DNA of 64,000 nt from Peristeroidobacter soli. Its GTDB lineage: Bacteria; Pseudomonadota; Gammaproteobacteria; Steroidobacterales; Steroidobacteraceae. The stretch is from NCBI RefSeq assembly GCF_004138485.1, contig NZ_RYEV01000004.1:494803-558802 (forward strand), written 5' to 3'. The notes under the pieces are model-generated. The model was not told the DNA's origin. It made no database searches and was given only the letters and a program-made list of their open reading frames with translations. Below, piece by piece: positions 1 through 64,000 of the stretch (within the stretch, counting starts at the first letter, position 1; each line of letters opens with the position of its first letter). The translations under genes and the position numbers were made by a program.

Positions 1-2
1 CA

Positions 3-338
3 CAAGGCCCCAATGCGCGAGGCGGCGCGTATAGCTATTTGGTCGATGGCAAGATGATCGGGGGCTTCGCGCTGATCACCATTCCCGCCGAGTACGGGCG
101 CAGCGGTGTAATGACCTTCATCGTGAATCACGACGGCGTCGTTTACTCAAAGGATCTCGGTCCCGATACGCCCACCGCCGCGCGGGCCATCCAGACGTTC
201 GATCCAGATTCGAGCTGGCAGCCCGAAGTCGCAACCGGACAGCCAATGGCCGCGCAGATCGCCCCCGCCGTGGTTCAGTTTCTCGGTGAAGCCGGCTTCG
301 ACCACGAACGAGACATCCTGATGGGAATCCTGCGCTGA
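3..338 (+). CDS. DUF2950 family protein, C-terminal part
   Basis: The reading frame is already open at the left edge, so only the last 111 codons are visible. The sequence carries the hallmarks of DUF2950 C-termini as I recall them: QGPNA, GGAYSYLVDGKMIGGFALI, and the conserved VMTFIVNHDGVVYSKDLG and FDPDSSW segments. DUF2950 proteins are exported, of unknown function, and are often paired with a DUF3300 gene, which would lie outside the window. The gene ends with TGA at 336-338 and is followed by about 470 bp with no convincing gene. Family assignment is confident from pattern memory; no function can be given. Confidence 0.8.
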   Translation, partial: QGPNARGGAYSYLVDGKMIGGFALITIPAEYGRSGVMTFIVNHDGVVYSKDLGPDTPTAARAIQTFDPDSSWQPEVATGQPMAAQIAPAVVQFLGEAGFDHERDILMGILR

Positions 339-396
339 CGCCGGTCGAGTGATACGCCAGTCACATCCCCTGCGCCGGCGCTGACGAGCCGAGTCG

Positions 397-723
397 GTGC
401 CAGCAGTCAGCCCTGCTCCGGCGCCGTTACAGAGCGGTTATATCGTTGCCCGTTATGGCGACATTCGGATTCATTCCTTCTGCGTCGGCTGGGCATACCC
501 TACGCTGTTCCTCACTGTGAACGGCAACGACTCCATCATGTCCACCGAACGGCCCAACAACGTGATCGCTCTGGCGCCCTATCGTTTCGCGCACCAGGCC
601 AGCCAGCGCCGCTCGCGTCCCTACGTGACGTGGTATCCCAACGTGGGCTTCGTCGCCCCGACGCCGAACACACTCGCGCCGATCCGTCAGCTGCGCACCG
701 CTCGCGGTCCGGAGTCGATGTGA
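397..723 (+). CDS. possible small hypothetical protein
   Basis: A GTG-started frame of 108 codons in the otherwise empty 339-808 stretch; an internal ATG at 538 would give 61 codons. I recognise no domain, signal peptide or membrane segment, and neither start has a good Shine-Dalgarno sequence. The C-terminal half is rich in Arg, Pro and Tyr. It may be a real small gene or a chance open frame in GC-rich DNA. The rest of 339-808 shows no hairpin or clear promoter that I can defend. Confidence 0.22.
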   Translation: MPAVSPAPAPLQSGYIVARYGDIRIHSFCVGWAYPTLFLTVNGNDSIMSTERPNNVIALAPYRFAHQASQRRSRPYVTWYPNVGFVAPTPNTLAPIRQLRTARGPESM

Positions 724-808
724 TTTGTGGTCGACTCCAGCGCGCCGCCTCCGCTCCTGGATAGCGGACGAACGGCCGTGCGGACGGCCGTCCGGGCCGG
801 AAGAGCGC

Positions 809-1387
809 TCAGCCGCCCTTCAGTTTCTGCACGATTTCCAGCGACTTGTTGACGTTCTCCACCGGGTTGAGGCCGCCGACCGTGGCCGCGACCTTGCCGT
901 CCGGGGTCACGATGAACGTGGTGCGCTCGGCGAAGCCATGGTCGATATCCTGGCCCCGCGTGTCCTTCTTGCCGGTGCCAGCTTCACGCACCTGCAGTTC
1001 ATAGGACTTCGCAATCTTCCCGTCCACGTCCGAGGCCGTCGGGAACTTGCCCGCGCAATATTCGGGGTCCTTGGAGAAGTCGTTGAGCCGCTCGATGCTG
1101 TCGAGCGAAACGCCGATGATGCTGGCGCCGGCGGCGGCGAACTTATCCTTGTTGACGGCGAACGTACGAGCTTGCACGTTGCAGCCGCCGGTGTACGCGG
1201 ACGGATAGAAATAGACCACGACCGGGCCCTTCTTCAGCGCATCCTTGAGCGAATATGTAAACGGTTTGCCTGCCAGCGACGCCTGCGCCGTGAACTCGGG
1301 CGCCGGCGCCCCCTCCTGTAACGCGGCCAGTGCCGGCAGCGCGGTCAATCCCAACAGACCGGTCAAGAGCAAACCCTGCGTTTTCAT
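809..1387 (-). CDS. exported peroxiredoxin (AhpC/TSA, BCP-like)
   Basis: A thiol peroxidase of 192 residues that should reduce peroxides in the periplasm. Residues 1-21 form a signal peptide ending ALPALA. The peroxidatic site PxxxTxxC is present (PSAYTGGC, Cys69), and Cys111 in DPEYCAGKF is the likely resolving cysteine. The ending GLNPVENV is typical of this exported subfamily. The start at 1387 is chosen over an upstream in-frame ATG because GGAG sits 7 nt before it and the signal peptide begins there. It is transcribed as a single gene, convergent with nothing nearby. The electron donor (glutathione or thioredoxin) cannot be read from sequence. Confidence 0.85.
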   Translation of the reverse strand: MKTQGLLLTGLLGLTALPALAALQEGAPAPEFTAQASLAGKPFTYSLKDALKKGPVVVYFYPSAYTGGCNVQARTFAVNKDKFAAAGASIIGVSLDSIERLNDFSKDPEYCAGKFPTASDVDGKIAKSYELQVREAGTGKKDTRGQDIDHGFAERTTFIVTPDGKVAATVGGLNPVENVNKSLEIVQKLKGG

Positions 1388-1511
1388 GAGGACTCCAGCA
1401 GCAGTGGACGGAACGCATGCATCGTAGCCCTCCGGCGGCCGGGCGTCATCCGACACGGTGCGGGCCGGTCGATATCTTCCAAAAACCCGCCCGGCCGCGC
1501 ATGACTGCAGT

Positions 1512-2627
1512 TCAGTCCTGGTTCACAGCGTTGCGCCAGTCTTTCAAAAAGCGCAGGCGTTTGATTTGATCGAGATTGGCCAGCAGTTCCGGCCCGACCC
1601 GGATCGCGCGCATGTTGGGCGCGTCGATGTGAGTTCCGGGCGGCGCGTCGACATCGCTGCGCACCGGCGTCATGTGCTTTTGAGCGAGGAACGCCTGGCC
1701 GCGCCTGGACAGGAGATAATCCAGAAACAGCTTGGCCGCGTCCGGATGACGCGCATCGGCGGGAATCAAGGCGATGCGGGACGCCACCAACGTGTAGTCG
1801 CTCGGCAGGATGACCCCGATGGCAGGATCGCGCGCCGCACGCTCCAGCGCATACGGTCCGATGGTGTTGTAGGCGAGCAGATGTTCGCCCGACGCCACGC
1901 GCTCGAGCATCGCGCCCGTCGACGAATAGAATTGCACCTTGGCTCGCCCCATGGCATGCACCAGACGCCAGTTGTCGCGAGTGACGCGAAGATCCTGCGT
2001 CATATAGAGGAACCCGGCGCCGGAGCGCTCGGGATCCATCATCGCAACCTTGCCGACGTAGCTGGGATTGTCGGTCAGCAAGCGCTCCAGGTCGGCGCGG
2101 GTGTGCGGAACCTCGGCCGCCGGCACCAGCCGTTTGTTATAAACCAGCACCACCGGCTCGGCCGTGGTGCCGTACGCCTCGTTCTTCCAGATCGCCCAGG
2201 CGGGCAGATTCGGCTTTTCCGGCGACGCGTACGCTTGCGCATACCCGTCGTTCACCAGTTTGATCTGCAGATCCATCGCCGAGCTCCACAGCAGATCCGC
2301 GCTCGCTTCCTTGGCCGCGACCTCGGCGATGAAACGGTTGTACAGCTCGGTCGAATTGATATCGAAGTACTCGACGCGGATCCGCGGATAGAGCGAACGA
2401 AAGTCCTGCAGCAGTTGGGCGACTTCGCGCGCGTCGGTGGTCGAATAGATGCTGAGCCTGCCATCCTCGTTCGCATCCGCGATTCGATTCGCGTACGAAC
2501 GCGGATAGCTCGGCGGCACGGCGGCGATCGCCGACAGCGCCGTGGCAAGCAAGAGCACCGCGGCGGCCACTGTTTTCGCCAGACGCATCATCGCTTCGGT
2601 CGCTGTAAATGCTGTGGGCAATAGCAT
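1512..2627 (-). CDS. periplasmic ABC-type substrate-binding protein (FbpA/TctD-linked type)
   Basis: A 371-residue extracytoplasmic solute-binding protein of the iron(III)/FbpA-like superfamily. It has an N-terminal signal segment (hydrophobic core about residues 18-35), then LSIYSTTDA, a domain-crossing FYSSTGAMLERV and a C-terminal DYLLSRRGQAFLA. No permease or ATPase gene is adjacent, so it may be an orphan binding protein or a ligand sensor for the neighbouring kinase; such proteins commonly accompany TctD/TctE-type systems. The first ATG is kept because AGGGGG lies 9 nt upstream and because the predicted start of transcription from the direct-repeat promoter at 2652-2684 falls about 18 nt before it. 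Met13/Met14 are alternative starts. Confidence 0.8.
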   Translation of the reverse strand: MLLPTAFTATEAMMRLAKTVAAAVLLLATALSAIAAVPPSYPRSYANRIADANEDGRLSIYSTTDAREVAQLLQDFRSLYPRIRVEYFDINSTELYNRFIAEVAAKEASADLLWSSAMDLQIKLVNDGYAQAYASPEKPNLPAWAIWKNEAYGTTAEPVVLVYNKRLVPAAEVPHTRADLERLLTDNPSYVGKVAMMDPERSGAGFLYMTQDLRVTRDNWRLVHAMGRAKVQFYSSTGAMLERVASGEHLLAYNTIGPYALERAARDPAIGVILPSDYTLVASRIALIPADARHPDAAKLFLDYLLSRRGQAFLAQKHMTPVRSDVDAPPGTHIDAPNMRAIRVGPELLANLDQIKRLRFLKDWRNAVNQD

Positions 2628-2651
2628 GCAGCCTATCCCCCTTGGCTCGCT

Positions 2652-2684
2652 ACGTTAGGCATTGATACTGTCGCCAACCTGTCA
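2652..2684 (-). promoter_or_regulatory. direct-repeat activator site A with -10 box
   Basis: On the minus strand: TGACAG (2684-2679), 5 nt, CGACAG (2673-2668), 10 nt, then TAACGT (2657-2652). The two hexamers are 11 bp apart, one helical turn, as for PhoB/OmpR-type dimers, and the second replaces a -35 box. It faces the binding-protein gene at 1512-2627 and lies in the divergent region before the response regulator. Four more copies occur at 4790, 10147, 14916 and 33065. Confidence 0.7.
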
Positions 2685-2703
2685 TGCAATTCGAGGCGTT
2701 CGC

Positions 2704-3372
2704 TTGGCCCGCATCCTGCTCGTCGAGGACGATCCTGCGCTACGCCGTGGCCTCGTGGCAACGCTGCGTGCCGCCGGCTATGCCGTGGACACCGCGGGCG
2801 ATGGCACTTCCGGCCTCGAGATCGCCCGCAAGGAGCCGTACGCGCTCATCATTCTGGATGTCGGCCTGCCCGGCATTTCCGGTTTCGAGGTGCTCAGACG
2901 GCTGCGCAAAGGGGGCACGAAAACGCCCATTCTGATCCTCACCGCACGCGATACGGTGCAGGACCGGGTCACCGGACTGGACCTGGGCGCGGACGACTAT
3001 CTGCTCAAGCCGTTCGAGCCGAACGAGCTGGAAGCGCGCATTCGCGCCCTGCTCCGCCGCTCGCAAGGCGATCCCTCGCCGGTCGTGACCATCGGCAACC
3101 TGGTCATCGATCATTCACTCGGCACGGCCACGGTCAACGGCCGCTTGCTCGAGCTGCGGCGACGCGAATGGGCCGTATTGGAGCGGCTCGCGGCACGTCC
3201 TGGCAAGCTGGTTGCCAAGGAACGATTGAGCGGCGAGGTCTTCGGCTTCGACGATGCGGTCGCGCCCAACGCCATCGAAGTCTACGTCGCGCGTCTGCGT
3301 AAGAAGCTCGAGCCCGACGGTCCGCAAATCCGCACGCTGCGCGGTCTGGGCTACATGCTCGATCCGTCCTGA
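2704..3372 (+). CDS. OmpR/PhoB-family response regulator (TctD/QseB-like)
   Basis: A 222-residue two-domain regulator. The receiver domain (about 1-115) has acidic pair D9-D10, phospho-acceptor D52 in LIILDVGLPG, T80 and K102. The C-terminal winged helix (about 125-220) ends YVARLRKKLE and RTLRGLGYML. I take TTG at 2704 as the start because the protein then begins ARILLVEDD like its family and GAGG precedes it by 8 nt; the frame is open further upstream. The stop overlaps the kinase start (TGATG), so the pair is co-translated. It is the obvious candidate to bind the five TGACAG direct repeats in this window. Confidence 0.92.
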   Translation: MARILLVEDDPALRRGLVATLRAAGYAVDTAGDGTSGLEIARKEPYALIILDVGLPGISGFEVLRRLRKGGTKTPILILTARDTVQDRVTGLDLGADDYLLKPFEPNELEARIRALLRRSQGDPSPVVTIGNLVIDHSLGTATVNGRLLELRRREWAVLERLAARPGKLVAKERLSGEVFGFDDAVAPNAIEVYVARLRKKLEPDGPQIRTLRGLGYMLDPS

Positions 3373-4787
3373 TGGTGGCCGTCAGCGGCATCGCCGCGCC
3401 CTCATCGCTCACCGGCCGCCTGTTTCGCGGGCTGGTGGCGCCAATGATCGGGCTCGCCCTGGTGCTCGGCGCGGGCGGCGCCTGGGCGATTCATAGCATC
3501 GTCGAGGCGGTGAACGATCGCTTGCTCGGTGCCTCGGCACGCGCCGTCGCCGAAACCCTCGAAGTCCAGGACGGCGCGATCACATTGGATCTGCCGCCGT
3601 GGGCGCTCGGCATGCTCGAAAACGCCTCTCGCGACAACATCTATTACAACGTGTTCGAAGGCGAGCGGCTGCTGACTGGCTATCCGCATCTGCCGCCGCC
3701 CCACGCCGGCGAGTTCGACCGGCGCAACACCACGTTCCGCTACGGCGAATACCGGGGTCAGCGCGTACGCATTGCCGCTGAAGCTCGCCGTTTGCCGCGC
3801 ATCGACACCCTCGTCGTCGTTCAGGTCGCAGAAACATTGGAAGCGCGGCGCGCCTTATCGAGGACCATGCTGATTCAGCTGGTGATGCTCGAAGTCGCGT
3901 TGATCGCCCTCGCCTCGCTGTTGATTCCCATCGGTGTGCGCTGGGGAATGGAGCCGCTCACGCACCTTCGCCGCGGCATCGATGCGCGCACCGCTTCCGA
4001 CTTCACGCCACTGCCCCTGGCCGAAGTTCCACGTGAGCTGCGCGATCTGGTGACGGCCTTCAATTCGCTGCTGTCACGACTGGACAGCGCGGTCGAAGGC
4101 ATGCGTCGATTCACGGCCGACGCCTCGCATCAGATGCGCACGCCACTGTCGATTCTGCGCACTCACATCGGCGTGCTGAAGACGCAGATCGAAGCAGGCG
4201 CGCGAGCCGAATCGATTGCGGATATCGAAGCAGCCACCGACCGGCTGCAGCGCCTGCTCATCCAACTGCTGACACTGGCACGTGCGGACGGCGCCGAGCC
4301 GTCCGGACTGGCACTCACCGAGATCGATGTCGGCGCCATCGCTCGCAGCGTCGCCGAAGAGCACGCACCGCAGGCGTTGCGCGCGGGGGGCGAAATGCAT
4401 TTGGCGGTCGAAGGCCGCGGCCCCTGGATCACGCGTGCCGACCCGGTTCTGCTCACCGAGTTGCTCAGCAACCTGGTCGACAACGCCGTGCGCTACAACG
4501 GCCATGGCGGCAACGTCATCGTGCGCGTCGTCGGTGAGAATGAGCATGTGGTCGTCGAAGTCGAGGACGACGGTCCCGGCATCCCGGTCGAGGAACGCGA
4601 TCAGGTATTCACGCGGTTTTACCGCCTGAGTCGCGACCAGAACCGCCCCGGCAGCGGCCTCGGATTATCCATCGTGCAGGTGCTGGCGCAGATTATGGAC
4701 GCACGCATCGAGCTGCTGAGCGGTCAGAGCGAGCGCGGCCTGCGGGTGCGCGTCATCTTCCGGCGACCTGTCGGCCAGCCCGAATAG
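3372..4787 (+). CDS. membrane sensor histidine kinase (TctE-like, 2CSK_N type)
   Basis: A 471-residue kinase for the regulator just upstream. A transmembrane helix at about 20-42, a periplasmic sensor region of about 120 residues resembling the two-component sensor-kinase N-terminal domain, and a second helix at about 167-188 precede a HAMP-like linker. The H-box has phospho-acceptor His253 (ADASHQMRTPLS), followed by the N-box (LLSNLVDNAVRYN), G1 (DDGPGIP) and G2 (GSGLGLSIV), all intact. The start codon overlaps the regulator's stop. In this subfamily ligands are usually tri- or dicarboxylates, sometimes sensed through a binding protein. That fits the neighbourhood but is inference. Confidence 0.92.
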   Translation: MVAVSGIAAPSSLTGRLFRGLVAPMIGLALVLGAGGAWAIHSIVEAVNDRLLGASARAVAETLEVQDGAITLDLPPWALGMLENASRDNIYYNVFEGERLLTGYPHLPPPHAGEFDRRNTTFRYGEYRGQRVRIAAEARRLPRIDTLVVVQVAETLEARRALSRTMLIQLVMLEVALIALASLLIPIGVRWGMEPLTHLRRGIDARTASDFTPLPLAEVPRELRDLVTAFNSLLSRLDSAVEGMRRFTADASHQMRTPLSILRTHIGVLKTQIEAGARAESIADIEAATDRLQRLLIQLLTLARADGAEPSGLALTEIDVGAIARSVAEEHAPQALRAGGEMHLAVEGRGPWITRADPVLLTELLSNLVDNAVRYNGHGGNVIVRVVGENEHVVVEVEDDGPGIPVEERDQVFTRFYRLSRDQNRPGSGLGLSIVQVLAQIMDARIELLSGQSERGLRVRVIFRRPVGQPE

Positions 4788-4789
4788 CA

Positions 4790-4822
4790 CGACAGCTTGC
4801 TGACAGCATCGACGCCTACCGT
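4790..4822 (+). promoter_or_regulatory. direct-repeat activator site B with -10 box
   Basis: CGACAG (4790-4795), 5 nt, TGACAG (4801-4806), 10 nt, TACCGT (4817-4822). Same geometry and spacing as site A. It begins 2 nt after the kinase stop and drives the rraA-like, barrel-protein and aconitase genes, with about 20 nt of leader before the ATG at 4844. Confidence 0.7.
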
Positions 4823-4843
4823 GCGCGCAGCAAGAGGTGTTGA

Positions 4844-5368
4844 ATGAGCCCCCTGACTGCAGATCTGGTCGACGCGCACGCCGACAGCCTGAGCGTCTGT
4901 AACGCGCAGTTTCACTCCTACGGCGGTCGTGCCCGATTCCATGGCCCGGTGCGCACGATCAAATGTTTCGAGGACAACCTCCTCATCAAACAAATCCTGG
5001 CCGTGCCGGGCAACGGCGCCGTGCTCGTGATCGACGGCGGCGCGTCGCTGCGCTGCTGCCTGCTGGGTGACTTCATGGCCGAGCTCGGCCACAAAAATGG
5101 CTGGGCGGGTCTCATCGTCTGGGGCGCGGTGCGCGATACCGTCGCCCTCGGCAAGCTCGACATCGGTCTGAAGGCCCTCGGCTCGAATCCCCGGCGCCCG
5201 ACCAAGACCGGCGCCGGTCTCATCGATGCACCGGTCGAATTCGGCGACGTCACTTTCCGCCCGGGCGATTGGGTCTACAGCGACGAGGACGGCATCGTGA
5301 TCAGCGATCACAGCCTGGTCCCCGTCGAGCGCACCGCTGCCACCGAGGTGTCCCGACATGCCTTCTGA
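4844..5368 (+). CDS. rraA: RraA/HMG-aldolase family protein
   Basis: A 174-residue RraA-fold protein: GGRARFHGPVRTIKCFEDN near the start, VLVIDGGASLR at about 60-70, and GWAGLIVWGAVRDT at 87-99. Members either inhibit RNase E (E. coli RraA) or are metal-dependent aldolases cleaving 4-hydroxy-4-methyl-2-oxoglutarate or 4-carboxy-4-hydroxy-2-oxoadipate to pyruvate. Aldolases carry an Arg-Asp pair at this loop, present here as R97-D98, whereas from memory E. coli RraA has Arg-Gln. Catalysis is therefore possible, and the linkage to an aconitase and a decarboxylating dehydrogenase favours a metabolic role. RBS AGAGG precedes the ATG. The gene overlaps the next by 11 nt. Confidence 0.85.
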   Translation: MSPLTADLVDAHADSLSVCNAQFHSYGGRARFHGPVRTIKCFEDNLLIKQILAVPGNGAVLVIDGGASLRCCLLGDFMAELGHKNGWAGLIVWGAVRDTVALGKLDIGLKALGSNPRRPTKTGAGLIDAPVEFGDVTFRPGDWVYSDEDGIVISDHSLVPVERTAATEVSRHAF

Positions 5369-6158
5369 TTCGCTCCCGAGCCTTCGCAATTCCCTGCTGG
5401 CGATCGTGCTCGGAGTGCTCTCCATCGTCGCAGTCACAACCAGCCCGCGCGCCGCGGCGGAAGAGCCCGCCGGCGGGCCGCTCAGCTTGCTCATCACCTA
5501 TCGCACCGCTCCCGTCGATCGTCCCGCCTTTCGCACCTACCTGCAAAAGGAAGGTCGCGCGCAGCTTGCGAAGCTGCAACGAGACGGCGCGATCAAGAGC
5601 TATCAGATTCTTTTCAATCCGTTCGCGCACGGCGGCACCTGGGATGCGATGACGGTCGTGAGTTTCGCGCGTTACACCGACACGCAGCGCTGGATGACGC
5701 TGGAGCAAACATCGCCCGGCGGACTGACCGCCGCCGGCACGCGCCTGGTGCAGACCATCGACACCTACTCCGCCGACCTCACCTGGCAGGGCGACGCGGA
5801 GAACGCCAGTCACGCCGACGCCATCTATTACGTGATTCCGTATGAGTTCGGCTCCGCCAGCGAGTATGAGAAATTCGTCGACGGCTACGTCCTGCCGCAG
5901 GTCAAGGGCTGGATGCAGGAAGGTGTCCTCGGCAGCTATCGCATCTTCATGAATCGCTATCCGGTCGGCCGCCCGTGGGACGCGCTGTTCATCTACGAAT
6001 ACCGCGACCTGGAAGCCTTCGGCAAACGCGCCGAGACGGTGACGAAAGTGCGCAGGACGCTGGAGAACGATTCGGTGTGGAAGCAGCTTCACGCCATCAA
6101 GCAGACCCTGCGTAGCGAGACCGAGAACACCATCGCCGTGTCGCTGGCTCAGCCCTGA
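5358..6158 (+). CDS. exported protein with two dimeric alpha/beta-barrel-like repeats
   Basis: A 266-residue protein with a signal peptide at about 1-35 (ending SPRAAA). It consists of two related halves. Each has a beta-strand start (LLITYRTAP, IYYVIPYEF), a helix, then a glycine turn and strand (SYQILFNPFAHGGTWDAM and SYRIFMNRYPVGRPWDAL), and a further strand. This layout looks like a tandem ferredoxin-like barrel (ABM/NIPSNAP/EthD-type), but I cannot place it in a named family. GAGG lies 9 nt before the ATG, and the frame starts inside the end of rraA, so translation is coupled. The aconitase gene follows after 8 bp. No catalytic residue can be claimed. Confidence 0.75.
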   Translation: MPSDSLPSLRNSLLAIVLGVLSIVAVTTSPRAAAEEPAGGPLSLLITYRTAPVDRPAFRTYLQKEGRAQLAKLQRDGAIKSYQILFNPFAHGGTWDAMTVVSFARYTDTQRWMTLEQTSPGGLTAAGTRLVQTIDTYSADLTWQGDAENASHADAIYYVIPYEFGSASEYEKFVDGYVLPQVKGWMQEGVLGSYRIFMNRYPVGRPWDALFIYEYRDLEAFGKRAETVTKVRRTLENDSVWKQLHAIKQTLRSETENTIAVSLAQP

Positions 6159-6166
6159 GCGATTCC

Positions 6167-8743
6167 ATGCCGGCCACTCTCCCATCCCTCGGCGGCGAGT
6201 CATATCGCATCGCCGATCTGCGTGCGTTCGCGGGCGCGGAGCTCGAACGGCTGCCGTGGGTGCTGCGTCTATTGCTCGAGAATGTACTCCGCCACGGCTC
6301 GACGGACTCCGCGGCCGCCATTCTGAAATGGCTCGATGCGGGCACGAGCAGCGCCGAGATTGCGTTCTATCCCGGCCGATTGCTCATGCACGACACGACG
6401 TGCGTTCCCGCCCTGGTCGATATCGCCGCGCTACGCTCGGCCGTCGCGGAGGCCGGGCACGATCCGTCGATGTTGAATCCGGTGCTGCCGGTGGATGTTT
6501 CGGTCGATCACTCCATCGCGGTCGACTACTACGCGACGCCCGATGCGCTCCAACGCAACATGCAGCGGGAGATCGAACGCAACGCCGAGCGCTATCGCCT
6601 GCTCAAGTGGGCGACACTGGCCCTGCGCGGCGTGAATGTTCATCCGCCAGGCACCGGCATCATGCATACGGTGAACCTCGAACGGCTCGCGACAGTTGTG
6701 ACCAGCGAGTTGCGCGACGGCGAGCGATGGGCCGTACCGGATACGCTGATAGGTACTGACAGTCATACGCCGATGATCAACGGCATCGGCGTGCTGGCCT
6801 GGGGCGTCGGCGGGCTCGAAGCCGAGAGCGTGATGTTCGGCATGCCGGTCATGCTTCGCATCCCTGATGTCATCGGCGTGCGTCTCACCGGTGCACTGCC
6901 CGAGGGGACGCTCGCGACCGATCTTGCGTTGCTCGTGACTGAGCGGCTGCGGCGGATGAAGCTGGCCGGCAAGTTCGTCGAGTTCTTCGGGCCCGGCGTG
7001 TCGACGCTGTCGGGCGGCGAACGTGCGGTGATTGCGAACATGGCGCCGGAGTATGGGGCGTCGACCGGCTTCTTCCCCGTCGATCACCGGACGATCGAAT
7101 ATCTGCTCGCCACCGGCCGCTCCGACACGCACACGCAGTTGGTCGAGAGCTACGCGCGTCAGCAACGATTTTGGTTCGATCCGGAGTGTTCGCCTCGATA
7201 TACATGCACCCTGGAGATCGATCTGAGCGAGGTGCAAGTGTCGCTCGCCGGTCCGCGTCGCCCGCAGGATCGAATCTCTCCGCACGATACGCGCGGGATT
7301 CTGTCGCAGCTCGTTACTGAGCCGGGCAACCATGCGCAGCCACCTGCGGGCGCAGTGGCCATTGCCGCGATCACGAGTTGCACCAACACTTCCGATGCTC
7401 GCTTGGCTGTCGCTGCCGGATTGCTTGCGAAGAAAGCACGCGCGCTCGGCCTGCGTCCGCCGGCCTGGGTCAAAACGTCCTTCGCGCCCGGTTCGCCGAC
7501 CGCCGCACGGTATCTGAGCCGGGCTGGCCTGCTCGACGCTCTTGAAGCGCTCGGGTTCGGCATCGTCGGCTACGGTTGCACCACGTGCATCGGCAACTCC
7601 GGGCCGCTGAACGAGACGATGCTCGATGCCGTGTCGCGCGGCGTATTGCCCGTCGCCGTGTTGTCCGGCAACCGCAATTTTCCCGGCCGCGTCCATCCGC
7701 AGATCGATGCCAGCTTTCTCGCCTCTCCGCCGCTGGTCGTCGCTTATGCATTGGCAGGCGACATCGATCGCGACATTCTCGAAGACGAAATCGGAACAGG
7801 CAGCGACGGTCGCGCCGTTTATCTGCGCGATCTGTGGCCCACCGGCGCCGAGATCGACACCGCCTGCGCGGCGGCACTCGACCCGCGCGATGTGAGCGAG
7901 TCTTACGAGCGCGCCGAACAGAACGAGCTGTGGCAGGCGCTCGATGCGCCGTCGACACCGCTGTTTCCTTGGGACGAAAAGTCCACCTACATTCGTCGCC
8001 CGCCCTTCGCCGCTGCCACGAAGACCTCGGCGCTGGGCCGATACGTCGCCCATCCATTGCTGGTGTTGGGCGACGACATCACGACCGATCACATCTCTCC
8101 CGCCGGTCAGATCCCCGCGGCGGGCGACGCAGCCGCACACCTCGTCGCTCGCGGTGAAAACCCGAACGACTTGAACGTATTTGCCTCCAGACGCGGCAAT
8201 TGGGAAGTCATGCTGCGAGGTCTGTACACCAATCGCTCGGTGCGCAACCTCCTCGATGTTTCCTTGCCCGCCGGCACGACTCGACACGCCGGCAGCCGGC
8301 AGATCCTCCCGCTGTGGCAAGCAGCCGAGCGATACAAAGCGCAGGGCTCGTCGGTGATCGTCGTTGCCGGCGAGCGGTATGGCACGGGGTCGTCGCGGGA
8401 TTGGGCGGCGAAAGGATTGTGGTTACTCGGCGTGCGCGCGGTGCTGGCCCTGAGCTTCGAGCGCATTCATCGCTCGAACCTCATCGGGATGGGCATCCTG
8501 CCGCTGCACCTGCCCGCGCAGCTCCCACCGGCCGCGCTGACGCTTGCGGCCTCCGACACGCTCGAGATCAATGCAGCGCCCCATCAGGTCGTGCCTGGCG
8601 GGGTCATCGTCGTATCGATCCGTCGCGCTGCCGGCGGCGTCGAAACGTTCGCGACCCACGCCGCCGTGGAGACGGCGCTCGAAGTCGAATTGCTGAAGTC
8701 GGGCGGAATCCTGCCGTATATCCTGGCGCGAGCGACCCAGTAG
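6167..8743 (+). CDS. acnA: aconitate hydratase (AcnA/AcnD family)
   Basis: An 858-residue [4Fe-4S] hydro-lyase interconverting citrate and isocitrate or a related tricarboxylate. The three cluster ligands are present: Cys405 (AITSCTNTS) and Cys471/Cys474 (GCTTCIGNSGP). Substrate and cluster motifs GTDSHTPMINGIGVLAWGVGG and SSRDWAAKG are intact, and the swivel domain is complete, so length is normal for AcnA. Parts of the first domain also resemble AcnD (2-methylcitrate dehydratase), so the substrate may be an alkyl-citrate analogue rather than citrate. It is the last gene of the site B operon and is followed by a hairpin. A housekeeping aconitase probably exists elsewhere. Confidence 0.93.
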   Translation: MPATLPSLGGESYRIADLRAFAGAELERLPWVLRLLLENVLRHGSTDSAAAILKWLDAGTSSAEIAFYPGRLLMHDTTCVPALVDIAALRSAVAEAGHDPSMLNPVLPVDVSVDHSIAVDYYATPDALQRNMQREIERNAERYRLLKWATLALRGVNVHPPGTGIMHTVNLERLATVVTSELRDGERWAVPDTLIGTDSHTPMINGIGVLAWGVGGLEAESVMFGMPVMLRIPDVIGVRLTGALPEGTLATDLALLVTERLRRMKLAGKFVEFFGPGVSTLSGGERAVIANMAPEYGASTGFFPVDHRTIEYLLATGRSDTHTQLVESYARQQRFWFDPECSPRYTCTLEIDLSEVQVSLAGPRRPQDRISPHDTRGILSQLVTEPGNHAQPPAGAVAIAAITSCTNTSDARLAVAAGLLAKKARALGLRPPAWVKTSFAPGSPTAARYLSRAGLLDALEALGFGIVGYGCTTCIGNSGPLNETMLDAVSRGVLPVAVLSGNRNFPGRVHPQIDASFLASPPLVVAYALAGDIDRDILEDEIGTGSDGRAVYLRDLWPTGAEIDTACAAALDPRDVSESYERAEQNELWQALDAPSTPLFPWDEKSTYIRRPPFAAATKTSALGRYVAHPLLVLGDDITTDHISPAGQIPAAGDAAAHLVARGENPNDLNVFASRRGNWEVMLRGLYTNRSVRNLLDVSLPAGTTRHAGSRQILPLWQAAERYKAQGSSVIVVAGERYGTGSSRDWAAKGLWLLGVRAVLALSFERIHRSNLIGMGILPLHLPAQLPPAALTLAASDTLEINAAPHQVVPGGVIVVSIRRAAGGVETFATHAAVETALEVELLKSGGILPYILARATQ

Positions 8744-8745
8744 CA

Positions 8746-8776
8746 CCTGTCAACCCTCAGTGGAGGGGTTGACAGG
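8746..8776. terminator. bidirectional hairpin between convergent genes
   Basis: CCTGTCAACCCTC pairs with GAGGGGTTGACAGG (one bulged G) around a 3-4 nt loop, between the aconitase stop at 8743 and the convergent cupin-remnant stop at 8778. There is no U-tract, so intrinsic termination may be weak, but the position fits a shared terminator. Confidence 0.6.
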
Positions 8777-8777
8777 C

Positions 8778-9044
8778 CTAAGCGACTGCCGGCGAACCGT
8801 GTTCGTCGTCGATGCTGCGCGTCTGGCCGGTCTCGACATTCGTCCGAGTCGCATCGACCGTCGAGTACGTCCACAGGATCCGCATCGGGACCGCCGCACC
8901 CGGATCGAAATCCGTGATGCCATTGATGAAACTCGTCGAGCCAACCCGCCGGGTGACCAGCGGAGTCGTTCGCACGCCGCCGCCCCGTGCCTTCGGCTCG
9001 ATCCGCGCGGGCCGCAGCACCGCAGGCTTCAGTTCCTGGGTCAT
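8778..9044 (-). pseudogene. cupin-domain protein lacking its metal-binding core
   Basis: An 88-codon frame whose N-terminus (RGGGVRTTPLVTRRVGSTSFINGITDFDPGAAVPM, quoted only in part) reads like the start of a small cupin, and whose C-terminus (RILWTYSTVDATRTNV) reads like a cupin end. The central strands with the HxH...E metal ligands are absent: the text runs straight from AAVPM to RILWTY. The frame is preserved, so this looks like an in-frame deletion of roughly 40-60 codons. It starts 10 nt after the dehydrogenase gene with RBS GAGGC and is co-transcribed with it. Loss of function is likely but not certain. Confidence 0.6.
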
Positions 9045-9054
9045 GATCGCTGCC

Positions 9055-10119
9055 TCACAACTCATCGATGGCGGCACACACGGCCGCCGTATAAGAGGTG
9101 GTATCCAGGTCGCCGCCGATATCGCGGGTCCGTGTCTTGGGATTGTCGATGACCCGATCGATGGCGGCCGCGATCCGCGCGCCGGCCTGGATCAGATCCT
9201 CGCGCCCGTCACGACGACCGCGCCAGTCGAGCAGCATGCCGGCGGAAAGAATCAGCGACGTCGGATTCGCGACGTTGCGGCCGGCGATGTCCGGCGCCGA
9301 ACCGTGCTGTGCCTGAGCGACACAAATATCGTCGCCGGCATTGATCGATCCGCCCAATCCCAGGCTGCCCGACAGTTCAGCCGCCTCATCCGAGAGAATG
9401 TCGCCGAACATGTTGGTAGTGACAATGACATCGAAACGTTCCGGCGAGCGGATCAACAGCGCCGCGGTGGCATCGACGATCAACTCTTCCAGTTGAACGT
9501 CCGGATACTGCTGCGCGACCTTGCGCACTTCGCGCAGAAACAACCCGTCGGACAGCTTCAGCACGTTCGCCTTATGCACCGCCGTCACCTTGCGACGACG
9601 ACCTCGCGCGATCTCGAATGCCGCGCGCGCCACGCGCTGCGAAGCGCGAGCCGTGATCTTTCGAACGGCCAGTGCCATGTTTTCGTCCGGCATGAACTCG
9701 CCGCTGCCCGCATGCATGTTGCGATCGGCATAGAAGCCTTCGGTGTTCTCTCGCACGATGATCAGATCCATTGCCTTCGGCAGCACGCTGACCCCGGGAC
9801 GTGAACGACTCGGCCGGAGGTTCGCGTAGAGATCGAACACCACGCGCAGCTCGGCCGATTGATTGATGCCGCCTTGCTGCCGGCTCGGATAGTCGTAGTG
9901 CGACACCGGCCCGAGAATGACGCCGTCCACCTCGGGGATTCGTTTCATGACCGCCGACGGCAGCGTCGTTTGCTGCGACTTCAGCGTCGCCAGGCCGATG
10001 TCCCGCACGTCCAGATCCAGGCGCAACGAAAATTTCCGGTCGACCGCGGCGAGCACGTCGATGGTCGCCCGGGTGATTTCAGGACCGATGCCGTCGCCGG
10101 GAAGGATGAGAATCTTCAT
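9055..10119 (-). CDS. isocitrate/isopropylmalate dehydrogenase family protein
   Basis: A 354-residue beta-decarboxylating dehydrogenase, NAD(P)- and divalent-metal-dependent. It begins MKILILPGDGIGPEI and has RENTEGFYAD, the catalytic Lys region (TAVHKANVLKLSDGLF), the metal-binding TTNMFGDILSDEAAEL and the cofactor region GSAPDIAGRNVANPTS. Length is that of 3-isopropylmalate or short isocitrate/homoisocitrate/tartrate dehydrogenases; the substrate cannot be fixed. The open frame extends upstream into the divergent gene, but homology begins at 10119. No clear RBS is seen; the leader would be about 20 nt from the site C promoter. No leuCD neighbours occur, so a catabolic role beside the aconitase is more likely than leucine synthesis. 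Confidence 0.85.
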   Translation of the reverse strand: MKILILPGDGIGPEITRATIDVLAAVDRKFSLRLDLDVRDIGLATLKSQQTTLPSAVMKRIPEVDGVILGPVSHYDYPSRQQGGINQSAELRVVFDLYANLRPSRSRPGVSVLPKAMDLIIVRENTEGFYADRNMHAGSGEFMPDENMALAVRKITARASQRVARAAFEIARGRRRKVTAVHKANVLKLSDGLFLREVRKVAQQYPDVQLEELIVDATAALLIRSPERFDVIVTTNMFGDILSDEAAELSGSLGLGGSINAGDDICVAQAQHGSAPDIAGRNVANPTSLILSAGMLLDWRGRRDGREDLIQAGARIAAAIDRVIDNPKTRTRDIGGDLDTTSYTAAVCAAIDEL

Positions 10120-10146
10120 GGGATCCGATAAGAGTGAGGCGCGTTT

Positions 10147-10179
10147 ACTCTGCGACGGCAAGCTGTCACCGAGCTGTCG
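10147..10179 (-). promoter_or_regulatory. direct-repeat activator site C with -10 box
   Basis: On the minus strand: CGACAG (10179-10174), 5 nt, TGACAG (10168-10163), 10 nt, CAGAGT (10152-10147). Same 11-bp repeat and 10-nt gap as sites A, B and D. It faces the dehydrogenase gene; the divergent lipoprotein gene starts 80 bp away. Confidence 0.65.
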
Positions 10180-10258
10180 CCCGCGCGCGCCGAAGTTCGC
10201 TGGCCGACACGCCCGGGAGTCGTTACATTCGCGCTCACGAGCAGCAAGCGAGCCGCCG

Positions 10259-11527
10259 ATGACGACAAGAAACATTTCATACGCCGGCCTTTCCGTGCTC
10301 GTGCTCGGTCTCGCCGGCTGCGCGACCCTGCCGGAATCCCGCTCGCAGAACGATGGGCGATTCTTTTCGGCCTGGGCCGCGCCGCAGGGTCGGCTCGCGG
10401 AGCAGGCTCCCGCGCTCGATGACGCCGCCGTGCGAGTCGTCGTTCGGCCGACCATCGGCGGCTCGGCCGTACGCATCAAGATCGAGAACACCGTGGCGGC
10501 CACGCCGGTCTCGTTCGCCGCTGCGTACCTCGGTGTGCTCGATCGAGGTGCAACCGTGATGAGTGGCACCAACCGAGCGTTGACGTTCGACGGGCAGTCG
10601 ACGCTGACGCTCGCGCCCGGCGCCGGCTCGTACAGCGATCCGATCGATTTTCCCGTGCGCGCATTCGAACGTCTGGCAATCAGCCTCGCGGTACAGTCGG
10701 CCGAGGAAATCAGCACTCACGCACTTGGCCTCGCGACGACCTACTACGCGCCGGGACACAGCGCCGAGGCGGAATCCGGTGCCGCCTTCGTACCGTTGCC
10801 GACGCTGGCGCAAGGCGTCGTTTCGTTTCCTGTGTACTGGGTTGCGGCACTCGATGTGCAATCGACAGCCACTCGCGGCACGATCGTGACCCTCGGCGAT
10901 TCCATCACCGACGGCCGCTGCAGCACGACCGACAGCACGGGCAAAGTCATCCCGGATTTGTATCAGCGCTGGCCGGACGTGCTCGCCGCGCGCCTGGCAC
11001 CGTTGCCGCCCGCCTATCCCAAAGCCGTTGCGAACGCCGGGATCGCCGGCAATCGCATTTTGCAGGACGGACCGACCGGGCCGTCGGCGCTGTCTCGTCT
11101 GGATCGTGACGTGCTCGACCGCGCCGGCGTCACGCATGTCATTCTGTTCGAAGGGACCAACGACATTCATCGAGGCGCAACGTCCACTGAGCTGATCGCC
11201 GGCACGCAGGAGATCATCGATCGCGTGCACGCTCGCGGCGTCAAGATCATCGGTGCCACTCTCCTTCCTCGCGGCAAACCGGCGGAGGCTCCGGGTGAAG
11301 GCTTCGACGCGCCCCAGGAACGCCATCGCCTCGACTACAACGAGTGGGTTCGCAAGCAAGCGAATTTCGATGGTGTCATCGACTTCGACGCAGTAATGGC
11401 CGGCGGCGGCGTTTCTCCGACCGGTGCACAGATCATGAAGCGCTTGTACAGCTGCGACTTCGTGCACCCGAATGCGGCGGGACTGCGCGCGCTCGGAGAC
11501 GCTATCGACCTGCGTTTGTTCGAGTGA
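10259..11527 (+). CDS. GDSL/SGNH-family lipoprotein esterase
   Basis: A 422-residue exported hydrolase. The signal ends in a lipobox (LAGC, Cys21), so it is lipid-anchored. Residues about 30-190 form an N-terminal accessory domain. The SGNH hydrolase domain follows with block I GDSITDG (Ser215), block II GIAGNRIL, block III FEGTNDI and block V DFVHPNAAG (catalytic Asp and His). These are typical of secreted esterases that remove acyl groups from sugars or polysaccharides. The ATG at 10259 is chosen for the lipobox; the frame is open upstream. It is divergent from the site C operon and converges on the gene at 11597. The natural ester is unknown. Confidence 0.85.
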   Translation: MTTRNISYAGLSVLVLGLAGCATLPESRSQNDGRFFSAWAAPQGRLAEQAPALDDAAVRVVVRPTIGGSAVRIKIENTVAATPVSFAAAYLGVLDRGATVMSGTNRALTFDGQSTLTLAPGAGSYSDPIDFPVRAFERLAISLAVQSAEEISTHALGLATTYYAPGHSAEAESGAAFVPLPTLAQGVVSFPVYWVAALDVQSTATRGTIVTLGDSITDGRCSTTDSTGKVIPDLYQRWPDVLAARLAPLPPAYPKAVANAGIAGNRILQDGPTGPSALSRLDRDVLDRAGVTHVILFEGTNDIHRGATSTELIAGTQEIIDRVHARGVKIIGATLLPRGKPAEAPGEGFDAPQERHRLDYNEWVRKQANFDGVIDFDAVMAGGGVSPTGAQIMKRLYSCDFVHPNAAGLRALGDAIDLRLFE

Positions 11528-11557
11528 GCGCCGCGCTGAACGAACGGCACGGCGCTC
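11526..11557. terminator. hairpin between convergent genes
   Basis: GAGCGCCG (11526-11533) pairs perfectly with CGGCGCTC (11550-11557), with a 16-nt loop, straddling the stop of the GDSL gene and lying before the convergent stop at 11597. No U-tract, so this is a modest candidate. Confidence 0.4.
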
Positions 11558-11596
11558 AGATCCGCAGCAGCCAGCGGCGCGGGCCGGCGGCTCGAC

Positions 11597-13240
11597 TCAC
11601 TTGACGACCGTGGGCCGAGTCGACGCTTCCCATACATCCGACGCCGTCGCCACCAGCTCTTTCATGTTCGTCCAGGGCCGCGCGCCACCGACACTGCTCT
11701 TGCCCTGAATCAGGGCCTCCGCGAAACCAACCATGCGCTCGCGCACTCTGCGCTGTTCGGATTCTGGCCACACTTCATATGGATGCGGCCCGCGGACCAC
11801 GACCAGCTCTTTGAGGCCATTCACGCGCCGGTAGCTGTCCATCGTTCCCTGCAGAGACGCCGCGTAATCCCACAAGCCGCGCGCGAAGAACGCGGCCGGC
11901 CACTTGTGAATGCCCGCCAGGATCGCCGAGCTGGGAAAGAAAACCACGTTCTGCTCGACGGCGCTGCCGGCAATGAACAACGGACGATCGGTGCCCAGGC
12001 CGCGCGCCTCATCTTCCGCACTCGGTCGATCCATGACGTAGCCCGGTCCGCTGGTGAATTCGGCCATCAGCATCGCGCCTTTGATGCTGGTGTCGCCGAC
12101 CGGCGGCTTGCAGCTGATGGCCGGCAGGTCATAGCTGCAATCCTTGTCGAAGTTCAGGGTCATGGCCCAGCCGGTCGCCATCGTGCCGCGAGAATTACCG
12201 AACATCACCACCGGCAGGCCAGCATCGGTGCGCGCGCTGCGAACCAACTCGGCAGCGGCCCGACCTTTGCTGGCCTTCCCCGCGGGCGCCATCGCGCGCA
12301 TGCCTTCGCCGGTGCGCAAGCTCGCGATCATGGCGAGCAAATCTCTGCCCTGCTGTAGCGTGTTGGTGTCGCTGAAGCCGCTCGAGATACCGACGCCACG
12401 GCGATCGTGCAGCAGGACGTCGAATCCCGCCCGATGGAATTGCGTGGCGATCTGCCGCCACAGCTGCTGCCCCGTGCTACCGCTGCGCTCGGTGGGAAAA
12501 CTGTTGATGTGAGTTTTGCCGGTTTCGTCCATCCGATACAAACGATCGTCCGGATGGGTGATCGCCGTGATGCGCCCGCCGCCCCCCGGCGTCATCACCA
12601 GCAGCGCGCGACGCTTGCCACCCTTGCCGTCATCGATACCGTCGCCGCGGATGTACCAACCACGCAGCTTGACCTCCTCGGTCAACCGCTGGTGGATCTG
12701 CTCGTGCGGGTCCGCCGGGGCGGTGAACTCCACGATATAGGTGCGATCGTCCAGCGCCGCGATGGCTTCGTGATACGGAGCCGCCGCAAAGAATGCCGGC
12801 CGGCGGATCGTCTTCAGATCGATCTCGCCCCGTGCGGTCACCTTGCCGAGCAAGTGCACGTGCTTCGGATCGGTGATGTGATATTCCTTGTTCGGCGGAC
12901 GACGCGCAGTGACCTGCTTGGACACCCGCTCGTAACAGACCTTGTCCTGTTTGCACGCGACCCAGCGCTGACGCAGCTTCTCGTCGCTGAACTCAGCGAC
13001 GTAGAAATCGCCCTGGTACCCCGGCGGCGGGTAGGCGGCGACCGTGGAGAACGGAATGCAGGTTTTCTCGCCCGCCGCGGTGGGGAGCAGATAGCCGAGC
13101 ATCACGCGATCCCGGTCATAGCCGACGCGAGCTTCGCAATCCGGTGGCGGCGTGCTCCCCGGCTCGGAGGCGACCGTCGCTTGCAACGGCACACTCAACA
13201 GCGCGGCGACCGGCCAGGCCAGATGAAAATATTCCGGCAT
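11597..13240 (-). CDS. exported alpha/beta-hydrolase
   Basis: A 547-residue protein with a probable signal peptide (about 1-25), a Cys-containing N-terminal region of about 180 residues, and an alpha/beta-hydrolase domain. It shows a nucleophile elbow FGNSRG (Ser350), an earlier HDRRGVGIS strand-turn and GGGGR near 219-223. The C-terminal HPYEVWPES could supply the catalytic His. I do not recognise the specific family. It starts 8 bp after the stop of the serine hydrolase upstream and is surely co-transcribed with it. Possible esterase or peptidase activity; substrate unknown. No strong RBS is visible before MPEYFH, consistent with coupled translation. Confidence 0.75.
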   Translation of the reverse strand: MPEYFHLAWPVAALLSVPLQATVASEPGSTPPPDCEARVGYDRDRVMLGYLLPTAAGEKTCIPFSTVAAYPPPGYQGDFYVAEFSDEKLRQRWVACKQDKVCYERVSKQVTARRPPNKEYHITDPKHVHLLGKVTARGEIDLKTIRRPAFFAAAPYHEAIAALDDRTYIVEFTAPADPHEQIHQRLTEEVKLRGWYIRGDGIDDGKGGKRRALLVMTPGGGGRITAITHPDDRLYRMDETGKTHINSFPTERSGSTGQQLWRQIATQFHRAGFDVLLHDRRGVGISSGFSDTNTLQQGRDLLAMIASLRTGEGMRAMAPAGKASKGRAAAELVRSARTDAGLPVVMFGNSRGTMATGWAMTLNFDKDCSYDLPAISCKPPVGDTSIKGAMLMAEFTSGPGYVMDRPSAEDEARGLGTDRPLFIAGSAVEQNVVFFPSSAILAGIHKWPAAFFARGLWDYAASLQGTMDSYRRVNGLKELVVVRGPHPYEVWPESEQRRVRERMVGFAEALIQGKSSVGGARPWTNMKELVATASDVWEASTRPTVVK

Positions 13241-13248
13241 CGTTTTGC

Positions 13249-14820
13249 TCAGGTCCAGGTCGCAACCAGCGGCGGCAGGCGTGACTCGGCCGAATTGAGA
13301 TTCACGCTGCGATCGATCGTCACGCTGTTCGCGTTGAACGTGCACAGCAATGTGTCTCGGAACGCGGTCTCCACGAACTGCCACGTCATCTCCAATCGAT
13401 TGGGCGCGAGCCAGCGGGCACCAGCCACCACCGCCTGATTCTTGGGCCGATATTCATGATGCAGCCGATGGCCGGTCATGCTGGTGTGCTGTTCGAAATA
13501 TTCCGCGAGGCCCGCCGTGATCTCATGCACGCCCTCGTCATCGCTCATGCGATAGGTGCATGCGCCTTCGATGAAGTCGAAGCAGACCCACTGCACCGAC
13601 TGATCGTTGGTCTGCACCGTGAGCTTCTTGCCGTTGAGCTTGGCCGCGAGCGGCGAATCTGTCCTCGTCAATGGCGACAGTAGATGCAGCTGCGCGGTGC
13701 GTTGCGCCAGCTGTCTGGCCACGGGACTGGCAGGCAACCGGGCAGCGCCCAGCGCCGCCGGAAAATGTTTCCAGAGCAGCGACTTGAGTTTCTGACTGCC
13801 CTTGATCGCGGCAAACACCGCCAGCGACGTGTCGTGCTTGGGAAACACCACGGTCATCTGCGTGAACAGGCCCAGCGCGTAGTACGCACTATCGGGTCCC
13901 ATCCACCATTGGTAGCCGTACGCGCCGCTCGCATCGCCATCCGCTTGTCGGGTGGTTGCGGCCCGCACCCACTTTTCCGACAGCACACGGTTGCCGTTCC
14001 ACTCGCCGAGTTGCGAATGCAGCGCGCCGAGCTTCACCGATGCGGACGTGTTCCAGCTGAGGCCGTTGCCGCCGGGACTGATGCCGCCAGGACTCGTGTC
14101 CCACTGCCAGCGCGTGATACCCATGGGCTCGAAGAAGCGCGGCCGCAAGTACTCCGCCATCGACATCCCGGTCGTCTTGGTGACGATGGCGGACAGCATG
14201 TAGCTCGCCGCGCTGGTGTATTGGAAATGCGTGCCGGGCACATGCTCGACCGGAATCTTGAAGAACTCGGCGACCCAACTGGTCGGGATCGGACGCCACA
14301 GCGAGCCCGAGGTCTCCCGGGCGTGTCCGCAACGCATGGTCAGCAGGTCGCTTACCGTCATCGCGCGCAGGTTCGCGCTGGCATTCGCCGGCACGAATTC
14401 GGGGAAGAGCGAGACCACCTTGTCCTGCAGGTCGAATCGCCCTTCGTCGACGGCCAGCCCGGCCGCGACGGCGGTGACGCTCTTGGTCAGCGAATGCGTG
14501 ATGTGCACGCGATCGGCGCGGTACGGCCACCACCATCCTTCGGCGATGACGTGCCGACTGCGCATCAACATGAAGCTGTGGAGCTCCAGGCCGGCGGCCG
14601 CCACTTCGTCCATGAACGCGAGAATCGCCGCCGAGGAAACGCCCTGCTCTTCGGGCGTGCTGCGAACCAGGCCGTCCCGGTAGGTGCCGTCGGCATGAAC
14701 CGGGGCAACGCCCTGCGGCAGATCGCTCGACGCGCTCACCCTGGCGATGGCGCCGTCGACGAGCCAGTACGCGCTGCCGCCCAGGACCAGAGTGCCGAAG
14801 CGGCGACGGGACAATTGCAT
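13249..14820 (-). CDS. Tat-exported beta-lactamase-fold serine hydrolase
   Basis: A 523-residue class C beta-lactamase/penicillin-binding-protein-like hydrolase. The N-terminus has a twin-arginine signal (LSRRRFGTLVLGG). The catalytic SxxK is S110-L-T-K113, and the tyrosine motif is Y201-T-S instead of the usual Y-x-N. A C-terminal domain of about 150 residues follows. Most such environmental proteins are esterases or D-aminopeptidases rather than resistance enzymes. It is the first gene of a two-gene unit, divergent from the citrate transporter; site D lies in the shared 180-bp region but points the other way. RBS near the ATG is weak (GGAGGAC on the far side is not usable). Confidence 0.82.
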   Translation of the reverse strand: MQLSRRRFGTLVLGGSAYWLVDGAIARVSASSDLPQGVAPVHADGTYRDGLVRSTPEEQGVSSAAILAFMDEVAAAGLELHSFMLMRSRHVIAEGWWWPYRADRVHITHSLTKSVTAVAAGLAVDEGRFDLQDKVVSLFPEFVPANASANLRAMTVSDLLTMRCGHARETSGSLWRPIPTSWVAEFFKIPVEHVPGTHFQYTSAASYMLSAIVTKTTGMSMAEYLRPRFFEPMGITRWQWDTSPGGISPGGNGLSWNTSASVKLGALHSQLGEWNGNRVLSEKWVRAATTRQADGDASGAYGYQWWMGPDSAYYALGLFTQMTVVFPKHDTSLAVFAAIKGSQKLKSLLWKHFPAALGAARLPASPVARQLAQRTAQLHLLSPLTRTDSPLAAKLNGKKLTVQTNDQSVQWVCFDFIEGACTYRMSDDEGVHEITAGLAEYFEQHTSMTGHRLHHEYRPKNQAVVAGARWLAPNRLEMTWQFVETAFRDTLLCTFNANSVTIDRSVNLNSAESRLPPLVATWT

Positions 14821-14915
14821 GGAGGACTACCGCCTGGTGGATTCGCAGTGATATCGCGATGTTGAAAGTACAAGCTTTCACGAGCCTGTCGCGCGCCGAC
14901 GCAACGGCGCTTCGT

Positions 14916-14948
14916 TGACAGCCTGATGACAGCCGCCGCCCCTAGCAT
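14916..14948 (+). promoter_or_regulatory. direct-repeat activator site D with -10 box
   Basis: TGACAG (14916-14921), 5 nt, TGACAG (14927-14932), 10 nt, TAGCAT (14943-14948). Both hexamers are perfect. It faces the CitMHS transporter gene, with about 45 nt of leader. Confidence 0.75.
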
Positions 14949-15000
14949 GCTCGCGCCTGGGGGCTAATGCCAAAGACGGCGCAACAGAGAACGTTAAGAG

Positions 15001-16311
15001 ATGCTGGCAATTTTGGCATTCACGATGATCGCCACGTTCATGACCCTGATCATGACCAAGCGACTGTCGGCGCTGGTGGCGCTGATCCTGGTACCGACCC
15101 TGTTCGCGCTCGGCATGGGCTTCACCGCCGGCCTGGGCGAGATGATGATCGCCGGGGTGCGCGAGCTGGCACCGACCGGCGTGATGCTGATCTTCGGCAT
15201 CCTCTACTTCGGGCTGATGATCGACGCGGGCCTGTTCGATCCGCTCATCAAGCTGATCGTGCGACTCGTGCACGGCGATGCCCTGCGCATCACCATCGGC
15301 ACCGTGGTGCTCGCCCTGCTGGTCTCGCTCGATGGCGACGGCACGACGACCTACATGATCACCACCGCCGCGCTGCTGCCGTTGTATCGGCACATGAAGA
15401 TGGACGTACGCATCATGGCCTGCCTGATCATCCTCTCGGGCGCGGTGATGAATCTGTTGCCCTGGGGCGGACCGACCGCGCGTGCGGCCACGGCCCTCAA
15501 TCTGGATCCTCGCGACGTGTTCGTCGGCCTGATCCCGGCGATGGCGGTGACCGCCGGCTGGGTCCTGGTGGTTGCCTGGATATTCGGCCTGCGCGAACGC
15601 AAGCGGCTGGCCGCGCTCCATCAGGCTGCAGGCACTGACACGAGCGGCGAAGCGGTGGTCGCTCAGGATGCGGGCGATGTGAACGCAAGGCGTCCGCGCC
15701 TGATGTGGCTCAATCTGCTGCTGACCGCCGTGCTGATGACTTGCCTGCTGCTGGGCATGTTGCCGCTCGCCATTCTGTTCATGCTCGGCTTCGCAGTGGC
15801 GCTGATGATCAACTATCCGTCACTCCAGCAGCAGCGCGAACGCATCAACGCGCATGCGGGCAACGCGCTGGCGGTCGCGGGATTGGTCTTCGCCGCGGGC
15901 ATCTTCACCGGCATTCTGTCGGGAACGGAGATGATCGATGCGATGGCGGACACCATCATCGCCTGCATCCCGCCCGCGCTCGGCCCCTACATGGCGCCGA
16001 TCACGGCGTTGTTGAGCATGCCCTTCACGTTTCTGATTTCGAACGACGCGTTCTACTTCGGCATGCTGCCCATCCTGGCCAGGACCGGCGCCGAGTACGG
16101 CATCAGTGCCATGGACATGGCGCAGGCCTCGCTGGTCGGCCAGCAGATTCATTTGCTCAGCCCGCTGGTCCCCTCGACGTACCTGCTCGCCACCATGGCG
16201 GGCGTCGAGTTCGGCGAGCATCAGCGCTTCACCATGAAGTGGGCGCTGGGCAGTTGTGCCATATTCCTGCCCGCCTGCCTGTTGCTGGGCATTTTCCCTC
16301 TGGCCGTCTGA
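15001..16311 (+). CDS. CitMHS-family citrate/proton symporter
   Basis: A 436-residue inner-membrane transporter with about 11-12 hydrophobic segments. Family marks include SLDGDGTTTYMIT at about 101-113, LPWGGPTARAA and, near the end, FLISNDAFYFGMLPIL and LVGQQIHLLSPLVPST. CitMHS proteins import citrate complexed with Mg or other divalent metals by proton symport. It stands alone on the plus strand behind the site D promoter and is followed 16 bp later by an M20 peptidase gene. Its place in a regulon with an aconitase and a TctDE-like system strongly suggests that the system handles citrate or a similar tricarboxylate. Confidence 0.92.
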   Translation: MLAILAFTMIATFMTLIMTKRLSALVALILVPTLFALGMGFTAGLGEMMIAGVRELAPTGVMLIFGILYFGLMIDAGLFDPLIKLIVRLVHGDALRITIGTVVLALLVSLDGDGTTTYMITTAALLPLYRHMKMDVRIMACLIILSGAVMNLLPWGGPTARAATALNLDPRDVFVGLIPAMAVTAGWVLVVAWIFGLRERKRLAALHQAAGTDTSGEAVVAQDAGDVNARRPRLMWLNLLLTAVLMTCLLLGMLPLAILFMLGFAVALMINYPSLQQQRERINAHAGNALAVAGLVFAAGIFTGILSGTEMIDAMADTIIACIPPALGPYMAPITALLSMPFTFLISNDAFYFGMLPILARTGAEYGISAMDMAQASLVGQQIHLLSPLVPSTYLLATMAGVEFGEHQRFTMKWALGSCAIFLPACLLLGIFPLAV

Positions 16312-16327
16312 CTGTCTCGCCCCTGAC

Positions 16328-17794
16328 ATGATCAAGCCATTGCAACGTCGGCCCCCGCGCCTCCTGCCCTTACTGAGCGCCGCCCTGCTGGCGGGCACCT
16401 CGCTCCAGGCACAGCCGTCGCAGTCGGCGGACTGCGAATCGTGCTTCCGAGACTTGTATGAGGAACTGGTCGAGACCAACACCACGTTGTCCAGCGGCGA
16501 TTGCACGCTCGCCTCCGAGCGCATGTCTTCTCGGCTTCAGGCCGCGGGCTACCCGGGCGCCGACGTGCGCGTCGTCGTGCCGGAGAAATTTCCCAAGCAA
16601 GGCAATCTGGTCGCTCGCTTGAGCGGCACCGATGCCTCGCTGCCAGCGGTGCTACTGCTCGCTCACATCGACACCGTCGAGGCCAAGCGCTCCGACTGGG
16701 CTCGTGATCCATTCGTGCTGGTCGAAGAGAACGGTTATCTCTACGCGCGAGGCGCCATCGACGACAAGGCGATGGCGGCGGCATTCGTCGATGCACTCAT
16801 TCGCCTGCGCAAGGAGGGCTTCCGTCCCCGGCGCACGGTGAAGCTGGCGCTGACCTGCGGCGAGGAGACCGATAGTTTCTTCAACGGCGTGCAGTATCTG
16901 CTGGCGACCGAGCCCGAGACCCTGCAGGCCGGCTGGGTGGTGAACGAAGGCGGCAAAGGCCAGCTCGACGAACGGGGCCAGCCGGTGTCGTTCGGCATTC
17001 AGACCGGCGAGAAGGTCTACCAGGACTTCAAGCTCGTCACGACCTCTCCCGGCGGTCACAGCGCGCGCCCCACCGAGGACAATGCGATCGATCGGCTCGC
17101 AGCCGCGCTGGTGCGCGTCGGCTCCTACAAATTCCCGGTGAATCTCACGCCGGTCAGCCAGGAGTTTTTCCGGCGCGCGGCCTTTCTGTATCCGGGCCGG
17201 ACCGGCGCCGACATGGCCGCGATCGGCGCCGGTACAGCGGATGAGGCGACGTATGAGCGCATCGGCAAGGTCGATCGGTTGTGGAATGCTTTGCTGCGCA
17301 CCACGTGCATCTCGACCCGGATCGACGGCGGCCACGCGAAGAACGCGCAACCTCAGCATGTCGAAGCCAACATCAATTGCCGCATCCTGCCGGGCGAGCC
17401 GGTCGAGTCGATTCGAGCCAGGCTCGAAGCGCTGATTGCCGATCCGAAAGTGTCGCTCAGCCTGTCCGATGCGCCGGGCCCGCAATCCGCCGCGCCGCCG
17501 CTGACCCCGCAAATCCTGCGGCCCGTGGAGGAAATCGTCGCCGAGATGTGGCCCGGGGTGCCGGTGATTCCGACCCTCAGCACCGGCGCGACCGACGGCC
17601 GCTTCTTGAACGCGGCGGGCATTGCGACGTATGGGATCTCCGGCGTGTTCGTGGATCCCGACGGCAACGGCGTGCACGGCCTCGACGAGCGCGTGCGGGT
17701 GAAGTCGTTGATGGATGCTCGCGTGTTCCTGTATCGCCTGGTCAAGGCGTATGCAGCAGGCCGCGCGGGAACTCCATCCCCGCTGCCTCATTGA
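16328..17794 (+). CDS. exported M20-family metallopeptidase
   Basis: A 488-residue zinc peptidase. A signal peptide occupies about 1-30. Dinuclear metal ligands are all visible: His and Asp in LLLAHIDTV, Asp in ARGAIDDKAM, the Glu pair in TCGEETDS, Glu in VVNEGGKG and the final His in GVHGLDERV. A dimerisation domain is inserted at about 210-330 (TTSPGGHSARP). Members cleave dipeptides or amino-acyl amides; the Cys-x-x-Cys at 36-39 of the mature N-terminus is unusual. It lies 16 bp behind the citrate transporter and may be read from the same promoter. Start chosen at the ATG giving a clean signal sequence. Confidence 0.88.
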   Translation: MIKPLQRRPPRLLPLLSAALLAGTSLQAQPSQSADCESCFRDLYEELVETNTTLSSGDCTLASERMSSRLQAAGYPGADVRVVVPEKFPKQGNLVARLSGTDASLPAVLLLAHIDTVEAKRSDWARDPFVLVEENGYLYARGAIDDKAMAAAFVDALIRLRKEGFRPRRTVKLALTCGEETDSFFNGVQYLLATEPETLQAGWVVNEGGKGQLDERGQPVSFGIQTGEKVYQDFKLVTTSPGGHSARPTEDNAIDRLAAALVRVGSYKFPVNLTPVSQEFFRRAAFLYPGRTGADMAAIGAGTADEATYERIGKVDRLWNALLRTTCISTRIDGGHAKNAQPQHVEANINCRILPGEPVESIRARLEALIADPKVSLSLSDAPGPQSAAPPLTPQILRPVEEIVAEMWPGVPVIPTLSTGATDGRFLNAAGIATYGISGVFVDPDGNGVHGLDERVRVKSLMDARVFLYRLVKAYAAGRAGTPSPLPH

Positions 17795-17819
17795 CGTTAT
17801 TCGTCAAAGGAGATGTGTC

Positions 17820-18422
17820 ATGCCCGATATTAGCAAAGCGAAGGTCCTCATTCTCGCCACAAACGGCTTCGAGCAGGATGAGCTGATGGTGCCGCAACGT
17901 AAGTTGAAAGAAGCCGGCGCGCACGTCGATGTGGTATCGCCCGAGAAGGGCAAGATCCGTGGCTGGAAGCTGAAAGATTGGGGCGAGAGCGTCGCGGTGG
18001 ACAAATCGCTCGACGACGCCAACGCCGACGACTACGACGCAATCGTCCTACCCGGCGGCCAGATCAATCCGGATCTGTTGCGGGTGAATCCGCAGGCATT
18101 GCAATTGATCCGCTCGTTTCTGGAGGCCGGCAAGATCGTCGCCGCGATCTGTCACGCGCCATGGCTGCTGGTGGAATTGAATGCCGTGCGCGGTCGGCAA
18201 GTAACGTCGTATCACTCGATCAAGACCGATGTGATCAATGCCGGCGGCAACTGGGTGGATCGGGCGGTGGTCACCGATCAGGGCATCATCACCAGTCGCA
18301 ACCCGGGCGACCTGGATGCCTTCTCGGCCAAGATCATCGAGGAGATCGAGGAAGGCAGTCACGCCGGCCGGCGTCAGAGCGGGAAAGCGGCGAAGAACGA
18401 ACCCCGCCCCGGCGTGCATTGA
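17820..18422 (+). CDS. DJ-1/PfpI-family protein (type 1 glutamine amidotransferase-like)
   Basis: A 200-residue cytosolic protein of the PfpI/YhbO subfamily: VLILATNGFEQDEL at 9-22, nucleophile Cys111 followed by His112 in AAICHAPWLL, and GIITSRNPGDLDAF. Family members are stress proteins with glyoxalase or protein deglycase-type activity; which applies here cannot be told. An extra basic tail of about 20 residues follows the domain. RBS AAGGAG lies 8 nt before the ATG. It is 25 bp downstream of the peptidase gene and ends just before a strong hairpin. Confidence 0.9.
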   Translation: MPDISKAKVLILATNGFEQDELMVPQRKLKEAGAHVDVVSPEKGKIRGWKLKDWGESVAVDKSLDDANADDYDAIVLPGGQINPDLLRVNPQALQLIRSFLEAGKIVAAICHAPWLLVELNAVRGRQVTSYHSIKTDVINAGGNWVDRAVVTDQGIITSRNPGDLDAFSAKIIEEIEEGSHAGRRQSGKAAKNEPRPGVH

Positions 18423-18433
18423 ATCAGTAAAGT

Positions 18434-18469
18434 GATGTCGTCGGGGCGCGCCCTCGCCCCGACGACATC
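18434..18469. terminator. strong hairpin after the DJ-1/PfpI gene
   Basis: A perfect 15-bp stem: GATGTCGTCGGGGCG (18434-18448) with its reverse complement at 18455-18469, loop of 6 nt. It begins 11 nt after the stop at 18422 and lacks a U-tract. It separates the first gene block from the ECF sigma factor cluster. Confidence 0.7.
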
Positions 18470-18619
18470 GTCCCACGGCTCGCCCTCGAACTCGGTTCGC
18501 TGACCTCACCCAGAATCGCTGGAGGCATCGCCCTCACGCTATGACACGAATCTCACGACAGAACCGTTCCTGGGGAATGCCGACGGAACCATTCGACAGC
18601 CCGTCTCGTGTCAGGCTAA

Positions 18620-19213
18620 ATGGAGATCATGGTCCTGCCGAAGCGCGCCCGTCCGACGCATGCCAACGCGGCAGCCGAGTTCGACCATCTGCTGCGGGAG
18701 CACGTCCCCGCCCTGTATCGCTCCGCCTATCGCTGGACGGGCACGGTGGACCGCGCCGAGGATCTGGTCCAGGAGCTGCTGGTTCGTTTGTATCCCAGGC
18801 TCGACGAGCTGCGCGGCCTGGATCGCATCCGGCCGTGGGCACTGCGGGTGATGTATCGGATGTTCGTCGACCAGGTGCGCCGCGAGCGCAGCTCGCCGGT
18901 TCAGTTTGGCACCGAGCCTCCCGACGACATCGATGAAGAAGAAGCCCAGGACCTGATCGACCCCGCCGCCGGTCCCGCCGAACTGCTCGAACGCGAGCTC
19001 ACCCAGGAACGGATACTGGCGGCCTGGGACCGATTGGGTGAAGAACACCGCGTGGTATTGTCGATGCACGACATCGAGGATTACAGCCTGCCGGAACTGG
19101 CGCAGATCATGGGCGTGCCGGTGGGGACTCTGAAATCCCGGCTGCATCGCGCGCGGGCGAAACTGAAGGGCTTGCTGGCGACGGAACGAATGCCAACGCT
19201 GGATCGTGTATGA
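18620..19213 (+). CDS. ECF-type RNA polymerase sigma factor
   Basis: A 197-residue sigma-70 family factor with only regions 2 and 4. Region 2 (about 20-90) has YRSAYRWTG, AEDLVQELLVRLY and RPWALRVMYRMFVDQVRR; region 4 (about 125-185) has VLSMHDIEDYSLPELAQIMGVPVGTLKSRLHRAR. It opens a cluster followed by a putative anti-sigma protein 3 bp later, as is usual for autoregulated ECF systems. A GGAACC at 18585 followed 16 nt later by CGTGTC is a possible ECF promoter, but the implied transcript would be nearly leaderless, so I do not annotate it. A second start at 18629 is possible. Confidence 0.92.
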   Translation: MEIMVLPKRARPTHANAAAEFDHLLREHVPALYRSAYRWTGTVDRAEDLVQELLVRLYPRLDELRGLDRIRPWALRVMYRMFVDQVRRERSSPVQFGTEPPDDIDEEEAQDLIDPAAGPAELLERELTQERILAAWDRLGEEHRVVLSMHDIEDYSLPELAQIMGVPVGTLKSRLHRARAKLKGLLATERMPTLDRV

Positions 19214-19216
19214 AAC

Positions 19217-19792
19217 GTGTACAAAATGCCCGCTCCTGCAAGCTGGGCCGGTCTCGTGAGTAAAGACGACGACATTCTGCGCCGGGCGCTGCAGCGCCTC
19301 CCCGCGCCGGAGCCGCGTCCGGAATTCATCGAGCGCGCCTTCGCCACTGCCACTCGCGAGGCCGCGCCACCGCGCAGCCGGCTCGCTCATTTGATCGGTC
19401 GTTGGGAAACCTGGATCGGCGTGAGCGTCGGTGCCGCCGTCGCGGTGCTGATCATGCTGGTCGTGTTGCCGATGATGAAGCGCGAGCCCGGCATCACGCT
19501 GGCGTTGAACGAGATGCGGGACATCGATGTGTTGATCGATTCGGAACGCGCGCTCGACGGCGCCATCATTCGCATCGTCGCCACCGGCAGCGTCGTGCTC
19601 GACGGCTTCGATGACGAGCGCGAGATCGACTGGCAGACGCATCTGGAACGAGGCAGCAACATGCTGTCGCTCCCGGTCGTGGCTCGATCGACCGGCGCCG
19701 GGCAGCTGGTCGCGGTCATCGAGCATGAAGGCCGCACGCGACGCGTGACGGTCAACCTCACGGTACGCGCCCCCGAGGCATCCAGGACATGA
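19217..19792 (+). CDS. putative single-pass membrane anti-sigma factor
   Basis: A 191-residue protein with a cytoplasmic N-terminal part of about 65 residues (DDDILRRALQRLPAPEPRPEFIERAF), one transmembrane helix at about 73-91, and a periplasmic domain of about 100 residues made of beta-strands. This layout and its place directly behind an ECF sigma gene suggest an anti-sigma factor, but no zinc-binding HxxxCxxC motif is seen, so I cannot claim the standard family. Starts at 19217 (GTG), 19226 (ATG) and 19256 (GTG) are all possible. The stop overlaps the next gene (ATGATG), so the three genes are co-translated. Confidence 0.65.
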   Translation: MYKMPAPASWAGLVSKDDDILRRALQRLPAPEPRPEFIERAFATATREAAPPRSRLAHLIGRWETWIGVSVGAAVAVLIMLVVLPMMKREPGITLALNEMRDIDVLIDSERALDGAIIRIVATGSVVLDGFDDEREIDWQTHLERGSNMLSLPVVARSTGAGQLVAVIEHEGRTRRVTVNLTVRAPEASRT

Positions 19793-20283
19793 TGCCCATC
19801 ACACGGCTGCGCTTGCCAGGTTCGCGCCAGACGACGATCATTCAGCCACGAGTGAAGCACGTAACGATCCTGGCCCTGTGCTTGCTGACGCACGGCGCAC
19901 TGGCGCAACAGCAATCCGATTCCAAATCTGCGCCCGGGCAGGGACAGGGCGATCTCGACGTGACCATGCAGATCATCGTGGATCCTGATGCCAAGCTGCC
20001 TGACGAAGTCGTCCGCCGAATCCCGCTGCCAGAGCGCAAGTCCGCAGAGTCTGCCGCGGCGGCCAACGCCGACAAGAAGGCAGCCAAGGCAGCCGCAACC
20101 GAAAGCAAGCAGGCCGCTCGCGAAGCTAAGGAGCTGGCTAAGGAGGCTAGCCAGGCCGCCAAGGAAGAAGCTGCCGAACAACGCGAAGCCGCCCGGCGTG
20201 CTCGCGCCGAAGAGCGCGAACGCAAGAAAGAGGATCGACCTCCACGCGGCAATCCCAACGCTCCAGGTCAACAGCCTCGCTGA
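19789..20283 (+). CDS. exported Ala/Lys/Glu-rich coiled-coil protein
   Basis: A 164-residue protein of low complexity. A hydrophobic stretch at about 25-39 (ILALCLLTHGALA) is a signal sequence if translation starts at the GTG at 19852; the ATG at 19789, overlapping the anti-sigma stop, would give a long leader. Residues about 80-150 are an Ala-, Lys-, Glu- and Arg-rich heptad-like region (KAAKAAATESKQAAREAKEL), predicted to be helical coiled coil and highly charged. No domain recognised. It could be a periplasmic spacer or sensor partner of the anti-sigma protein. The next gene overlaps its C-terminus in another frame. Confidence 0.6.
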   Translation: MMPITRLRLPGSRQTTIIQPRVKHVTILALCLLTHGALAQQQSDSKSAPGQGQGDLDVTMQIIVDPDAKLPDEVVRRIPLPERKSAESAAAANADKKAAKAAATESKQAAREAKELAKEASQAAKEEAAEQREAARRARAEERERKKEDRPPRGNPNAPGQQPR

Positions 20284-21526
20284 CTCGCTGCGCCTCGCGC
20301 CGGCCGTCCTGACATTGCTCTTTGTTTGTTCCGGGGCCGCGTACGCCTACAGCGATGAGGCCGGCCGCCTGTTTCGAGCGGGCAGCAGCGCATTCCAGGC
20401 CGGTGACTACACGCAGGCCCTCGCCGCTTTCGAGTCCGCGCTGGCGCAAGGAATGTCCGGCCCCGCCCTGCACTTCAACATTGGCGTCGCCGCCTATCGC
20501 GCGGGCAACTACGCACGAGCCGAAGCGGCATTCAAAGAAGTTGCGAACACGCCAGCCATGGCGGCACTGGCTTATTACAACCTCGGCCTCGTCGAGCTGA
20601 AGCGCAACGATCCAGGCGCGGCAACTCGCTGGTTCGCACGCGTCGAGGCCGCGACCCAGGATCCGAAGCTGCGGCAACTCGCCGCCGCCCGGCTCGGTGG
20701 ATTCGAAGCACCACAGCCCTCTCACACCTGGTTCGGGTACGCCGGCTTCGGCATCGGTCACGACGACAACGTCGCGCTCGTCTCCAACTCCGACGTGCTC
20801 GGCATCAGCGACCGCGCCGACAACTTCGCCGAAGCGCAATTCGCTCTCAGCATGCCCTTCGGCGAGGGCTGGAGAATCGATGGCGGCGTGAATGCCGTCG
20901 ACTATCAGGAGCTGGACAGTTTCGACCAGCTCGGCCTGCAGCTGGGCGGCCGTTATCGCTGGCACAGCGGCGAGTGGCTCAACGATGCCGGCACACAGGT
21001 CGCGCACACCATGCTCGACGGCTCGAGCTTCGAAAGCCGACGCGCCCTGTTCATACAAACCAGCCGGGAGCTGCGTTCCGATCTGACGATGCGCGGCCGC
21101 TATCGATTCAACGACATCGACGGCCACGATGAATTCCGGGGCCTGAGCGGCCGACGCCACGAGCTCAGCGCCTCGCTCGACTGGCTGCAGGCCGCCTGGG
21201 ATTTTCGTTTTGGTTATCTGCTCGAGATCGGCGACTACGACGACGCGGCCCTGTCCGCCACCCGTCACGAGGTGAGCTTCGATGCCGAGAGCGAATTCGC
21301 CACGGACTGGAGCATTCTGTTCGAAGCCTCACGACGCCTCAGCAGCTACGACGACAACACCAGCGGGAATGAACAGCGCACCGAGCTGGCACTGGCGTTA
21401 ACCCGCACGCTGACTGCTCGCTGGCAAGTGTTCTTGCGCTACGCCTATTCGAACAACGACGCCGACACCGCTGAATTCGACTACACCGGCAACCGCTTGA
21501 GTGCCGGTGTCGAAGCGACGCTGTAA
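20198..21526 (+). CDS. TPR plus outer-membrane beta-barrel protein
   Basis: About 442 residues from a GTG at 20198; the true start is uncertain because the frame is open from 19988 and the signal-like stretch (LAPAVLTLLFVCSGAAYA) has no ATG directly before it. After the signal come two to three TPR repeats (FRAGSSAFQAGDYTQALAAFESAL, quoted in part; ALHFNIGVAAYRAGNYARAEAAF; ALAYYNLGLVELKRN) and then about 300 residues of alternating amphipathic strands typical of an outer-membrane barrel ending in LSAGVEATL. TPR-barrel proteins such as PelB, BcsC and PgaA export polysaccharides. It lies between the sigma/anti-sigma genes and the glycosyltransferase operon. Confidence 0.75.
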   Translation: MLAPKSANARKRIDLHAAIPTLQVNSLADSLRLAPAVLTLLFVCSGAAYAYSDEAGRLFRAGSSAFQAGDYTQALAAFESALAQGMSGPALHFNIGVAAYRAGNYARAEAAFKEVANTPAMAALAYYNLGLVELKRNDPGAATRWFARVEAATQDPKLRQLAAARLGGFEAPQPSHTWFGYAGFGIGHDDNVALVSNSDVLGISDRADNFAEAQFALSMPFGEGWRIDGGVNAVDYQELDSFDQLGLQLGGRYRWHSGEWLNDAGTQVAHTMLDGSSFESRRALFIQTSRELRSDLTMRGRYRFNDIDGHDEFRGLSGRRHELSASLDWLQAAWDFRFGYLLEIGDYDDAALSATRHEVSFDAESEFATDWSILFEASRRLSSYDDNTSGNEQRTELALALTRTLTARWQVFLRYAYSNNDADTAEFDYTGNRLSAGVEATL

Positions 21527-21598
21527 ACATAGGTTAGCTGCGCGACGCGATGCGTCGTCCGCGTTCATCCCGCACCCAATCAAAATAGCACCTACGCC

Positions 21599-21626
21599 GG
21601 AACGCGCGGTGGGGCTGGCGCGTTCC
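21599..21626. promoter_or_regulatory. perfect dyad before the radical SAM operon
   Basis: GGAACGCGC (21599-21607) and GCGCGTTCC (21618-21626) form a perfect 9-bp inverted repeat with a 10-nt spacer, 73 nt after the barrel gene and 40 nt before the TTG start at 21667. It could be a terminator for the first unit or an operator for the second; there is no U-tract. Confidence 0.45.
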
Positions 21627-21666
21627 CAACTCGCACAATTTACAAGTCAGAAGTTCGGGTGCGAAC

Positions 21667-23268
21667 TTGCCCAAATTTCTATTAGTGGGTCCCTACGATC
21701 CACACTGTGGGGAATATACCTTCCTGGCGCCACCGTTAGGTGTCTGGCGACTGGCGGGAGTTCTGGCCGAGCAAGGTGTCGAAGTCAAAGTCTTCGATCC
21801 GAACTGCTGCGTCGGCCCGCCCGAGCGCGCGCTCGAGAAAGAAATATTGCGCGATACGTGGGATGTGATCGGCCTGTCCACGACCGGCATGACGTTGAAG
21901 TTCGATCTGGAGCTCGCGCACCTCGCCCGCCGTCTCGCGCCGCACGCGTTGATGGTCGCCGGCGGCATGGAAGCGACGTTTCGGCCCGACCTCATGTTCG
22001 AGCTCGGCCCGTTCGATCGGGTGGTTCTCGGCGAAGGCGAACGTCCGCTCGTTGAGCTGGCAACACGCATCCGCTCGCAGCAGCCACTGGTAGGTATCGT
22101 GGGCACGGTGGAACGTCGTGCCGATGGCACGCTGCTGCGCATGCCGCAGGCCGCGATGAATCACGATCAGTTGCGTGCCGCGATCTACTCGACCCCGTAC
22201 GAGCACATGCCTTATGAAGCGTATTGGGATCGGCTCGAAGCCGCCTATCGCGTCGGCGGCCTGCCGACCAAGGCGGCACGCGAAGCCGCGCTGGCCGAAA
22301 TCCGTTCGGTACGACTGATCACGCTGAACTACTGCCCCATGGGCTGCACGTTCTGCTCCTCGACCAACTTCCTGCACGAGGCCCAGGGCAGCGTAGCTCC
22401 GCTCGCGCGGCTGGATGCGGACGAATGTCTGGCCATGATGAAACGCATCGTCGCGACCCATCCGCGCGTACGGACCATCATCTTTCAGGACGACATCTTC
22501 GTCTTCACCAAGGACCGCCGCGTCCTGCCGCTATGCGAAGGCATCATCGCCGCCAAGCAAGCGGGCGAGCTGCCGCAAGAGCTGCAGTTCATCAGCACCA
22601 ACCGGATCGACGCGATGACGCCGGAACGGCTCAGTGCCATGCGTCGCGCCGGCTTCCGCGTGCTCGGCTTCGGTATCGAGAACTTCTCGCCCAATGTGTT
22701 GAACGAATTCAACAAGGGGCAGATTCATCGCCACATCGAGCCGATGCTGAGCGCGACCCTGGAGCTCGGCATCACGCCGTTTCTGGATCTGATTCTCAGC
22801 TCGCCGCGGGCCTCGCTCGATGACGTCGCCGAGACGTTGCGCGAAGCCTATCGATGGTTGCGACAAGGATGTGAGATTGGCATGTATCCCTACGTCATCC
22901 CGTTCTCGGGTGCCGCGTTCGCGCGCGATCCCGAGCTGATTCCCCACACCCAGTATGCCCATCGACACGTCGACGGCACCAGTATCGAATGGGACCAGCC
23001 GGCGAAGATCCTGCCCATCGATGCCACCGTCAGGGAAGTCATTCTGGAGATCGAGCGCCGGTTCGAAGCCAAGCTGATGGAGCTGCAAGCGCGCGCCACG
23101 CATCTGCCGTCGCGGGTCCGCTCGCTGATCTGGATTCTGGTCGGTGTCCCGGTACTGGCCGAGCACGGCATCGTCGTCGCTCCCGAGCAGGAGGTGCGTG
23201 ACGAGCTCGAATCCCGCTTGCCTCAGGCCCGGAGGGCGACGGCGAGACGCGCCGTCGCGATGGCGTGA
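21667..23268 (+). CDS. B12-binding-type radical SAM enzyme
   Basis: A 533-residue protein. Residues about 1-140 form a cobalamin-binding-like Rossmann domain (FLLVGPYDPH, PPLGVWRLAGVL, DVIGLSTTGMT, VAGGMEATF). The radical SAM core has the [4Fe-4S] motif C223xxxC227xxC230 (CPMGCTFC), then DDIFVFTK, GFGIENFSP and a C-terminal region to 533. Such enzymes methylate or rearrange unreactive carbons. It opens a seven-gene overlapping operon with a glycosyltransferase and methyltransferase, so the product may modify a sugar or lipid carrier. Start is a TTG; no strong RBS. The stop overlaps the next gene (GTGA). The reaction is unknown. Confidence 0.88.
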   Translation: MPKFLLVGPYDPHCGEYTFLAPPLGVWRLAGVLAEQGVEVKVFDPNCCVGPPERALEKEILRDTWDVIGLSTTGMTLKFDLELAHLARRLAPHALMVAGGMEATFRPDLMFELGPFDRVVLGEGERPLVELATRIRSQQPLVGIVGTVERRADGTLLRMPQAAMNHDQLRAAIYSTPYEHMPYEAYWDRLEAAYRVGGLPTKAAREAALAEIRSVRLITLNYCPMGCTFCSSTNFLHEAQGSVAPLARLDADECLAMMKRIVATHPRVRTIIFQDDIFVFTKDRRVLPLCEGIIAAKQAGELPQELQFISTNRIDAMTPERLSAMRRAGFRVLGFGIENFSPNVLNEFNKGQIHRHIEPMLSATLELGITPFLDLILSSPRASLDDVAETLREAYRWLRQGCEIGMYPYVIPFSGAAFARDPELIPHTQYAHRHVDGTSIEWDQPAKILPIDATVREVILEIERRFEAKLMELQARATHLPSRVRSLIWILVGVPVLAEHGIVVAPEQEVRDELESRLPQARRATARRAVAMA

Positions 23269-24707
23269 AGTTCAATACACCCTGGAGCCTGCTCGCCCCG
23301 CTCGGGGTATGCGCACTGCTCGCAGGGTGGATCGCACTGTCGGCTGCGAATCTGCAGACGGCGAGTTTCTCGCTGCTGGTCTACGGACTCGCGAATCTGA
23401 TCGTTTATACCGACGCGCTGGACTTCATTCTGCGCCTGCACGTACGTCGTCGTCACATCGCCACGGCGCCGACCGAAGAGAATCGTCACCTCTCGATCGA
23501 TCTGTCCGCCGCCTTCCCCACCGGCTCGCGACAGCTGGTACCGACGCGCCCGTACGCAATCATCGCCTCCATTCATAACCTGGAGCCGTTGCTGGATGAG
23601 TTCATGGATGCGTTCGCGGCCTATCGCGACAAGGTCTGGTTGATCAGCGATGCCTCGACGGACGCGACCGTGCTGCGGCTGCGGCACGCCGGCTGGCGCT
23701 GTTTCGACGAAGGCGTGAATCGAAAAAAGCCCGGCGCGATCCAGCGCCTGCTCGAAAAGTTGCCGCCGCATATCGAAACCGTGATGGTGGTCGATCCGGA
23801 CATTCGCATCCGTGGCAAGAACGGCGGCAGCCGCATCGACTTCGAACGCTTCATTCGCGACTTTCAGCAGTCTGGCGCCGCGGCCGTCTGTCCGCGCGTG
23901 ATGATCGAGCCCGATGGCTTCCTCGCCCGCTTCCAGGCGTTCGAATATGCACTGGCGTTTCGGATCGGACGCGAAAGCCTGGCGGACTACAGCATCACCT
24001 CCGGTGTGTCCTGCTACCGGCGTGACGCATTGGTACGGGCGCTGTCGGAGCACTCGCAATCGGTCTACGCCGAGGATCTGCAGAACGCGCTGATCCTGCT
24101 CAGCCACGGCGAACGCATCTATTACGACGGCCGGCTCGTCGTCAGCACCGAAGGCCCGGGTAACGTGCGGCGCTGGTTCTCACAGCGCGTCGGCTGGTAC
24201 TACGGGTTGCTCAAGGTGTACATCGAACGCTTCAGTGAGGTCTGGCGCATCGCCCGACGCACGCCGTTTGCCCTGTATCACTTCGTGGTCTACCTGGGCG
24301 GGCTGTCGCTGATCGTGCATCCGCTGAAGATCATCAGCGCGATCCTGCTGGTGCTGAGCTTCATCAGCGGTTTCGACAATCTGTTCCTGGCGAATATCTT
24401 CCCGCGCAACGCGCTGATCAATCCCAGTTATTTCATGGCGGCGATCGGCAGCTATCTGGCGCTCGGCGTGTTCGCGCTGTTTACCGTCGTGCCGAAACAG
24501 GAGCGCGCCTACATCGCGCCCATCGTGCCGCTGTATCTGTTCTACGCCATCACTCACATCGCTCCGATGACCGTCGGCTACGTCAACTGGATCGCAGTGA
24601 AACTCTGGGGTCGTCGCGTCTACCGCGATCACTACGAGCCACTGCCGAGCGCCAGCACGACGCTGCCGTTGGAGGAGAAAACCAGTCTCATGCGGAAGGC
24701 TTCATGA
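23265..24707 (+). CDS. membrane-bound GT2-family glycosyltransferase
   Basis: A 480-residue family 2 glycosyltransferase. Two N-terminal hydrophobic segments (about 10-50) precede the catalytic domain: SDASTD at 129-134, DPD motif at 177-179 (VVDPDIRI), acidic general base in YAED (D271) and a QRVGW element at 307-311, a variant of the QxxRW of processive synthases. Three to four helices follow at about 335-455. The topology resembles cellulose, PNAG and hyaluronan synthases, so it could polymerise and translocate a glycan. GTG start overlaps the radical SAM stop; its own stop overlaps the methyltransferase start (ATGA). The sugar donor is unknown. Confidence 0.88.
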   Translation: MKFNTPWSLLAPLGVCALLAGWIALSAANLQTASFSLLVYGLANLIVYTDALDFILRLHVRRRHIATAPTEENRHLSIDLSAAFPTGSRQLVPTRPYAIIASIHNLEPLLDEFMDAFAAYRDKVWLISDASTDATVLRLRHAGWRCFDEGVNRKKPGAIQRLLEKLPPHIETVMVVDPDIRIRGKNGGSRIDFERFIRDFQQSGAAAVCPRVMIEPDGFLARFQAFEYALAFRIGRESLADYSITSGVSCYRRDALVRALSEHSQSVYAEDLQNALILLSHGERIYYDGRLVVSTEGPGNVRRWFSQRVGWYYGLLKVYIERFSEVWRIARRTPFALYHFVVYLGGLSLIVHPLKIISAILLVLSFISGFDNLFLANIFPRNALINPSYFMAAIGSYLALGVFALFTVVPKQERAYIAPIVPLYLFYAITHIAPMTVGYVNWIAVKLWGRRVYRDHYEPLPSASTTLPLEEKTSLMRKAS

Positions 24708-25525
24708 ACGCACGCGGCGCACCGGCTCCCGAACAGTACCTGCCCCATCACTATTGGGAAGACCGCGCCCGGCGATTCGCGGCGGAGGGCTCGGGGCTCG
24801 CAGCGGTCTGCTCCTACGGCATGCCGGAGTTCTACAACCGGATGATTCATTGGAGTCAGTACCTGGCGCTACGGCCGTGGCTCGACATCCGGCCTGGCAC
24901 GCGCGTGCTGGATGTGGGCTGCGGTGTCGGACGCTGGAGCACGCTGCTCGCACGACGACTCGGCATCGTCACGGGCGCGGATCTGAGCCCGACGATGATT
25001 GCGGAAGCCCGACGTCGCGCCGAGTTGCAGAGCGTGTCGAGCCGCACTCGATTCATCGTTCAGGATCTGGCGCGGCTCGATGCCGACGGACCGTTCGATT
25101 TGATTCTCGGCGTCACGGTACTCCAGCACATTCTGGATCCGCAGTCGCTGCGCTCGGCGGTAAAGCGAATGGCGGATCATCTCGCGCCCGGTGGACGCAT
25201 GGTGCTGCTGGAGGCCGCGCCTGCAAACACCGCAGAACATTGCGACACGACCGTGTTTCGTGCCCGGCACCGACGCGTCTATCTCGATCTGTTTGCAGAG
25301 CAAGGACTGGAGCTGCGCGCGCTCAGCGGCGTCGATCCGGCGCCGTTCAAAACCTGGCTGCTGCCCCATCTGCGAGGACTGCCGCGTCCGCTGGGCATGT
25401 CGGCCCTGGCGGCGGTGACGCTCGCATCCACGCCGATCGATGTCCTGTTCGGCCGAATCGCCGTGGAACGCTCATGGCATGCGGTGTTTGTCTTGCAGCG
25501 TAACGGAGACGTCCATGCCGCTTAG
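24704..25525 (+). CDS. SAM-dependent methyltransferase (class I)
   Basis: A 273-residue methyltransferase with motif I VLDVGCGVGRWS at 68-79, the acidic loop TGADLSPTMI, motif for adenine binding FIVQDLARLD, and LGVTVLQHI and LAPGGRMVLLEAA for later strands. The class I Rossmann fold is complete; a C-terminal extension of about 70 residues may bind substrate. Family cannot decide whether the substrate is a sugar, lipid or protein. It starts in the ATGA overlap with the glycosyltransferase and overlaps the beta-helix gene by 11 nt, so it is part of the same pathway. Confidence 0.88.
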   Translation: MNARGAPAPEQYLPHHYWEDRARRFAAEGSGLAAVCSYGMPEFYNRMIHWSQYLALRPWLDIRPGTRVLDVGCGVGRWSTLLARRLGIVTGADLSPTMIAEARRRAELQSVSSRTRFIVQDLARLDADGPFDLILGVTVLQHILDPQSLRSAVKRMADHLAPGGRMVLLEAAPANTAEHCDTTVFRARHRRVYLDLFAEQGLELRALSGVDPAPFKTWLLPHLRGLPRPLGMSALAAVTLASTPIDVLFGRIAVERSWHAVFVLQRNGDVHAA

Positions 25526-26768
25526 CCGCCGCTCCACCGTTTCCATTGTCGTATTCGTGCTGCTCGCCGCCTTCGTCGGGCTCGGTTACTGGTACCAGTC
25601 CCACAAGGTCAAGCCGGGGCAGGTCGCCAACAACACCTCGATCGACGTGACCACCGGCAACGATCGCGGGCCCGGCTCATTGCGCGAAGCCATCTTCAAA
25701 GCGACCGCCGCCACCAACGAGGTGACCATCTCGCTGCAGGTCCCGAAGATCACGCTCGCCACCGCCCTGCCGCCCTTCGTCAACGCCCAGGGCATCCGAA
25801 TGATCGCGGGTGAGAACGGGACCGAGATCGACGCGAGCGCCCTGCCCGATGGCCCCGTGCTCGACGTCTCCGGAGCGAATGTCGACATCGAAGGCGTACG
25901 CATTCTCAACTGCAAGGCGACCGGCATCGTGCTGCGAGCCGAGCGTTTCAAGTTGCAGACGACATCGATCGAGGGCTGCGACGTCGGCATCGATGTCGCG
26001 GAGAACGCCGACCAGCTCATGCTCGAGCGCAACCACTTTGCCAAGAACCGCATCGGCGTGCGCTTCGCGGCATCGAACAAGAACGCGATGGTCGTGAAGA
26101 ACCAGTTCTCCGAGCACCGCGACGCCGGCATCTGGGCGGTTCGCAGCGAGCCCGACAACCGCGGCGGCTCGATCAGCATCCGGGACAATCGCTTCGACAA
26201 GGAGCGCATCGGCATTCTCGCCGCCAATGTCTCGGTCATCATGGAGCGCAACGAGTTGCTCGACTCGCGCGAAGCCGCGATGCAGTTGATGGGCACTGGC
26301 GCCGTCGCCCGAGGCAATCGCATCAGCCGCGGGCCGGCGATGGGCATCGTCGCCGAGAACGCGCAAGCCGCGGTGATCGAAGACAACGAATTCGACGGCC
26401 TCGAAGCCTATGGCGTCATGCTCAAGAGTTCGGCCGACACCGTCATCCGTGGCAATCGCATTCACAACAGCGGTTACGGTCTTGCGTTCGTGCTGGGCAA
26501 TCAACGCAGTCCCAGCAGCGCCATCGACAACACCATCATCGAGCCGAAGTTCAACGGCATCGATGTGATCGGCGACTCGCCCATCCTGCGCGGCAATCAG
26601 GTCATGCGGCCACGCGCGCTGGCATTGAAGGTCGTCGACTATCAGCCCGAAGGCGGCGGTGAGCGCGTGCGCTCCGCGCCGTTCCTCGAAGGCAACAACT
26701 TCAGCCTGGGCGCCGCGACAGTCGCGGCGGGCGATGCCAAGCCGTCGCGCGACACCGTGCAGAGATGA
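25515..26768 (+). CDS. membrane-anchored right-handed beta-helix protein
   Basis: A 417-residue protein with an N-terminal hydrophobic anchor or signal at about 8-27, then a Pro/Gly spacer and a long right-handed parallel beta-helix. The repeated rung pattern is clear: IEGVRILNCKATGIVL, NHFAKNRIGVRF, NQFSEHRDAGIW, NRFDKERIGIL, NRISRGPAMGIV, NEFDGLEAYGVML, NRIHNSGYGLAFV. Such folds occur in polysaccharide lyases and epimerases (for example AlgG, NosD/CASH type). RBS GGAG lies 8 nt before the ATG, inside the methyltransferase gene. A role in periplasmic modification of a nascent glycan is plausible but not shown. Confidence 0.82.
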   Translation: MPLSRRSTVSIVVFVLLAAFVGLGYWYQSHKVKPGQVANNTSIDVTTGNDRGPGSLREAIFKATAATNEVTISLQVPKITLATALPPFVNAQGIRMIAGENGTEIDASALPDGPVLDVSGANVDIEGVRILNCKATGIVLRAERFKLQTTSIEGCDVGIDVAENADQLMLERNHFAKNRIGVRFAASNKNAMVVKNQFSEHRDAGIWAVRSEPDNRGGSISIRDNRFDKERIGILAANVSVIMERNELLDSREAAMQLMGTGAVARGNRISRGPAMGIVAENAQAAVIEDNEFDGLEAYGVMLKSSADTVIRGNRIHNSGYGLAFVLGNQRSPSSAIDNTIIEPKFNGIDVIGDSPILRGNQVMRPRALALKVVDYQPEGGGERVRSAPFLEGNNFSLGAATVAAGDAKPSRDTVQR

Positions 26769-28180
26769 ACATCGGCGACACACAGATCATTCCCGCGCCG
26801 ACGTGGACCGATCCACGCATCCATCTATTGGATGACACGTGGTTGCTGACCATCTTCGCCATCCTGCTCGGCACCGTCGTGCCCTGGCTGGTGAGCTCGC
26901 TGAACATCAACTTTGTTGCCGCCTGTCTCGGATTGCTCGCGCTCGGCGCCATCCACATTGCATTCACGGTCGTCGGCAAACCTGCGCGCGTCGGCGAGCG
27001 CCACCTGGTGCTCACGCTGCTGCATATCGCCGGCATCGTGGTCGTCGGTTTCATCTGGTTGAATGCCGGCGGCTTGCAGAACCCGGCCTTCCTGATGGTG
27101 TTTGCGTTGCCGGTCGTCGGCGCCATCTTTCTATCGCGCTGGCAGCCCTACTTGATGGCGATACTCGCCATCCTCGTCGCCGGCGTCGTGGCACTCGCGC
27201 AGGCGCCGGAGCTGCGTTGGTATGTGCCGGGCCTCAACGCCATTGGCTCATCGCTCGCCACCCTGCTCGGCCAGCAAGGATCGGCGTCGACCTTTCCCGG
27301 CTTCTACGCGCCGTCCGCTTACTACGCCGTGATGTTGCAAGTGTTTGCGATCCTGGTGCTCGCGTGTGCCGTCGCCGCGGAATATCTCGGCACCATTTTC
27401 GAACGCCTGCATTCGCACGTGGATGTCGCGCGCGCCGAAGCCGAGCGCGGCCACGAATTCTGGACCACGCTGATCGAAGCGATGCCGTTCCCCGCCCTGC
27501 TGGTGGACAGCGACACTTTGCAAGTGGTCTGCGCCAGCGCGCGGGCCGAGCGCTTCCATGATCGAGAGTCGACCGCCGGTCGCACGCTCTTCGAGGTGAT
27601 TCGCTTCTCCTATCCAGAGATGGTGCAGGAAGCGATCGCAGGCGCCGGCGGCGTGGTGCCGCTCAGCATGATCAAAGTCGCCGACCGCCTGCGCGCCACC
27701 GAAGTTCAAGTGCGACATCTGACACAGACGGGCCGGCGATTCGCACTCGTGGTGATCCACGACAAGACCGAAGAATTCACGGCGCACGCGGCGCTCGATG
27801 TCAGCGGCCAGGCCATGCTGGTCATCGACTCGCAAGGTCGGTTGCTGTCATTCAACAAGCCGGCGCAGGCGTTGTTCGCGGCGCTCGCGACCGATGCCGA
27901 TGCCTCGAAGATTCTGTCCTTGGGGGGCATGCCGCCGCGCTGGTGGGAACCGGGGCTCACCGGTCGGCGCAAGATGCACATCGAGATCGGTCCGCGCGTC
28001 TATCAAGTCACCTGTTCGGCTTCGCCGCTGCCTGGCGAGGACGAACGCCTGTACATCGTCGCGTTCCTGCCCATGGGACGCGCAGCTCTGGGCGATCGCG
28101 GCGATGTCACCGCGGCCGCGCAACTCGCCGACGCTCCAAAGAGTGCCATTTCCAATTCAACGTTGGTGACACCCCCATGA
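26765..28180 (+). CDS. polytopic membrane protein with PAS-like sensor region
   Basis: A 471-residue protein. About five to six transmembrane helices occupy 25-215, followed by a short coiled coil (VDVARAEAERGHEF) and two PAS-like segments at about 235-330 (IEAMPFPALLVDSDTLQVVCAS) and 340-445 (LDVSGQAMLVIDSQGRLLSFN). There is no kinase, GGDEF or other output domain, so it probably signals to or scaffolds a partner in the operon. It starts in an ATGA overlap with the beta-helix gene and ends in an ATGA overlap with the barrel gene. The composition resembles the membrane sensor or receptor subunits of c-di-GMP-regulated secretion systems, but no family match is claimed. Confidence 0.75.
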   Translation: MNIGDTQIIPAPTWTDPRIHLLDDTWLLTIFAILLGTVVPWLVSSLNINFVAACLGLLALGAIHIAFTVVGKPARVGERHLVLTLLHIAGIVVVGFIWLNAGGLQNPAFLMVFALPVVGAIFLSRWQPYLMAILAILVAGVVALAQAPELRWYVPGLNAIGSSLATLLGQQGSASTFPGFYAPSAYYAVMLQVFAILVLACAVAAEYLGTIFERLHSHVDVARAEAERGHEFWTTLIEAMPFPALLVDSDTLQVVCASARAERFHDRESTAGRTLFEVIRFSYPEMVQEAIAGAGGVVPLSMIKVADRLRATEVQVRHLTQTGRRFALVVIHDKTEEFTAHAALDVSGQAMLVIDSQGRLLSFNKPAQALFAALATDADASKILSLGGMPPRWWEPGLTGRRKMHIEIGPRVYQVTCSASPLPGEDERLYIVAFLPMGRAALGDRGDVTAAAQLADAPKSAISNSTLVTPP

Positions 28181-28983
28181 GATCTGGATCCGCCGCGCTG
28201 TGTTTGTCATCTCTCGCGCTCGCCGCGTCGGCCAGCGCCGCCGAAATCGATGCGCGCCCGTTCGATAAACTGACCTTGAGCGGCAGCTATTCGACGTTCA
28301 AGGACACCGACGACGAAGGCGGTGGCGCCTCCGCCGGCTATCTGCATTACTTCACGCCGGACGTCCTCGCCGGCCTGGGCATCGACCATACCTACGTCGA
28401 GGATGCGAAGCTGACCTACGGCTCGGTGCGAGCGGCCTGGGGTCGCGGCGATCCGGCCTCGCGATTCACAGTGGTCGGCGAGTACTACAACGGCGAGGGT
28501 GACGACAACGGGCGCAAATTCGACTACGGCGTCGGCGTGCTGGCCATCAGCCAGGCACTCACCAGCAAATTCTCGCTTCAGCTCGAGACCCGCCAGATCG
28601 ACATCGACACCACCCACGGCAATCTGCCCAAGCTCGGTGTGACTTACGTGTGGTCGCCGCGCGTCGTGACGAACGTTGCCTACGCCAAATCGGTGAGCGG
28701 CAATCTGGGCACCGAGCTCACCAGCGCGCGCCTGGACTATTTCGGCAAGCACATCAATTTCCTGATCGGCGGCTCGACGGGTACCGCCAACCCCGCGGTC
28801 CTGGTCTTGCAGCCCGGCGTCGTGCTGCCCGCGAGCCAATCGAAGGAAGGCTTCGTCGGCATCGGCAAGACCTTCAAGCGCGGCGACGTGACGTTGCTCG
28901 GCGACTACCTCGACGTCTCGGGCAGCGAGAAATACACCGTGACCTTGAGCTTCACGGCCTATCTGGGCGCGCGGGGCCAATGA
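28177..28983 (+). CDS. outer-membrane beta-barrel protein
   Basis: A 268-residue exported protein: signal peptide 1-22 (ending ASASAA), then alternating strands rich in Tyr, Gly and Asp such as LTLSGSYSTFKD, YLHYFTPDVLAGLGIDHTYV, RFTVVGEYYNGEGDD, LGVTYVWSPRVVTNVAYA and, at the end, YTVTLSFTAYLGARG. The pattern and terminal aromatic-rich strand suggest a 10-12 strand barrel, possibly a channel. ATGA overlap with the PAS protein gene and with the following GGDEF-EAL gene. This is the second barrel protein of the cluster; no named porin family is recognised. Confidence 0.78.
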   Translation: MRSGSAALCLSSLALAASASAAEIDARPFDKLTLSGSYSTFKDTDDEGGGASAGYLHYFTPDVLAGLGIDHTYVEDAKLTYGSVRAAWGRGDPASRFTVVGEYYNGEGDDNGRKFDYGVGVLAISQALTSKFSLQLETRQIDIDTTHGNLPKLGVTYVWSPRVVTNVAYAKSVSGNLGTELTSARLDYFGKHINFLIGGSTGTANPAVLVLQPGVVLPASQSKEGFVGIGKTFKRGDVTLLGDYLDVSGSEKYTVTLSFTAYLGARGQ

Positions 28984-31079
28984 AACTCTCCTTCCTGAAA
29001 CGCGGCTCGCAATGGCCCCTCACCTTGCTGGTGCTGGCGGTCATCGTGCTGGCCGGTGGCAGGTTGATTTCACTGAGCGTCAACGAGCGCGCTCAGCAGA
29101 CGCGTGCCACGGCAGGCACCCTCGTAACGACATATAGCCGCGCGATTGAACGGCAGCTGCAAACGCTCGCCACTCGTGAGCGCGGCGCGGAGCTGGACCA
29201 GTTGCTGTCGAAACTGCAACTGAATCGCATCGTCGCTCCGGACTATGACTTCGAGCTCTCGAAGATCGACGCAGCGGGAGGCGCGCCACAGATCTTCGTG
29301 AGCAGCCGGATCGGTCGGCTCGACGATCCCATCGTCAGCCGCATTCGCTTGCCGGAAGGCTTTGCGCAGGAGTTGCCGAGCGGCTATGTGCAACTCGCTC
29401 TGCGTCCCAAGGCAGGTTGGTATCCAGCACGCGAGCTGGCGGCGGCCATCGCGCTGCTCGCCGTCGTCGCCTGGTTGCTGGCGTTCGCGACTCACGACCT
29501 CGTGCACAGCCTGCATCGGGCGCGCGACGCGCTGGGACTGTCGCGCCGCCAGTTGCAAACCACCCAACGCAAGCTTGCGCTCGAGATCGAACAGCGCGAG
29601 AACCTGCAGAAGAGCTTCGAGCATTCCCGGTATCACGACGCGTTCACCGGTTTACCGAACCGCCGCTACTTCATGGATCAGCTGGATCGCGCGCTGCGTG
29701 AAGTCCGGACGCGTCGCCGGCAACGCCTCGCGGTCATGCTCATCAACATCGATCGTTTCAAGCTGATCAACGATTCGCTCGGCCACACCGCCGGGGACGA
29801 AGTCGTCGTGCAGGCCGCCCGGCGCTTTCAAAAGGCGACGGCGCAGTTTGAATGTGTGCTCGCGCGCTGGAGCGGCGATCAGTTCGCGATGCTGGTCTAC
29901 GACGTTCCCTCGATGGATGCCGCGCTCGACATCGCAGGCCTGCTGCAGAAAACACTGCAAGCTCCTTTCGAGCTGCGCAAACATCAGCTCAACGTTGCCG
30001 CTCGCGTGGGTGTCACCTGCATCGATTCGGGTCTGCAGCGTGCGGAAGAAGCGGTGCGTGAAGCTGACATTGCCCTGTCGATGGCGAGACGACACGACAC
30101 GGCAACGGCCGTCGCGTATCAGCCCGCCATGGGCAGCAGCGCCGCGAGCCTGGTCAGCCTCGAGGCGGATCTGCACGTCGCACTCCAGCGCCGCGAGCTG
30201 CACTTGATGTATCAGCCCATCATCGATCTGCGCAATAACTGCGTGGCCGGCGCCGAGTCGTTGCTACGCTGGCGGCATCCGATCGAAGGTCTGCTGACGC
30301 CGGACAAGTTTCTGAGCCTGGCCGAGGAAGTCGGCCTGATCGTGCCCATCACCCGCTGGACCATCCAGCAGGTGTGCTCGCTCGCGGCGGAGTGGCGGCA
30401 CCGCCTGCCGCGCGATCGCGACTTCTATTTGACGGTCAACGTGTCGGCCGCCGCACTTCGCGATCCCGAGTTCACTTCCTACGTCGCGCGCGTGCTCAAG
30501 GAAACGGGTGTGCCGCCGGAGTACCTGAAGCTGGAGCTGACCGAAGGCGGACTGATCAGCAACCCGGGCGCGGCCCGCGACATTCTCGACGGGCTGAACG
30601 ATCTCGGCATCGAAATGATGCTCGATGACTTCGGCACCGGCTACTCGTCGCTGAGCTATCTGCAACTGTTCCCCTTCAGCTATGTGAAGATCGACCGGCC
30701 GTTCGTCGACCGCGCCGGCTCGGCGCACGCCAACAGTGCAATCGCCGCCGCGCTGGTGCAGATGACCAGCAGCCTCGGCCTGAAATCGGTCGCCGAGATC
30801 GTCGAGACCGGTGATGCCGCCCATGACTTGCGGCGGATGGGATGCGACTACGCGCAGGGATATTTCTATTGCGAGCCGCTCGAGGCGGAAGAAGCGTTCC
30901 AGGTCATGAAGAACGCCGACCGCTCGCTGCCCACGGCAAAGGCCGCGGCCAGCGCCGACGAGTCCGATGACAACTCACCGACGATCTCCGAAGCGGTCGT
31001 GCTCTCGGATGAAACGTTGATGCTGCCCGCCGACGAAGTGGCCGAACAGCTTCGGGAAAAGGCTGCGCAAGACCACTAG
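28980..31079 (+). CDS. membrane GGDEF(degenerate)-EAL protein
   Basis: A 699-residue inner-membrane protein: helix at about 15-33, a periplasmic region of about 120 residues, a second helix at about 153-170, a coiled coil (about 175-215), then GGDEF (216-375) and EAL (392-650) domains. The GGDEF signature is replaced by SGDQF (298-302), so cyclase activity is unlikely. The EAL domain keeps the Glu of its signature (ESL, E426), plus NVSA, LELTE, DDFGTGYSSL, VKIDRP and CDYAQGYF, so c-di-GMP hydrolysis or binding is likely. It ends the overlapping operon and probably ties the putative glycan system to c-di-GMP. Confidence 0.9.
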   Translation: MKLSFLKRGSQWPLTLLVLAVIVLAGGRLISLSVNERAQQTRATAGTLVTTYSRAIERQLQTLATRERGAELDQLLSKLQLNRIVAPDYDFELSKIDAAGGAPQIFVSSRIGRLDDPIVSRIRLPEGFAQELPSGYVQLALRPKAGWYPARELAAAIALLAVVAWLLAFATHDLVHSLHRARDALGLSRRQLQTTQRKLALEIEQRENLQKSFEHSRYHDAFTGLPNRRYFMDQLDRALREVRTRRRQRLAVMLINIDRFKLINDSLGHTAGDEVVVQAARRFQKATAQFECVLARWSGDQFAMLVYDVPSMDAALDIAGLLQKTLQAPFELRKHQLNVAARVGVTCIDSGLQRAEEAVREADIALSMARRHDTATAVAYQPAMGSSAASLVSLEADLHVALQRRELHLMYQPIIDLRNNCVAGAESLLRWRHPIEGLLTPDKFLSLAEEVGLIVPITRWTIQQVCSLAAEWRHRLPRDRDFYLTVNVSAAALRDPEFTSYVARVLKETGVPPEYLKLELTEGGLISNPGAARDILDGLNDLGIEMMLDDFGTGYSSLSYLQLFPFSYVKIDRPFVDRAGSAHANSAIAAALVQMTSSLGLKSVAEIVETGDAAHDLRRMGCDYAQGYFYCEPLEAEEAFQVMKNADRSLPTAKAAASADESDDNSPTISEAVVLSDETLMLPADEVAEQLREKAAQDH

Positions 31080-31143
31080 AGCCGGCGCGCGGTCTAGAAC
31101 CGCCGTGCGATTTTCATCGTCTCCAGCCCCGCTGAATTAGGTA

Positions 31144-31195
31144 CCTGGGACCGGAATCGAACCGGTACGGAATAGCCAGGAACCGGCGCTGGATT
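31144..31195 (-). tRNA. 3' remnant of a tRNA-Leu-like gene (partial)
   Basis: On the minus strand the sequence contains AATCCAGC (like the 3' side of a Leu anticodon stem), a variable segment, the T arm ACCGG-TTCGATT-CCGGT (perfect 5-bp stem) and an acceptor 3' strand CCCAGGT followed by A, CC. No matching acceptor 5' strand or D arm is present upstream on that strand, so this is a truncated gene and not a functional tRNA. It may be a duplicated attachment-site remnant of an integrated element, or a decayed tRNA gene. The isotype is inferred from memory of Leu tRNA 3' halves. Confidence 0.5.
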
Positions 31196-31245
31196 GGGCC
31201 ACGGCAGGCAGCCTATCATCGGCCCTTTCCCGCTCCGAGTCCTCA

Positions 31246-33078
31246 ATGGCCCCCGAACACGATTCCAACATGCTGGTCAGCGCCGTCGCCTTGCTGGGCG
31301 CCGCCGTCATCGCCGTGCCCCTCTTCAAGCGGCTCGGCCTCGGCTCGGTGCTGGGCTATCTCGCGGCCGGCCTGTTGATCGGTCCCTTCGGCCTGGGTCT
31401 GTTCTCCGATCCGCACGCCATCCTGCAATTCGCCGAGCTCGGCGTGGTGATGTTCCTGTTCATCATCGGCCTGGAGATGCGTCCGTCGCATCTGTGGCAC
31501 CTGCGACGACAGATTTTCGGCCTGGGAACGCTGCAGATCGCGGCCTGCACACTCGGCCTCACCGGCGTCGGCATGGCTTTCGGATTCTCGCCGGTGGTGG
31601 CTTTCATCGGCGGCGCCGGCTTCGTGCTCACCTCCACCGCCATCGTCATGCAGCTGCTCGCCGAGCGCGGCGACATCGCTCTGCCTCATGGGCAGAAGAT
31701 GGTCTCGGTGCTGCTGTTCGAGGATCTGTTGATCGTGCCGTTGCTGGCGCTCGTCAGCTTCCTGTCGCCGACGGTCGCGACCGAAACGAGCACGCCGCAT
31801 TGGATTTCCATATTGATGGGCGTCGCATCGCTCGCAGGCTTGATCGCCGCCGGCGTATGGTTGCTCAATCCTCTCTTCAGCATTCTGGCGCTGGCTCGCA
31901 CGCGTGAAGTCATGTCGGCCGCGGCGCTGCTCGTGGTGCTGGGCTCGGCGCTGTTGATGGAAATGGGCGGGCTGTCGATGGCGATGGGCGCGTTCCTCGC
32001 CGGCGTGCTGTTGTCCGAGTCGACGTTCCGTCATCAGCTCGAAGCGGATGTCGAGCCCTTCCGCGGCTTGTTGCTGGGCCTGTTCTTCCTGGCCGTCGGC
32101 ATGAGCCTCGATCTCAAAGTGGTCTCCGAGAACTGGGCACTGATCGCCGCCGCCGTGCCGGCCATGATGGCGATGAAAGCGCTGTGTATCTATCTCGTGG
32201 CGCGAGCGACGCGCAGCTCACATCACGAAGCGCTGGATCGCGCCGTGCTGATGGCCCAAGGTGGCGAATTCGCGTTCGTCCTGTACGGTGCCGCCGCCGC
32301 GACCGGCCTCATCGATGAAACCGTCAACGCCAACATGACCGCGATCGTCGTGCTCTCGATGGTGTTGACGCCGCTGGTCGTGATCGTGATCCGACGCTTC
32401 ATCAAACCCGCCAGCCAGTCCATGGATGGCATTCCCATCGCGGAGGGGCTCGAAGGCAGCGTGCTCATGATCGGCTTCGGACGTTTCGGCCAGGTCGTCA
32501 GTCAGGCGTTGCTCGCCCGCGGGGTCGATGTGAGCATCATCGATGCCGATGTCGAAATGATCCGTGCCGCTCAACAGTTCGGCTTCACCGTGTACTACGG
32601 CGATGGCACGCGACTGGACGTCTTGCGAGCATCGGGCGCCGGCAAGGCACGCCAGATCGCCGTCTGCGTCGAGAGTCGAGCGACCGCCGATCGTATCGTC
32701 GAGCTGGTGCGCTCCGAGTTTCCGCAAGCGCAGCTGCTGGTGCGTGCCTACGATCGTGAGCATGCGCGGTTGCTGGTCGGCGCGGGGGTCGACTATCAGA
32801 TCAGAGAAACATTCGAGTCGGCGCTGCAAGCCGGTGGCGCCGCGCTACGCCTGCTCGAGGTGAGCGAATCGGAGATCGCCGACATTCTCACCGGCATCCG
32901 CGAGCGCGACGCGGAGCGCTTCGCCCTCGAAATCGCCGGCGGCGGCTATGAAGCCGGCATCGGCATGCTGTTACGGAACACGCCACAGGCGCCCTCGCGC
33001 CCGACGCCGTTCAGCAAGCCGCGCACGGCAGGCAAGGCACTCAACGAATTGCCCGCCGAGGGCATGACAGCTCGGTGA
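31246..33078 (+). CDS. Kef-type monovalent cation:proton antiporter (CPA2) with RCK domain
   Basis: A 610-residue inner-membrane protein. About 12-13 helices fill 1-385, with family motifs FIIGLEMRP, FEDLLIVPLLAL, FLAGVLLSES and the acidic pore residues typical of CPA2 antiporters. A cytosolic RCK_N NAD-binding domain follows at about 405-530 (VLMIGFGRFGQVV, YYGDGTRLDVLRASG). It should extrude K+ (or another cation) in exchange for protons; KefB and KefC are the closest characterised type. The C-terminal 50 residues are Pro-rich and unconserved. Direct-repeat site E overlaps the end of this gene but serves the next one. A start at 31270 is also possible. Confidence 0.9.
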   Translation: MAPEHDSNMLVSAVALLGAAVIAVPLFKRLGLGSVLGYLAAGLLIGPFGLGLFSDPHAILQFAELGVVMFLFIIGLEMRPSHLWHLRRQIFGLGTLQIAACTLGLTGVGMAFGFSPVVAFIGGAGFVLTSTAIVMQLLAERGDIALPHGQKMVSVLLFEDLLIVPLLALVSFLSPTVATETSTPHWISILMGVASLAGLIAAGVWLLNPLFSILALARTREVMSAAALLVVLGSALLMEMGGLSMAMGAFLAGVLLSESTFRHQLEADVEPFRGLLLGLFFLAVGMSLDLKVVSENWALIAAAVPAMMAMKALCIYLVARATRSSHHEALDRAVLMAQGGEFAFVLYGAAAATGLIDETVNANMTAIVVLSMVLTPLVVIVIRRFIKPASQSMDGIPIAEGLEGSVLMIGFGRFGQVVSQALLARGVDVSIIDADVEMIRAAQQFGFTVYYGDGTRLDVLRASGAGKARQIAVCVESRATADRIVELVRSEFPQAQLLVRAYDREHARLLVGAGVDYQIRETFESALQAGGAALRLLEVSESEIADILTGIRERDAERFALEIAGGGYEAGIGMLLRNTPQAPSRPTPFSKPRTAGKALNELPAEGMTAR

Positions 33079-33097
33079 CAGTATTCAGGATCATCGT
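33065..33097 (+). promoter_or_regulatory. direct-repeat activator site E with -10-like box
   Basis: TGACAG (33065-33070), 5 nt, TGACAG (33076-33081), 10 nt, CATCGT (33092-33097). The repeats are perfect; the -10-like box is weaker than at sites A-D. It overlaps the last codons of the antiporter and faces the TonB-dependent receptor, about 60 nt before its ATG. Confidence 0.68.
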
Positions 33098-33158
33098 CCC
33101 CGCCTAGCGTCGCCTTTCTCGTTTGCAGAACGCTAGCCAAAAAAACTGGGGAGAATTG

Positions 33159-35384
33159 ATGACCATTGCACGAGCACGTTTGAGCCGGGCCGCCGGCGTC
33201 GTGGCCGCCTTCGCGACAGTTTCGGTCCCGGCACTGGCCCAGAACAGCGATACCACTTCCAATAGCAACGCCTCGACCAGCCCCATGCTGGAAGAGATCG
33301 TCGTCACCGCGGATCGACGCAATAGCTTCAGCGCCGATTTGGTGCAGGCGGGTAGCTTCCGTGGTGCGCGCCAACTCGACACACCGCTGACCATCAGCGT
33401 CATTCCATTGGAGATGATCCAGGCGCAACAAGCCCAGGGCTTGCTCGACGCCTTGCGTAATACTGCGGGCGTGACCAGCTCGCAGACTTCGCCGACGGTT
33501 TACAGCAACCTCGCGATCCGCGGCATCAACGTCGAGAATCGCGGCAACTTCCGCCTGAACGGCAGTTTGCCCATCATCAACCTGATCGACCTGCCGCTCG
33601 AGGACAAGGATCGCGTCGAAGCGCTCAAGGGCGCCTCCGCGTTGTATTACGGCTTCACCACGCCCGCCGGCATCATCAACATGACGATGAAGCGTCCGAC
33701 TCAGGATCCGTACGTCGCCCTGAACGTCGCCGGCAATGAATATGGCGCGCTCACCGGTCACATCGACGTAGGCGGCACGCAGGGAATCGTCGGGGCGCGC
33801 GTCAACGCCGTTTATGGCACGGTCGATTCCGGCATCGACAACACTCGCGGGCACCGCGCGCTGCTGGCCGCCGCGATCGACGTCAAGCCGACCGATTCGC
33901 TGACGTTGAGCCTGGACTCCGAGTACATCTACAAGACCGTCAACGAGCCCGGCGTGTACCGCTTCACCACGCCGCCGAGGCCGACGATCGCCGACATGTA
34001 CCCGCAGGTGGCACTGCCGCCGCTGATCGACCCCACCACCAACTTCGGGCCGGATTGGGCGAAGAACGAAGCCGAGGAGTACAACGTACTCGGCACGATC
34101 AATTGGCGCATCTCCGATGCGTGGGCATTGACCGTGAGCGGCGGCACCTCGCGACTGGTGCGCGACCGGCGCTTCAACACCCTGAATCCAGTCAACCTCA
34201 CGACTGGCGAGGGCACGCTGGCCATCAGTCTGCAGCCGGATCTCACCTTCAAGAACGTGAACACTCGCGCCGAGCTGGCGGGCACATTCAACACCTGGTT
34301 CCTGACGCACGAAGTGCTGATCGGCGCGTCGCAGAACGTGCGCGACGCCAAGAACTCCACGTCCACGGCGGCCACCTGCCCGGGCGCGACGCCGACAGCG
34401 CCGCGCGTCACGTGCACGCAGAACTTCTTCGACCCGCGTGACATTCCCGAGACGGCGATGCCGTTGCGCAATGGCGATGAAACTCGGATCGAGGACCTCG
34501 GCTATTACTTTTTCGACCGCATCAAGGTGACCGAGTGGCTGCAGTTGCTGGGCGGCGTGCGCATGTCCGATTACACCGAATCGAGCCGCACCACTCACAC
34601 GACGACGTTCGATGCGACGCCGACCTCGATCTCGTACGGTGCGGTGGTCAAGCCGCTGTCGTGGATCAGCGTCTACGGCACCTACATCGAAGGCCTGGAG
34701 TCCACGCCGGGCGCTCCGTCGACCGCGTTGAATCAGGGCGTTCAGTTGCCTGCGACGGAGAGTGAGCAGCGCGAAGCCGGTATCAAGATCGAGCCGACGC
34801 GCGGTCTGCTGTTCCAGGCGGCGTACTTCGAAATCGAGCGTGCTTCGACGTATGTGAACGGCGCAAACCTGTATGTTCAGGACGGCCGTGCCAGCTACGA
34901 AGGTTACGAGCTGAGCCTGAGCGGGGAGGTCACGCCCGAGCTGTCTTTGTACGCCAGCGCGCTGTTCCTCGATGCCGAGCAGGAGTCCGGTGCACCCACC
35001 GTGATCACGACCAACCCGGTGACGGGTGTCGTCACCGTCTCCCCGACCGCGGTGGGCAAGCTCATCGAGAACTCCGCGCGCGACACGTGGTCGATCGCGG
35101 GTGAGTATCGGCTCGACGCTCTGCTTCCGGGCTTCAGCGTCACCGCGGGTGCGTATCACACCGGTCGACGTGCAGTGAACGCCTTGAACCAGGCGTTCGC
35201 ACCTGGCTACACGCTGTACGACGCGGGCTTCGCGTACGACACCGAGATCAACGGCGCGGAGATGACCTTCCAGGTCAACGCGCAGAACCTGACGAACGAG
35301 CGCTATTTCTCCTCGACCGGTGGGTTCCTGCTCGCGCAGGGCGGTCCGCGAATGATCAAGTTCCTGATCTCGACCAAGTTCTGA
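33159..35384 (+). CDS. TonB-dependent outer-membrane receptor (siderophore type)
   Basis: A 741-residue receptor. Signal peptide 1-27 (ending PALAQ), a TonB-box-like region EEIVVTAD, a plug domain at about 60-190 (LDTPLTISVIP, DALRNTAGV, DRVEALKGASALYYGFTTPAGIIN, quoted in parts) and a barrel ending ARMIKFLISTKF-like with a terminal Phe (residues read QGGPRMIKFLISTKF). It should import a ferric siderophore or another scarce metal-ligand complex using TonB energy. No Fur box is obvious, but site E is directly upstream, linking it to the citrate/tricarboxylate genes 20-30 kb away; ferric citrate is thus a testable ligand. RBS GGGGAGA lies 5 nt before the ATG. Confidence 0.9.
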   Translation: MTIARARLSRAAGVVAAFATVSVPALAQNSDTTSNSNASTSPMLEEIVVTADRRNSFSADLVQAGSFRGARQLDTPLTISVIPLEMIQAQQAQGLLDALRNTAGVTSSQTSPTVYSNLAIRGINVENRGNFRLNGSLPIINLIDLPLEDKDRVEALKGASALYYGFTTPAGIINMTMKRPTQDPYVALNVAGNEYGALTGHIDVGGTQGIVGARVNAVYGTVDSGIDNTRGHRALLAAAIDVKPTDSLTLSLDSEYIYKTVNEPGVYRFTTPPRPTIADMYPQVALPPLIDPTTNFGPDWAKNEAEEYNVLGTINWRISDAWALTVSGGTSRLVRDRRFNTLNPVNLTTGEGTLAISLQPDLTFKNVNTRAELAGTFNTWFLTHEVLIGASQNVRDAKNSTSTAATCPGATPTAPRVTCTQNFFDPRDIPETAMPLRNGDETRIEDLGYYFFDRIKVTEWLQLLGGVRMSDYTESSRTTHTTTFDATPTSISYGAVVKPLSWISVYGTYIEGLESTPGAPSTALNQGVQLPATESEQREAGIKIEPTRGLLFQAAYFEIERASTYVNGANLYVQDGRASYEGYELSLSGEVTPELSLYASALFLDAEQESGAPTVITTNPVTGVVTVSPTAVGKLIENSARDTWSIAGEYRLDALLPGFSVTAGAYHTGRRAVNALNQAFAPGYTLYDAGFAYDTEINGAEMTFQVNAQNLTNERYFSSTGGFLLAQGGPRMIKFLISTKF

Positions 35385-35406
35385 CCAGCACGGTCAGTCC
35401 CCCGGT

Positions 35407-35445
35407 GGGCGGCCCGAGCCGTGTTGCACGGCTCGGTGTCCGCCC
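35407..35445. terminator. strong hairpin between convergent genes
   Basis: CCGAGCCGTG (35414-35423) pairs perfectly with CACGGCTCGG (35427-35436), and outer GGGCGG (35407-35412) with CCGCCC (35440-35445). It sits between the receptor stop at 35384 and the convergent stop at 35459, so it can serve both; only short T runs follow. Confidence 0.75.
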
Positions 35446-35458
35446 GCCCCCTTTGCCC

Positions 35459-36826
35459 TCAGATCCAGTAACCGAACAGCTTCACGCCGAACTCTTTCAT
35501 CCGCTGCCACAGCGATCGTTTCTGCCATCGCTCCAGCGTCACCGGCCGGGAGCCGCGCTCGTCGCGTTTGAAAACCTCGTCCATGCGCTGCCCGAAGTCA
35601 CGATCGATGACGATGGCATTGACCTCGTCGTTGTGCAGGAAGCTGCGCATGTCGAGATTGGCGGAGCCGACGATGGACACGGTGCCGTCGATGACGACCG
35701 TCTTGGCGTGCAGCAACGCGTCCTTCAGCTCATAGATCTTCACGCCCGCCTGCAGCAGCGGCGTGAAGGTCGACTGGGTCGCGTTGAGGACGAGGCGCGA
35801 GTCGGTGAAGGCCGGCACGATGAGCCGCACATCGACACCCCGATGCGACGCCTCCTCCAGCGCCTCCAGCAATTCCGGATTGGGCGCGAAATACGCGTGC
35901 GTGATCCAGAGGCGCCTGGTCGAATGCGTGAATGCCGCGAGATAGGTTCCGTACAACGAGCGATCGTCCGACTCGCTGTCGTTACCGACGATCGTGATCA
36001 ACGTGTCGCCCGCCGGCCGCGCCGGCGGCAAATATTCATCGCCGTCCTTCGCTTGTAACGGCTCGCCCGCCTCGGCCCACGACTGCAGGAACAACGTCTG
36101 CAACTGCTTCACCACGGGGCCTTGAATGCGCATGTGCGTGTCGCGCCAGCCGTCTTCGATCCCGCGTTTCGGCCCCGGACGACTCGATGACGGACTGGAA
36201 TATGTGCTGTCGATGTTGATGCCGCCGGCGAAACCGACCTTGCCGTCGACCACGATGATCTTGCGATGATCGCGATTGTTGATGCTCCAGATGCGCGGGT
36301 TCTTCACCGGATTCATCGGCCGGAACTCACGCACTTCGACGCCCCGCTTGCGCAACTGCTCGAAGAAATCGGTCGGCGTGTCCATGCTGCCGATGCTGTC
36401 GTAGAGCACTCGGACTTCCACGCCTTCGCTGCGCTTCTGCGCCAGCAGATCGCCGAAGCGCCGGCCGATCTCGTCGGCGCCGAAGATGAACGTTTCGAGA
36501 TGGATGTGATGCCTGGCCGCTTTCAGCTCCGCTTCGATCGCGGCGTAGGTCTGCGGACCATCGATGAGCGCATCGACACGATTGCCGCTGGTCAACGGCA
36601 TGGATGAGCTCTGTCGTACCGCGGTCACCAGCTCGCGAACCGCCGCGTCGCTCTTATATTCCTCCAGCGCCGATCTCAACAACGGATCGCTCTCGTCCTC
36701 GGACAGCACGCGCTGCCTGGCGACGATGGGCGGCATCTGTTCAGATTTTTCGACGTGAGGATTCGGCGCGCACGCCGAGCTCAGCACCAACAAAGTCACC
36801 AGCGATGCTTTGAACGCAGCTCGCAT
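35459..36826 (-). CDS. phospholipase D-like lipoprotein (cardiolipin synthase family)
   Basis: A 455-residue protein with two HxKxxxxD (PLD) motifs: H187-R-K189 in NNRDHRKIIVVDG with GFAGGIN after it, and H373-A-K375 in LLHAKTVVIDG with GSANLDMRSF. These form one active site that transfers phosphatidyl groups, as in cardiolipin synthases ClsB/ClsC. Unlike the standard enzymes, the N-terminus is a lipoprotein signal (LSSAC, Cys19) and there are no membrane helices, so it probably works on the periplasmic side. Single gene, convergent with the TonB receptor and divergent from the sugar dehydrogenase. Substrate preference cannot be read from sequence. Confidence 0.87.
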   Translation of the reverse strand: MRAAFKASLVTLLVLSSACAPNPHVEKSEQMPPIVARQRVLSEDESDPLLRSALEEYKSDAAVRELVTAVRQSSSMPLTSGNRVDALIDGPQTYAAIEAELKAARHHIHLETFIFGADEIGRRFGDLLAQKRSEGVEVRVLYDSIGSMDTPTDFFEQLRKRGVEVREFRPMNPVKNPRIWSINNRDHRKIIVVDGKVGFAGGINIDSTYSSPSSSRPGPKRGIEDGWRDTHMRIQGPVVKQLQTLFLQSWAEAGEPLQAKDGDEYLPPARPAGDTLITIVGNDSESDDRSLYGTYLAAFTHSTRRLWITHAYFAPNPELLEALEEASHRGVDVRLIVPAFTDSRLVLNATQSTFTPLLQAGVKIYELKDALLHAKTVVIDGTVSIVGSANLDMRSFLHNDEVNAIVIDRDFGQRMDEVFKRDERGSRPVTLERWQKRSLWQRMKEFGVKLFGYWI

Positions 36827-37008
36827 CGACGCCGTGCCCCGCTCTCACGCACGTTCCGACAACACGCCCCAGAAACGAAATTCCCTACAGCAAAGTTCCT
36901 TGACGGCGGTGGCTTGTACGCATTGTTGCCTCATGCCCTGCTTGCCTAGTTTTCGCCTCCAGGCAAGGACGTGGCAGCGCTCGGACGCCATCGTCAGTGG
37001 AGGACATC

Positions 37009-39492
37009 ATGGGGATTCGACGAACGCTCGCAGCCGTTGCTGGTCTGTTGCTGGCGGCAGTCACTCACGCAGCGACGCTACCTGCCGGCTTCTCTGAAAC
37101 ACGCATCGCCAGCGGCATCACTGGTCCAACCGCCATGGCTGTCGCCCCGGACGGACGGATCTTCGTCGCTCAACAGACCGGCGCTTTGCGAGTCATCCGT
37201 GACGGCGTACTCCTCAGTCAGCCATTCGTCACGTTGAGCACGAACACGCTGGGCGAGCGCGGCTTGCTCGGTGTGGCACTCGATCCCAACTTCGCCACCA
37301 CTCCCTATGTTTATCTGTACTACACGAGCCCGACCGCGCCACCGCGCGTCAACCGTGTCGTCCGCTTCACCGCCAGTGCCAGCAACCCGGATGTAGCCGC
37401 CGCGGGCAGCGAACTGCAACTGATCGAGCTCTCGCCGCTCAGCACGGCCTACATTCACAACGGCGGCGCGCTGGCATTCGGCACCGATGGCAAGTTGTAC
37501 ATCGCCACCGGCGACAACTCCGATTCAGCCAACGCTCAGAGCCTCAACGTCACGCATGGCAAGCTGCTGCGAATCAATCCGGACGGCTCGATTCCGGAGG
37601 ACAATCCGTTCCTCGGCCAGACGACAGGGGTGAATCAAGCCATCTGGGCGCGCGGCCTGCGCAACCCTTACACCTTCGCCATCGACCGCACGACGGGCCG
37701 CATTCACGTGAACGACGTCGGTCAGGATGCGTGGGAGGAAGTAAATCATGTCGTTGCGGGTGCGAACTTCGGCTGGCCGCAAACCGAAGGATTCACTCCG
37801 GGCGGTGCCGCCGGCGTGCGTTATCCGGCCTACGTCTACGCCAATGCCGGCACGAATTGCGCGATCGTCGGCGCGGCGTTCTACCGCCCCACCGTTTCGC
37901 AATTTCCCACCGCCTATGCCGGCCGTTATTTCTTTGGCGACTACTGCAGCGGATTCATCCGCACGCTCAGTCCGCCGGCCTACAGCGCCGCGACCGGATT
38001 CGCGACCGGCATCGCCGGACTGGTCGACATCGAAACCGGCCCCGACGGCTCGCTCTACTACCTGGGCCGCGGCAACGGCGGCGAGTTGTATCGAGTGCAG
38101 TACACGGCCAATTCAGCGCCATCGATTTCCGAACAGCCGGTGAGTGTGTCGGTGTCGGCGGGACAGCCCGCGACGTTCACTGTTTCCGCATCCGGCGTGC
38201 AGCCGTTGGCCTATCAGTGGCTTCGCAATGGCGCGCCCATCTCGGGCGCGACTCAATCCTCGTACACGATCCCATCGACGACGGCTGCCGACAACGGCGC
38301 GCTGCTTTCCGTGACAGTCACGAATCCCTACGGTTCGATCACCAGCAACGCGGCGACACTGACTGTGCTGTCGAATGGCGTCCCCAACGCAACCATCGTC
38401 TCGCCCGTGTCGGGCACGATGTATCGCGGCGGCCAGACCGTCACGTTCTCGGGCTCGGCCACCGATCCAGAAGATGGCACTCTGCCCGCCTCCGCGTTCA
38501 CCTGGCGCGTGGATTTCCACCACGACGATCACACTCACCCGCACCTGCCGGAAACCAGCGGCATCACCAACGGATCGTTCACGATTGCCGATCGCGGAGA
38601 AACCTCGGCGAACGTTTTCTACCGCCTGATCCTGACCGTGCGCGATGCGCAAGGCCTGACCAACACGACGTTCGTGGACATCCAGCCGCGCACGTCGGTG
38701 GTCACGCTCACCAGCAACATTCCCAATGCCCAACTGACGCTCGACGGCGTGCCCGTGACAGCACCGCACACCTTCACCGGCGTGGAAGGCATCGTTCGCA
38801 CCATCGGTGCGGTCAGCCCGCAGGTCTCGGGCGGTGTGACTTACCAGTTCGGCTCGTGGTCCGACGGCGGCGCCCAATCTCACGACCTGGTGACGCCGAC
38901 TGACGATACGACGTACACGGCGACGCTTCAGAGCGGCGGCCAGTCCGCGTTGTTCCAGGACGACTTCGAGTCGGCCCGCGGTTGGGTGCGCACACCTGGT
39001 GCGAACACCGCGACCAGTGGTCTGTGGCAACGGGGCGATCCGCAACCGACCACTCAGAACGGCGTCACCCTGCAGCCGGATAATTGCGCCGGCGGCGTGG
39101 CCTGCATGATCACCGGCCTGACCGCGAGTGTGAATGCTGGCGTCAACGATATCGATAACGGTCTAACGTCGATGCAATCGCCATCGATCACGCTGCCGTC
39201 GGGACGGACGGTGACGCTGACCTTCAGATATTTCCTCGCGCACATCGATACCGCGACCAGCGCCGACTATTTCCGAGTGCGCGCGGTTGGATCCGACGGT
39301 GTGCCGGTGACGCTGTTCCAGAAGGCGGCGACATCGAGCAACGTCGGTGCGGTGTGGCGCTCGCAGTCGGTGAATCTGTCGCGATTCGCCGGCCAGACGA
39401 TCACGTTGCGATTCGAGGCCGCGGACAGTACGAGCAACGGCGGAACAGTCATCGAAGCGGGCTTCGACGACGTGGCGGTGCGCGCGAACTGA
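37009..39492 (+). CDS. secreted PQQ-type sugar dehydrogenase with Ig-like and beta-sandwich modules
   Basis: An 827-residue exported protein: signal peptide 1-21 (ending THAA), a six-bladed glucose/sorbosone dehydrogenase-type beta-propeller at about 25-365 (FVAQQTGALRVI, GERGLLGVALDPNF, YIATGDNSDSAN, WARGLRNPYTFAID, NDVGQDAWEEVN), an Ig-like domain (about 370-455), two further beta-sandwich/PKD-like modules to about 640, and a C-terminal jelly-roll domain (QDDFESARGWVRT onward). The propeller fold binds PQQ and oxidises sugars; the extra modules suggest binding to polysaccharide or a surface. RBS GGAGG precedes the ATG by 6 nt. It converges on the next gene with a 3-bp gap. Confidence 0.85.
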   Translation: MGIRRTLAAVAGLLLAAVTHAATLPAGFSETRIASGITGPTAMAVAPDGRIFVAQQTGALRVIRDGVLLSQPFVTLSTNTLGERGLLGVALDPNFATTPYVYLYYTSPTAPPRVNRVVRFTASASNPDVAAAGSELQLIELSPLSTAYIHNGGALAFGTDGKLYIATGDNSDSANAQSLNVTHGKLLRINPDGSIPEDNPFLGQTTGVNQAIWARGLRNPYTFAIDRTTGRIHVNDVGQDAWEEVNHVVAGANFGWPQTEGFTPGGAAGVRYPAYVYANAGTNCAIVGAAFYRPTVSQFPTAYAGRYFFGDYCSGFIRTLSPPAYSAATGFATGIAGLVDIETGPDGSLYYLGRGNGGELYRVQYTANSAPSISEQPVSVSVSAGQPATFTVSASGVQPLAYQWLRNGAPISGATQSSYTIPSTTAADNGALLSVTVTNPYGSITSNAATLTVLSNGVPNATIVSPVSGTMYRGGQTVTFSGSATDPEDGTLPASAFTWRVDFHHDDHTHPHLPETSGITNGSFTIADRGETSANVFYRLILTVRDAQGLTNTTFVDIQPRTSVVTLTSNIPNAQLTLDGVPVTAPHTFTGVEGIVRTIGAVSPQVSGGVTYQFGSWSDGGAQSHDLVTPTDDTTYTATLQSGGQSALFQDDFESARGWVRTPGANTATSGLWQRGDPQPTTQNGVTLQPDNCAGGVACMITGLTASVNAGVNDIDNGLTSMQSPSITLPSGRTVTLTFRYFLAHIDTATSADYFRVRAVGSDGVPVTLFQKAATSSNVGAVWRSQSVNLSRFAGQTITLRFEAADSTSNGGTVIEAGFDDVAVRAN

Positions 39493-39495
39493 ACG

Positions 39496-40104
39496 TCAGA
39501 CGCCGAGCTTCTCGGCCTGAACGTTCACCATGTGCAGCTCGGGCACCGAGCCCAGCATCGACATGGAATGCTTCGCCAGCTCGCGCGGCACGTGGCCCAT
39601 GAGATGGATGAATCGCGCGCCGTTGTCGGGGAAAACGTCGAAGATGCCGTACTCGCCCTCTTCGGTGCGGATGGCGAACCATGCGGTCGTGTTGGGCTCT
39701 TCCATCACCATGGGCCGGGCCTCCCGCAGGAACTGCTCCACCTCGATCTCGTGACCGGCCTTGGCCTTGAACGTGAGCAACAGACCTTTGGTGTCCGCCG
39801 GCGTTGGATTCACCGGCAGCTTGTCCGCCAGTACTTCGATCCTCTGCATCCGCGGCTCACTGTCGAACAAGTCGCTACTGCGCTGCAAGGCCATGGCGAC
39901 CGGCCCCTGCAGATGCTCATCGCGACCCGCGTCATCCATAAAGGTATCGAAGATGCCGTACTCGCCCTTCCCGAAACGCACCGCGAACCAGGTGCGCGTG
40001 CCGATCTCCTCTTCCACGAGCGGCAACGCCGACTTCAAAAACTGCTCGACTTCGCGTTCCTTGCCGGCGCGAGCCTCCAATCGAACCAGGAGTCCGGTGG
40101 CCAT
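39496..40104 (-). CDS. tandem antibiotic-biosynthesis-monooxygenase-fold protein
   Basis: A 202-residue cytosolic protein made of two similar ABM-like (ferredoxin-like dimeric barrel) domains. Each begins GLL[VL][RT][LF][EK]A[RK]AG, continues with EVEQFL, then TWFA[VI]R/AWFAIR, EYGIFD[TV]F and ends EVLADKLPV or NVQAEKLGV. The duplication lets one chain form the barrel that most ABM proteins form as dimers. ABM proteins include heme-degrading and quinone monooxygenases, but no catalytic residue is certain here. It begins with RBS AGGTGCC before the ATG. The gene upstream on the same strand ends 186 bp away, so shared transcription is uncertain. Confidence 0.83.
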   Translation of the reverse strand: MATGLLVRLEARAGKEREVEQFLKSALPLVEEEIGTRTWFAVRFGKGEYGIFDTFMDDAGRDEHLQGPVAMALQRSSDLFDSEPRMQRIEVLADKLPVNPTPADTKGLLLTFKAKAGHEIEVEQFLREARPMVMEEPNTTAWFAIRTEEGEYGIFDVFPDNGARFIHLMGHVPRELAKHSMSMLGSVPELHMVNVQAEKLGV

Positions 40105-40290
40105 GGGGCACCTCCAGCGCAGCTTACCGACCCAGCCTGCCGGAAATCTCGCTCAGCCGCGCAGCCACCGCTACACGCACTTTCATCCATGCCCCAAGAA
40201 GGACACGGCAATGCCGGCCCTGTCCTCTGCCGGCACCACGCCCGGATCGTCAGCGCCCTCCTGCACGAAGGGCGCCGCCCTCACTATTTA

Positions 40291-42663
40291 TCAGTCCCAC
40301 TTCTTCCAGGGCCGCCCCTGATCCGGCCGGCTGTAATCGCAGACGCCGTCGGGGAAGATCAGTTTCAACTTCTGGACTTGCTCCGAAGTCGGTGCCCACG
40401 GCGCATACACGCCCTGCTTGACTGCCTTGTCCACTGGCTTCAATGCGCACTTATAGATGCCGCCCTCGATGGGCGCTCCCGCGACGATGCGTGACGTGGA
40501 GTAGATCGGGAAGCGCTGCGTGCACGCGCCTGCGGGTTTGTCGTCGAGAATGCCATCCCAGGCGTCGTCGCCCGCGTAGATCAGTTTCCCCGTGACATCG
40601 AAGCAGCTATCGACCGCACGCGCGGGCCGGTTGCGACGAATGCCTTTGTTCGGATTCTTCTGAATGTTTCGCAGCCACTCTTCCATCACCGCGATGGCAT
40701 CCAGCGACTGGCTGGCCTTCGGCACGCCGGGCATGGTGTCGGTGAACCAGATCACCATCATGTCGCTGTTGCCCATCCTCTCGAGCACCCGCTGACGAAC
40801 GGCAAAGCTCTGATGCACGTTGTGCATGTCGAGCTCGCGCTCCATGTACTGACGGTGATCGATCGTCGGCCGATCGAGCTGTCCATGGAACACCATTCCT
40901 GACGTGTAAGCTGCACGAATCGCGCGCATATCGCCGCTGGTACGGGGTGCCGGCTTCGCCGGATCGGTGCTGACGTTCATATTGCGCCGACTCCACGGAT
41001 CGAAGTAGCCGGGCACGGTCAGCGCTTTGTTGATCTCGGTGGCCGAGGTGCCGAAGAACGGAAAGCCTTCCTGCACCATCTCACTCGGCTGCTTCCAGCC
41101 GCCGATGTTCCAATTCAGATCCAGGAACTCCTCGAACGTGATCTTGCTCTCCTGCAGCGAGCGCAAGCCGTACTGCACGCCGATGTTGTCCCACGTCGGC
41201 CGCGCCGCGCCCGTCTCATCGACGCCATAGATGTTTCTCAGATCATCCCAATGCGTCCAGCGGATGGCAGCGATGTCGGATTGCGGCTCGAAGTTCTGCT
41301 GATTCGGCGCCTGTCCGTACCAAGGATTCATCGCCAGGGGCGACAGTCCACGCCACGCCGGCACGCACTCGGTAGTGCCCAACGCCGTGCTGTAGCCGAG
41401 TGCGACCTTCAGTTGCGCCAGCGGGTCGTTCACTTTGTCGAACCCCTCCTCGGCATTCATGCCCACCAGCCAGCTGCGATTCCTGGTGACGCGCCACTTC
41501 GGATTGGCGCGATCGGTCGCGTCCATGTAGTACTCGAGCAGCTCGCAATCGCCGACATGGATGGTCTGCGTCACCATGTCGGGATACGACTGCACCGGCA
41601 GCAGCGCATCGAGCAGGCCGGGCAGATTCTGACCGAGGATGTATTGTTGAATGGCGCCGCCCGAGCCCCCCAGACCGACGGTGTAGCCCGGCACGGCGTA
41701 GCGCTCGATGAAGCGCTCCTTGGTCATCATCATGGTCTCGCCGGCCAGTTGCAGGTTGTAATTGGTGCCGGTGTTGTTGCCGCTCGAATGCGCGATGGCA
41801 TAGCCGAGCCGCAGAATATCGGGATTCAGCGAGCCACTGTGTACCGTGCCCTGCGAATGACCGATGGCCACGCCACCCTGAAACCAGTACAACAACCGCC
41901 CGTTCCAGCGACTCAGGTCCGGCTTGCCCGGCTTTTCGCCGGCCGGCGCCAGCATCGCGAAGCTGTAGAGAAACCGATTGATCGATCCGACCTCACGACG
42001 CACGATGAAGTCGACGACGCGACCATCCGGCAATGTCACTTGCGCCAGATCCGCCGGACGACTGCCATCCGCCGGCATGGCGGCCCACGCGTTGCCGATC
42101 GTGCGATAGAGATAAGTCACCACCGTCTGGACCGAACAATCGCGACTGTATCCAATCACATTGCCGGTGCCGTCGAAAACGCGCGTGCCCGGCGGCAGCG
42201 CGCTCTCGATGATGGGCTGCTGACCGACACCACTCTGCGTGGTCGTGCAAACAAACGGATACTGTTGTGGACCGGAGAACATCGGGCCTGTGATGGGATA
42301 GTTGGTCAGCTTGAGGGCATCGCGTTCCCAGCGTCCCTGGATCAAGGCTTCCAGCCGGTTCTCCCCGGGAGCGAGGCCGGTGATCACGCCTTGCACACTG
42401 TCCCTGCCGACAGGTTTGAGATCCGCCGGCAGGCGGCGGCCGTTCAGATACAACTCAACTTTGTTCTGCAGACCGGGCGGCACGCGCACCTCGATCCGGG
42501 CATCCCCGCCTGAAACATAGCGCGCGGGACTGGACAGCACCCGCAGCTCCACCGACTTGCCCCTGCCGCCCCAATCGTGCTCATCCCGGTCGTGAGCCTG
42601 ACCGAGCGCCGAGACGAGCAACGCCCCCAACGCCCATACCAATCGACGATGATCCGTCGTCAT
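40291..42663 (-). CDS. DUF6351 family exported protein
   Basis: A 790-residue protein with a signal peptide 1-24 (ending LGQAH). The text matches my memory of DUF6351 proteins: LSSPARYVSGGDARIEVRVP near the start, NYPITGPMFSGPQQYPFVC, then a catalytic-looking middle with HSSGNNTGTNYN and GLGGSGGAIQQY (a GxGGSGG turn reminiscent of an alpha/beta-hydrolase elbow) and a C-terminal part with DDAWDG. DUF6351 is exported and unstudied to my knowledge; it probably is an esterase-like hydrolase. The ATG at 42663 has GGGGGA 8 nt upstream. It is divergent from the LamG-like pseudogene. Confidence 0.8.
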   Translation of the reverse strand: MTTDHRRLVWALGALLVSALGQAHDRDEHDWGGRGKSVELRVLSSPARYVSGGDARIEVRVPPGLQNKVELYLNGRRLPADLKPVGRDSVQGVITGLAPGENRLEALIQGRWERDALKLTNYPITGPMFSGPQQYPFVCTTTQSGVGQQPIIESALPPGTRVFDGTGNVIGYSRDCSVQTVVTYLYRTIGNAWAAMPADGSRPADLAQVTLPDGRVVDFIVRREVGSINRFLYSFAMLAPAGEKPGKPDLSRWNGRLLYWFQGGVAIGHSQGTVHSGSLNPDILRLGYAIAHSSGNNTGTNYNLQLAGETMMMTKERFIERYAVPGYTVGLGGSGGAIQQYILGQNLPGLLDALLPVQSYPDMVTQTIHVGDCELLEYYMDATDRANPKWRVTRNRSWLVGMNAEEGFDKVNDPLAQLKVALGYSTALGTTECVPAWRGLSPLAMNPWYGQAPNQQNFEPQSDIAAIRWTHWDDLRNIYGVDETGAARPTWDNIGVQYGLRSLQESKITFEEFLDLNWNIGGWKQPSEMVQEGFPFFGTSATEINKALTVPGYFDPWSRRNMNVSTDPAKPAPRTSGDMRAIRAAYTSGMVFHGQLDRPTIDHRQYMERELDMHNVHQSFAVRQRVLERMGNSDMMVIWFTDTMPGVPKASQSLDAIAVMEEWLRNIQKNPNKGIRRNRPARAVDSCFDVTGKLIYAGDDAWDGILDDKPAGACTQRFPIYSTSRIVAGAPIEGGIYKCALKPVDKAVKQGVYAPWAPTSEQVQKLKLIFPDGVCDYSRPDQGRPWKKWD

Positions 42664-42921
42664 GAAGTGATCCCCCGTCTGATGTTTGCCTCGAGCCGCG
42701 GCCGAGGTTTTGTAGATTTCGCGCACCGTCTTCTGAGCCCGGTGCGCGCGATCCAGGAATACTCCCGAGTCCACGCGATTGCAATCTCGACTGCCGCGAT
42801 CGGTAACGACAGATATTTTCTTTCCAGCGCTCGGCCGCCCGGAACTTAGGTTCGGCCTCCAACGTGTATCTGGCTAGCCGGAACTGGAACCCGACACGGA
42901 CTCACACAGGAAGAGGTGTCC

Positions 42922-43697
42922 ATGGCTGCTCAATGGGGATACGGCATCGGGCGTTGCATACAAATGTTTCTTGCAACGCTGCTCATGACGCCACTCGCCG
43001 GAATCGCCGGGCCACGGGTGTTGGAAGAAACGGCGCGCATCGCCAGCCCCGACTCCAGCTACGCCTGGCCCATTGCGGTTGCTACCGATGGCGAGTGGCT
43101 GCTGGCCACGGCCAGGCCGGCATCATGATGTACAAGACTCAGGCCGACTGCGACAACGTCGTCCTGAGCGCCAATCCACAAACCACGCTCGCATCCCATC
43201 GATTCGGCAGCCCGCGCGATTCGCTGACGAACTGGGACCGGACCGGCACGTGGAACATCCTCCCCGACACAACCTATGCACAAAGCGATATGACCTCGGG
43301 CGCGCGATCCATCACCGGCATCGCGACTGGCGACCAGGTCATCCACTCACGCATGCGTCGCACCGCCACCGCAGGCTCGAACAACTGGTTCGGACTCGCC
43401 GCCCGCTATCAGGATGACGGCAACTATTATTACGTGACTCTTCGCAACGACAACACTGTCTCACTCAAGAAGCTGCTCGATGGCACCATCATCGAGCTGG
43501 ACAGCGCGCCACTCAGCGTCGCGACGAACAGCTGGTATCGCCTGCGCTTCGAAGCCATCGGCACACGGCTGCTCGTATATATAAACGACATCCTGCGACT
43601 CGAAGCTGTCGACACCTCGCATGCGACCGGTCGCTATGGCGCCATCATGTACAAGACGACGACTCAGTACGACGATATCGTCGCGGTGGAGCCCTGA
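42922..43697 (+). pseudogene. internally deleted, frameshifted LamG-like exported protein
   Basis: The start (ATG 42922, GGAAGAGG upstream) gives a signal-like sequence followed by ETARIASPDSSYAWPIAVATDGEWLLATA in frame 1, which ends at 43128. From about 43110 homology continues in another frame: GIMMYKTQADCDNVVLSANP, then a full LamG/DUF1080-like domain ending GAIMYKTTTQYDDIVAVEP at 43697. The first MYKT segment resembles the end of that same domain, so the ancestral protein probably had an N-terminal region, a first LamG-like domain and a second one. Most of the middle is gone and the frame is broken at the junction. No functional product is expected, though the second domain is intact. Confidence 0.65.
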
Positions 43698-43781
43698 GCG
43701 TTCTGTTCCTGTTGCGACTGTTCTGGCAATGGATCGGCCGCAAGCTGGTGCGGCGACCGACCGCCGCCTAGTCGCTGCTCC

Positions 43782-44579
43782 TCACCCGATCGCCTCGACA
43801 TCGACGACCTTCGCCCCACTCGACAACGACGCGCGATAGGCGCTGGGCGAGATGCCGGTGCGCTTACGAAACAACCGGGCAAAATAGGACGGGTCGTTGA
43901 ATCCCGCCATGGCGGCGACATCGCTCACGGACACTTGCGAGATACCCAGCAACCGTTTGGACTGCATCAGGCGCCACTCGGCGAGATAGTCCCGAAACGT
44001 AACGCCATGCGCGGCCCGGAAGGCACGACTGAACTCGAACGGTGACAGCCCACACTCCTTGGCCACGTCCTGTTCGCTGATCGGCTGGGCGTAGTTCTTC
44101 TCGATATACCCCAGGACGGTGTCGAGCTTGCCCCGGGAATTGCGCCTGGCGTGATAGCGCGCCTCATCCGGAATGGCCTCGGCCCCCGTCGCATTGGCTC
44201 GCGTCTGCTGAGTGCGCCGCGCCTCCAGAACAGGCGAGAGGCGTTCCACACAACGCAGCACATCCCGCGGCGTCAGCGGTTTTAACAGAACGTCGAAGAT
44301 CCGGGCCCGCAGCGCCCACAGCACCACGTCCGCCGACTGTTGGGACATCAACATGATGATGGGCACGGACGGAAATCGCGCCTTGGTGTCGGCCATGAAC
44401 TTCAGACAGCTCATGTCCGGATGCTCGACATCGAAACAAATCACATCCGCATCGCCGCCCAGCGACAACGCCGTCCAGAGATGGTGTTGATCCGTGGGCC
44501 GTACCTGGCAATGCCGGGAAAACTGCGCTGACGATGTCGCGACGCGCGCGCCGCAACACATGTCGACCCATAACAACAT
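43782..44579 (-). CDS. receiver-AraC hybrid response regulator
   Basis: A 265-residue regulator. Residues about 1-118 form a receiver-like domain: Asp in ICFDVEHPD at about 50 is the candidate phospho-acceptor, and LLKPLTPRDVL supplies the conserved Lys; the acidic pocket at the start is not obvious, so phosphorylation is uncertain. Residues about 160-255 are an AraC-type double helix-turn-helix (ISEQDVAKECGLSPFEFSRAF and VSVSDVAAMAGFNDPSYFARLFRKRTG). No adjacent histidine kinase. It lies divergent to the Tad pilus locus across a 345-bp gap and may control it. GGAG is about 15 nt before the start codon, rather far. Confidence 0.85.
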   Translation of the reverse strand: MLLWVDMCCGARVATSSAQFSRHCQVRPTDQHHLWTALSLGGDADVICFDVEHPDMSCLKFMADTKARFPSVPIIMLMSQQSADVVLWALRARIFDVLLKPLTPRDVLRCVERLSPVLEARRTQQTRANATGAEAIPDEARYHARRNSRGKLDTVLGYIEKNYAQPISEQDVAKECGLSPFEFSRAFRAAHGVTFRDYLAEWRLMQSKRLLGISQVSVSDVAAMAGFNDPSYFARLFRKRTGISPSAYRASLSSGAKVVDVEAIG

Positions 44580-44652
44580 GACCTGATCCGCCCTCCCGAA
44601 CAGCCCGCCGGCAATGACGATCCCGAGACTACGCGCCGAGCATCATTCCTTT

Positions 44653-44668
44653 AGTGATCTTGATCACT
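44653..44668. promoter_or_regulatory. CRP/Vfr-like palindrome
   Basis: AGTGATC-TT-GATCACT is a perfect inverted repeat matching the GTGA-N6-TCAC core of CRP-family sites. Its centre is about 81 nt before the start of the REC-AraC gene and about 265 nt before flp, within the 345-bp divergent region 44580-44924. Otherwise that region holds no gene, and I see no convincing -24/-12 or -35/-10 pair. Confidence 0.5.
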
Positions 44669-44924
44669 TTCTTTTCAGCGCCTGCGGCTGGCCACATTTA
44701 TTCCGCATCGAGACTCGGTTCGTCACTGTGGCGACCACGTAGCCGCTGTTATTTCCAGCATTCGAACCCGTGGTATCAGCAAAAACGTCCTGGCCAATCG
44801 CAAGAACATGCGCGCTTCGCGCAACGCACTTACCGGAGAGTCCCAATCACCGCGGCAGCGGGGAAGAAAGGGGTCAGCACCCGGCCCAATGTTTCGGGTG
44901 GTAATAACGTTCAGGAGTCGAGCA

Positions 44925-45107
44925 ATGATCAATCTGAAGCAGGCTGTGATGGAGTTCATTCGGGAGGAGGAAGGTCTGACGGTGGTCGAGTATGCGATTG
45001 CCGGCGGTCTGGTCGGGTTGGGCGTGGTTGTCGCATTCACCAACCTCGGCGACCAGGTGGAACGAATCATCGGTCTGATCGTCACTCGTCTGACCACGAT
45101 CGTCTGA
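44925..45107 (+). CDS. flp: Flp/Fap-type IVb pilin
   Basis: A 60-residue major pilin subunit of the Tad system. The N-terminal leader ends at the cleavage site before GLTVVEYAIAGGLVG (residues about 17 onward), with the Glu-Tyr pair characteristic of Flp pilins, and the remainder is a single hydrophobic helix with a short polar C-terminus. RBS AGGAG is 8 nt before the ATG. It opens the Tad locus and is followed by a hairpin that may limit read-through so the pilin is expressed above the assembly genes. Confidence 0.92.
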   Translation: MINLKQAVMEFIREEEGLTVVEYAIAGGLVGLGVVVAFTNLGDQVERIIGLIVTRLTTIV

Positions 45108-45118
45108 TCTCTTCCAAA

Positions 45119-45145
45119 GGAGAGCACCGCGGACGGGTGCTCTCC
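45119..45145 (+). terminator. hairpin between flp and cpaA (attenuator)
   Basis: GGAGAGCACC (45119-45128) and GGTGCTCTCC (45136-45145) pair perfectly with a 7-nt loop, 11 nt after the pilin stop. No U-tract, so it may act as a partial terminator or mRNA stabiliser of the pilin transcript. Confidence 0.6.
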
Positions 45146-45171
45146 TGCCCTCAGCCAGACGGTATCCTCGA

Positions 45172-45606
45172 ATGCTCGCGACCCAAAGCCAACTCAGCGC
45201 TGCTTCGATCCTGTTCGTCGTCTGTGTCGCCATCATCGACTGGCGTACCCATCGCATTCCCAACCTGCTGTGCGCAGTCGCGGCAATCATCGGATTCGGC
45301 TCCCAAGTGTGGATGCATGGTGAAGCCGGGCTGCTGGCCGCGCTAGGCGGCAGCGCAGTCGGGTTCGCCATATTTCTACCTTTCTATGTACTGAAGGCCT
45401 TCGGTGCAGGCGACGTCAAGGCGATGGCAACCGTCGGGGCGTTCCTTGGAGCACAGACGACGCTGCTCGCCGTCGGCATGACGCTGATGGCCGGGGCAGT
45501 ACTGGGCCTGGCAGTGCTGTTACTCGACAGCGCCTCGCGCAAGCGCTTCCCCTACGGGATTGCCATTGCGTGCGGCACGACTGCTGCGTTGATCGTGACT
45601 GGTTGA
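45172..45606 (+). CDS. cpaA: prepilin peptidase CpaA/TadV
   Basis: A 144-residue A24-family aspartyl peptidase that cleaves Flp and TadE/F prepilins. Both catalytic aspartates are visible: Asp in IIDWRTHRIPN (about 24) and Asp in GAGDVKAMA (about 81). Four to five hydrophobic segments span the membrane. It lacks the N-terminal methyltransferase domain of larger prepilin peptidases, as usual for TadV. It follows the pilin gene after 64 bp with a hairpin between. Confidence 0.88.
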   Translation: MLATQSQLSAASILFVVCVAIIDWRTHRIPNLLCAVAAIIGFGSQVWMHGEAGLLAALGGSAVGFAIFLPFYVLKAFGAGDVKAMATVGAFLGAQTTLLAVGMTLMAGAVLGLAVLLLDSASRKRFPYGIAIACGTTAALIVTG

Positions 45607-45632
45607 GCTGCCATCAGGACAACAAGAAAGTC

Positions 45633-46979
45633 ATGTACAACAAGACTCCGCCGACAGACGAGCCGAGCCCCGACGCAGCTCGTGTCGCGCCCCGCCCGCA
45701 GACGCTTGCCGCGACCGGACTGCCATCGGCATTTCTCGGCGACCTCGTGGAGAAACATCTCTTCGAAGGCGGTGTGCTATCGATGCGCGAGCTGGTGAGT
45801 CGCACTGCATTGTCGGGTCGACTGCTGGAAGAACTGCTGGGCTTCCTGCGCCAGGAAGGGCGCGTCGAAGTCCGGGCTCAACATGGCGACAGCCCTGGAT
45901 TGGGTTACGCATTGACTGAACGCGGTCGTGGTTCGGCCATGGCTTCCCTGATGGCAAGCGGTTACGTCGGTCCGACCCCAGTGCCGCTGGATTATTACAA
46001 CCAGGTCGTTCTCACCCAGTCCGTTCGGGGACGCAGCGTCACCCGAGACCGCATGTTCGCGGCGTTCGAAGACACAGTGCTCGATCCGGAGTTGCTGGAC
46101 CGGCTCGGACCGGCCATGAATTCGGGCAAGGCGATTTTCGTCTACGGGGCGCCGGGCACCGGCAAGACTTTCATTACTCAGCGGCTGGCGCGCCTGTTCG
46201 AGGACACCTGTCTCATTCCGTACGCCATCTCGATCGGCGAAACGGTGGTGCGGGTATTCGATCCCAGCGTGCATCGCCAGTCTCAAGACAACTCGCCGGT
46301 CGTGATGCTCACACGAGGCCACGATCCGCGTTACGTGCTTTGCCAGCGACCGCTGGTGATTACCGGCGGCGAGCTGACGGCGGACATGCTCGAAGTGCAG
46401 TTCGATCCAGCAACTCGCCAGTACCGTGCGCCACTGCAAGTGAAGGCGAACGGAGGCATGTTGATTCTCGATGACCTCGGTCGCCAGCGCATACCGCCCA
46501 CCACGGTGCTGAACCGCTGGATCCTTCCCATGGAGGAAGGTGTCGATTATCTCAGCATGAATACCGGCCAGCACTTCCGCACGCCATTCGATGTGATCCT
46601 GGTGTTCTCGACCAACCTGCAGCCGCGAGACCTGGTCGACGACGCATTCCTGCGCCGCATTGGTTACAAGATTGGCTTCCAGGCGTTGAATCCCCGGCAA
46701 TATCACATGATCTGGCAACGCACCTGCGAGGCACGGAGCGTGCGCTACGACGCCCCTCTGTGTCAGTTCGTCATCGACGCGCTGTACAAGCCGACGGCCA
46801 CTCCCCTGCTTCCCTGCCATCCACGCGACCTGATCGGCATGGCGCTCGATCGCGCCATCTATCTCGATGATTGGTTCGGTCTGACCGCCGAAGCGCTGCA
46901 GTGGGCGTGGGACAACTATTTCGTAACCACGCCCGCGTCTTCGAGTGACGCCGCGGCAGACCTGCGGAGATCGCAATGA
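45633..46979 (+). CDS. AAA-type ATPase inserted in the Tad locus
   Basis: A 448-residue ATPase. Residues about 35-120 form a winged-helix-like domain (EKHLFEGGVLSMRELVSRTALSG, quoted in parts). The AAA core has Walker A GAPGTGKT at about 172-179, Walker B MLILDDLGRQ at about 275-284 and an arginine-finger region RDLVDDAFLRRIGYK at about 330. It is not one of the secretion ATPases TadA or TadZ, and is not in the canonical Tad set as I know it. Its position between cpaA and cpaB, with an ATGATG overlap to cpaB, indicates that it belongs to the locus. A regulatory or assembly-chaperone role is possible. Confidence 0.8.
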   Translation: MYNKTPPTDEPSPDAARVAPRPQTLAATGLPSAFLGDLVEKHLFEGGVLSMRELVSRTALSGRLLEELLGFLRQEGRVEVRAQHGDSPGLGYALTERGRGSAMASLMASGYVGPTPVPLDYYNQVVLTQSVRGRSVTRDRMFAAFEDTVLDPELLDRLGPAMNSGKAIFVYGAPGTGKTFITQRLARLFEDTCLIPYAISIGETVVRVFDPSVHRQSQDNSPVVMLTRGHDPRYVLCQRPLVITGGELTADMLEVQFDPATRQYRAPLQVKANGGMLILDDLGRQRIPPTTVLNRWILPMEEGVDYLSMNTGQHFRTPFDVILVFSTNLQPRDLVDDAFLRRIGYKIGFQALNPRQYHMIWQRTCEARSVRYDAPLCQFVIDALYKPTATPLLPCHPRDLIGMALDRAIYLDDWFGLTAEALQWAWDNYFVTTPASSSDAAADLRRSQ

Positions 46980-47767
46980 TGAAGCGTCGAGGCATATTGA
47001 TGGTGATGCTGTCGCTGGTGTTCGGAGCCGCGGCGGCATGGTCAGCAAAGAATTGGGTGGAACAGCGCACCCGCGCCAACAACGTCGCCGACGCGGGCTC
47101 CTCCGTCGTCGTCGCGGCGATGGAAGTGCCGTACGGCACGGTAATGGAAGGCCGCCATGTGAAAGTCATCACCGTGCCCACCGGTACGTCGTTGGGCAAT
47201 CACTTCAGCAGCGTCAAGGAAGTCGAAGGCCTGGTCGCCTCGCAAAAGGTGCTCAACGGCGAAGTTCTGTTGAAAGAACGTTTCACCAAGAGCGGCGCCG
47301 GCAGCACGCTCGCAGCGCTCATCAAGCCGGACATGCGGGCGGTCACTGTACGCGTCGATGATGTCGTTGGCGTTGCCGGCTTCCTGTTACCGGGCAATCG
47401 CGTCGATGTGGTCGCCGCGCGCAGGGTCAACGAGCGCGCCACGACCGAAACCATCTTGATGAACATCAACGTGCTGGCAGTCGATCAGACTTCGACTCAG
47501 GACAAGAACGAGCCAGTCGTGGTACGCGCCGTCACGCTCGAAATGACGCCACAGGAGGCCGAGGTCCTGGTGCGCGCTCGTGAGGAAGGTCGCATCCAGC
47601 TCACATTGCGTAACCCGACGGACGATCTACGGCCACAGCTCGCCGCAACTCCGGAGGCTCCGCCGGCACCCGCGGCCAAGCCGACACGTCGTGCGCCTGC
47701 GCCGAAGGCTCCGGGCGTAACGATCATCCGCGGCACGCTGGTCGACAGCGGCCAGAGCAGCACTTGA
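46976..47767 (+). CDS. cpaB: Flp pilus assembly protein CpaB/RcpC
   Basis: A 263-residue periplasmic protein anchored by an N-terminal helix (about 7-24). It contains an SAF-like domain (about 43-105: VVVAAMEVPYGTVMEGRHVKVITVPTGT, quoted in part) and an RcpC/CpaB domain (AVTVRVDDVVGVAGFLLPGNRVDVV; MTPQEAEVLVRAREEGRIQLTLRNP). RcpC is thought to work beside the secretin. The C-terminal 45 residues are Pro/Ala-rich. It starts in an ATGATG overlap with the AAA ATPase gene. Confidence 0.9.
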   Translation: MMKRRGILMVMLSLVFGAAAAWSAKNWVEQRTRANNVADAGSSVVVAAMEVPYGTVMEGRHVKVITVPTGTSLGNHFSSVKEVEGLVASQKVLNGEVLLKERFTKSGAGSTLAALIKPDMRAVTVRVDDVVGVAGFLLPGNRVDVVAARRVNERATTETILMNINVLAVDQTSTQDKNEPVVVRAVTLEMTPQEAEVLVRAREEGRIQLTLRNPTDDLRPQLAATPEAPPAPAAKPTRRAPAPKAPGVTIIRGTLVDSGQSST

Positions 47768-47824
47768 ACGAGCCCCTATTTGAACCTGCCACTTACCCAA
47801 CCCTCAGGACGGACGTTTCTTCAT

Positions 47825-49363
47825 ATGCGTCAATCAAGCCCGCGATCGACCGTGTGTGCACTGCTGATCGGATTGACCGCCGCCATGGCGACGATCGAAG
47901 CACCTGCACAGGAGGGCGGCGATCAAGTCATCCGCGCCACCCGCAGCACCACGTTTTCCGTGCCCATCTACAAGAGCCGTATCGTCGACCTGCCCGGGCC
48001 CGTCAAACGCGTTTCCATCGGCAACCCCGACATCGCCGACGTGCTCTTGCTGGGTGATGACGGGCTATACGTGCTGGGCAAGGACCTCGGCGCCACCAAC
48101 GTGATGTTGTGGGATCGCGAGGACCGGCTGGTGGCCGCGCTCAACATTACGGTCACGCACGATCTGGACAACTTGAAGAAACAGATCGCCACGGTGCTGC
48201 CCGGAGAAACCGTCGAGCTGTGGAGCGCACAAAGAAACATCGTGATGTCGGGTCAGGTCTCGAGCACCGCGAAGATGGATGCGGCCCTGCAGGTCGCGCG
48301 GGGCTATCTGGAGCAGATGGCCACTGCCAAGGACAAGATCATGTTCAAGCAGGAGACCGGCGGCGGGCAGGCGGCCGATCGAAAGTCCGGCGAGGTGATC
48401 AATCTCATGACCGTCGGCGGAGCGCACCAGGTCATGCTGCAAGTGAGGATCGCGGAAGTGAACCGCGAAGCCATCCGCAACCTCAATGCGCAATTCAATG
48501 CGCTCCAGAACACCGGCAAATGGGTCACGGGCGGCGTCAACGGTGGCGCGACCTTCCCTGACGCGCTGTTCCAGCCCGGCAACGTCCGCGTCCCGGTGTT
48601 CGGTGACGGCACCAACGCCAGCGGCAATCCCATCGGCCCGGTGTTTGACGAGTTCGCGCCCACCACGCCGACCATCAACAGCACGGGCCTGTTCGCGAGC
48701 TTTCTGAGCAATGACTTCCTCGCCAATGTGGTGCTGGATGCTTATCAGACCCGCGGGCTGGCGAAGATTCTTGCCGAGCCGACGCTGACCACACTATCGG
48801 GACAGGACGCGCAATTCCTGTCCGGTGGCAGCTTCCCGATTCCGGTATCGCAGGACAATGGCTCGATCGGCATCGAGTTCAAGGACTTCGGCGTGAAGCT
48901 GTCCTTCCAACCGCTGATTCTCGATCGCAACCGGATCAACCTCAAACTCAACGTCAGCGTCAGCGAGCTGGCCAATAGCAACTCTGTGTCGCTGCGGCCG
49001 ATCGGCACGACGGCCGTGTTCACCATCCCTTCGCTGACCGAACGGCGCGCGGCATCGACCGTGGAGTTGAGCGACGGTCAGACCATCGGCATCGCCGGCC
49101 TGATGAACGAGAACATGCGCTCGGCGATCAACAAATTCCCGGGTCTCGGCGACATTCCCATTCTCGGCTACCTGTTCCGTAGCCAGAGCTATCAGAAAGG
49201 CGAATCGGAGCTGGTGATCCTCGTGACCCCCAGACTCGCCAAACCGATCAAGCCGGCGGACATCAAGTTGCCGACCGACGCGGTGACCGATCCCAGCAGC
49301 GCGCAATTCTTCCTCGGCGGCAAGATCGAAGGCAGCAAGCCGGCGTCGCCGCCGAGCAAGTGA
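47825..49363 (+). CDS. cpaC: type II/Tad secretin CpaC/RcpA
   Basis: A 512-residue outer-membrane secretin for the Flp pilus. A signal peptide (about 1-27) precedes an N-terminal pilus-assembly domain (STTFSVPIYKSRIVDLPGPVKRVSIGNPDIAD, quoted in part) and a BON-like segment, then the secretin domain at about 200-480 with LAEPTLTTLSGQDAQFLSGGSFPIP and GDIPILGYLFRS followed by ELVILVTPRLAKP. The ATG at 47825 is preferred to an upstream TTG at 47780 because it places the signal peptide at the very start; neither has a strong RBS. Confidence 0.92.
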   Translation: MRQSSPRSTVCALLIGLTAAMATIEAPAQEGGDQVIRATRSTTFSVPIYKSRIVDLPGPVKRVSIGNPDIADVLLLGDDGLYVLGKDLGATNVMLWDREDRLVAALNITVTHDLDNLKKQIATVLPGETVELWSAQRNIVMSGQVSSTAKMDAALQVARGYLEQMATAKDKIMFKQETGGGQAADRKSGEVINLMTVGGAHQVMLQVRIAEVNREAIRNLNAQFNALQNTGKWVTGGVNGGATFPDALFQPGNVRVPVFGDGTNASGNPIGPVFDEFAPTTPTINSTGLFASFLSNDFLANVVLDAYQTRGLAKILAEPTLTTLSGQDAQFLSGGSFPIPVSQDNGSIGIEFKDFGVKLSFQPLILDRNRINLKLNVSVSELANSNSVSLRPIGTTAVFTIPSLTERRAASTVELSDGQTIGIAGLMNENMRSAINKFPGLGDIPILGYLFRSQSYQKGESELVILVTPRLAKPIKPADIKLPTDAVTDPSSAQFFLGGKIEGSKPASPPSK

Positions 49364-49394
49364 CCGTCACATCGTCAACTCGCAGGACTCGCCC

Positions 49395-49673
49395 ATGAAC
49401 ATTTCCAAACCGTCCGCCGTCGTCATTGCCACCGTCGCGATCGGAGGCTGCGCCGAGACGCCGCTGGCCGATGCCGACTACGGCAACTCTTTCAGACAAC
49501 TGGTGCAGGCCCAAACGCTCGATGCGGTAGCAGCCAGCAATCCTCCGGAGTTCGCACCCGAGATGACCGACGCCGCCCGGCTCGAGAACGCGCTCGACAT
49601 CTATCGCAAGGATGTCGCGAAGGGCAACACGGAAGTGAAGCGGCCGATCGTGTTCGAGGTCGGCACCAACTAA
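49395..49673 (+). CDS. small lipoprotein in the Tad locus
   Basis: A 92-residue lipoprotein: signal with lipobox AIGGC (Cys19) followed by a mature domain with NSFRQLVQAQTLDAVAA and AARLENALDIYRKDVAKG, likely helical. Its place right after the secretin suggests a secretin-associated outer-membrane lipoprotein, a role filled by CpaD or CpaO in other Tad loci, but I see no sequence match to either. It starts 31 bp after cpaC, with a modest RBS. Confidence 0.7.
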   Translation: MNISKPSAVVIATVAIGGCAETPLADADYGNSFRQLVQAQTLDAVAASNPPEFAPEMTDAARLENALDIYRKDVAKGNTEVKRPIVFEVGTN

Positions 49674-49695
49674 TACCGCCCGCACGAACGTCGCG

Positions 49696-50982
49696 ATGAG
49701 GTCAGCCATGCAGCCATTCCAGTCACGCAGTGCTCAACGAGGCGCGGTCGCGATCCTGGTCGCGATCGCAATGGGCGCGTTGCTCGTCACGGCGGGACTG
49801 GCTCTCGACATGGGTCACACCTTCCTCAACAAGACCCGGCTGCAAAACGCGGTGGACGCAGCCGCGCTCGCCGCCGCCAAGACACTCGATGACACTGGCA
49901 GCATCACACTCGCGACCGACGAAGCCGTCGACGCATTTAGAAATAATGCGGCAGCAACGGGCAACCGTGAAGTGTCGACCGCCTACGGCAACGGCGCCGG
50001 CAGCCTCCGGGTTACCGTCGATTACTCCGCAACGTTGCCGCCGTTCGCCACCGGCGCGCCCTCTGGGCCTTACGTCCGAGTGCGTGCGACAGGCTTTGTG
50101 ATGCCGGCGTGGCTGGTACGCGTCGGCGGCATCTTTCAGAAAACGGTTGCAGCCGCCGCCGTAGCCGGCCCACGCACTCTCAATGTCGGCAGCACCGTGT
50201 GTAACGTCGCCCCCATGATGGTCTGTGGCGATCCCGCTGTGCCCAACATGTGGGGCTACACGCTCGATGCGCCCGTGGTGCTCAAGAAATCCACGCCTGG
50301 CGGCCAATCTCCCGTCGGCCCCGGCAACTTTCAGTTGATTCAACTCGGCGGCTCCGGCGCCGCTGTGGTTCGCGACAACATGGCCGGCAGCTACGACGCA
50401 TGCATCACCGGTGGCAGCACCATTCAAACTCAGACTGGCAACGAAGCCGGCCCGGTCGCACAAGGACTCAACACACGCTTCGGTCAATACAACGGCCCGA
50501 TGCACGGCACGGAGGACACCTACCCCCCCGATGTCATCGTTCGTGCCCAGAACCCGGCATTGAACGCCGTGCAGTCCGGCAACACCTACAACGTTTACCA
50601 GAACGGCGTCCAGATCACCGCCCAGAACATCGCGGAAAGGCTCTATGACTATCAGGAATATTTGACCGACCTGATGGATCCCGCCCGCTATGACAACCGT
50701 CCCATGAATGACGGCGGCACGGGCGCATTCGAGCGTCGTGTGCTGGCAGTGCCCGTCGGTAACTGCACCGGCACGACCAACGGCCAGGGAGCGGTCCCGC
50801 TACTCGGCTTCGCCTGTTTCTTTCTGCTGCAGCCGGCGGAGCAGCAGGGTAACGATTCGTTTGTATACGGCCAGTTCATCAACGACTGCTCCGTGAACGG
50901 CACTCCCGGGCCGAGCCCCGTAGCCGGTAACGGACCGCACATCATTCAGCTGTACGACGACCCCAACAGCACCGATTCATGA
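49696..50982 (+). CDS. tadG: TadG-like Flp pilus-assembly protein
   Basis: A 428-residue protein with the TadG N-terminal signature: a basic start, QRGAVAILVAIAMGALLVTAGLALDMGH at about 14-42 (one membrane helix), then NKTRLQNAVDAAALAAAKTL. The remaining part is an extracytoplasmic domain rich in Gly and Thr; a VWA domain, common in longer TadG proteins, is not evident. TadG is needed for pilus assembly or surface attachment in several bacteria. The stop overlaps an ATG of the next frame (ATGA), although I place the next start slightly downstream. Confidence 0.82.
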   Translation: MRSAMQPFQSRSAQRGAVAILVAIAMGALLVTAGLALDMGHTFLNKTRLQNAVDAAALAAAKTLDDTGSITLATDEAVDAFRNNAAATGNREVSTAYGNGAGSLRVTVDYSATLPPFATGAPSGPYVRVRATGFVMPAWLVRVGGIFQKTVAAAAVAGPRTLNVGSTVCNVAPMMVCGDPAVPNMWGYTLDAPVVLKKSTPGGQSPVGPGNFQLIQLGGSGAAVVRDNMAGSYDACITGGSTIQTQTGNEAGPVAQGLNTRFGQYNGPMHGTEDTYPPDVIVRAQNPALNAVQSGNTYNVYQNGVQITAQNIAERLYDYQEYLTDLMDPARYDNRPMNDGGTGAFERRVLAVPVGNCTGTTNGQGAVPLLGFACFFLLQPAEQQGNDSFVYGQFINDCSVNGTPGPSPVAGNGPHIIQLYDDPNSTDS

Positions 50983-50996
50983 AGGCGGGAGCTCAC

Positions 50997-51461
50997 ATGC
51001 ACAGCCGGCGCGCGAGTGCGCTCAATCAGTGGGGAGTCGCAACGATCGAGTTCGCGATCTGCGCCCCCGTTCTATTCTTCCTGATGCTTGCCACGGCGGA
51101 AGTCGGTCGCGCGATATTTCAATACAACACACTCGTCAAAGCAGTCCGGGATGGAGCGCGCTACGCAGCGAACAATGCCGCGGTCGGCACCACCCGGGTC
51201 GTGAATCTCACCGCAGCGCGAATCAACGAGACACGCAACCTGGTCGTTACCGGCAACATCGCCGGGACCGGCACCGCGTTGTTGCCTGGGCTGACGGTAA
51301 ACAATGTGACAGTTGCCAACGCCGGCAATGGCTTCATATCAGTCGCCGCCAGCTACACCTATACCCCGATGCTGGGCGCGACCTTGCCGATGTTTCCATC
51401 GGGTACACCGATCAATCTTTCCAGAACACTGCCAGCCACTGTCCTCATGAGGGCCCTGTGA
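50997..51461 (+). CDS. tadE: TadE-like pseudopilin
   Basis: A 154-residue TadE-family protein: basic N-terminus, then QWGVATIEFAICAPVLFFLMLATAEVGRAIF, the processed Glu-containing helix typical of pseudopilins, followed by a periplasmic domain with many Asn and Thr. I use the ATG at 50997 because GCGGGAG lies 6 nt before it; the ATG at 50979 overlaps the tadG stop and would add six residues. The stop overlaps the next gene (TGATG). TadE and TadF are minor pilins cleaved by TadV. Confidence 0.85.
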   Translation: MHSRRASALNQWGVATIEFAICAPVLFFLMLATAEVGRAIFQYNTLVKAVRDGARYAANNAAVGTTRVVNLTAARINETRNLVVTGNIAGTGTALLPGLTVNNVTVANAGNGFISVAASYTYTPMLGATLPMFPSGTPINLSRTLPATVLMRAL

Positions 51462-51940
51462 TGCGTCGTGTTCAACAGGGCGTCACGTGCGTCGAGTTCG
51501 CCATCGTCGCTGCGGTACTGTTCATGGTGATGTTCGGAGTCATCGAGTTCAGCCGGGCATTGTTCGTGGCCAATGCGCTCGTTGAAAGCACCAGGCGCGG
51601 CGCCAGAGTCGCCGCTGTCTGTCCGGTTGGCGATCCAGCGCCGGCACAGGTCGCGATTCTGGCCAATGGCGGCGGCACGAGCCTCATCGCACCGAATCTC
51701 ACGACCGCCAACGTCGCGGTGTCCTATCTCAACCAGGCAGGCGCGCCGATCGCGAATCCGGGCGCCAATTACACGCAGATTCAGTACGTGCAGGTGCGCA
51801 TCGTCAACTACACGATGCAGCTGCTGATTCCGTTCGTGTTACCCCGTTTCGCGATGCCTGCATTCACCGCGACGCTGCCGAGAGAAAGTCTCGGCTATTC
51901 GCCCACCCAACAGGCATTCGTTCCCTGCCAGGCGGTGTAA
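51461..51940 (+). CDS. tadF: second TadE/TadF-like pseudopilin
   Basis: A 159-residue protein starting MRRVQQGVTCVEFAIVAAVLFMVMFGVIEFSRALF, again the TadE/F helix with its Glu, then LVESTRRGARVAAVCP and a periplasmic domain. The paired arrangement of two TadE-like genes behind tadG is standard; tadF is the expected identity by position, but sequence alone only supports TadE/F. It overlaps the previous stop (TGATG), and GAGGG lies 7 nt upstream. The tadZ gene follows after 3 bp. Confidence 0.83.
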   Translation: MRRVQQGVTCVEFAIVAAVLFMVMFGVIEFSRALFVANALVESTRRGARVAAVCPVGDPAPAQVAILANGGGTSLIAPNLTTANVAVSYLNQAGAPIANPGANYTQIQYVQVRIVNYTMQLLIPFVLPRFAMPAFTATLPRESLGYSPTQQAFVPCQAV

Positions 51941-51943
51941 AGC

Positions 51944-53137
51944 ATGACTCATACGCTCGACATTCTGCTCGTGTCCCGGCGCAAGGACGTTCTCGATTAC
52001 CTCGAGCAAATGCTGCTGGCCGCGGGATTCACTCCGGCCCGACGACTGAATTCCAATGGGCACGTGGATCCGCTGCATGACGTGGACGCCCTTCCCGATC
52101 TGATCGTCCTGCACTTGAGCCACCTGTGGCGAGAAGAACTCGAAGCGATCGCGGCACGTTCGCCCGACCGCCGACCCGCTTTGATCGTGGTCGGCCCGGC
52201 CAACGACATGAATGTGATGCGACTGGCTATGCAGGCTGGCGCGCGAGATCTCATTCCAGATCCGCTCAACGAGAACGACCTGCTCCGAGCCATTGAGAAG
52301 GCACACGAAGAACGCCGCCGGCCGACGCCGGTCGCGGGGGGCCGGATCTCGGTATTCATGAATGCCAAAGGCGGCTGTGGCGCAACCCTGCTTGCCTGCA
52401 ACGTCGCACATGTGCTCGCGGCAAAATCGAAACGGCGCACCGCGCTGCTCGACCTCGATCTGCAGTTCGGCGCAGCGCCGCTGTATCTCGATCTCTATCC
52501 GAAGCACGGCATCGCGCAGGCACTGGAGAATCTGACGCATCTGGATGAGGTCGCGCTCGATGGCTACTTTGCGAAGCATGCATCCGGCGTAAGCGTACTG
52601 AGTCACGGCGCGGACGAGCCGCTCGCGCCCGGCACTATTTCGGCGGCCGGCGTCAGCCGGTTGCTCGAGGTAACGCTACGTAGTCACGAACACGTCGTGG
52701 TCGACATGCCTCGCTGCGTCGACGCGGCCACGACAGCAGTGATGCAACGGGCGAGTCAGATCGTTATCGTCCTTCAGCAATCCGTGACCGCGGTTCGCGA
52801 TGCCACCCGATTGATGCAGTGGCTGAGATCCGACGTCGGCGCTGTCAAGGATCAGTTGTGTGTCGTCATCAACCGTTATGAGAAAGGCGCCGAGATTGGG
52901 ATAGCCGACATCCAGAGGACTCTGGCCTGCGGCGACCCTGCATTGGTGCCCAACGATTTCAAGACGGTGTCCGAATGCATCAATAGCGGCACTCCCCTGC
53001 TCGACTACGCAGGCAATGCCCCGATCACGCGCGCGGTGATGACTTTGGAGACTCGCTTGGGCGGGAGCTCCGCCCAGGTACGCTCCGGCGTTATCGCGCG
53101 CACCTTTTCCAGCTTGATGCCCGGGAGAACCCGATGA
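51944..53137 (+). CDS. cpaE: pilus localisation ATPase CpaE/TadZ
   Basis: A 397-residue MinD/ParA-like protein. Residues about 1-120 form a receiver-like atypical domain ([19 protein letters not shown]), then the ATPase domain at about 132-385 with an [11 protein letters not shown] variant Walker A (KGGCGAT instead of KGGxGKT, lacking the usual Lys in the last position), [16 protein letters not shown], and [10 protein letters not shown]. TadZ places the pilus machinery at the cell pole. The altered P-loop matches other TadZ proteins, several of which are degenerate. ATGA overlap with tadA. Confidence 0.9.
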
Positions 53138-54513
53138 GCGTGGAATTCAATTCGGCGGCGGCAAAGCGTCCGGTCACCGCGGGTGAGAGTTGCGAGGCTG
53201 GCGACGATCGCATGCAACCGCTGTCGCCGGCAGAACGCGAGTGGAAGGAAATCACTTATCAGCGCTTGCTCAAAGTGCTCGACCTGTCGCTGCTCGGCGG
53301 TGTCGAGGACAAGGATGCCCGGCGACAGATTCGCGATGTCTGCGAGAACCTGATCGCCGAAGCGCGCGCGCCGCTCAGCATCGCCTCTCGTCAACGTATC
53401 ATCCGCCGCATCGAGGATGAAGTTCTCGGATTGGGACCGCTAGAACCCCTGCTGGCCGACAAGTCCGTATCCGACATTCTCGTGAACGGCGCTCGCCAGG
53501 TCTATGTCGAGCGGCGCGGCAAGCTCGAGCTGACCAATATTACGTTCACGAACGACGCACACCTGCTGAATATCATCGATCGCATCGTGTCGGCGGTGGG
53601 GCGTCGCATCGATGAGTCTTCGCCCATGGTGGACGCACGCCTGAAGGACGGATCGCGCGTCAATGCCATCATCCCGCCGTTGGCCATCGATGGACCGACG
53701 TTGTCGATCCGGCGCTTCGCCGTCGAGCTGCTCACCATCGACGATCTGATCCGGCTCGGCAGCCTCACGCCTGCGCTGGCCCGGGTCATGAACGCCATCG
53801 TCAAGGCCCGCTTGAACGTAGTGGTCTCAGGAGGCACTGGCGCCGGCAAGACCACACTGCTGAACCTGATGTCGGGATTCATTCCCGACACCGATCGCAT
53901 CGTTACGATCGAAGACTCCGCCGAACTCCAGCTGCAACAGCCCCACGTCGTGCGGCTGGAGACCCGACCGCCCAACATCGAGGGCCGCGGTGCCGTCACC
54001 CAGCGAGACCTGGTGAGAAACAGCCTGCGCATGCGACCTGACCGGGTCGTGCTGGGCGAAGTGCGTGGTGGCGAGGCGCTGGATATGTTGCAGGCGATGA
54101 ACACCGGCCACGATGGCTCGCTCACGACCATTCACGCCAACACGCCCCGCGATGCTCTGGGCCGCATCGAGAACATGGTGTCGATGACCGGCATCAGCTT
54201 TCCGACCAAGGCGCTGCGCTCACAGATCTCCTCGGCTATCGACATCGTCATTCAAGTCGAGCGCATGGAGGACGGCCGGCGGCGCGTGGTCAGTCTGCAG
54301 GAAATCAACGGCATGGAAGGCGACATCATTACTTCGACCGAGCTGTTTGCTTTCGAGCGTCGTGGCATCGACGCCCAAGGCAATGTGCTCGGTGAGCTGA
54401 AGCCGACCGGTATCGTTCCCGCCTTTCTGCGCGAGGTACATGCCCGCGGCATCGAATTGCCCATCGAGGTATTCCGGACCGACGGAATGGCCACACCGCT
54501 CAACCGCAAGTAG
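53134..54513 (+). CDS. cpaF: pilus assembly ATPase CpaF/TadA
   Basis: A 459-residue secretion ATPase of the GspE/VirB11 superfamily that powers pilin polymerisation. The N-terminal domain leads to [19 protein letters not shown], then Walker [14 protein letters not shown] at about 231-243, Asp box [19 protein letters not shown], Walker [17 protein letters not shown] and the His box [12 protein letters not shown]. All catalytic elements are intact. ATGA overlap with cpaE; tadB follows after 17 bp. Confidence 0.95.
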
Positions 54514-54530
54514 TGCCCGGAGATACAACC

Positions 54531-55505
54531 ATGTCGAACGGCATCTGGCTATTCGCGCTGCTGGTGTTCTTTACCGTCGTGTTGCTGTTGCAAGGAACCA
54601 TCGTTCCAGTCTTCAGCGAATCTCGCAAGATGAGTAAGCGCATCCAGGCGCGCTTGCAGCGGCTCGCCGATGCGTCGGGAGGACCGGAGCTCACCTCGCT
54701 GCTTCGGGAGAAGTATCTCCGCGATCTGTCCTCATTCGAGCGCGCGCTGGAATCCCTTCCCGCCATGGAGCGTTTCGCTCGCATTCTCGAACAGGCGGGC
54801 CGGGATACTCCCGCCTATCGTGTCGTGTTGCTGGCACTGTGTCTGTCCATCGCCGGCATGCTGGTGGGCTGGATGATGTCGCGATGGTGGCCAGTAGCGC
54901 TCGCGGGCGGCGCCATCGGGTTGATGGCTCCATTCATCGTCATCCTACGTCAGCGCGCGCAGCGACTGGCGCGTTTCGAAGAACAGATGCCCGACGCAAT
55001 CGACATGATTCAGCGTGCGCTCAAAGCAGGCCATCCCTTCGGCCATTGCCTGAAACTGATTGCCGAGGACATGGATGAACCCATCTCCCGCGAGTTCGAG
55101 CTGACGTTCGCCGATCTCAGTTATGGCAACGATCCGCGTCGCGCACTGCTCGGTCTGCTGCAGCGGGTGCCGAGCGTTTCGGTCACCGCGCTGATCACGG
55201 CAGTGATCGTGCAACGTGAGGCCGGCGGCAATCTTGCCGAAAACCTGGCGAAGATCAGCAACGTCATTCGCGGCCGCTTCCGCTTTCAAAGACGCGTAAA
55301 GACCCTGTCCGCCGAAGGCCGATTATCTGGCTGGATCCTGTCTCTGACTCCGCTGGTCCTGTTCGGAATCCTCTGGATGATACATCCGGAGTATCTGGGT
55401 CATCTGACCCAGCACCCCGCGGGGCCGAAGCTGATTACTTGCTCCGTCGTGATGGGCGCGATCGGCATTCTCTGGATCCGCCGTCTGGTCCGCATAGAAG
55501 TCTAG
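54531..55505 (+). CDS. tadB: inner-membrane platform protein TadB
   Basis: A 324-residue GspF-like (T2SSF) membrane protein. N-terminal helix 5-25, a cytosolic stretch, helices at about 95-140, the T2SSF core at about 155-280 (FEEQMPDAIDMIQRALKAGHPFGHCLKLIAEDM, quoted in part; IVQREAGGNLAENLAKISNVIRGRF), and helices at about 265-320. With TadC it forms the platform on which TadA acts. RBS CGGAGA lies 8 nt before the ATG. Confidence 0.92.
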   Translation: MSNGIWLFALLVFFTVVLLLQGTIVPVFSESRKMSKRIQARLQRLADASGGPELTSLLREKYLRDLSSFERALESLPAMERFARILEQAGRDTPAYRVVLLALCLSIAGMLVGWMMSRWWPVALAGGAIGLMAPFIVILRQRAQRLARFEEQMPDAIDMIQRALKAGHPFGHCLKLIAEDMDEPISREFELTFADLSYGNDPRRALLGLLQRVPSVSVTALITAVIVQREAGGNLAENLAKISNVIRGRFRFQRRVKTLSAEGRLSGWILSLTPLVLFGILWMIHPEYLGHLTQHPAGPKLITCSVVMGAIGILWIRRLVRIEV

Positions 55506-55513
55506 GAGCTGCT

Positions 55514-56479
55514 GTGGACTCAATACTGATTGCCCTCCAGGATTTTCTTGGTGACAGCGGCGGTGCCGCGATCCTGTTCATGGCGCTGGCCGCCGCAGCC
55601 GCCTTTGCATTGAGCATGGGCTTGTCGGCGTTCGTGATGGGCTTGATCGACCCCGTCCGCCGACGGCTCGGACAGCTAGGCTTGGGAACCAACGAGCGCC
55701 CCTCGGCGACAGCAACAATGGCCCAAAGCCTGAGCAACTTCGCGGCGCTCGTCACGCCTCGCTCCAATCGGGAGCGGCAACGCGTCGAACGCTTGCTCAT
55801 GCATGCTGGCTATCGTTCGCCGAGCGCGCGCACTTTGTACTATGGAGTGAAAGCGCTGGCGGTCATGATTCTCCCCCTGGGCGTCCTGCTGGCCTCGCCT
55901 TTGTTTCCAAAGCTCACCACGAATCAGCTGATGTTGTTCGCCGCTGGCGCTGGCTATCTCGGCTGGATCGCCTGTTCCATGTGGCTCGATCGACAAGTTG
56001 CGACCCGTCAACGAGCCCTGCGCGCCGGGTTTCCGGACGCTCTGGATCTGCTGGTCGTATGCGTCGAATCGGGATTGGGACTGGCCCCCGCCCTGCAGCG
56101 AGTCGCCGACGAACTGGCCGTCAGTCATCCGGCACTGGGCGATGAGCTGGCGCTGGTGAATGCCGAGATGCGGGCTGGCGTCGAACGCGGCGTGGCATTG
56201 AAAAATCTGTCCGAGCGCACCGGCTTGGAAGACATTCGCGGCATGACGGCGCTGCTGGTGCAGACAATGCGATTCGGCACGAGCATTGCCGATGCTCTGC
56301 GAGTTTATTCGGAAGAGTTTCGAGACAAGCGCACCCAGGCAGCCGAGGAGATAGCTGCGAAGATCGGAACCAAAATGATCTTTCCTCTGGTGCTGTTTCT
56401 ATTCCCCTCCTTCTTCCTGGTGATCATCGGACCGGCCGTCATTGGCCTGATCGAGGTGTTCGGCCAGATCGCCCACTAG
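55514..56479 (+). CDS. tadC: inner-membrane platform protein TadC
   Basis: A 321-residue GspF-like membrane protein and partner of TadB: N-terminal helix (about 18-45), helices at 108-160, core FPDALDLLVVCVESGLGLAPALQRVADEL and MTALLVQTMRFGTSIADALRVYSEEFRDKR, then C-terminal helix. The start is GTG behind AGGAG. It ends the Tad operon 5 bp before the convergent PPTase gene. No TadD-like TPR lipoprotein gene follows, unlike many Tad loci. Confidence 0.92.
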   Translation: MDSILIALQDFLGDSGGAAILFMALAAAAAFALSMGLSAFVMGLIDPVRRRLGQLGLGTNERPSATATMAQSLSNFAALVTPRSNRERQRVERLLMHAGYRSPSARTLYYGVKALAVMILPLGVLLASPLFPKLTTNQLMLFAAGAGYLGWIACSMWLDRQVATRQRALRAGFPDALDLLVVCVESGLGLAPALQRVADELAVSHPALGDELALVNAEMRAGVERGVALKNLSERTGLEDIRGMTALLVQTMRFGTSIADALRVYSEEFRDKRTQAAEEIAAKIGTKMIFPLVLFLFPSFFLVIIGPAVIGLIEVFGQIAH

Positions 56480-56484
56480 CGTCA

Positions 56485-57294
56485 TCACGTCGTCACGACT
56501 TCCGACGTTTTCAACAACTCCGCCTCCACCACTTCCTCCCCCACCAACGGCACCACCCTCCTCAACCTCAACGACGGCACCCCACCTCCGCGGCGCTCCG
56601 CGCACACCGCCATCAAATACTCCTGCGTCGGCCGGTACTGCCAGAAACTCCAGCGCTTCGCGTCATCGCCCAACGCCGGCTCGATCGCGATATTCACCGC
56701 CCGCTCGTGCGGGTAGTGGAAGCTGAACTGTCCGAGCGGAATCGACAGACCCATGCCGCGCGCCTTGATGTAAGACTCCTTGAAGGTCCAGTACTCGAAA
56801 AAGCGGTCCTGCTGTCGCTCTGGCGGCACGGTCGCGAGCTCATCGACTTCGGGTTTGGCGAAGAAGCGATCGGCGATGTCGAGGGAGACTTCGCGGGTTC
56901 GCAAGTTCTCCACGTCCACGCCCAGCTCGCGGCGGTGAGTGACGCCGAGCGCGATCAGTCCTTTGGTGTGCGAGATGTTGAAGCACAGGCCGCATTCATC
57001 GCGACTGAGGTTTGAGATCTCGGGCCGGCCGTAGTGATTGTTCGAGAAACGCCAGTCGGTGGGACGAACGTGCACATAGCGAGAGAGCACGGTTCGCACC
57101 ATGGCGCGAGTCACCAGATAGCGTCGCTGGTCGTCGGCGAAATAGAAACGAAATTCCTTGCCGCGCTCCTCTTCGGTCAGCAGCGAGCGGTACGCCTCGT
57201 GCAACCGCGAGTCGGCGATGTCGTTGTAATAAGCCAGCCACACATCGATGTGGTTCTCACTGGCGACCGGGTTTTCTGAGCGTGATGGCGTCAT
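56485..57294 (-). CDS. Sfp-type 4'-phosphopantetheinyl transferase
   Basis: A 269-residue enzyme that activates carrier proteins by adding phosphopantetheine from CoA. Motifs: RPEISN-type P1 region, FNISHTKGLIALGVT, metal-binding GVDVENLRT at about 124-132, and FFEYWTFKESYIKARGMGLSIPL (W-x-x-KES) at about 168-187. The pseudo-dimeric length is typical of Sfp/PptT-type enzymes. It begins inside the end of the metallophosphoesterase gene (ATGA overlap on the minus strand), the same order as mycobacterial pptH-pptT. No polyketide or peptide synthetase occurs in the window, so its targets are elsewhere. Converges with tadC. Confidence 0.9.
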   Translation of the reverse strand: MTPSRSENPVASENHIDVWLAYYNDIADSRLHEAYRSLLTEEERGKEFRFYFADDQRRYLVTRAMVRTVLSRYVHVRPTDWRFSNNHYGRPEISNLSRDECGLCFNISHTKGLIALGVTHRRELGVDVENLRTREVSLDIADRFFAKPEVDELATVPPERQQDRFFEYWTFKESYIKARGMGLSIPLGQFSFHYPHERAVNIAIEPALGDDAKRWSFWQYRPTQEYLMAVCAERRGGGVPSLRLRRVVPLVGEEVVEAELLKTSEVVTT

Positions 57295-58058
57295 AGCTCG
57301 TCGATGCAGAGAAGCTGGCGCGCGGTGATGCGCTCTTCGCCAGGATAGCCAAAGGCATTGTTGATGTACGTTACACCGTCGATGCCGATGCGGCGATTGA
57401 TATGGCTGTGGCCATATACATGAATGCTCGATCCGAGTTGCCGCAGCTGTTGTTCGATCCGGGTGCTGCCGAGCACGGGATCGAGCAGTCGGTGCCGGCT
57501 CGAGACGTGCGCCGGGATCAGATCGATGCGTGGCAGGAAATGGGAGAACGTAATGACCCGGGTCGCGCCGTGCACCGACACTTGTTGATTCTGATCCATG
57601 AAGTGCTTTGCCACCTCCTGCGGCCCGAAACCCGCCGGCCATCGACAGGCATGGAAATCCATCCACATGTTGTACAAATCGGTGCTGGGTTCGCCGAACG
57701 AATAGTCGTACCAGCTCAACAAGGGTGCGAACAGCACATCGCCGTGTCGATGCAGTTGCATGGACGCGCCGCTACGCTCGACCGTTGCAGCCACGTCGGC
57801 GAGCTTCTGTAACGAGGTTCGCTCCGGCGACTCGCCCAACACCCAAACATCGTGGTTACCCGGTACGAACAGCACTTTGGTGAAGCGGGTCGCGAGCTCA
57901 TTCAGGCAACTCGCCAGCAGCGAGAGCTTGTGAGTGACGTCGCCGGCCAGGATCAGAATGTCGTTGCGATAGTCCGCGCGCGACAGATTGCGCACCCATT
58001 GGAAATTCACGTCGTAGTCGACGTGGATATCCGACAGGGCGAAGACTCTGGTGGCCAT
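57291..58058 (-). CDS. calcineurin-like metallophosphoesterase (PptH-like candidate)
   Basis: A 255-residue phosphoesterase with all five metal-binding motifs: D10-x-H12 (LSDIH), GD in LAGDVT, GNHD (VPGNHDVW), H in VITFSHFLP and GHSH (VYGHSHIN). It lies directly upstream of, and overlaps by 4 nt, the phosphopantetheinyl transferase. In Mycobacterium tuberculosis the metallophosphoesterase PptH (Rv2795c) is encoded next to PptT in this order and removes phosphopantetheine from carrier proteins. The same role is a strong guess here. The ATG at 58058 is preferred; one 18 nt upstream is also possible. Confidence 0.83.
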   Translation of the reverse strand: MATRVFALSDIHVDYDVNFQWVRNLSRADYRNDILILAGDVTHKLSLLASCLNELATRFTKVLFVPGNHDVWVLGESPERTSLQKLADVAATVERSGASMQLHRHGDVLFAPLLSWYDYSFGEPSTDLYNMWMDFHACRWPAGFGPQEVAKHFMDQNQQVSVHGATRVITFSHFLPRIDLIPAHVSSRHRLLDPVLGSTRIEQQLRQLGSSIHVYGHSHINRRIGIDGVTYINNAFGYPGEERITARQLLCIDEL

Positions 58059-58146
58059 CGACACAGCATGGGCCATGCCCCCTGCTGTGTCGACACCCGC
58101 GAGCGTCGTCAGGCGGCGATGCGGGCGGAGCTTCAGAGAATCCGCT

Positions 58147-58686
58147 TCATTCGCAAAATTTCGCCAGATTGGCCAGCGACGATGCGAGGCCGGCGGCGTG
58201 ATCCTCGGGGCGGATGCCTCTGGGCACGTTCTCGCACCGGACCTCAACTCGCGTGCCCTCCGGCACCGGCATGAACGTCCATGTGATCTTCATCTCACCG
58301 GCGAACGCCGCGTCGTCGGAATCGAATGTGACGATTTGCGCGACCCGCCGGCCCGGCACCAGCTCGACGAACCGCCCCTGAACGGAATCGGAACTCTCCG
58401 TGGTCTTGGCCGCCACGGATGGTTGCTCATAAGTGAGCACCATTTTGTATGTGCCGCCGACGCGTGGCTCGAATTGCTCGATGCGACCGGTCATGCCCAC
58501 CGGGGGCAGCCACACGATCAGCGCCTGTGGATCCATGTGAGCGCGATAGATCTTCTCCGGCGTCGCATGAATGATCCGGCTCGCGGAGTCGACGCGGTTG
58601 TAACTCTCGAATTCGTGCAGATAACACGCGGGCGAGCTGTACTCGCGCGGCTCGTCTTCGTCATCCGACGATCGCTGGTCGTTCAC
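58147..58686 (-). CDS. SRPBCC/AHSA1-family protein
   Basis: A 179-residue START-like (Bet v 1 fold) protein: [29 protein letters not shown] near residue 32, [40 protein letters not shown], and a C-terminal helix ([14 protein letters not shown]). Such proteins bind hydrophobic ligands or act as co-chaperones of the Aha1 type; the specific ligand is unknown. I choose GTG at 58686 with GAGGGG 6 nt before it; an ATG far upstream gives an unlikely Arg/Pro-rich extension. Divergent from the catalase pseudogene. Confidence 0.8.
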
Positions 58687-58814
58687 GCAGTCCCCTCGCT
58701 TTCGCCCAGCATATCGCATCGGTCGCGTCGCCGGCCATTGCGGCGAGGGACAGGAACGGCGCGCCGCCGGCAGCGATTCCCTTCGAACGTCCTCGCTCAT
58801 CGCAGGAGCCCGCC

Positions 58815-60094
58815 ATGGCCGACCAGCATCGCACGCTGACCACTCGTCAGGGTCATCCAGTCACCGACAATCAGAGCCTGCGCTCCGTCGGCGAGCGCGG
58901 TCCCGCGACGCTCGAGAATTATCAGTTCATCGAGAAGATCACGCACTTCGATCGCGAGGGATTCCCGAACGCGTCGTGCACGCGCGCGGTACCGGTGCTC
59001 ATGGTTATTTCGAAGCGTACGGAAAAATTGGCAAGGAGCCCGCGTCCAGGTACACCCGTGCGAAAGTGCTGACACAGACCGGCATCAAGACGCCGGTGTT
59101 CGTCCGCTTCTCCACCGTGATCGGCGGCAAGGAATCTCCCGAGACGGCCCGCGATCCGCGCGGCTTCGCCATCAAATTCAAAACCCTCGCCGGCAACTGG
59201 GATCTGGTCGGCAACAATCTGAAAGTCTTTTTCATCCGCGATGCCATCAAGTTTCCGGACATGATCCATGCGTTCAAGCCCGACCCGGTTTCCAACCGCC
59301 AGGAGCCGTGGCGCTTCTACGATTTCGTGTCGTTACATCCGGAAGCCCTGCACATGGTCACGTGGGTGAAGAGTCCGTGGGGCATTCCCGCCGACTATCG
59401 CCACATGCAGGGCTCCAGCGTGAATACATACAAACTCATCGACGCGAACGGCAAGGCGGTGCTCTGCAAGTTCTCGTTCGAACCGAAGCTCGGCGTGGTG
59501 AATCTCACCAGCCAGCAGGCCGCCGAGATCCAGGCGAGAGACGTCGGCCATGCAACCCACGATCTCTACGACGCCATCGAGCGCAAGGACTATCCGGAAT
59601 GGGAGATGCGCGTGCAGATCATGGCGGACGGCGAGCATCCCGAGCTCGACTTCGATCCGCTCGACGACACCAAGCGCTGGCCGGAAGACACATTCCCGTT
59701 GTTGCCGGTCGGGCGGATGGTGCTCGATCGCAATCCCTCGAACGTGTTCGCCGAGACCGAGCAGTCGGCGTTCGGCACCGGGGTGCTGGTCGACGGCATC
59801 GATTTCTCTGACGACAAGATGTTACAGGGCCGCACCCTCTCCTATTCGGACACGCAGCGCTATCGCGTCGGCCTCAACTACCTGACACGGATGGCGCGTC
59901 CGAAGACGATGCTTCGGCAGCAAACGTCGCTGCCCGGCCGGCCAGGAAGACGGGCGGCTCGGGACGCGACCTGCGGCATCGATGAGCAGCTGATCGAAAT
60001 ACGCAGAGTATTGCAGCTGCGCGCGCCGCGATCCGTGGTCGCACTGTGGCAGACGGCGTCGCTGAATGGTACTGTTCATTTATATGATGAATAG
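58815..60094 (+). pseudogene. catalase, frameshifted and C-terminally truncated
   Basis: A heme catalase gene broken twice. The start (ATG 58815, AGGAG upstream) encodes a normal N-terminus ([33 protein letters not shown]) until the run GAGGG at 58957-58960, where one G appears missing; the frame then stops at 59072. In the next frame the catalase continues correctly with [17 protein letters not shown] (catalytic His), [16 protein letters not shown] and the heme-Tyr region [11 protein letters not shown]. At about 59886 homology ends and unrelated codons run to the stop, so about 120 C-terminal residues are lost. No active catalase is expected from this copy. Confidence 0.8.
60075..60091. promoter_or_regulatory. 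AT-rich dyad and -10-like box before the GntR gene
   Basis: TTCAT-N7-ATGAA (60075-60091) is an AT-rich inverted repeat in GC-rich DNA, with TATGAT (60083-60088) as a good -10 hexamer inside it, 22 nt before the GTG start. GntR/FadR proteins often bind such short dyads, so self-regulation is plausible. No clear -35 is seen. Confidence 0.45.
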
Positions 60095-60112
60095 GACATT
60101 CAAGTCATCACC

Positions 60113-60862
60113 GTGATCGATACCACTCCCGCGGAGCTGCGGCTCAACCTCGGCCGAAACCTCACCCATGGCCTGCTCGATGCGCTGGGCCGTGCGATCG
60201 TCACCGGCAAATACGACGATGGTCCGTTTCCCACCGAAGCGGAGCTCGCGAAACAGCACGGCGTGAGCCGCTCGGTGACGCGCGAAGCGGTGAAGATGCT
60301 GACCGCGAAGGGGCTGGTGAGCGCCCGTCCCCGTCAAGGCACCATCGTGCAGCCACGCTCGTCCTGGAATCTGTTCGATACCGACGTACTGCGCTGGCTG
60401 TTGAACAGAAAATTCTCGGTGGAGCTACTCAGACAATTCAACCAGCTGCGCGCCGCCATCGAGCCCGAAGCGGCCGCGCTGGCCGCCGTGCTCGCTGATG
60501 AAAACGAGCTCGCGGCCATCAACGCCGGCCTGGAACGCATGAAAGCAGCCGAGACCGGCGGCGATCAGATTCTAGAAGCCGACATCGCGTTTCACGTCGC
60601 GGTACTGAAGGGCTCGAAGAATCCGTTCTTCGCGCAGTTCCAGGACGTCGTCGCCACCGCCTTACGCAGCTCGATTCAATTCACCAACCGCATCAAGGGA
60701 CATTCGGCGAGCATTCCGGATCACGCCGCCGTGGCCCAGGCCATCCTGAAACGTCAGCCCGACAAGGCGCGCGCGGCGATGAAGAAACTGGTCAGCGACG
60801 TGCTCGATCTGATCGATACGGTCGAACCGGAATCCAGGAACGGCAAAGCGAAGCGCAAATAG
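60113..60862 (+). CDS. FadR-subfamily GntR transcriptional regulator
   Basis: A 249-residue repressor. The N-terminal winged helix (about 15-85) has FPTEAELAKQHGVSRSVTREAVKMLTAKGLVSARPRQGTIV (quoted in parts), and the C-terminal FCD ligand domain (about 95-230) has the metal/ligand residues DIAFHVAVLKGSKN and HAAVAQAIL. Such regulators typically respond to sugar acids such as gluconate, galactonate or their dehydrated forms. The neighbours on the right (sugar acid dehydratase, aldose 1-epimerase, glycosidase) fit this. Start GTG; convergent with the glycosidase gene. Confidence 0.88.
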   Translation: MIDTTPAELRLNLGRNLTHGLLDALGRAIVTGKYDDGPFPTEAELAKQHGVSRSVTREAVKMLTAKGLVSARPRQGTIVQPRSSWNLFDTDVLRWLLNRKFSVELLRQFNQLRAAIEPEAAALAAVLADENELAAINAGLERMKAAETGGDQILEADIAFHVAVLKGSKNPFFAQFQDVVATALRSSIQFTNRIKGHSASIPDHAAVAQAILKRQPDKARAAMKKLVSDVLDLIDTVEPESRNGKAKRK

Positions 60863-60907
60863 AACGTCAGGCGAAGCCGTCCCTGGCCTCGTCCGACGGG
60901 GGATTCT

Positions 60908-62056
60908 TTATCGAGTGCCCGCGGCTTCGCGCGGCGAGCTGGTGAGACGCTTGATCAGCTCCGTTTCAGCCGCACGATACGGCGTGCCATCGGCACGGAA
61001 CACGTCGTGGAACCAGATGGTCGGCTCTTCCAGCGTGTATGGCTTCTTCCACGAGTCCCAGGGCATGCGCGTCTGGGTCTTGCCGTCGACCAGGCCCCAG
61101 TTGACCATCGCGACGTTGTAGCGCTTGCCGAGCGGCAGTGAGTTGTCGAACGTCGAGCCGTTACCGCGCGCCATATATTCCGTGCACAGCAGTGGGCGGC
61201 CATAAGCCTGCAACTGCTTCACGCGACGCTCGAACGTTTCGGGCCAGCTGTAATCGTGGAAGGAAATCACATCGGACTGAGTGATCTGGATCTTCTCGAT
61301 CGGATTCAGCTTGTCCAGCGACGACCAGTCGTCGTGATGCCACACACCGCTGGTCAGCGGCTGCGTCGGTTGCTGCGAGCGGGCCCAATCGAACACCTGG
61401 CCCAGCAGCATCTCGACATACTTCTGCTTGTCGACGTGCTTCTTGTAATTGCCGCCGCCGTCGTTGTCCGGCTCGTTCCAAACGTCCCACGCGAGAATGC
61501 GCGGGTCCTTCGCGAACGCGCCGACGACACCCTGCACGTATTCCCGCAGCTTCGGATAACCAGAGGCATCTTCCAGTCGCGCACGACCCGGCGCCTGCAC
61601 CCAGCCCGGGTTGTGCACGCCCGGAATCGGCGGACGCTGCGGGCCGAGCTTCGGCTCCGGATCCCAGCAGCTGTCGAACAGCACGAAGATGGGCTTGATG
61701 TTGTGCCTGGCCGCGATCGCGAGGAACGCATCGATGCGCTGCTTGAAACCCTTCGCATCCTGCTCCCACAGCAGGTTGTGCAAATAGACGCGCATCGTGT
61801 TCATGCCGATGGACTGCGCCCAACCCAATTCCTTGTCGATGGTCGCGGCATCGAAGGTGTCGGCCTGCCACATTTCCAGCTGGTTGATGGCATTGGCCGG
61901 AATGTAGTTGGCGCCGACCAGCCAGGGCTGGCGGTTGTACCACTCATGCGCCTGCTGCTCCGTCCATCGCTCGGCCGCGGAGGCCGGCGACGACAGTGTC
62001 AGCAACGCCGCCAGTTGCAACAAGGCAACGAGCGCGGTCAAGCGGGGTTTATTCAT
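60908..62056 (-). CDS. exported GH5-like (cellulase-fold) glycoside hydrolase
   Basis: A 382-residue secreted glycosidase: signal peptide 1-27 (ending ASA), then a TIM barrel with GMNTMRVYLHNLLWE, the general acid in ILAWDVWNEPDN (Glu at about 193), HDY in VISFHDYSWPE and the nucleophile in LLCTEYMARGNG (Glu at about 292). The two Glu residues and fold match clan A; cellulase/mannanase-like activity is possible but the family (GH5 or a relative) is not certain. Last gene of a three-gene unit with the epimerase (34-bp gap). RBS AGGAGAA before the ATG. Confidence 0.82.
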   Translation of the reverse strand: MNKPRLTALVALLQLAALLTLSSPASAAERWTEQQAHEWYNRQPWLVGANYIPANAINQLEMWQADTFDAATIDKELGWAQSIGMNTMRVYLHNLLWEQDAKGFKQRIDAFLAIAARHNIKPIFVLFDSCWDPEPKLGPQRPPIPGVHNPGWVQAPGRARLEDASGYPKLREYVQGVVGAFAKDPRILAWDVWNEPDNDGGGNYKKHVDKQKYVEMLLGQVFDWARSQQPTQPLTSGVWHHDDWSSLDKLNPIEKIQITQSDVISFHDYSWPETFERRVKQLQAYGRPLLCTEYMARGNGSTFDNSLPLGKRYNVAMVNWGLVDGKTQTRMPWDSWKKPYTLEEPTIWFHDVFRADGTPYRAAETELIKRLTSSPREAAGTR

Positions 62057-62089
62057 GCAGTTCTCCTGTGAATGGCGGTGGCAGGCGCT

Positions 62090-63265
62090 TCAGTGCGCGC
62101 GCGCTCCGTTTACAAACAAACGATAGACGATGACGTTCCGATACGTCGTGCCCGGATCGAGTCGTGCCGTGCCCAGCTTGGGCTGATTCGGCAGATCCGG
62201 CGGCAACTGCGGCTCGAGCACCAGCGCATCGCCCTGGCGATAGGCGCGACCGGACTTGCCGATGACCGTGCCGTCCAGGAAATTGCCCGAATAGAACTGC
62301 AGCGCCGGCTGATTCGACAGCAACTCGAAGCCACGCCCGGTGGTCGGCTCCTCGACCCGCGCCAGCAAGCGCGGCTCCTTGGCCACGTCGCGAGCGATCA
62401 TGAAGTTGTGATCGTAGCCTTTGCCGAAAACGATCTGTTGTTCGCGAGCTTCACGCACGCGCGCGCCGATCGGCTGCGGCGAACGGAAGTCGAATACCGT
62501 GTCCGCGACCGGTCGCAACTCGCCGGTCGGAATGAGCTTGTCGTTCACCGGCGTGTAGTGCTCGGCCGGAATGGTGAGCACGTGGCCCATCGCGCCCACC
62601 GCGGCGCCCTCGCCTGCCAGATTCCAGTAAGCGTGATTGGTGATGTTCGCAATGGTCGGCTCATCGGTCGTCGCGGTGTACTCCATGCGCAGCTCGTTGG
62701 CTTCGTTCAACGAGTAGGTCGCAAACACCGTCAGCGTTCCCGGATACCCCTGATCGCCATCCTTGCTGATATAGCGCATGCGGACCGACGCCGTGTCGCC
62801 GCGCTTCACCTCGACGACTTCCCAGAGCACTTTGTCGAAGCCGCGCTCGCCACCATGCAGCGAGTTGCCATGATCGTTGCGCGGCGTCTGATAAACCTTG
62901 CCATCCAACGTGAACTTGCCATCCGCCAAGCGGTTGGCAAAGCGACCCACGGTGCCGCCGAAGTATTCCGGCTTGGTGAGATAGCCATCGAGCGAGGCGT
63001 ACCCCAATGTCACATCGGCCAGCGTGCCATTGCGATCCGGCATCACCAGCGACTGCAACGCCGCGCCGTAATTGATGACCGCCGCTCGCACGCCCTTGGC
63101 ATTGCGCAAGGTGATCGCTTCGACCGCGCGACCATCGGCGAGCTTGCCGAACGAGGACCGCGCGTAGTCGGCGGCTTGGGTAACTGCAGGTGTCAGTGAC
63201 ATGGCGCACATCAGGCTTAGCGGTGCGACGCCGGCAAGCGTCGCACTCATCGAACGTTTCGACAT
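62090..63265 (-). CDS. galM: exported aldose 1-epimerase
   Basis: A 391-residue galactose mutarotase-family protein: signal peptide about 1-30 (ending TQA), then NYGAALQSLVMPDR, catalytic His in NSLHGGERGFD and THN in IANITNHAYWNL, and general base Glu near the end of the barrel. It interconverts the alpha and beta anomers of aldoses in the periplasm, typical of secreted mutarotases in plant-polymer-degrading bacteria. RBS AGGGGC before the ATG. 26 bp downstream of the dehydratase gene, so in the same operon. Confidence 0.9.
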   Translation of the reverse strand: MSKRSMSATLAGVAPLSLMCAMSLTPAVTQAADYARSSFGKLADGRAVEAITLRNAKGVRAAVINYGAALQSLVMPDRNGTLADVTLGYASLDGYLTKPEYFGGTVGRFANRLADGKFTLDGKVYQTPRNDHGNSLHGGERGFDKVLWEVVEVKRGDTASVRMRYISKDGDQGYPGTLTVFATYSLNEANELRMEYTATTDEPTIANITNHAYWNLAGEGAAVGAMGHVLTIPAEHYTPVNDKLIPTGELRPVADTVFDFRSPQPIGARVREAREQQIVFGKGYDHNFMIARDVAKEPRLLARVEEPTTGRGFELLSNQPALQFYSGNFLDGTVIGKSGRAYRQGDALVLEPQLPPDLPNQPKLGTARLDPGTTYRNVIVYRLFVNGARAH

Positions 63266-63291
63266 CGAACTGCCCCTATCGACGGTGGTGA

Positions 63292-64000
63292 CTAGTGACT
63301 GTCGCGCAGGTTGTCCACGGTCTGCGCCAGGCGCTGATACTTCACGGCCATCTCGAGCACCGCGCCGGTCTCGAACTGCCCGGTCAGCGCCCGATGGATT
63401 TCCTGCCACGGCGTCTGTGAATTCGGATACGTCGGCCCCGCCGCCTCGACTTCCTTGCGACGTGCCGCGAGCTCTTGATCCTCGATCAACACGCGCACTT
63501 CACGACGCCGCAGATCGATGCGCACGCGATCGCCGGTACGCAGCAGCGACAGGCCGCCACCGACCGCCGCTTCGGGCGACGCATTGAGAATCGATGGTGA
63601 ACCCGACGTGCCGGACTGGCGACCGTCACCGATACAAGGCAGCGCATCCACGCCAGCACGAATCAGCGCGGCGGGCGGGCGCATGTTCACGACTTCCGCG
63701 CCGCCCGGATAACCGATCGGGCCCGTGCCGCGAATCACGAGGATCGAACGGTCATCGATGCCGAGCGCGGGATCGTCGATGCGCGCGTGATAATCCTCAG
63801 GGCCATCGAATACGACGACCTTGCCTTCGAACGCCTCCGGATCGTTCGGATCCGACAGATAGCGAGCGCGGAAGTCCGGTGAGATCACGCTGGTCTTCAT
63901 GATCGCCGAGTCGAACAGATTGCCCTTGAGCACGGTCAGGCCGGCCGTGGGCTTCAGCGGTTTCGCGAAGGGGCGAATGACGTCCTCATCGAGGATTTTG
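63292..64000 (-). CDS. IlvD/Edd-family sugar acid dehydratase, C-terminal part
   Basis: The frame runs off the right edge; 236 C-terminal residues are visible (from about [11 protein letters not shown]). Family marks are [66 protein letters not shown] and [10 protein letters not shown]. The pattern is like L-arabonate/D-galactonate-type dehydratases more than the branched-chain enzyme, since it lies with an aldose epimerase and a FadR-type regulator. It removes water from an aldonic acid to give a 2-keto-3-deoxy acid. The cluster-binding N-terminal half is outside the window. Confidence 0.87.

What the first reader, a model, noticed from the sequence alone, without database searches (positions are those of the whole stretch)
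2652..33097. Five identical-geometry direct repeats mark a regulon
TGACAG (or CGACAG), 5 bp, TGACAG (or CGACAG), 10 bp, then a -10-like hexamer (TAACGT, TACCGT, CAGAGT, TAGCAT, CATCGT) occurs at 2652-2684 (-), 4790-4822 (+), 10147-10179 (-), 14916-14948 (+) and 33065-33097 (+). Each copy is in a promoter region and points toward the nearest gene: binding protein, rraA-barrel-aconitase, dehydrogenase-cupin, citrate transporter, TonB receptor. The 11-bp repeat and its fixed 10-nt distance to the -10 are the geometry of PhoB/OmpR-type activators that replace a -35. The only such regulator here is the TctD-like one, whose gene flanks the first site. The regulon appears to take up and break down a tricarboxylate such as (ferric) citrate. 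I know of no published description of this box for a TctD-type regulator.
Basis: partly seen in the sequence, partly recalled or inferred. Interest (0 to 1): 0.85.

Follow-up and report, generated by a model that had tools for sequence, protein, structure and literature searches.

The report
Citrate-gene switch box of TctD-type regulator
Six promoters in a cluster of citrate-uptake and citrate-breakdown genes carry the same double DNA tag, and the same kind of tag sits beside related regulators in many proteobacteria, so it is very probably the docking site by which one sensor-regulator pair switches the whole cluster on.

Summary
All five repeats are where stated. In the 9.37 Mb genome the full pattern with its -10 occurs five times without mismatch, all in this cluster.

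Of 48 named loci with a homologous binding protein divergent from a homologous regulator, 41 carry the box within one mismatch, against at most 2 for other spacings or the reverse orientation. Classical tctC/tctD loci, porin-tctC ones included, carry the same geometry with TGAAAG. The -10 at +10/+11 appears without being selected for. A recognition-helix residue and base 4 co-segregate, but with a single inferred switch.

Corrections: a TctD motif for P. aeruginosa is published as a logo (PMC4513871; letters not readable here). The regulator misses NCBI's TctD cut-off. The binding protein is ABC-type without a close ABC partner. The cupin gene is shortened. The repeat is also a Pho box in reverse; lineage evidence argues against PhoB, but no experiment was possible. 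New variant of a known kind.

The parts
2652..2684 (-). Box 1, TGACAG-GTTGG-CGACAG-N10-TAACGT, drives the solute-binding protein gene
   Evidence: Exact; PWM from other genomes 31.7, best in window; same place in 41 of 48 divergent SBP/RR loci within one mismatch
4790..4822 (+). Box 2, CGACAG-CTTGC-TGACAG-N10-TACCGT, 2 bp after the kinase stop codon, drives rraA-like / 266-aa protein / aconitase
   Evidence: Exact; PWM 29.9; a box just behind the kinase gene recurs in L089, L096, L099, L104
10147..10179 (-). Box 3, CGACAG-CTCGG-TGACAG-N10-CAGAGT, drives the isocitrate/isopropylmalate-type dehydrogenase
   Evidence: Exact; PWM 31.1
14859..14891 (-).
   Evidence: searches (listed with 2 mismatches to TGACAG twice; 1 mismatch), PWM 26.7; L100, L104 and L115 also carry a box before this gene
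14916..14948 (+). Box 4, TGACAG-CCTGA-TGACAG-N10-TAGCAT, drives the CitMHS transporter
   Evidence: Exact; PWM 31.5; box within one mismatch before the citM gene at all 7 other family places where it adjoins the binding protein
33065..33097 (+). Box 5, TGACAG-CTCGG-TGACAG-N10-CATCGT, overlaps the end of the upstream gene and drives the TonB receptor
   Evidence: Exact; PWM 23.3, weakest of the six; weaker boxes before the homologous receptor in L100 (18.2) and L115 (15.6)
1512..2627 (-). Solute-binding protein (SBP_bac_8/6), only match in the genome; start may be 2591
2698..3372 (+). OmpR/PhoB-type response regulator, TctD/PmrA-like, proposed binder (likely GTG start 2698, read by hand)
   Evidence: closest solved relatives BasR/PmrA
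3372..4787 (+). Histidine kinase with 2CSK_N sensor domain (TctE-like)
   Evidence: PF08521 2e-34
4844..5368 (+). RraA-family protein; no homologue found in L089, L099, L100, L104, L115
   Evidence: 213 bits, cut-off 136
5358..6158 (+). 266-aa protein without Pfam match; partial homologue in L100 and L115
6167..8743 (+). Aconitase AcnA
8778..9077 (-). Shortened cupin frame; 52 residues of the core present in L100 are absent here
9055..10119 (-). Iso_dh family dehydrogenase
13249..14820 (-). Beta-lactamase-fold serine hydrolase
   Evidence: homologues in L100, L104, L115 and own paralogue L248
15001..16311 (+). CitMHS citrate:proton symporter
   Evidence: TIGR00784, 550 bits, cut-off 260
16256..17794 (+). 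M20 peptidase downstream of citM; homologue beside the kinase gene in L099, L100, L104, L115
33123..35384 (+). TonB-dependent siderophore-type receptor (ATG possibly 33162)

Best explanation
The repeats are operators of the linked TctD-like response regulator. A tricarboxylate (most likely citrate) in the periplasm, perhaps presented by the lone solute-binding protein, acts on the 2CSK_N kinase; the phosphorylated regulator dimerises and its two DNA-binding domains sit head to tail on the two half-sites 11 bp apart; the box covers the place of a missing -35 element, and with a -10 placed 10-11 bp downstream the bound dimer recruits sigma-70 polymerase. Six promoters are switched on together: binding protein, RraA-like/aconitase, dehydrogenase, serine hydrolase, citrate symporter and TonB receptor, giving uptake through both membranes and entry into the TCA cycle. 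Shown by sequence: sites, geometry, clustering, conservation with regulator and target genes across genera. Inferred: binding, activation sign, ligand, role of the binding protein.
For: Genome-wide specificity: the only 5 perfect full matches in 9.37 Mb are these. A matrix without window sites recovers all six. Spacing specificity: 73 matches of YGAMAG-N5-YGAMAG in 100 loci against 0-8 at spacings 1-4 and 6-12 and 19 at spacing 0. Place and orientation: 41 of 48 divergent SBP/RR loci with at most 1 mismatch against at most 2 for controls. Linkage control: of 13 citM places in 11 family genomes, the 7 next to the binding protein and the window's own have the box (6 exact, 2 with one mismatch); of the 5 others none is exact and one (L174) has one mismatch, scoring 6.1 by the matrix; two of the 5 are paralogues in the same genome. 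Classical tctC stretches: 35 of 40 have a match with base 4 left free; 12 of the 40 have an OprD-type porin by similarity to L213, and all 12 carry TGAAAG-type boxes. -10: TAnnnT at +10 in 18 of 38 and +11 in 3 of 38 Asn-clade sites (6 of the 38 are the window's), at +10 or +11 in 25 of 34 Asp/Glu-clade sites, at most 1 at any other offset from 4 to 19. The residue that co-segregates with base 4 aligns with PmrA Asn188, which is inserted in the major groove for base-specific recognition (PMC4660055, passage). Gene set SBP, RR, HK, CitM, Acn, IDH, TonB, BLA, M20: 9 of 9 found in L100 and L115, 8 in L099, 7 in L104.
Against: No binding or expression data. Helix residue and box base switch only once on the tree, with one independent pair, so the co-segregation is a single event, not independent confirmation. 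TGACAG-N5-TGACAG is the reverse complement of the PhoB repeat core. 7 of 48 divergent loci lack the box at that place, and 4 of these (L090, L094, L097, L109) have no exact copy in the locus. 5 of 40 tctC stretches have no match, and in L232 and L239 the match is not clearly at the tctC promoter. 14 of 111 regulators were dropped from the tree comparison for want of a clear box. Sites 3, 5 and 6 have poor -10 hexamers. L099, L100 and L115 have no box before the binding-protein gene (3 mismatches at best). The TonB box overlaps the last codons of another gene. Many loci are from congeners, and some family loci look like the same genomes as L100 and L115 (same box letters), so counts overstate independence.
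Confidence: 0.85

Rival explanations
1. The repeats are Pho boxes in the opposite orientation, bound by PhoB and tied to phosphate starvation.
For: TGACAG-N5-TGACAG read on the other strand is CTGTCA-N5-CTGTCA, the core of the PhoB repeat; in P. aeruginosa PhoB and TctD share promoters with inverse effects (PMC4513871, passages).
Against: In the Asp/Glu/Gln clade 69 of 71 boxes have A at base 4 of both half-sites, which is no Pho box, yet place, spacing and -10 stay; the -10 lies on the other side than in a PhoB promoter (orientation of PhoB promoters recalled); the sites follow the regulator gene and tricarboxylate genes; a 3.9-kb stretch around this genome's pstS shows no CTGTCA-N5-CTGTCA within 2 mismatches, so no Pho box of this genome was available for comparison.
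Confidence: 0.06
2. Another OmpR-type regulator of the genome (for example one of the two other 2CSK_N systems) binds the box.
For: Three 2CSK_N kinases exist in the genome; the repeat behind one of them, CGTCAG-N5-TGTAAG-N10-TACTGT, is similar and scores 19.9 with the matrix.
Against: That repeat differs at base 3, a base that also differs next to a separate regulator group (L239-L242); a 6-kb stretch with the third system shows no box (best 5.3); the box travels with homologues of the window's regulator.
Confidence: 0.06
3. Chance direct repeats in GC-rich DNA.
For: Half-sites are not rare: 111 matches with up to 2 mismatches against 90 for the control.
Against: Perfect full matches occur only here; 9e-12 clustering; recovery by a matrix from other genomes.
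Confidence: 0.005
4. The operators are real, but the regulator mainly represses these genes, or the cluster serves another acid (for example an aconitate-like, tricarballylate-like or citrate-conjugate compound).
For: TctD counteracts PhoB activation at some P. aeruginosa promoters (PMC4513871); serine hydrolase, M20 peptidase and siderophore-type receptor suggest a conjugated substrate.
Against: No consensus -35 and a fixed -10 argue for activation; CitMHS and aconitase point to citrate.
Confidence: 0.25

Closest known systems
TctD/TctE of Pseudomonas aeruginosa (opdH-tctCBA), Bielecki et al. 2015, PMC4513871
   Same: That TctE has a 2CSK_N domain is recalled
   Different: Half-site TGAAAG, Asp or Glu in the helix, TctC-type binding protein; here TGACAG, Asn, CitMHS symporter, TonB receptor, orphan ABC-type binding protein. 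Identity of the published logo with this box could not be checked
PmrA/BasR box
   Same: Closest solved regulator (8jo2, 4s04); two half-sites separated by 5 bp, head-to-tail dimer, -35 at the half-1 site (PMC3973317, PMC4660055, passages)
   Different: Half-sites CTTAAT and CCTAAG; other genes
PhoB Pho box
   Same: Direct repeat with about the same period, replaces -35
   Different: Opposite strand relative to the -10 (recalled for PhoB); phosphate genes
SBP-linked TctDE-like loci of Azospirillum, Burkholderia, Chromobacterium, Pandoraea
   Same: SBP, RR and HK in one locus with the box before the SBP
   Different: In L083 (Azospirillum) and L111 (Burkholderia) the SBP is followed by ABC permease and ATPase

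Membership tests
TctD (NCBIfam NF012023 equivalog) | Whole-protein score at or above 337 bits | tested here: not met
   225.0 bits, though the best of the models matched
TctDE-type two-component system | OmpR-type regulator next to a kinase with 2CSK_N domain | tested here: met
   PF00072+PF00486 and PF08521+HisKA+HATPase
TctDE-type two-component system | Controls a tctC/tctCBA operon | tested here: not met
   The TctC query has no hit among window frames; a CitMHS symporter takes its place
TctD-type operator | Two YGAMAG half-sites, 5-bp spacer, -10 at +10/+11, at promoters linked to TctD-like regulators | tested here: met
   (this definition was derived here)
TctD-type operator | Match to the published P. 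aeruginosa TctD logo | not testable with these tools
   The logo is a figure and not held
TctD-type operator | Bound by the purified regulator | not testable with these tools
   Needs footprint or DAP-seq
PhoB / Pho regulon | Regulator reaches TIGR02154 cut-off of 296.2 bits | tested here: not met
   161.4 bits
PhoB / Pho regulon | CTGTCA repeat reading towards the gene with the -10 downstream | tested here: not met
   All six boxes read TGACAG, CGACAG or TGAAAG towards the gene
PmrA | NF007928 cut-off 330 bits; CTTAAG-like half-sites | tested here: not met
   210.8 bits; half-sites differ

The most novel reading that the evidence does not exclude
TctD-like regulators of proteobacteria read an 11-bp direct repeat whose half-site is set by two recognition-helix positions: the PmrA Asn188-equivalent picks base 4 (Asn for C, Asp or Glu for A), and the residue four places on picks base 3 (Val, Ile or Leu for A, Gln for T). 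If so, the targets of very many TctDE-like systems can be read from the regulator sequence, and the window shows a lineage in which the box has spread over six promoters while the binding protein lost its ABC transporter and remained as a co-sensor.
Probability: 0.4. Interest if true: 0.65.

Novelty: new variant of a known kind. Interest (0 to 1): 0.55.

Why it matters
It gives an operator and a small, coherent regulon for a widespread but little studied branch of citrate-linked two-component systems, and a sequence rule (spacing, orientation, -10 distance, base 4) that can be scanned for in proteobacterial genomes. It also offers a test case of how a Pho-box-like repeat in reverse is kept apart from PhoB, and of a binding protein that may have changed from transport to sensing.

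Tried and rejected
A first TctD family search with E <= 1e-75 found 2 of 274 genomes, too strict; it was replaced by a tctC alignment. Co-segregation of helix residue and base looked decisive until the tree showed one change and one independent pair, also after adding 37 regulators; it is reported as consistent, not as proof. Pho box near pstS: nothing within 2 mismatches in 3.9 kb. Exact hits outside the window: four in long frames, one in a small gap. A one-mismatch hit in L250, scoring 20.4, lies inside a TonB-receptor frame and was set aside; L051 and L062 (17.5 each) were not followed. PMC9426598 came up for TGAAAG, but only in primers. PMC8041468 names TctD twice; none of the 12 passages shown gives its motif. 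Published letters for a TctD box were not found in searches (open-licence papers only; TGACAG was not used as a search term; search listings plus the passages named below); the logo of PMC4513871 is a figure that is not held.

Papers: PMC4513871, PMC8041468, PMC9426598, PMC10865840, PMC4660055, PMC3973317: passages only (found by terms, some from the abstract); all other papers: search listing only.

Full report
OBSERVATION. The five repeats are present exactly as written. The genome holding the window (9,374,132 bases, 17 contigs) has 10 copies of YGACAG-N5-YGACAG, 5 of them in this 30-kb stretch, and 9 copies of the backward control. With the -10 added there are 5 perfect copies, all here; 10 more have one mismatch, and 111 in all have up to two, against 90 for the control. 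The rate outside the cluster gives a chance of 9e-12 for five in 30.4 kb. A weight matrix built from 32 distinct sites in other genomes, none from the window, ranks six window places on top with scores 31.7 to 23.3, then drops to 9.8. The sixth, 14859-14891 (-), is divergent from the citM box and faces a beta-lactamase-fold hydrolase gene.

GENES. Pfam and NCBIfam give: solute-binding protein of the ABC type; OmpR-type regulator; kinase with 2CSK_N; RraA-family protein; a 266-aa protein without match; AcnA; Iso_dh-family dehydrogenase; serine hydrolase; CitMHS symporter (550 bits, cut-off 260); TonB siderophore-type receptor (226.5 bits, cut-off 223.5). An M20 peptidase follows citM. The regulator is the only OmpR-type one found in the window. 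The binding protein has one match in the genome. The cupin frame behind the dehydrogenase gene lacks 52 core residues that the L100 homologue has.

RELATIVES. Of 150 family genomes, 35 had a match to the binding protein at E <= 0.001, and 7 (own included) a strong one, at E <= 4.3e-64; all six relatives with a strong one carry a box with at most one mismatch within their locus, and citM is in the locus too. By my criterion 48 of 80 have a regulator divergent from and next to the binding protein; of these 27 have an exact and 41 an at most one-mismatch box pointing at the binding-protein gene, while spacings 2-4 and 6-9 in both orientations and spacing 5 in the reverse one give 0 exact and at most 2 of 48. 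Of the other 32, 12 are exact and 14 within one mismatch, against at most 3 for controls; nine of the 12 are Burkholderia loci whose regulator lies about 3 kb away. The seven divergent loci without it are L089, L090, L094, L097, L100, L109 and L134; L089, L100 and L134 carry exact boxes elsewhere in the locus. Over 100 loci (1,660,143 bases, some from the same genomes) YGAMAG repeats occur 73 times at spacing 5, 19 times at spacing 0 and 0-8 times at every other spacing up to 12.

GENE SET. Of nine window proteins (SBP, RR, HK, CitM, Acn, IDH, TonB, BLA, M20) all nine have homologues in L100 and L115 (metagenome genomes), eight in L099 (Sphingosinicella, no BLA) and seven in L104 (Sphingopyxis, no Acn or IDH) within the fetched 21 kb, at 48-70% identity; RraA has none in these, and the 266-aa protein only partial ones in L100 and L115. 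In L100 and L115 boxes lie before citM and the hydrolase, and weaker ones (18.2, 15.6) before the TonB receptor. Boxes just behind the kinase gene recur in L089, L096, L099 and L104, as box 2 does here. Among 13 citM places in 11 of 217 family genomes, the 8 that belong to such loci (7 next to the binding protein, plus the window's own) have the box within one mismatch, 6 of them exactly; the 5 others have no exact box, and the one with a single mismatch scores 6.1 by the matrix. One of the five (L174/L248) is a TonB-hydrolase-citM run of genes in the same genome that has no box (best 7.2) and lies within about 4 kb of an ECF sigma factor gene.

CLASSICAL TctD. I fetched 40 stretches of about 9 kb around tctC, one from each of 38 of the 57 matching genomes and 2 of the 7. 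Of these, 35 have a repeat with base 4 left free; L229, L240, L241, L242 and L245 have none, and in L232 and L239 the match is not clearly the tctC promoter. Twelve of the 40 have an OprD-type porin (L213 by Pfam; L207-L209 and L214-L221 by similarity to it), and all 12 carry TGAAAG-type boxes; L213-L215 read TGAAAG-N5-YGAAAG-N10-TAGCAT. Seven of the 40 (L207-L209, L212-L215) have three half-sites in a row.

MECHANISM. When only the half-sites are used for selection, TA...T still appears at +10 (18 of 38 Asn-clade sites, six of the 38 being the window's; 11 of 34 Asp/Glu sites) and +11 (3 and 14), and at most once at any other offset from 4 to 19. No consensus sigma-70 promoter is found at the five boxes of the first 18 kb. 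This is the PhoB/PmrA arrangement in which the -35 lies at a half-site (PMC4660055, passages). The regulator's closest solved relatives are BasR/PmrA; in PmrA the two half-sites are also 5 bp apart (PMC3973317, passages). Across 97 regulators with a clear box, Asn at the position aligned to PmrA Asn188 goes with at least one C at base 4 in 25 of 26, while Asp, Glu or Gln goes with A in both half-sites in 69 of 71; the two exceptions (L138, L147) are third, upstream copies. The tree infers one switch, so this is one event; 14 of 111 regulators were left out for lack of a clear box. Four regulators (L239-L242) are the only ones of 111 with Gln four places further on; their four stretches hold three YGTCAG repeats at spacing 5 (L239, L240, L242), none at spacings 0-4 and 6-11 and one at 12. 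Only the repeat of L240 is followed by a good -10.

WHAT IS INFERRED. Binding by this regulator, activation rather than repression, citrate as the signal, and a sensing role of the binding protein are inferences. In L083 and L111 the binding protein is followed by ABC permease and ATPase; the window frames hold no homologue of either L083 protein at E <= 1e-3, and the genome's best match to that permease is 25% identical, E 7e-13, elsewhere. This is why a co-sensor role is proposed.

NOVELTY. A TctD motif exists as a logo for P. aeruginosa. What appears new here, as far as the searches named in Tried and rejected show, is the TGACAG variant, its six-promoter regulon with a symporter, TonB receptor and hydrolase, and the rule across genera. 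New variant of a known kind.

Noticed in passing
window 8778-9077 (-): The cupin frame behind the dehydrogenase gene lacks about 52 core residues present in the L100 homologue and is not recognised by Pfam; possibly a recent in-frame deletion or a decayed gene.
   Followed up: partly
L248 (G000:C1:417000-430000): A second TonB receptor - serine hydrolase - CitMHS run in the same genome, without the box and within about 4 kb of an ECF sigma factor gene: the same module, perhaps under a different kind of control.
   Followed up: partly
L247:5717-5749 (+): Another 2CSK_N system of the genome has a repeat CGTCAG-N5-TGTAAG-N10-TACTGT at the end of its kinase gene, before a DUF6515 gene: a further half-site variant.
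   Followed up: partly
L239-L242: Regulators with Asn and Gln in the helix (NAVEQ/NAIEQ) lie beside YGTCAG repeats at spacing 5 in three of four stretches, suggesting that the Gln reads base 3.
   Followed up: partly
L207-L209, L212-L215: Seven of the 40 tctC stretches carry three half-sites 11 bp apart instead of two.
   Followed up: no
window 9917-11527 (+): A GDSL-type lipase frame overlaps box 3 and the dehydrogenase start on the other strand; its true start probably lies downstream.
   Followed up: no
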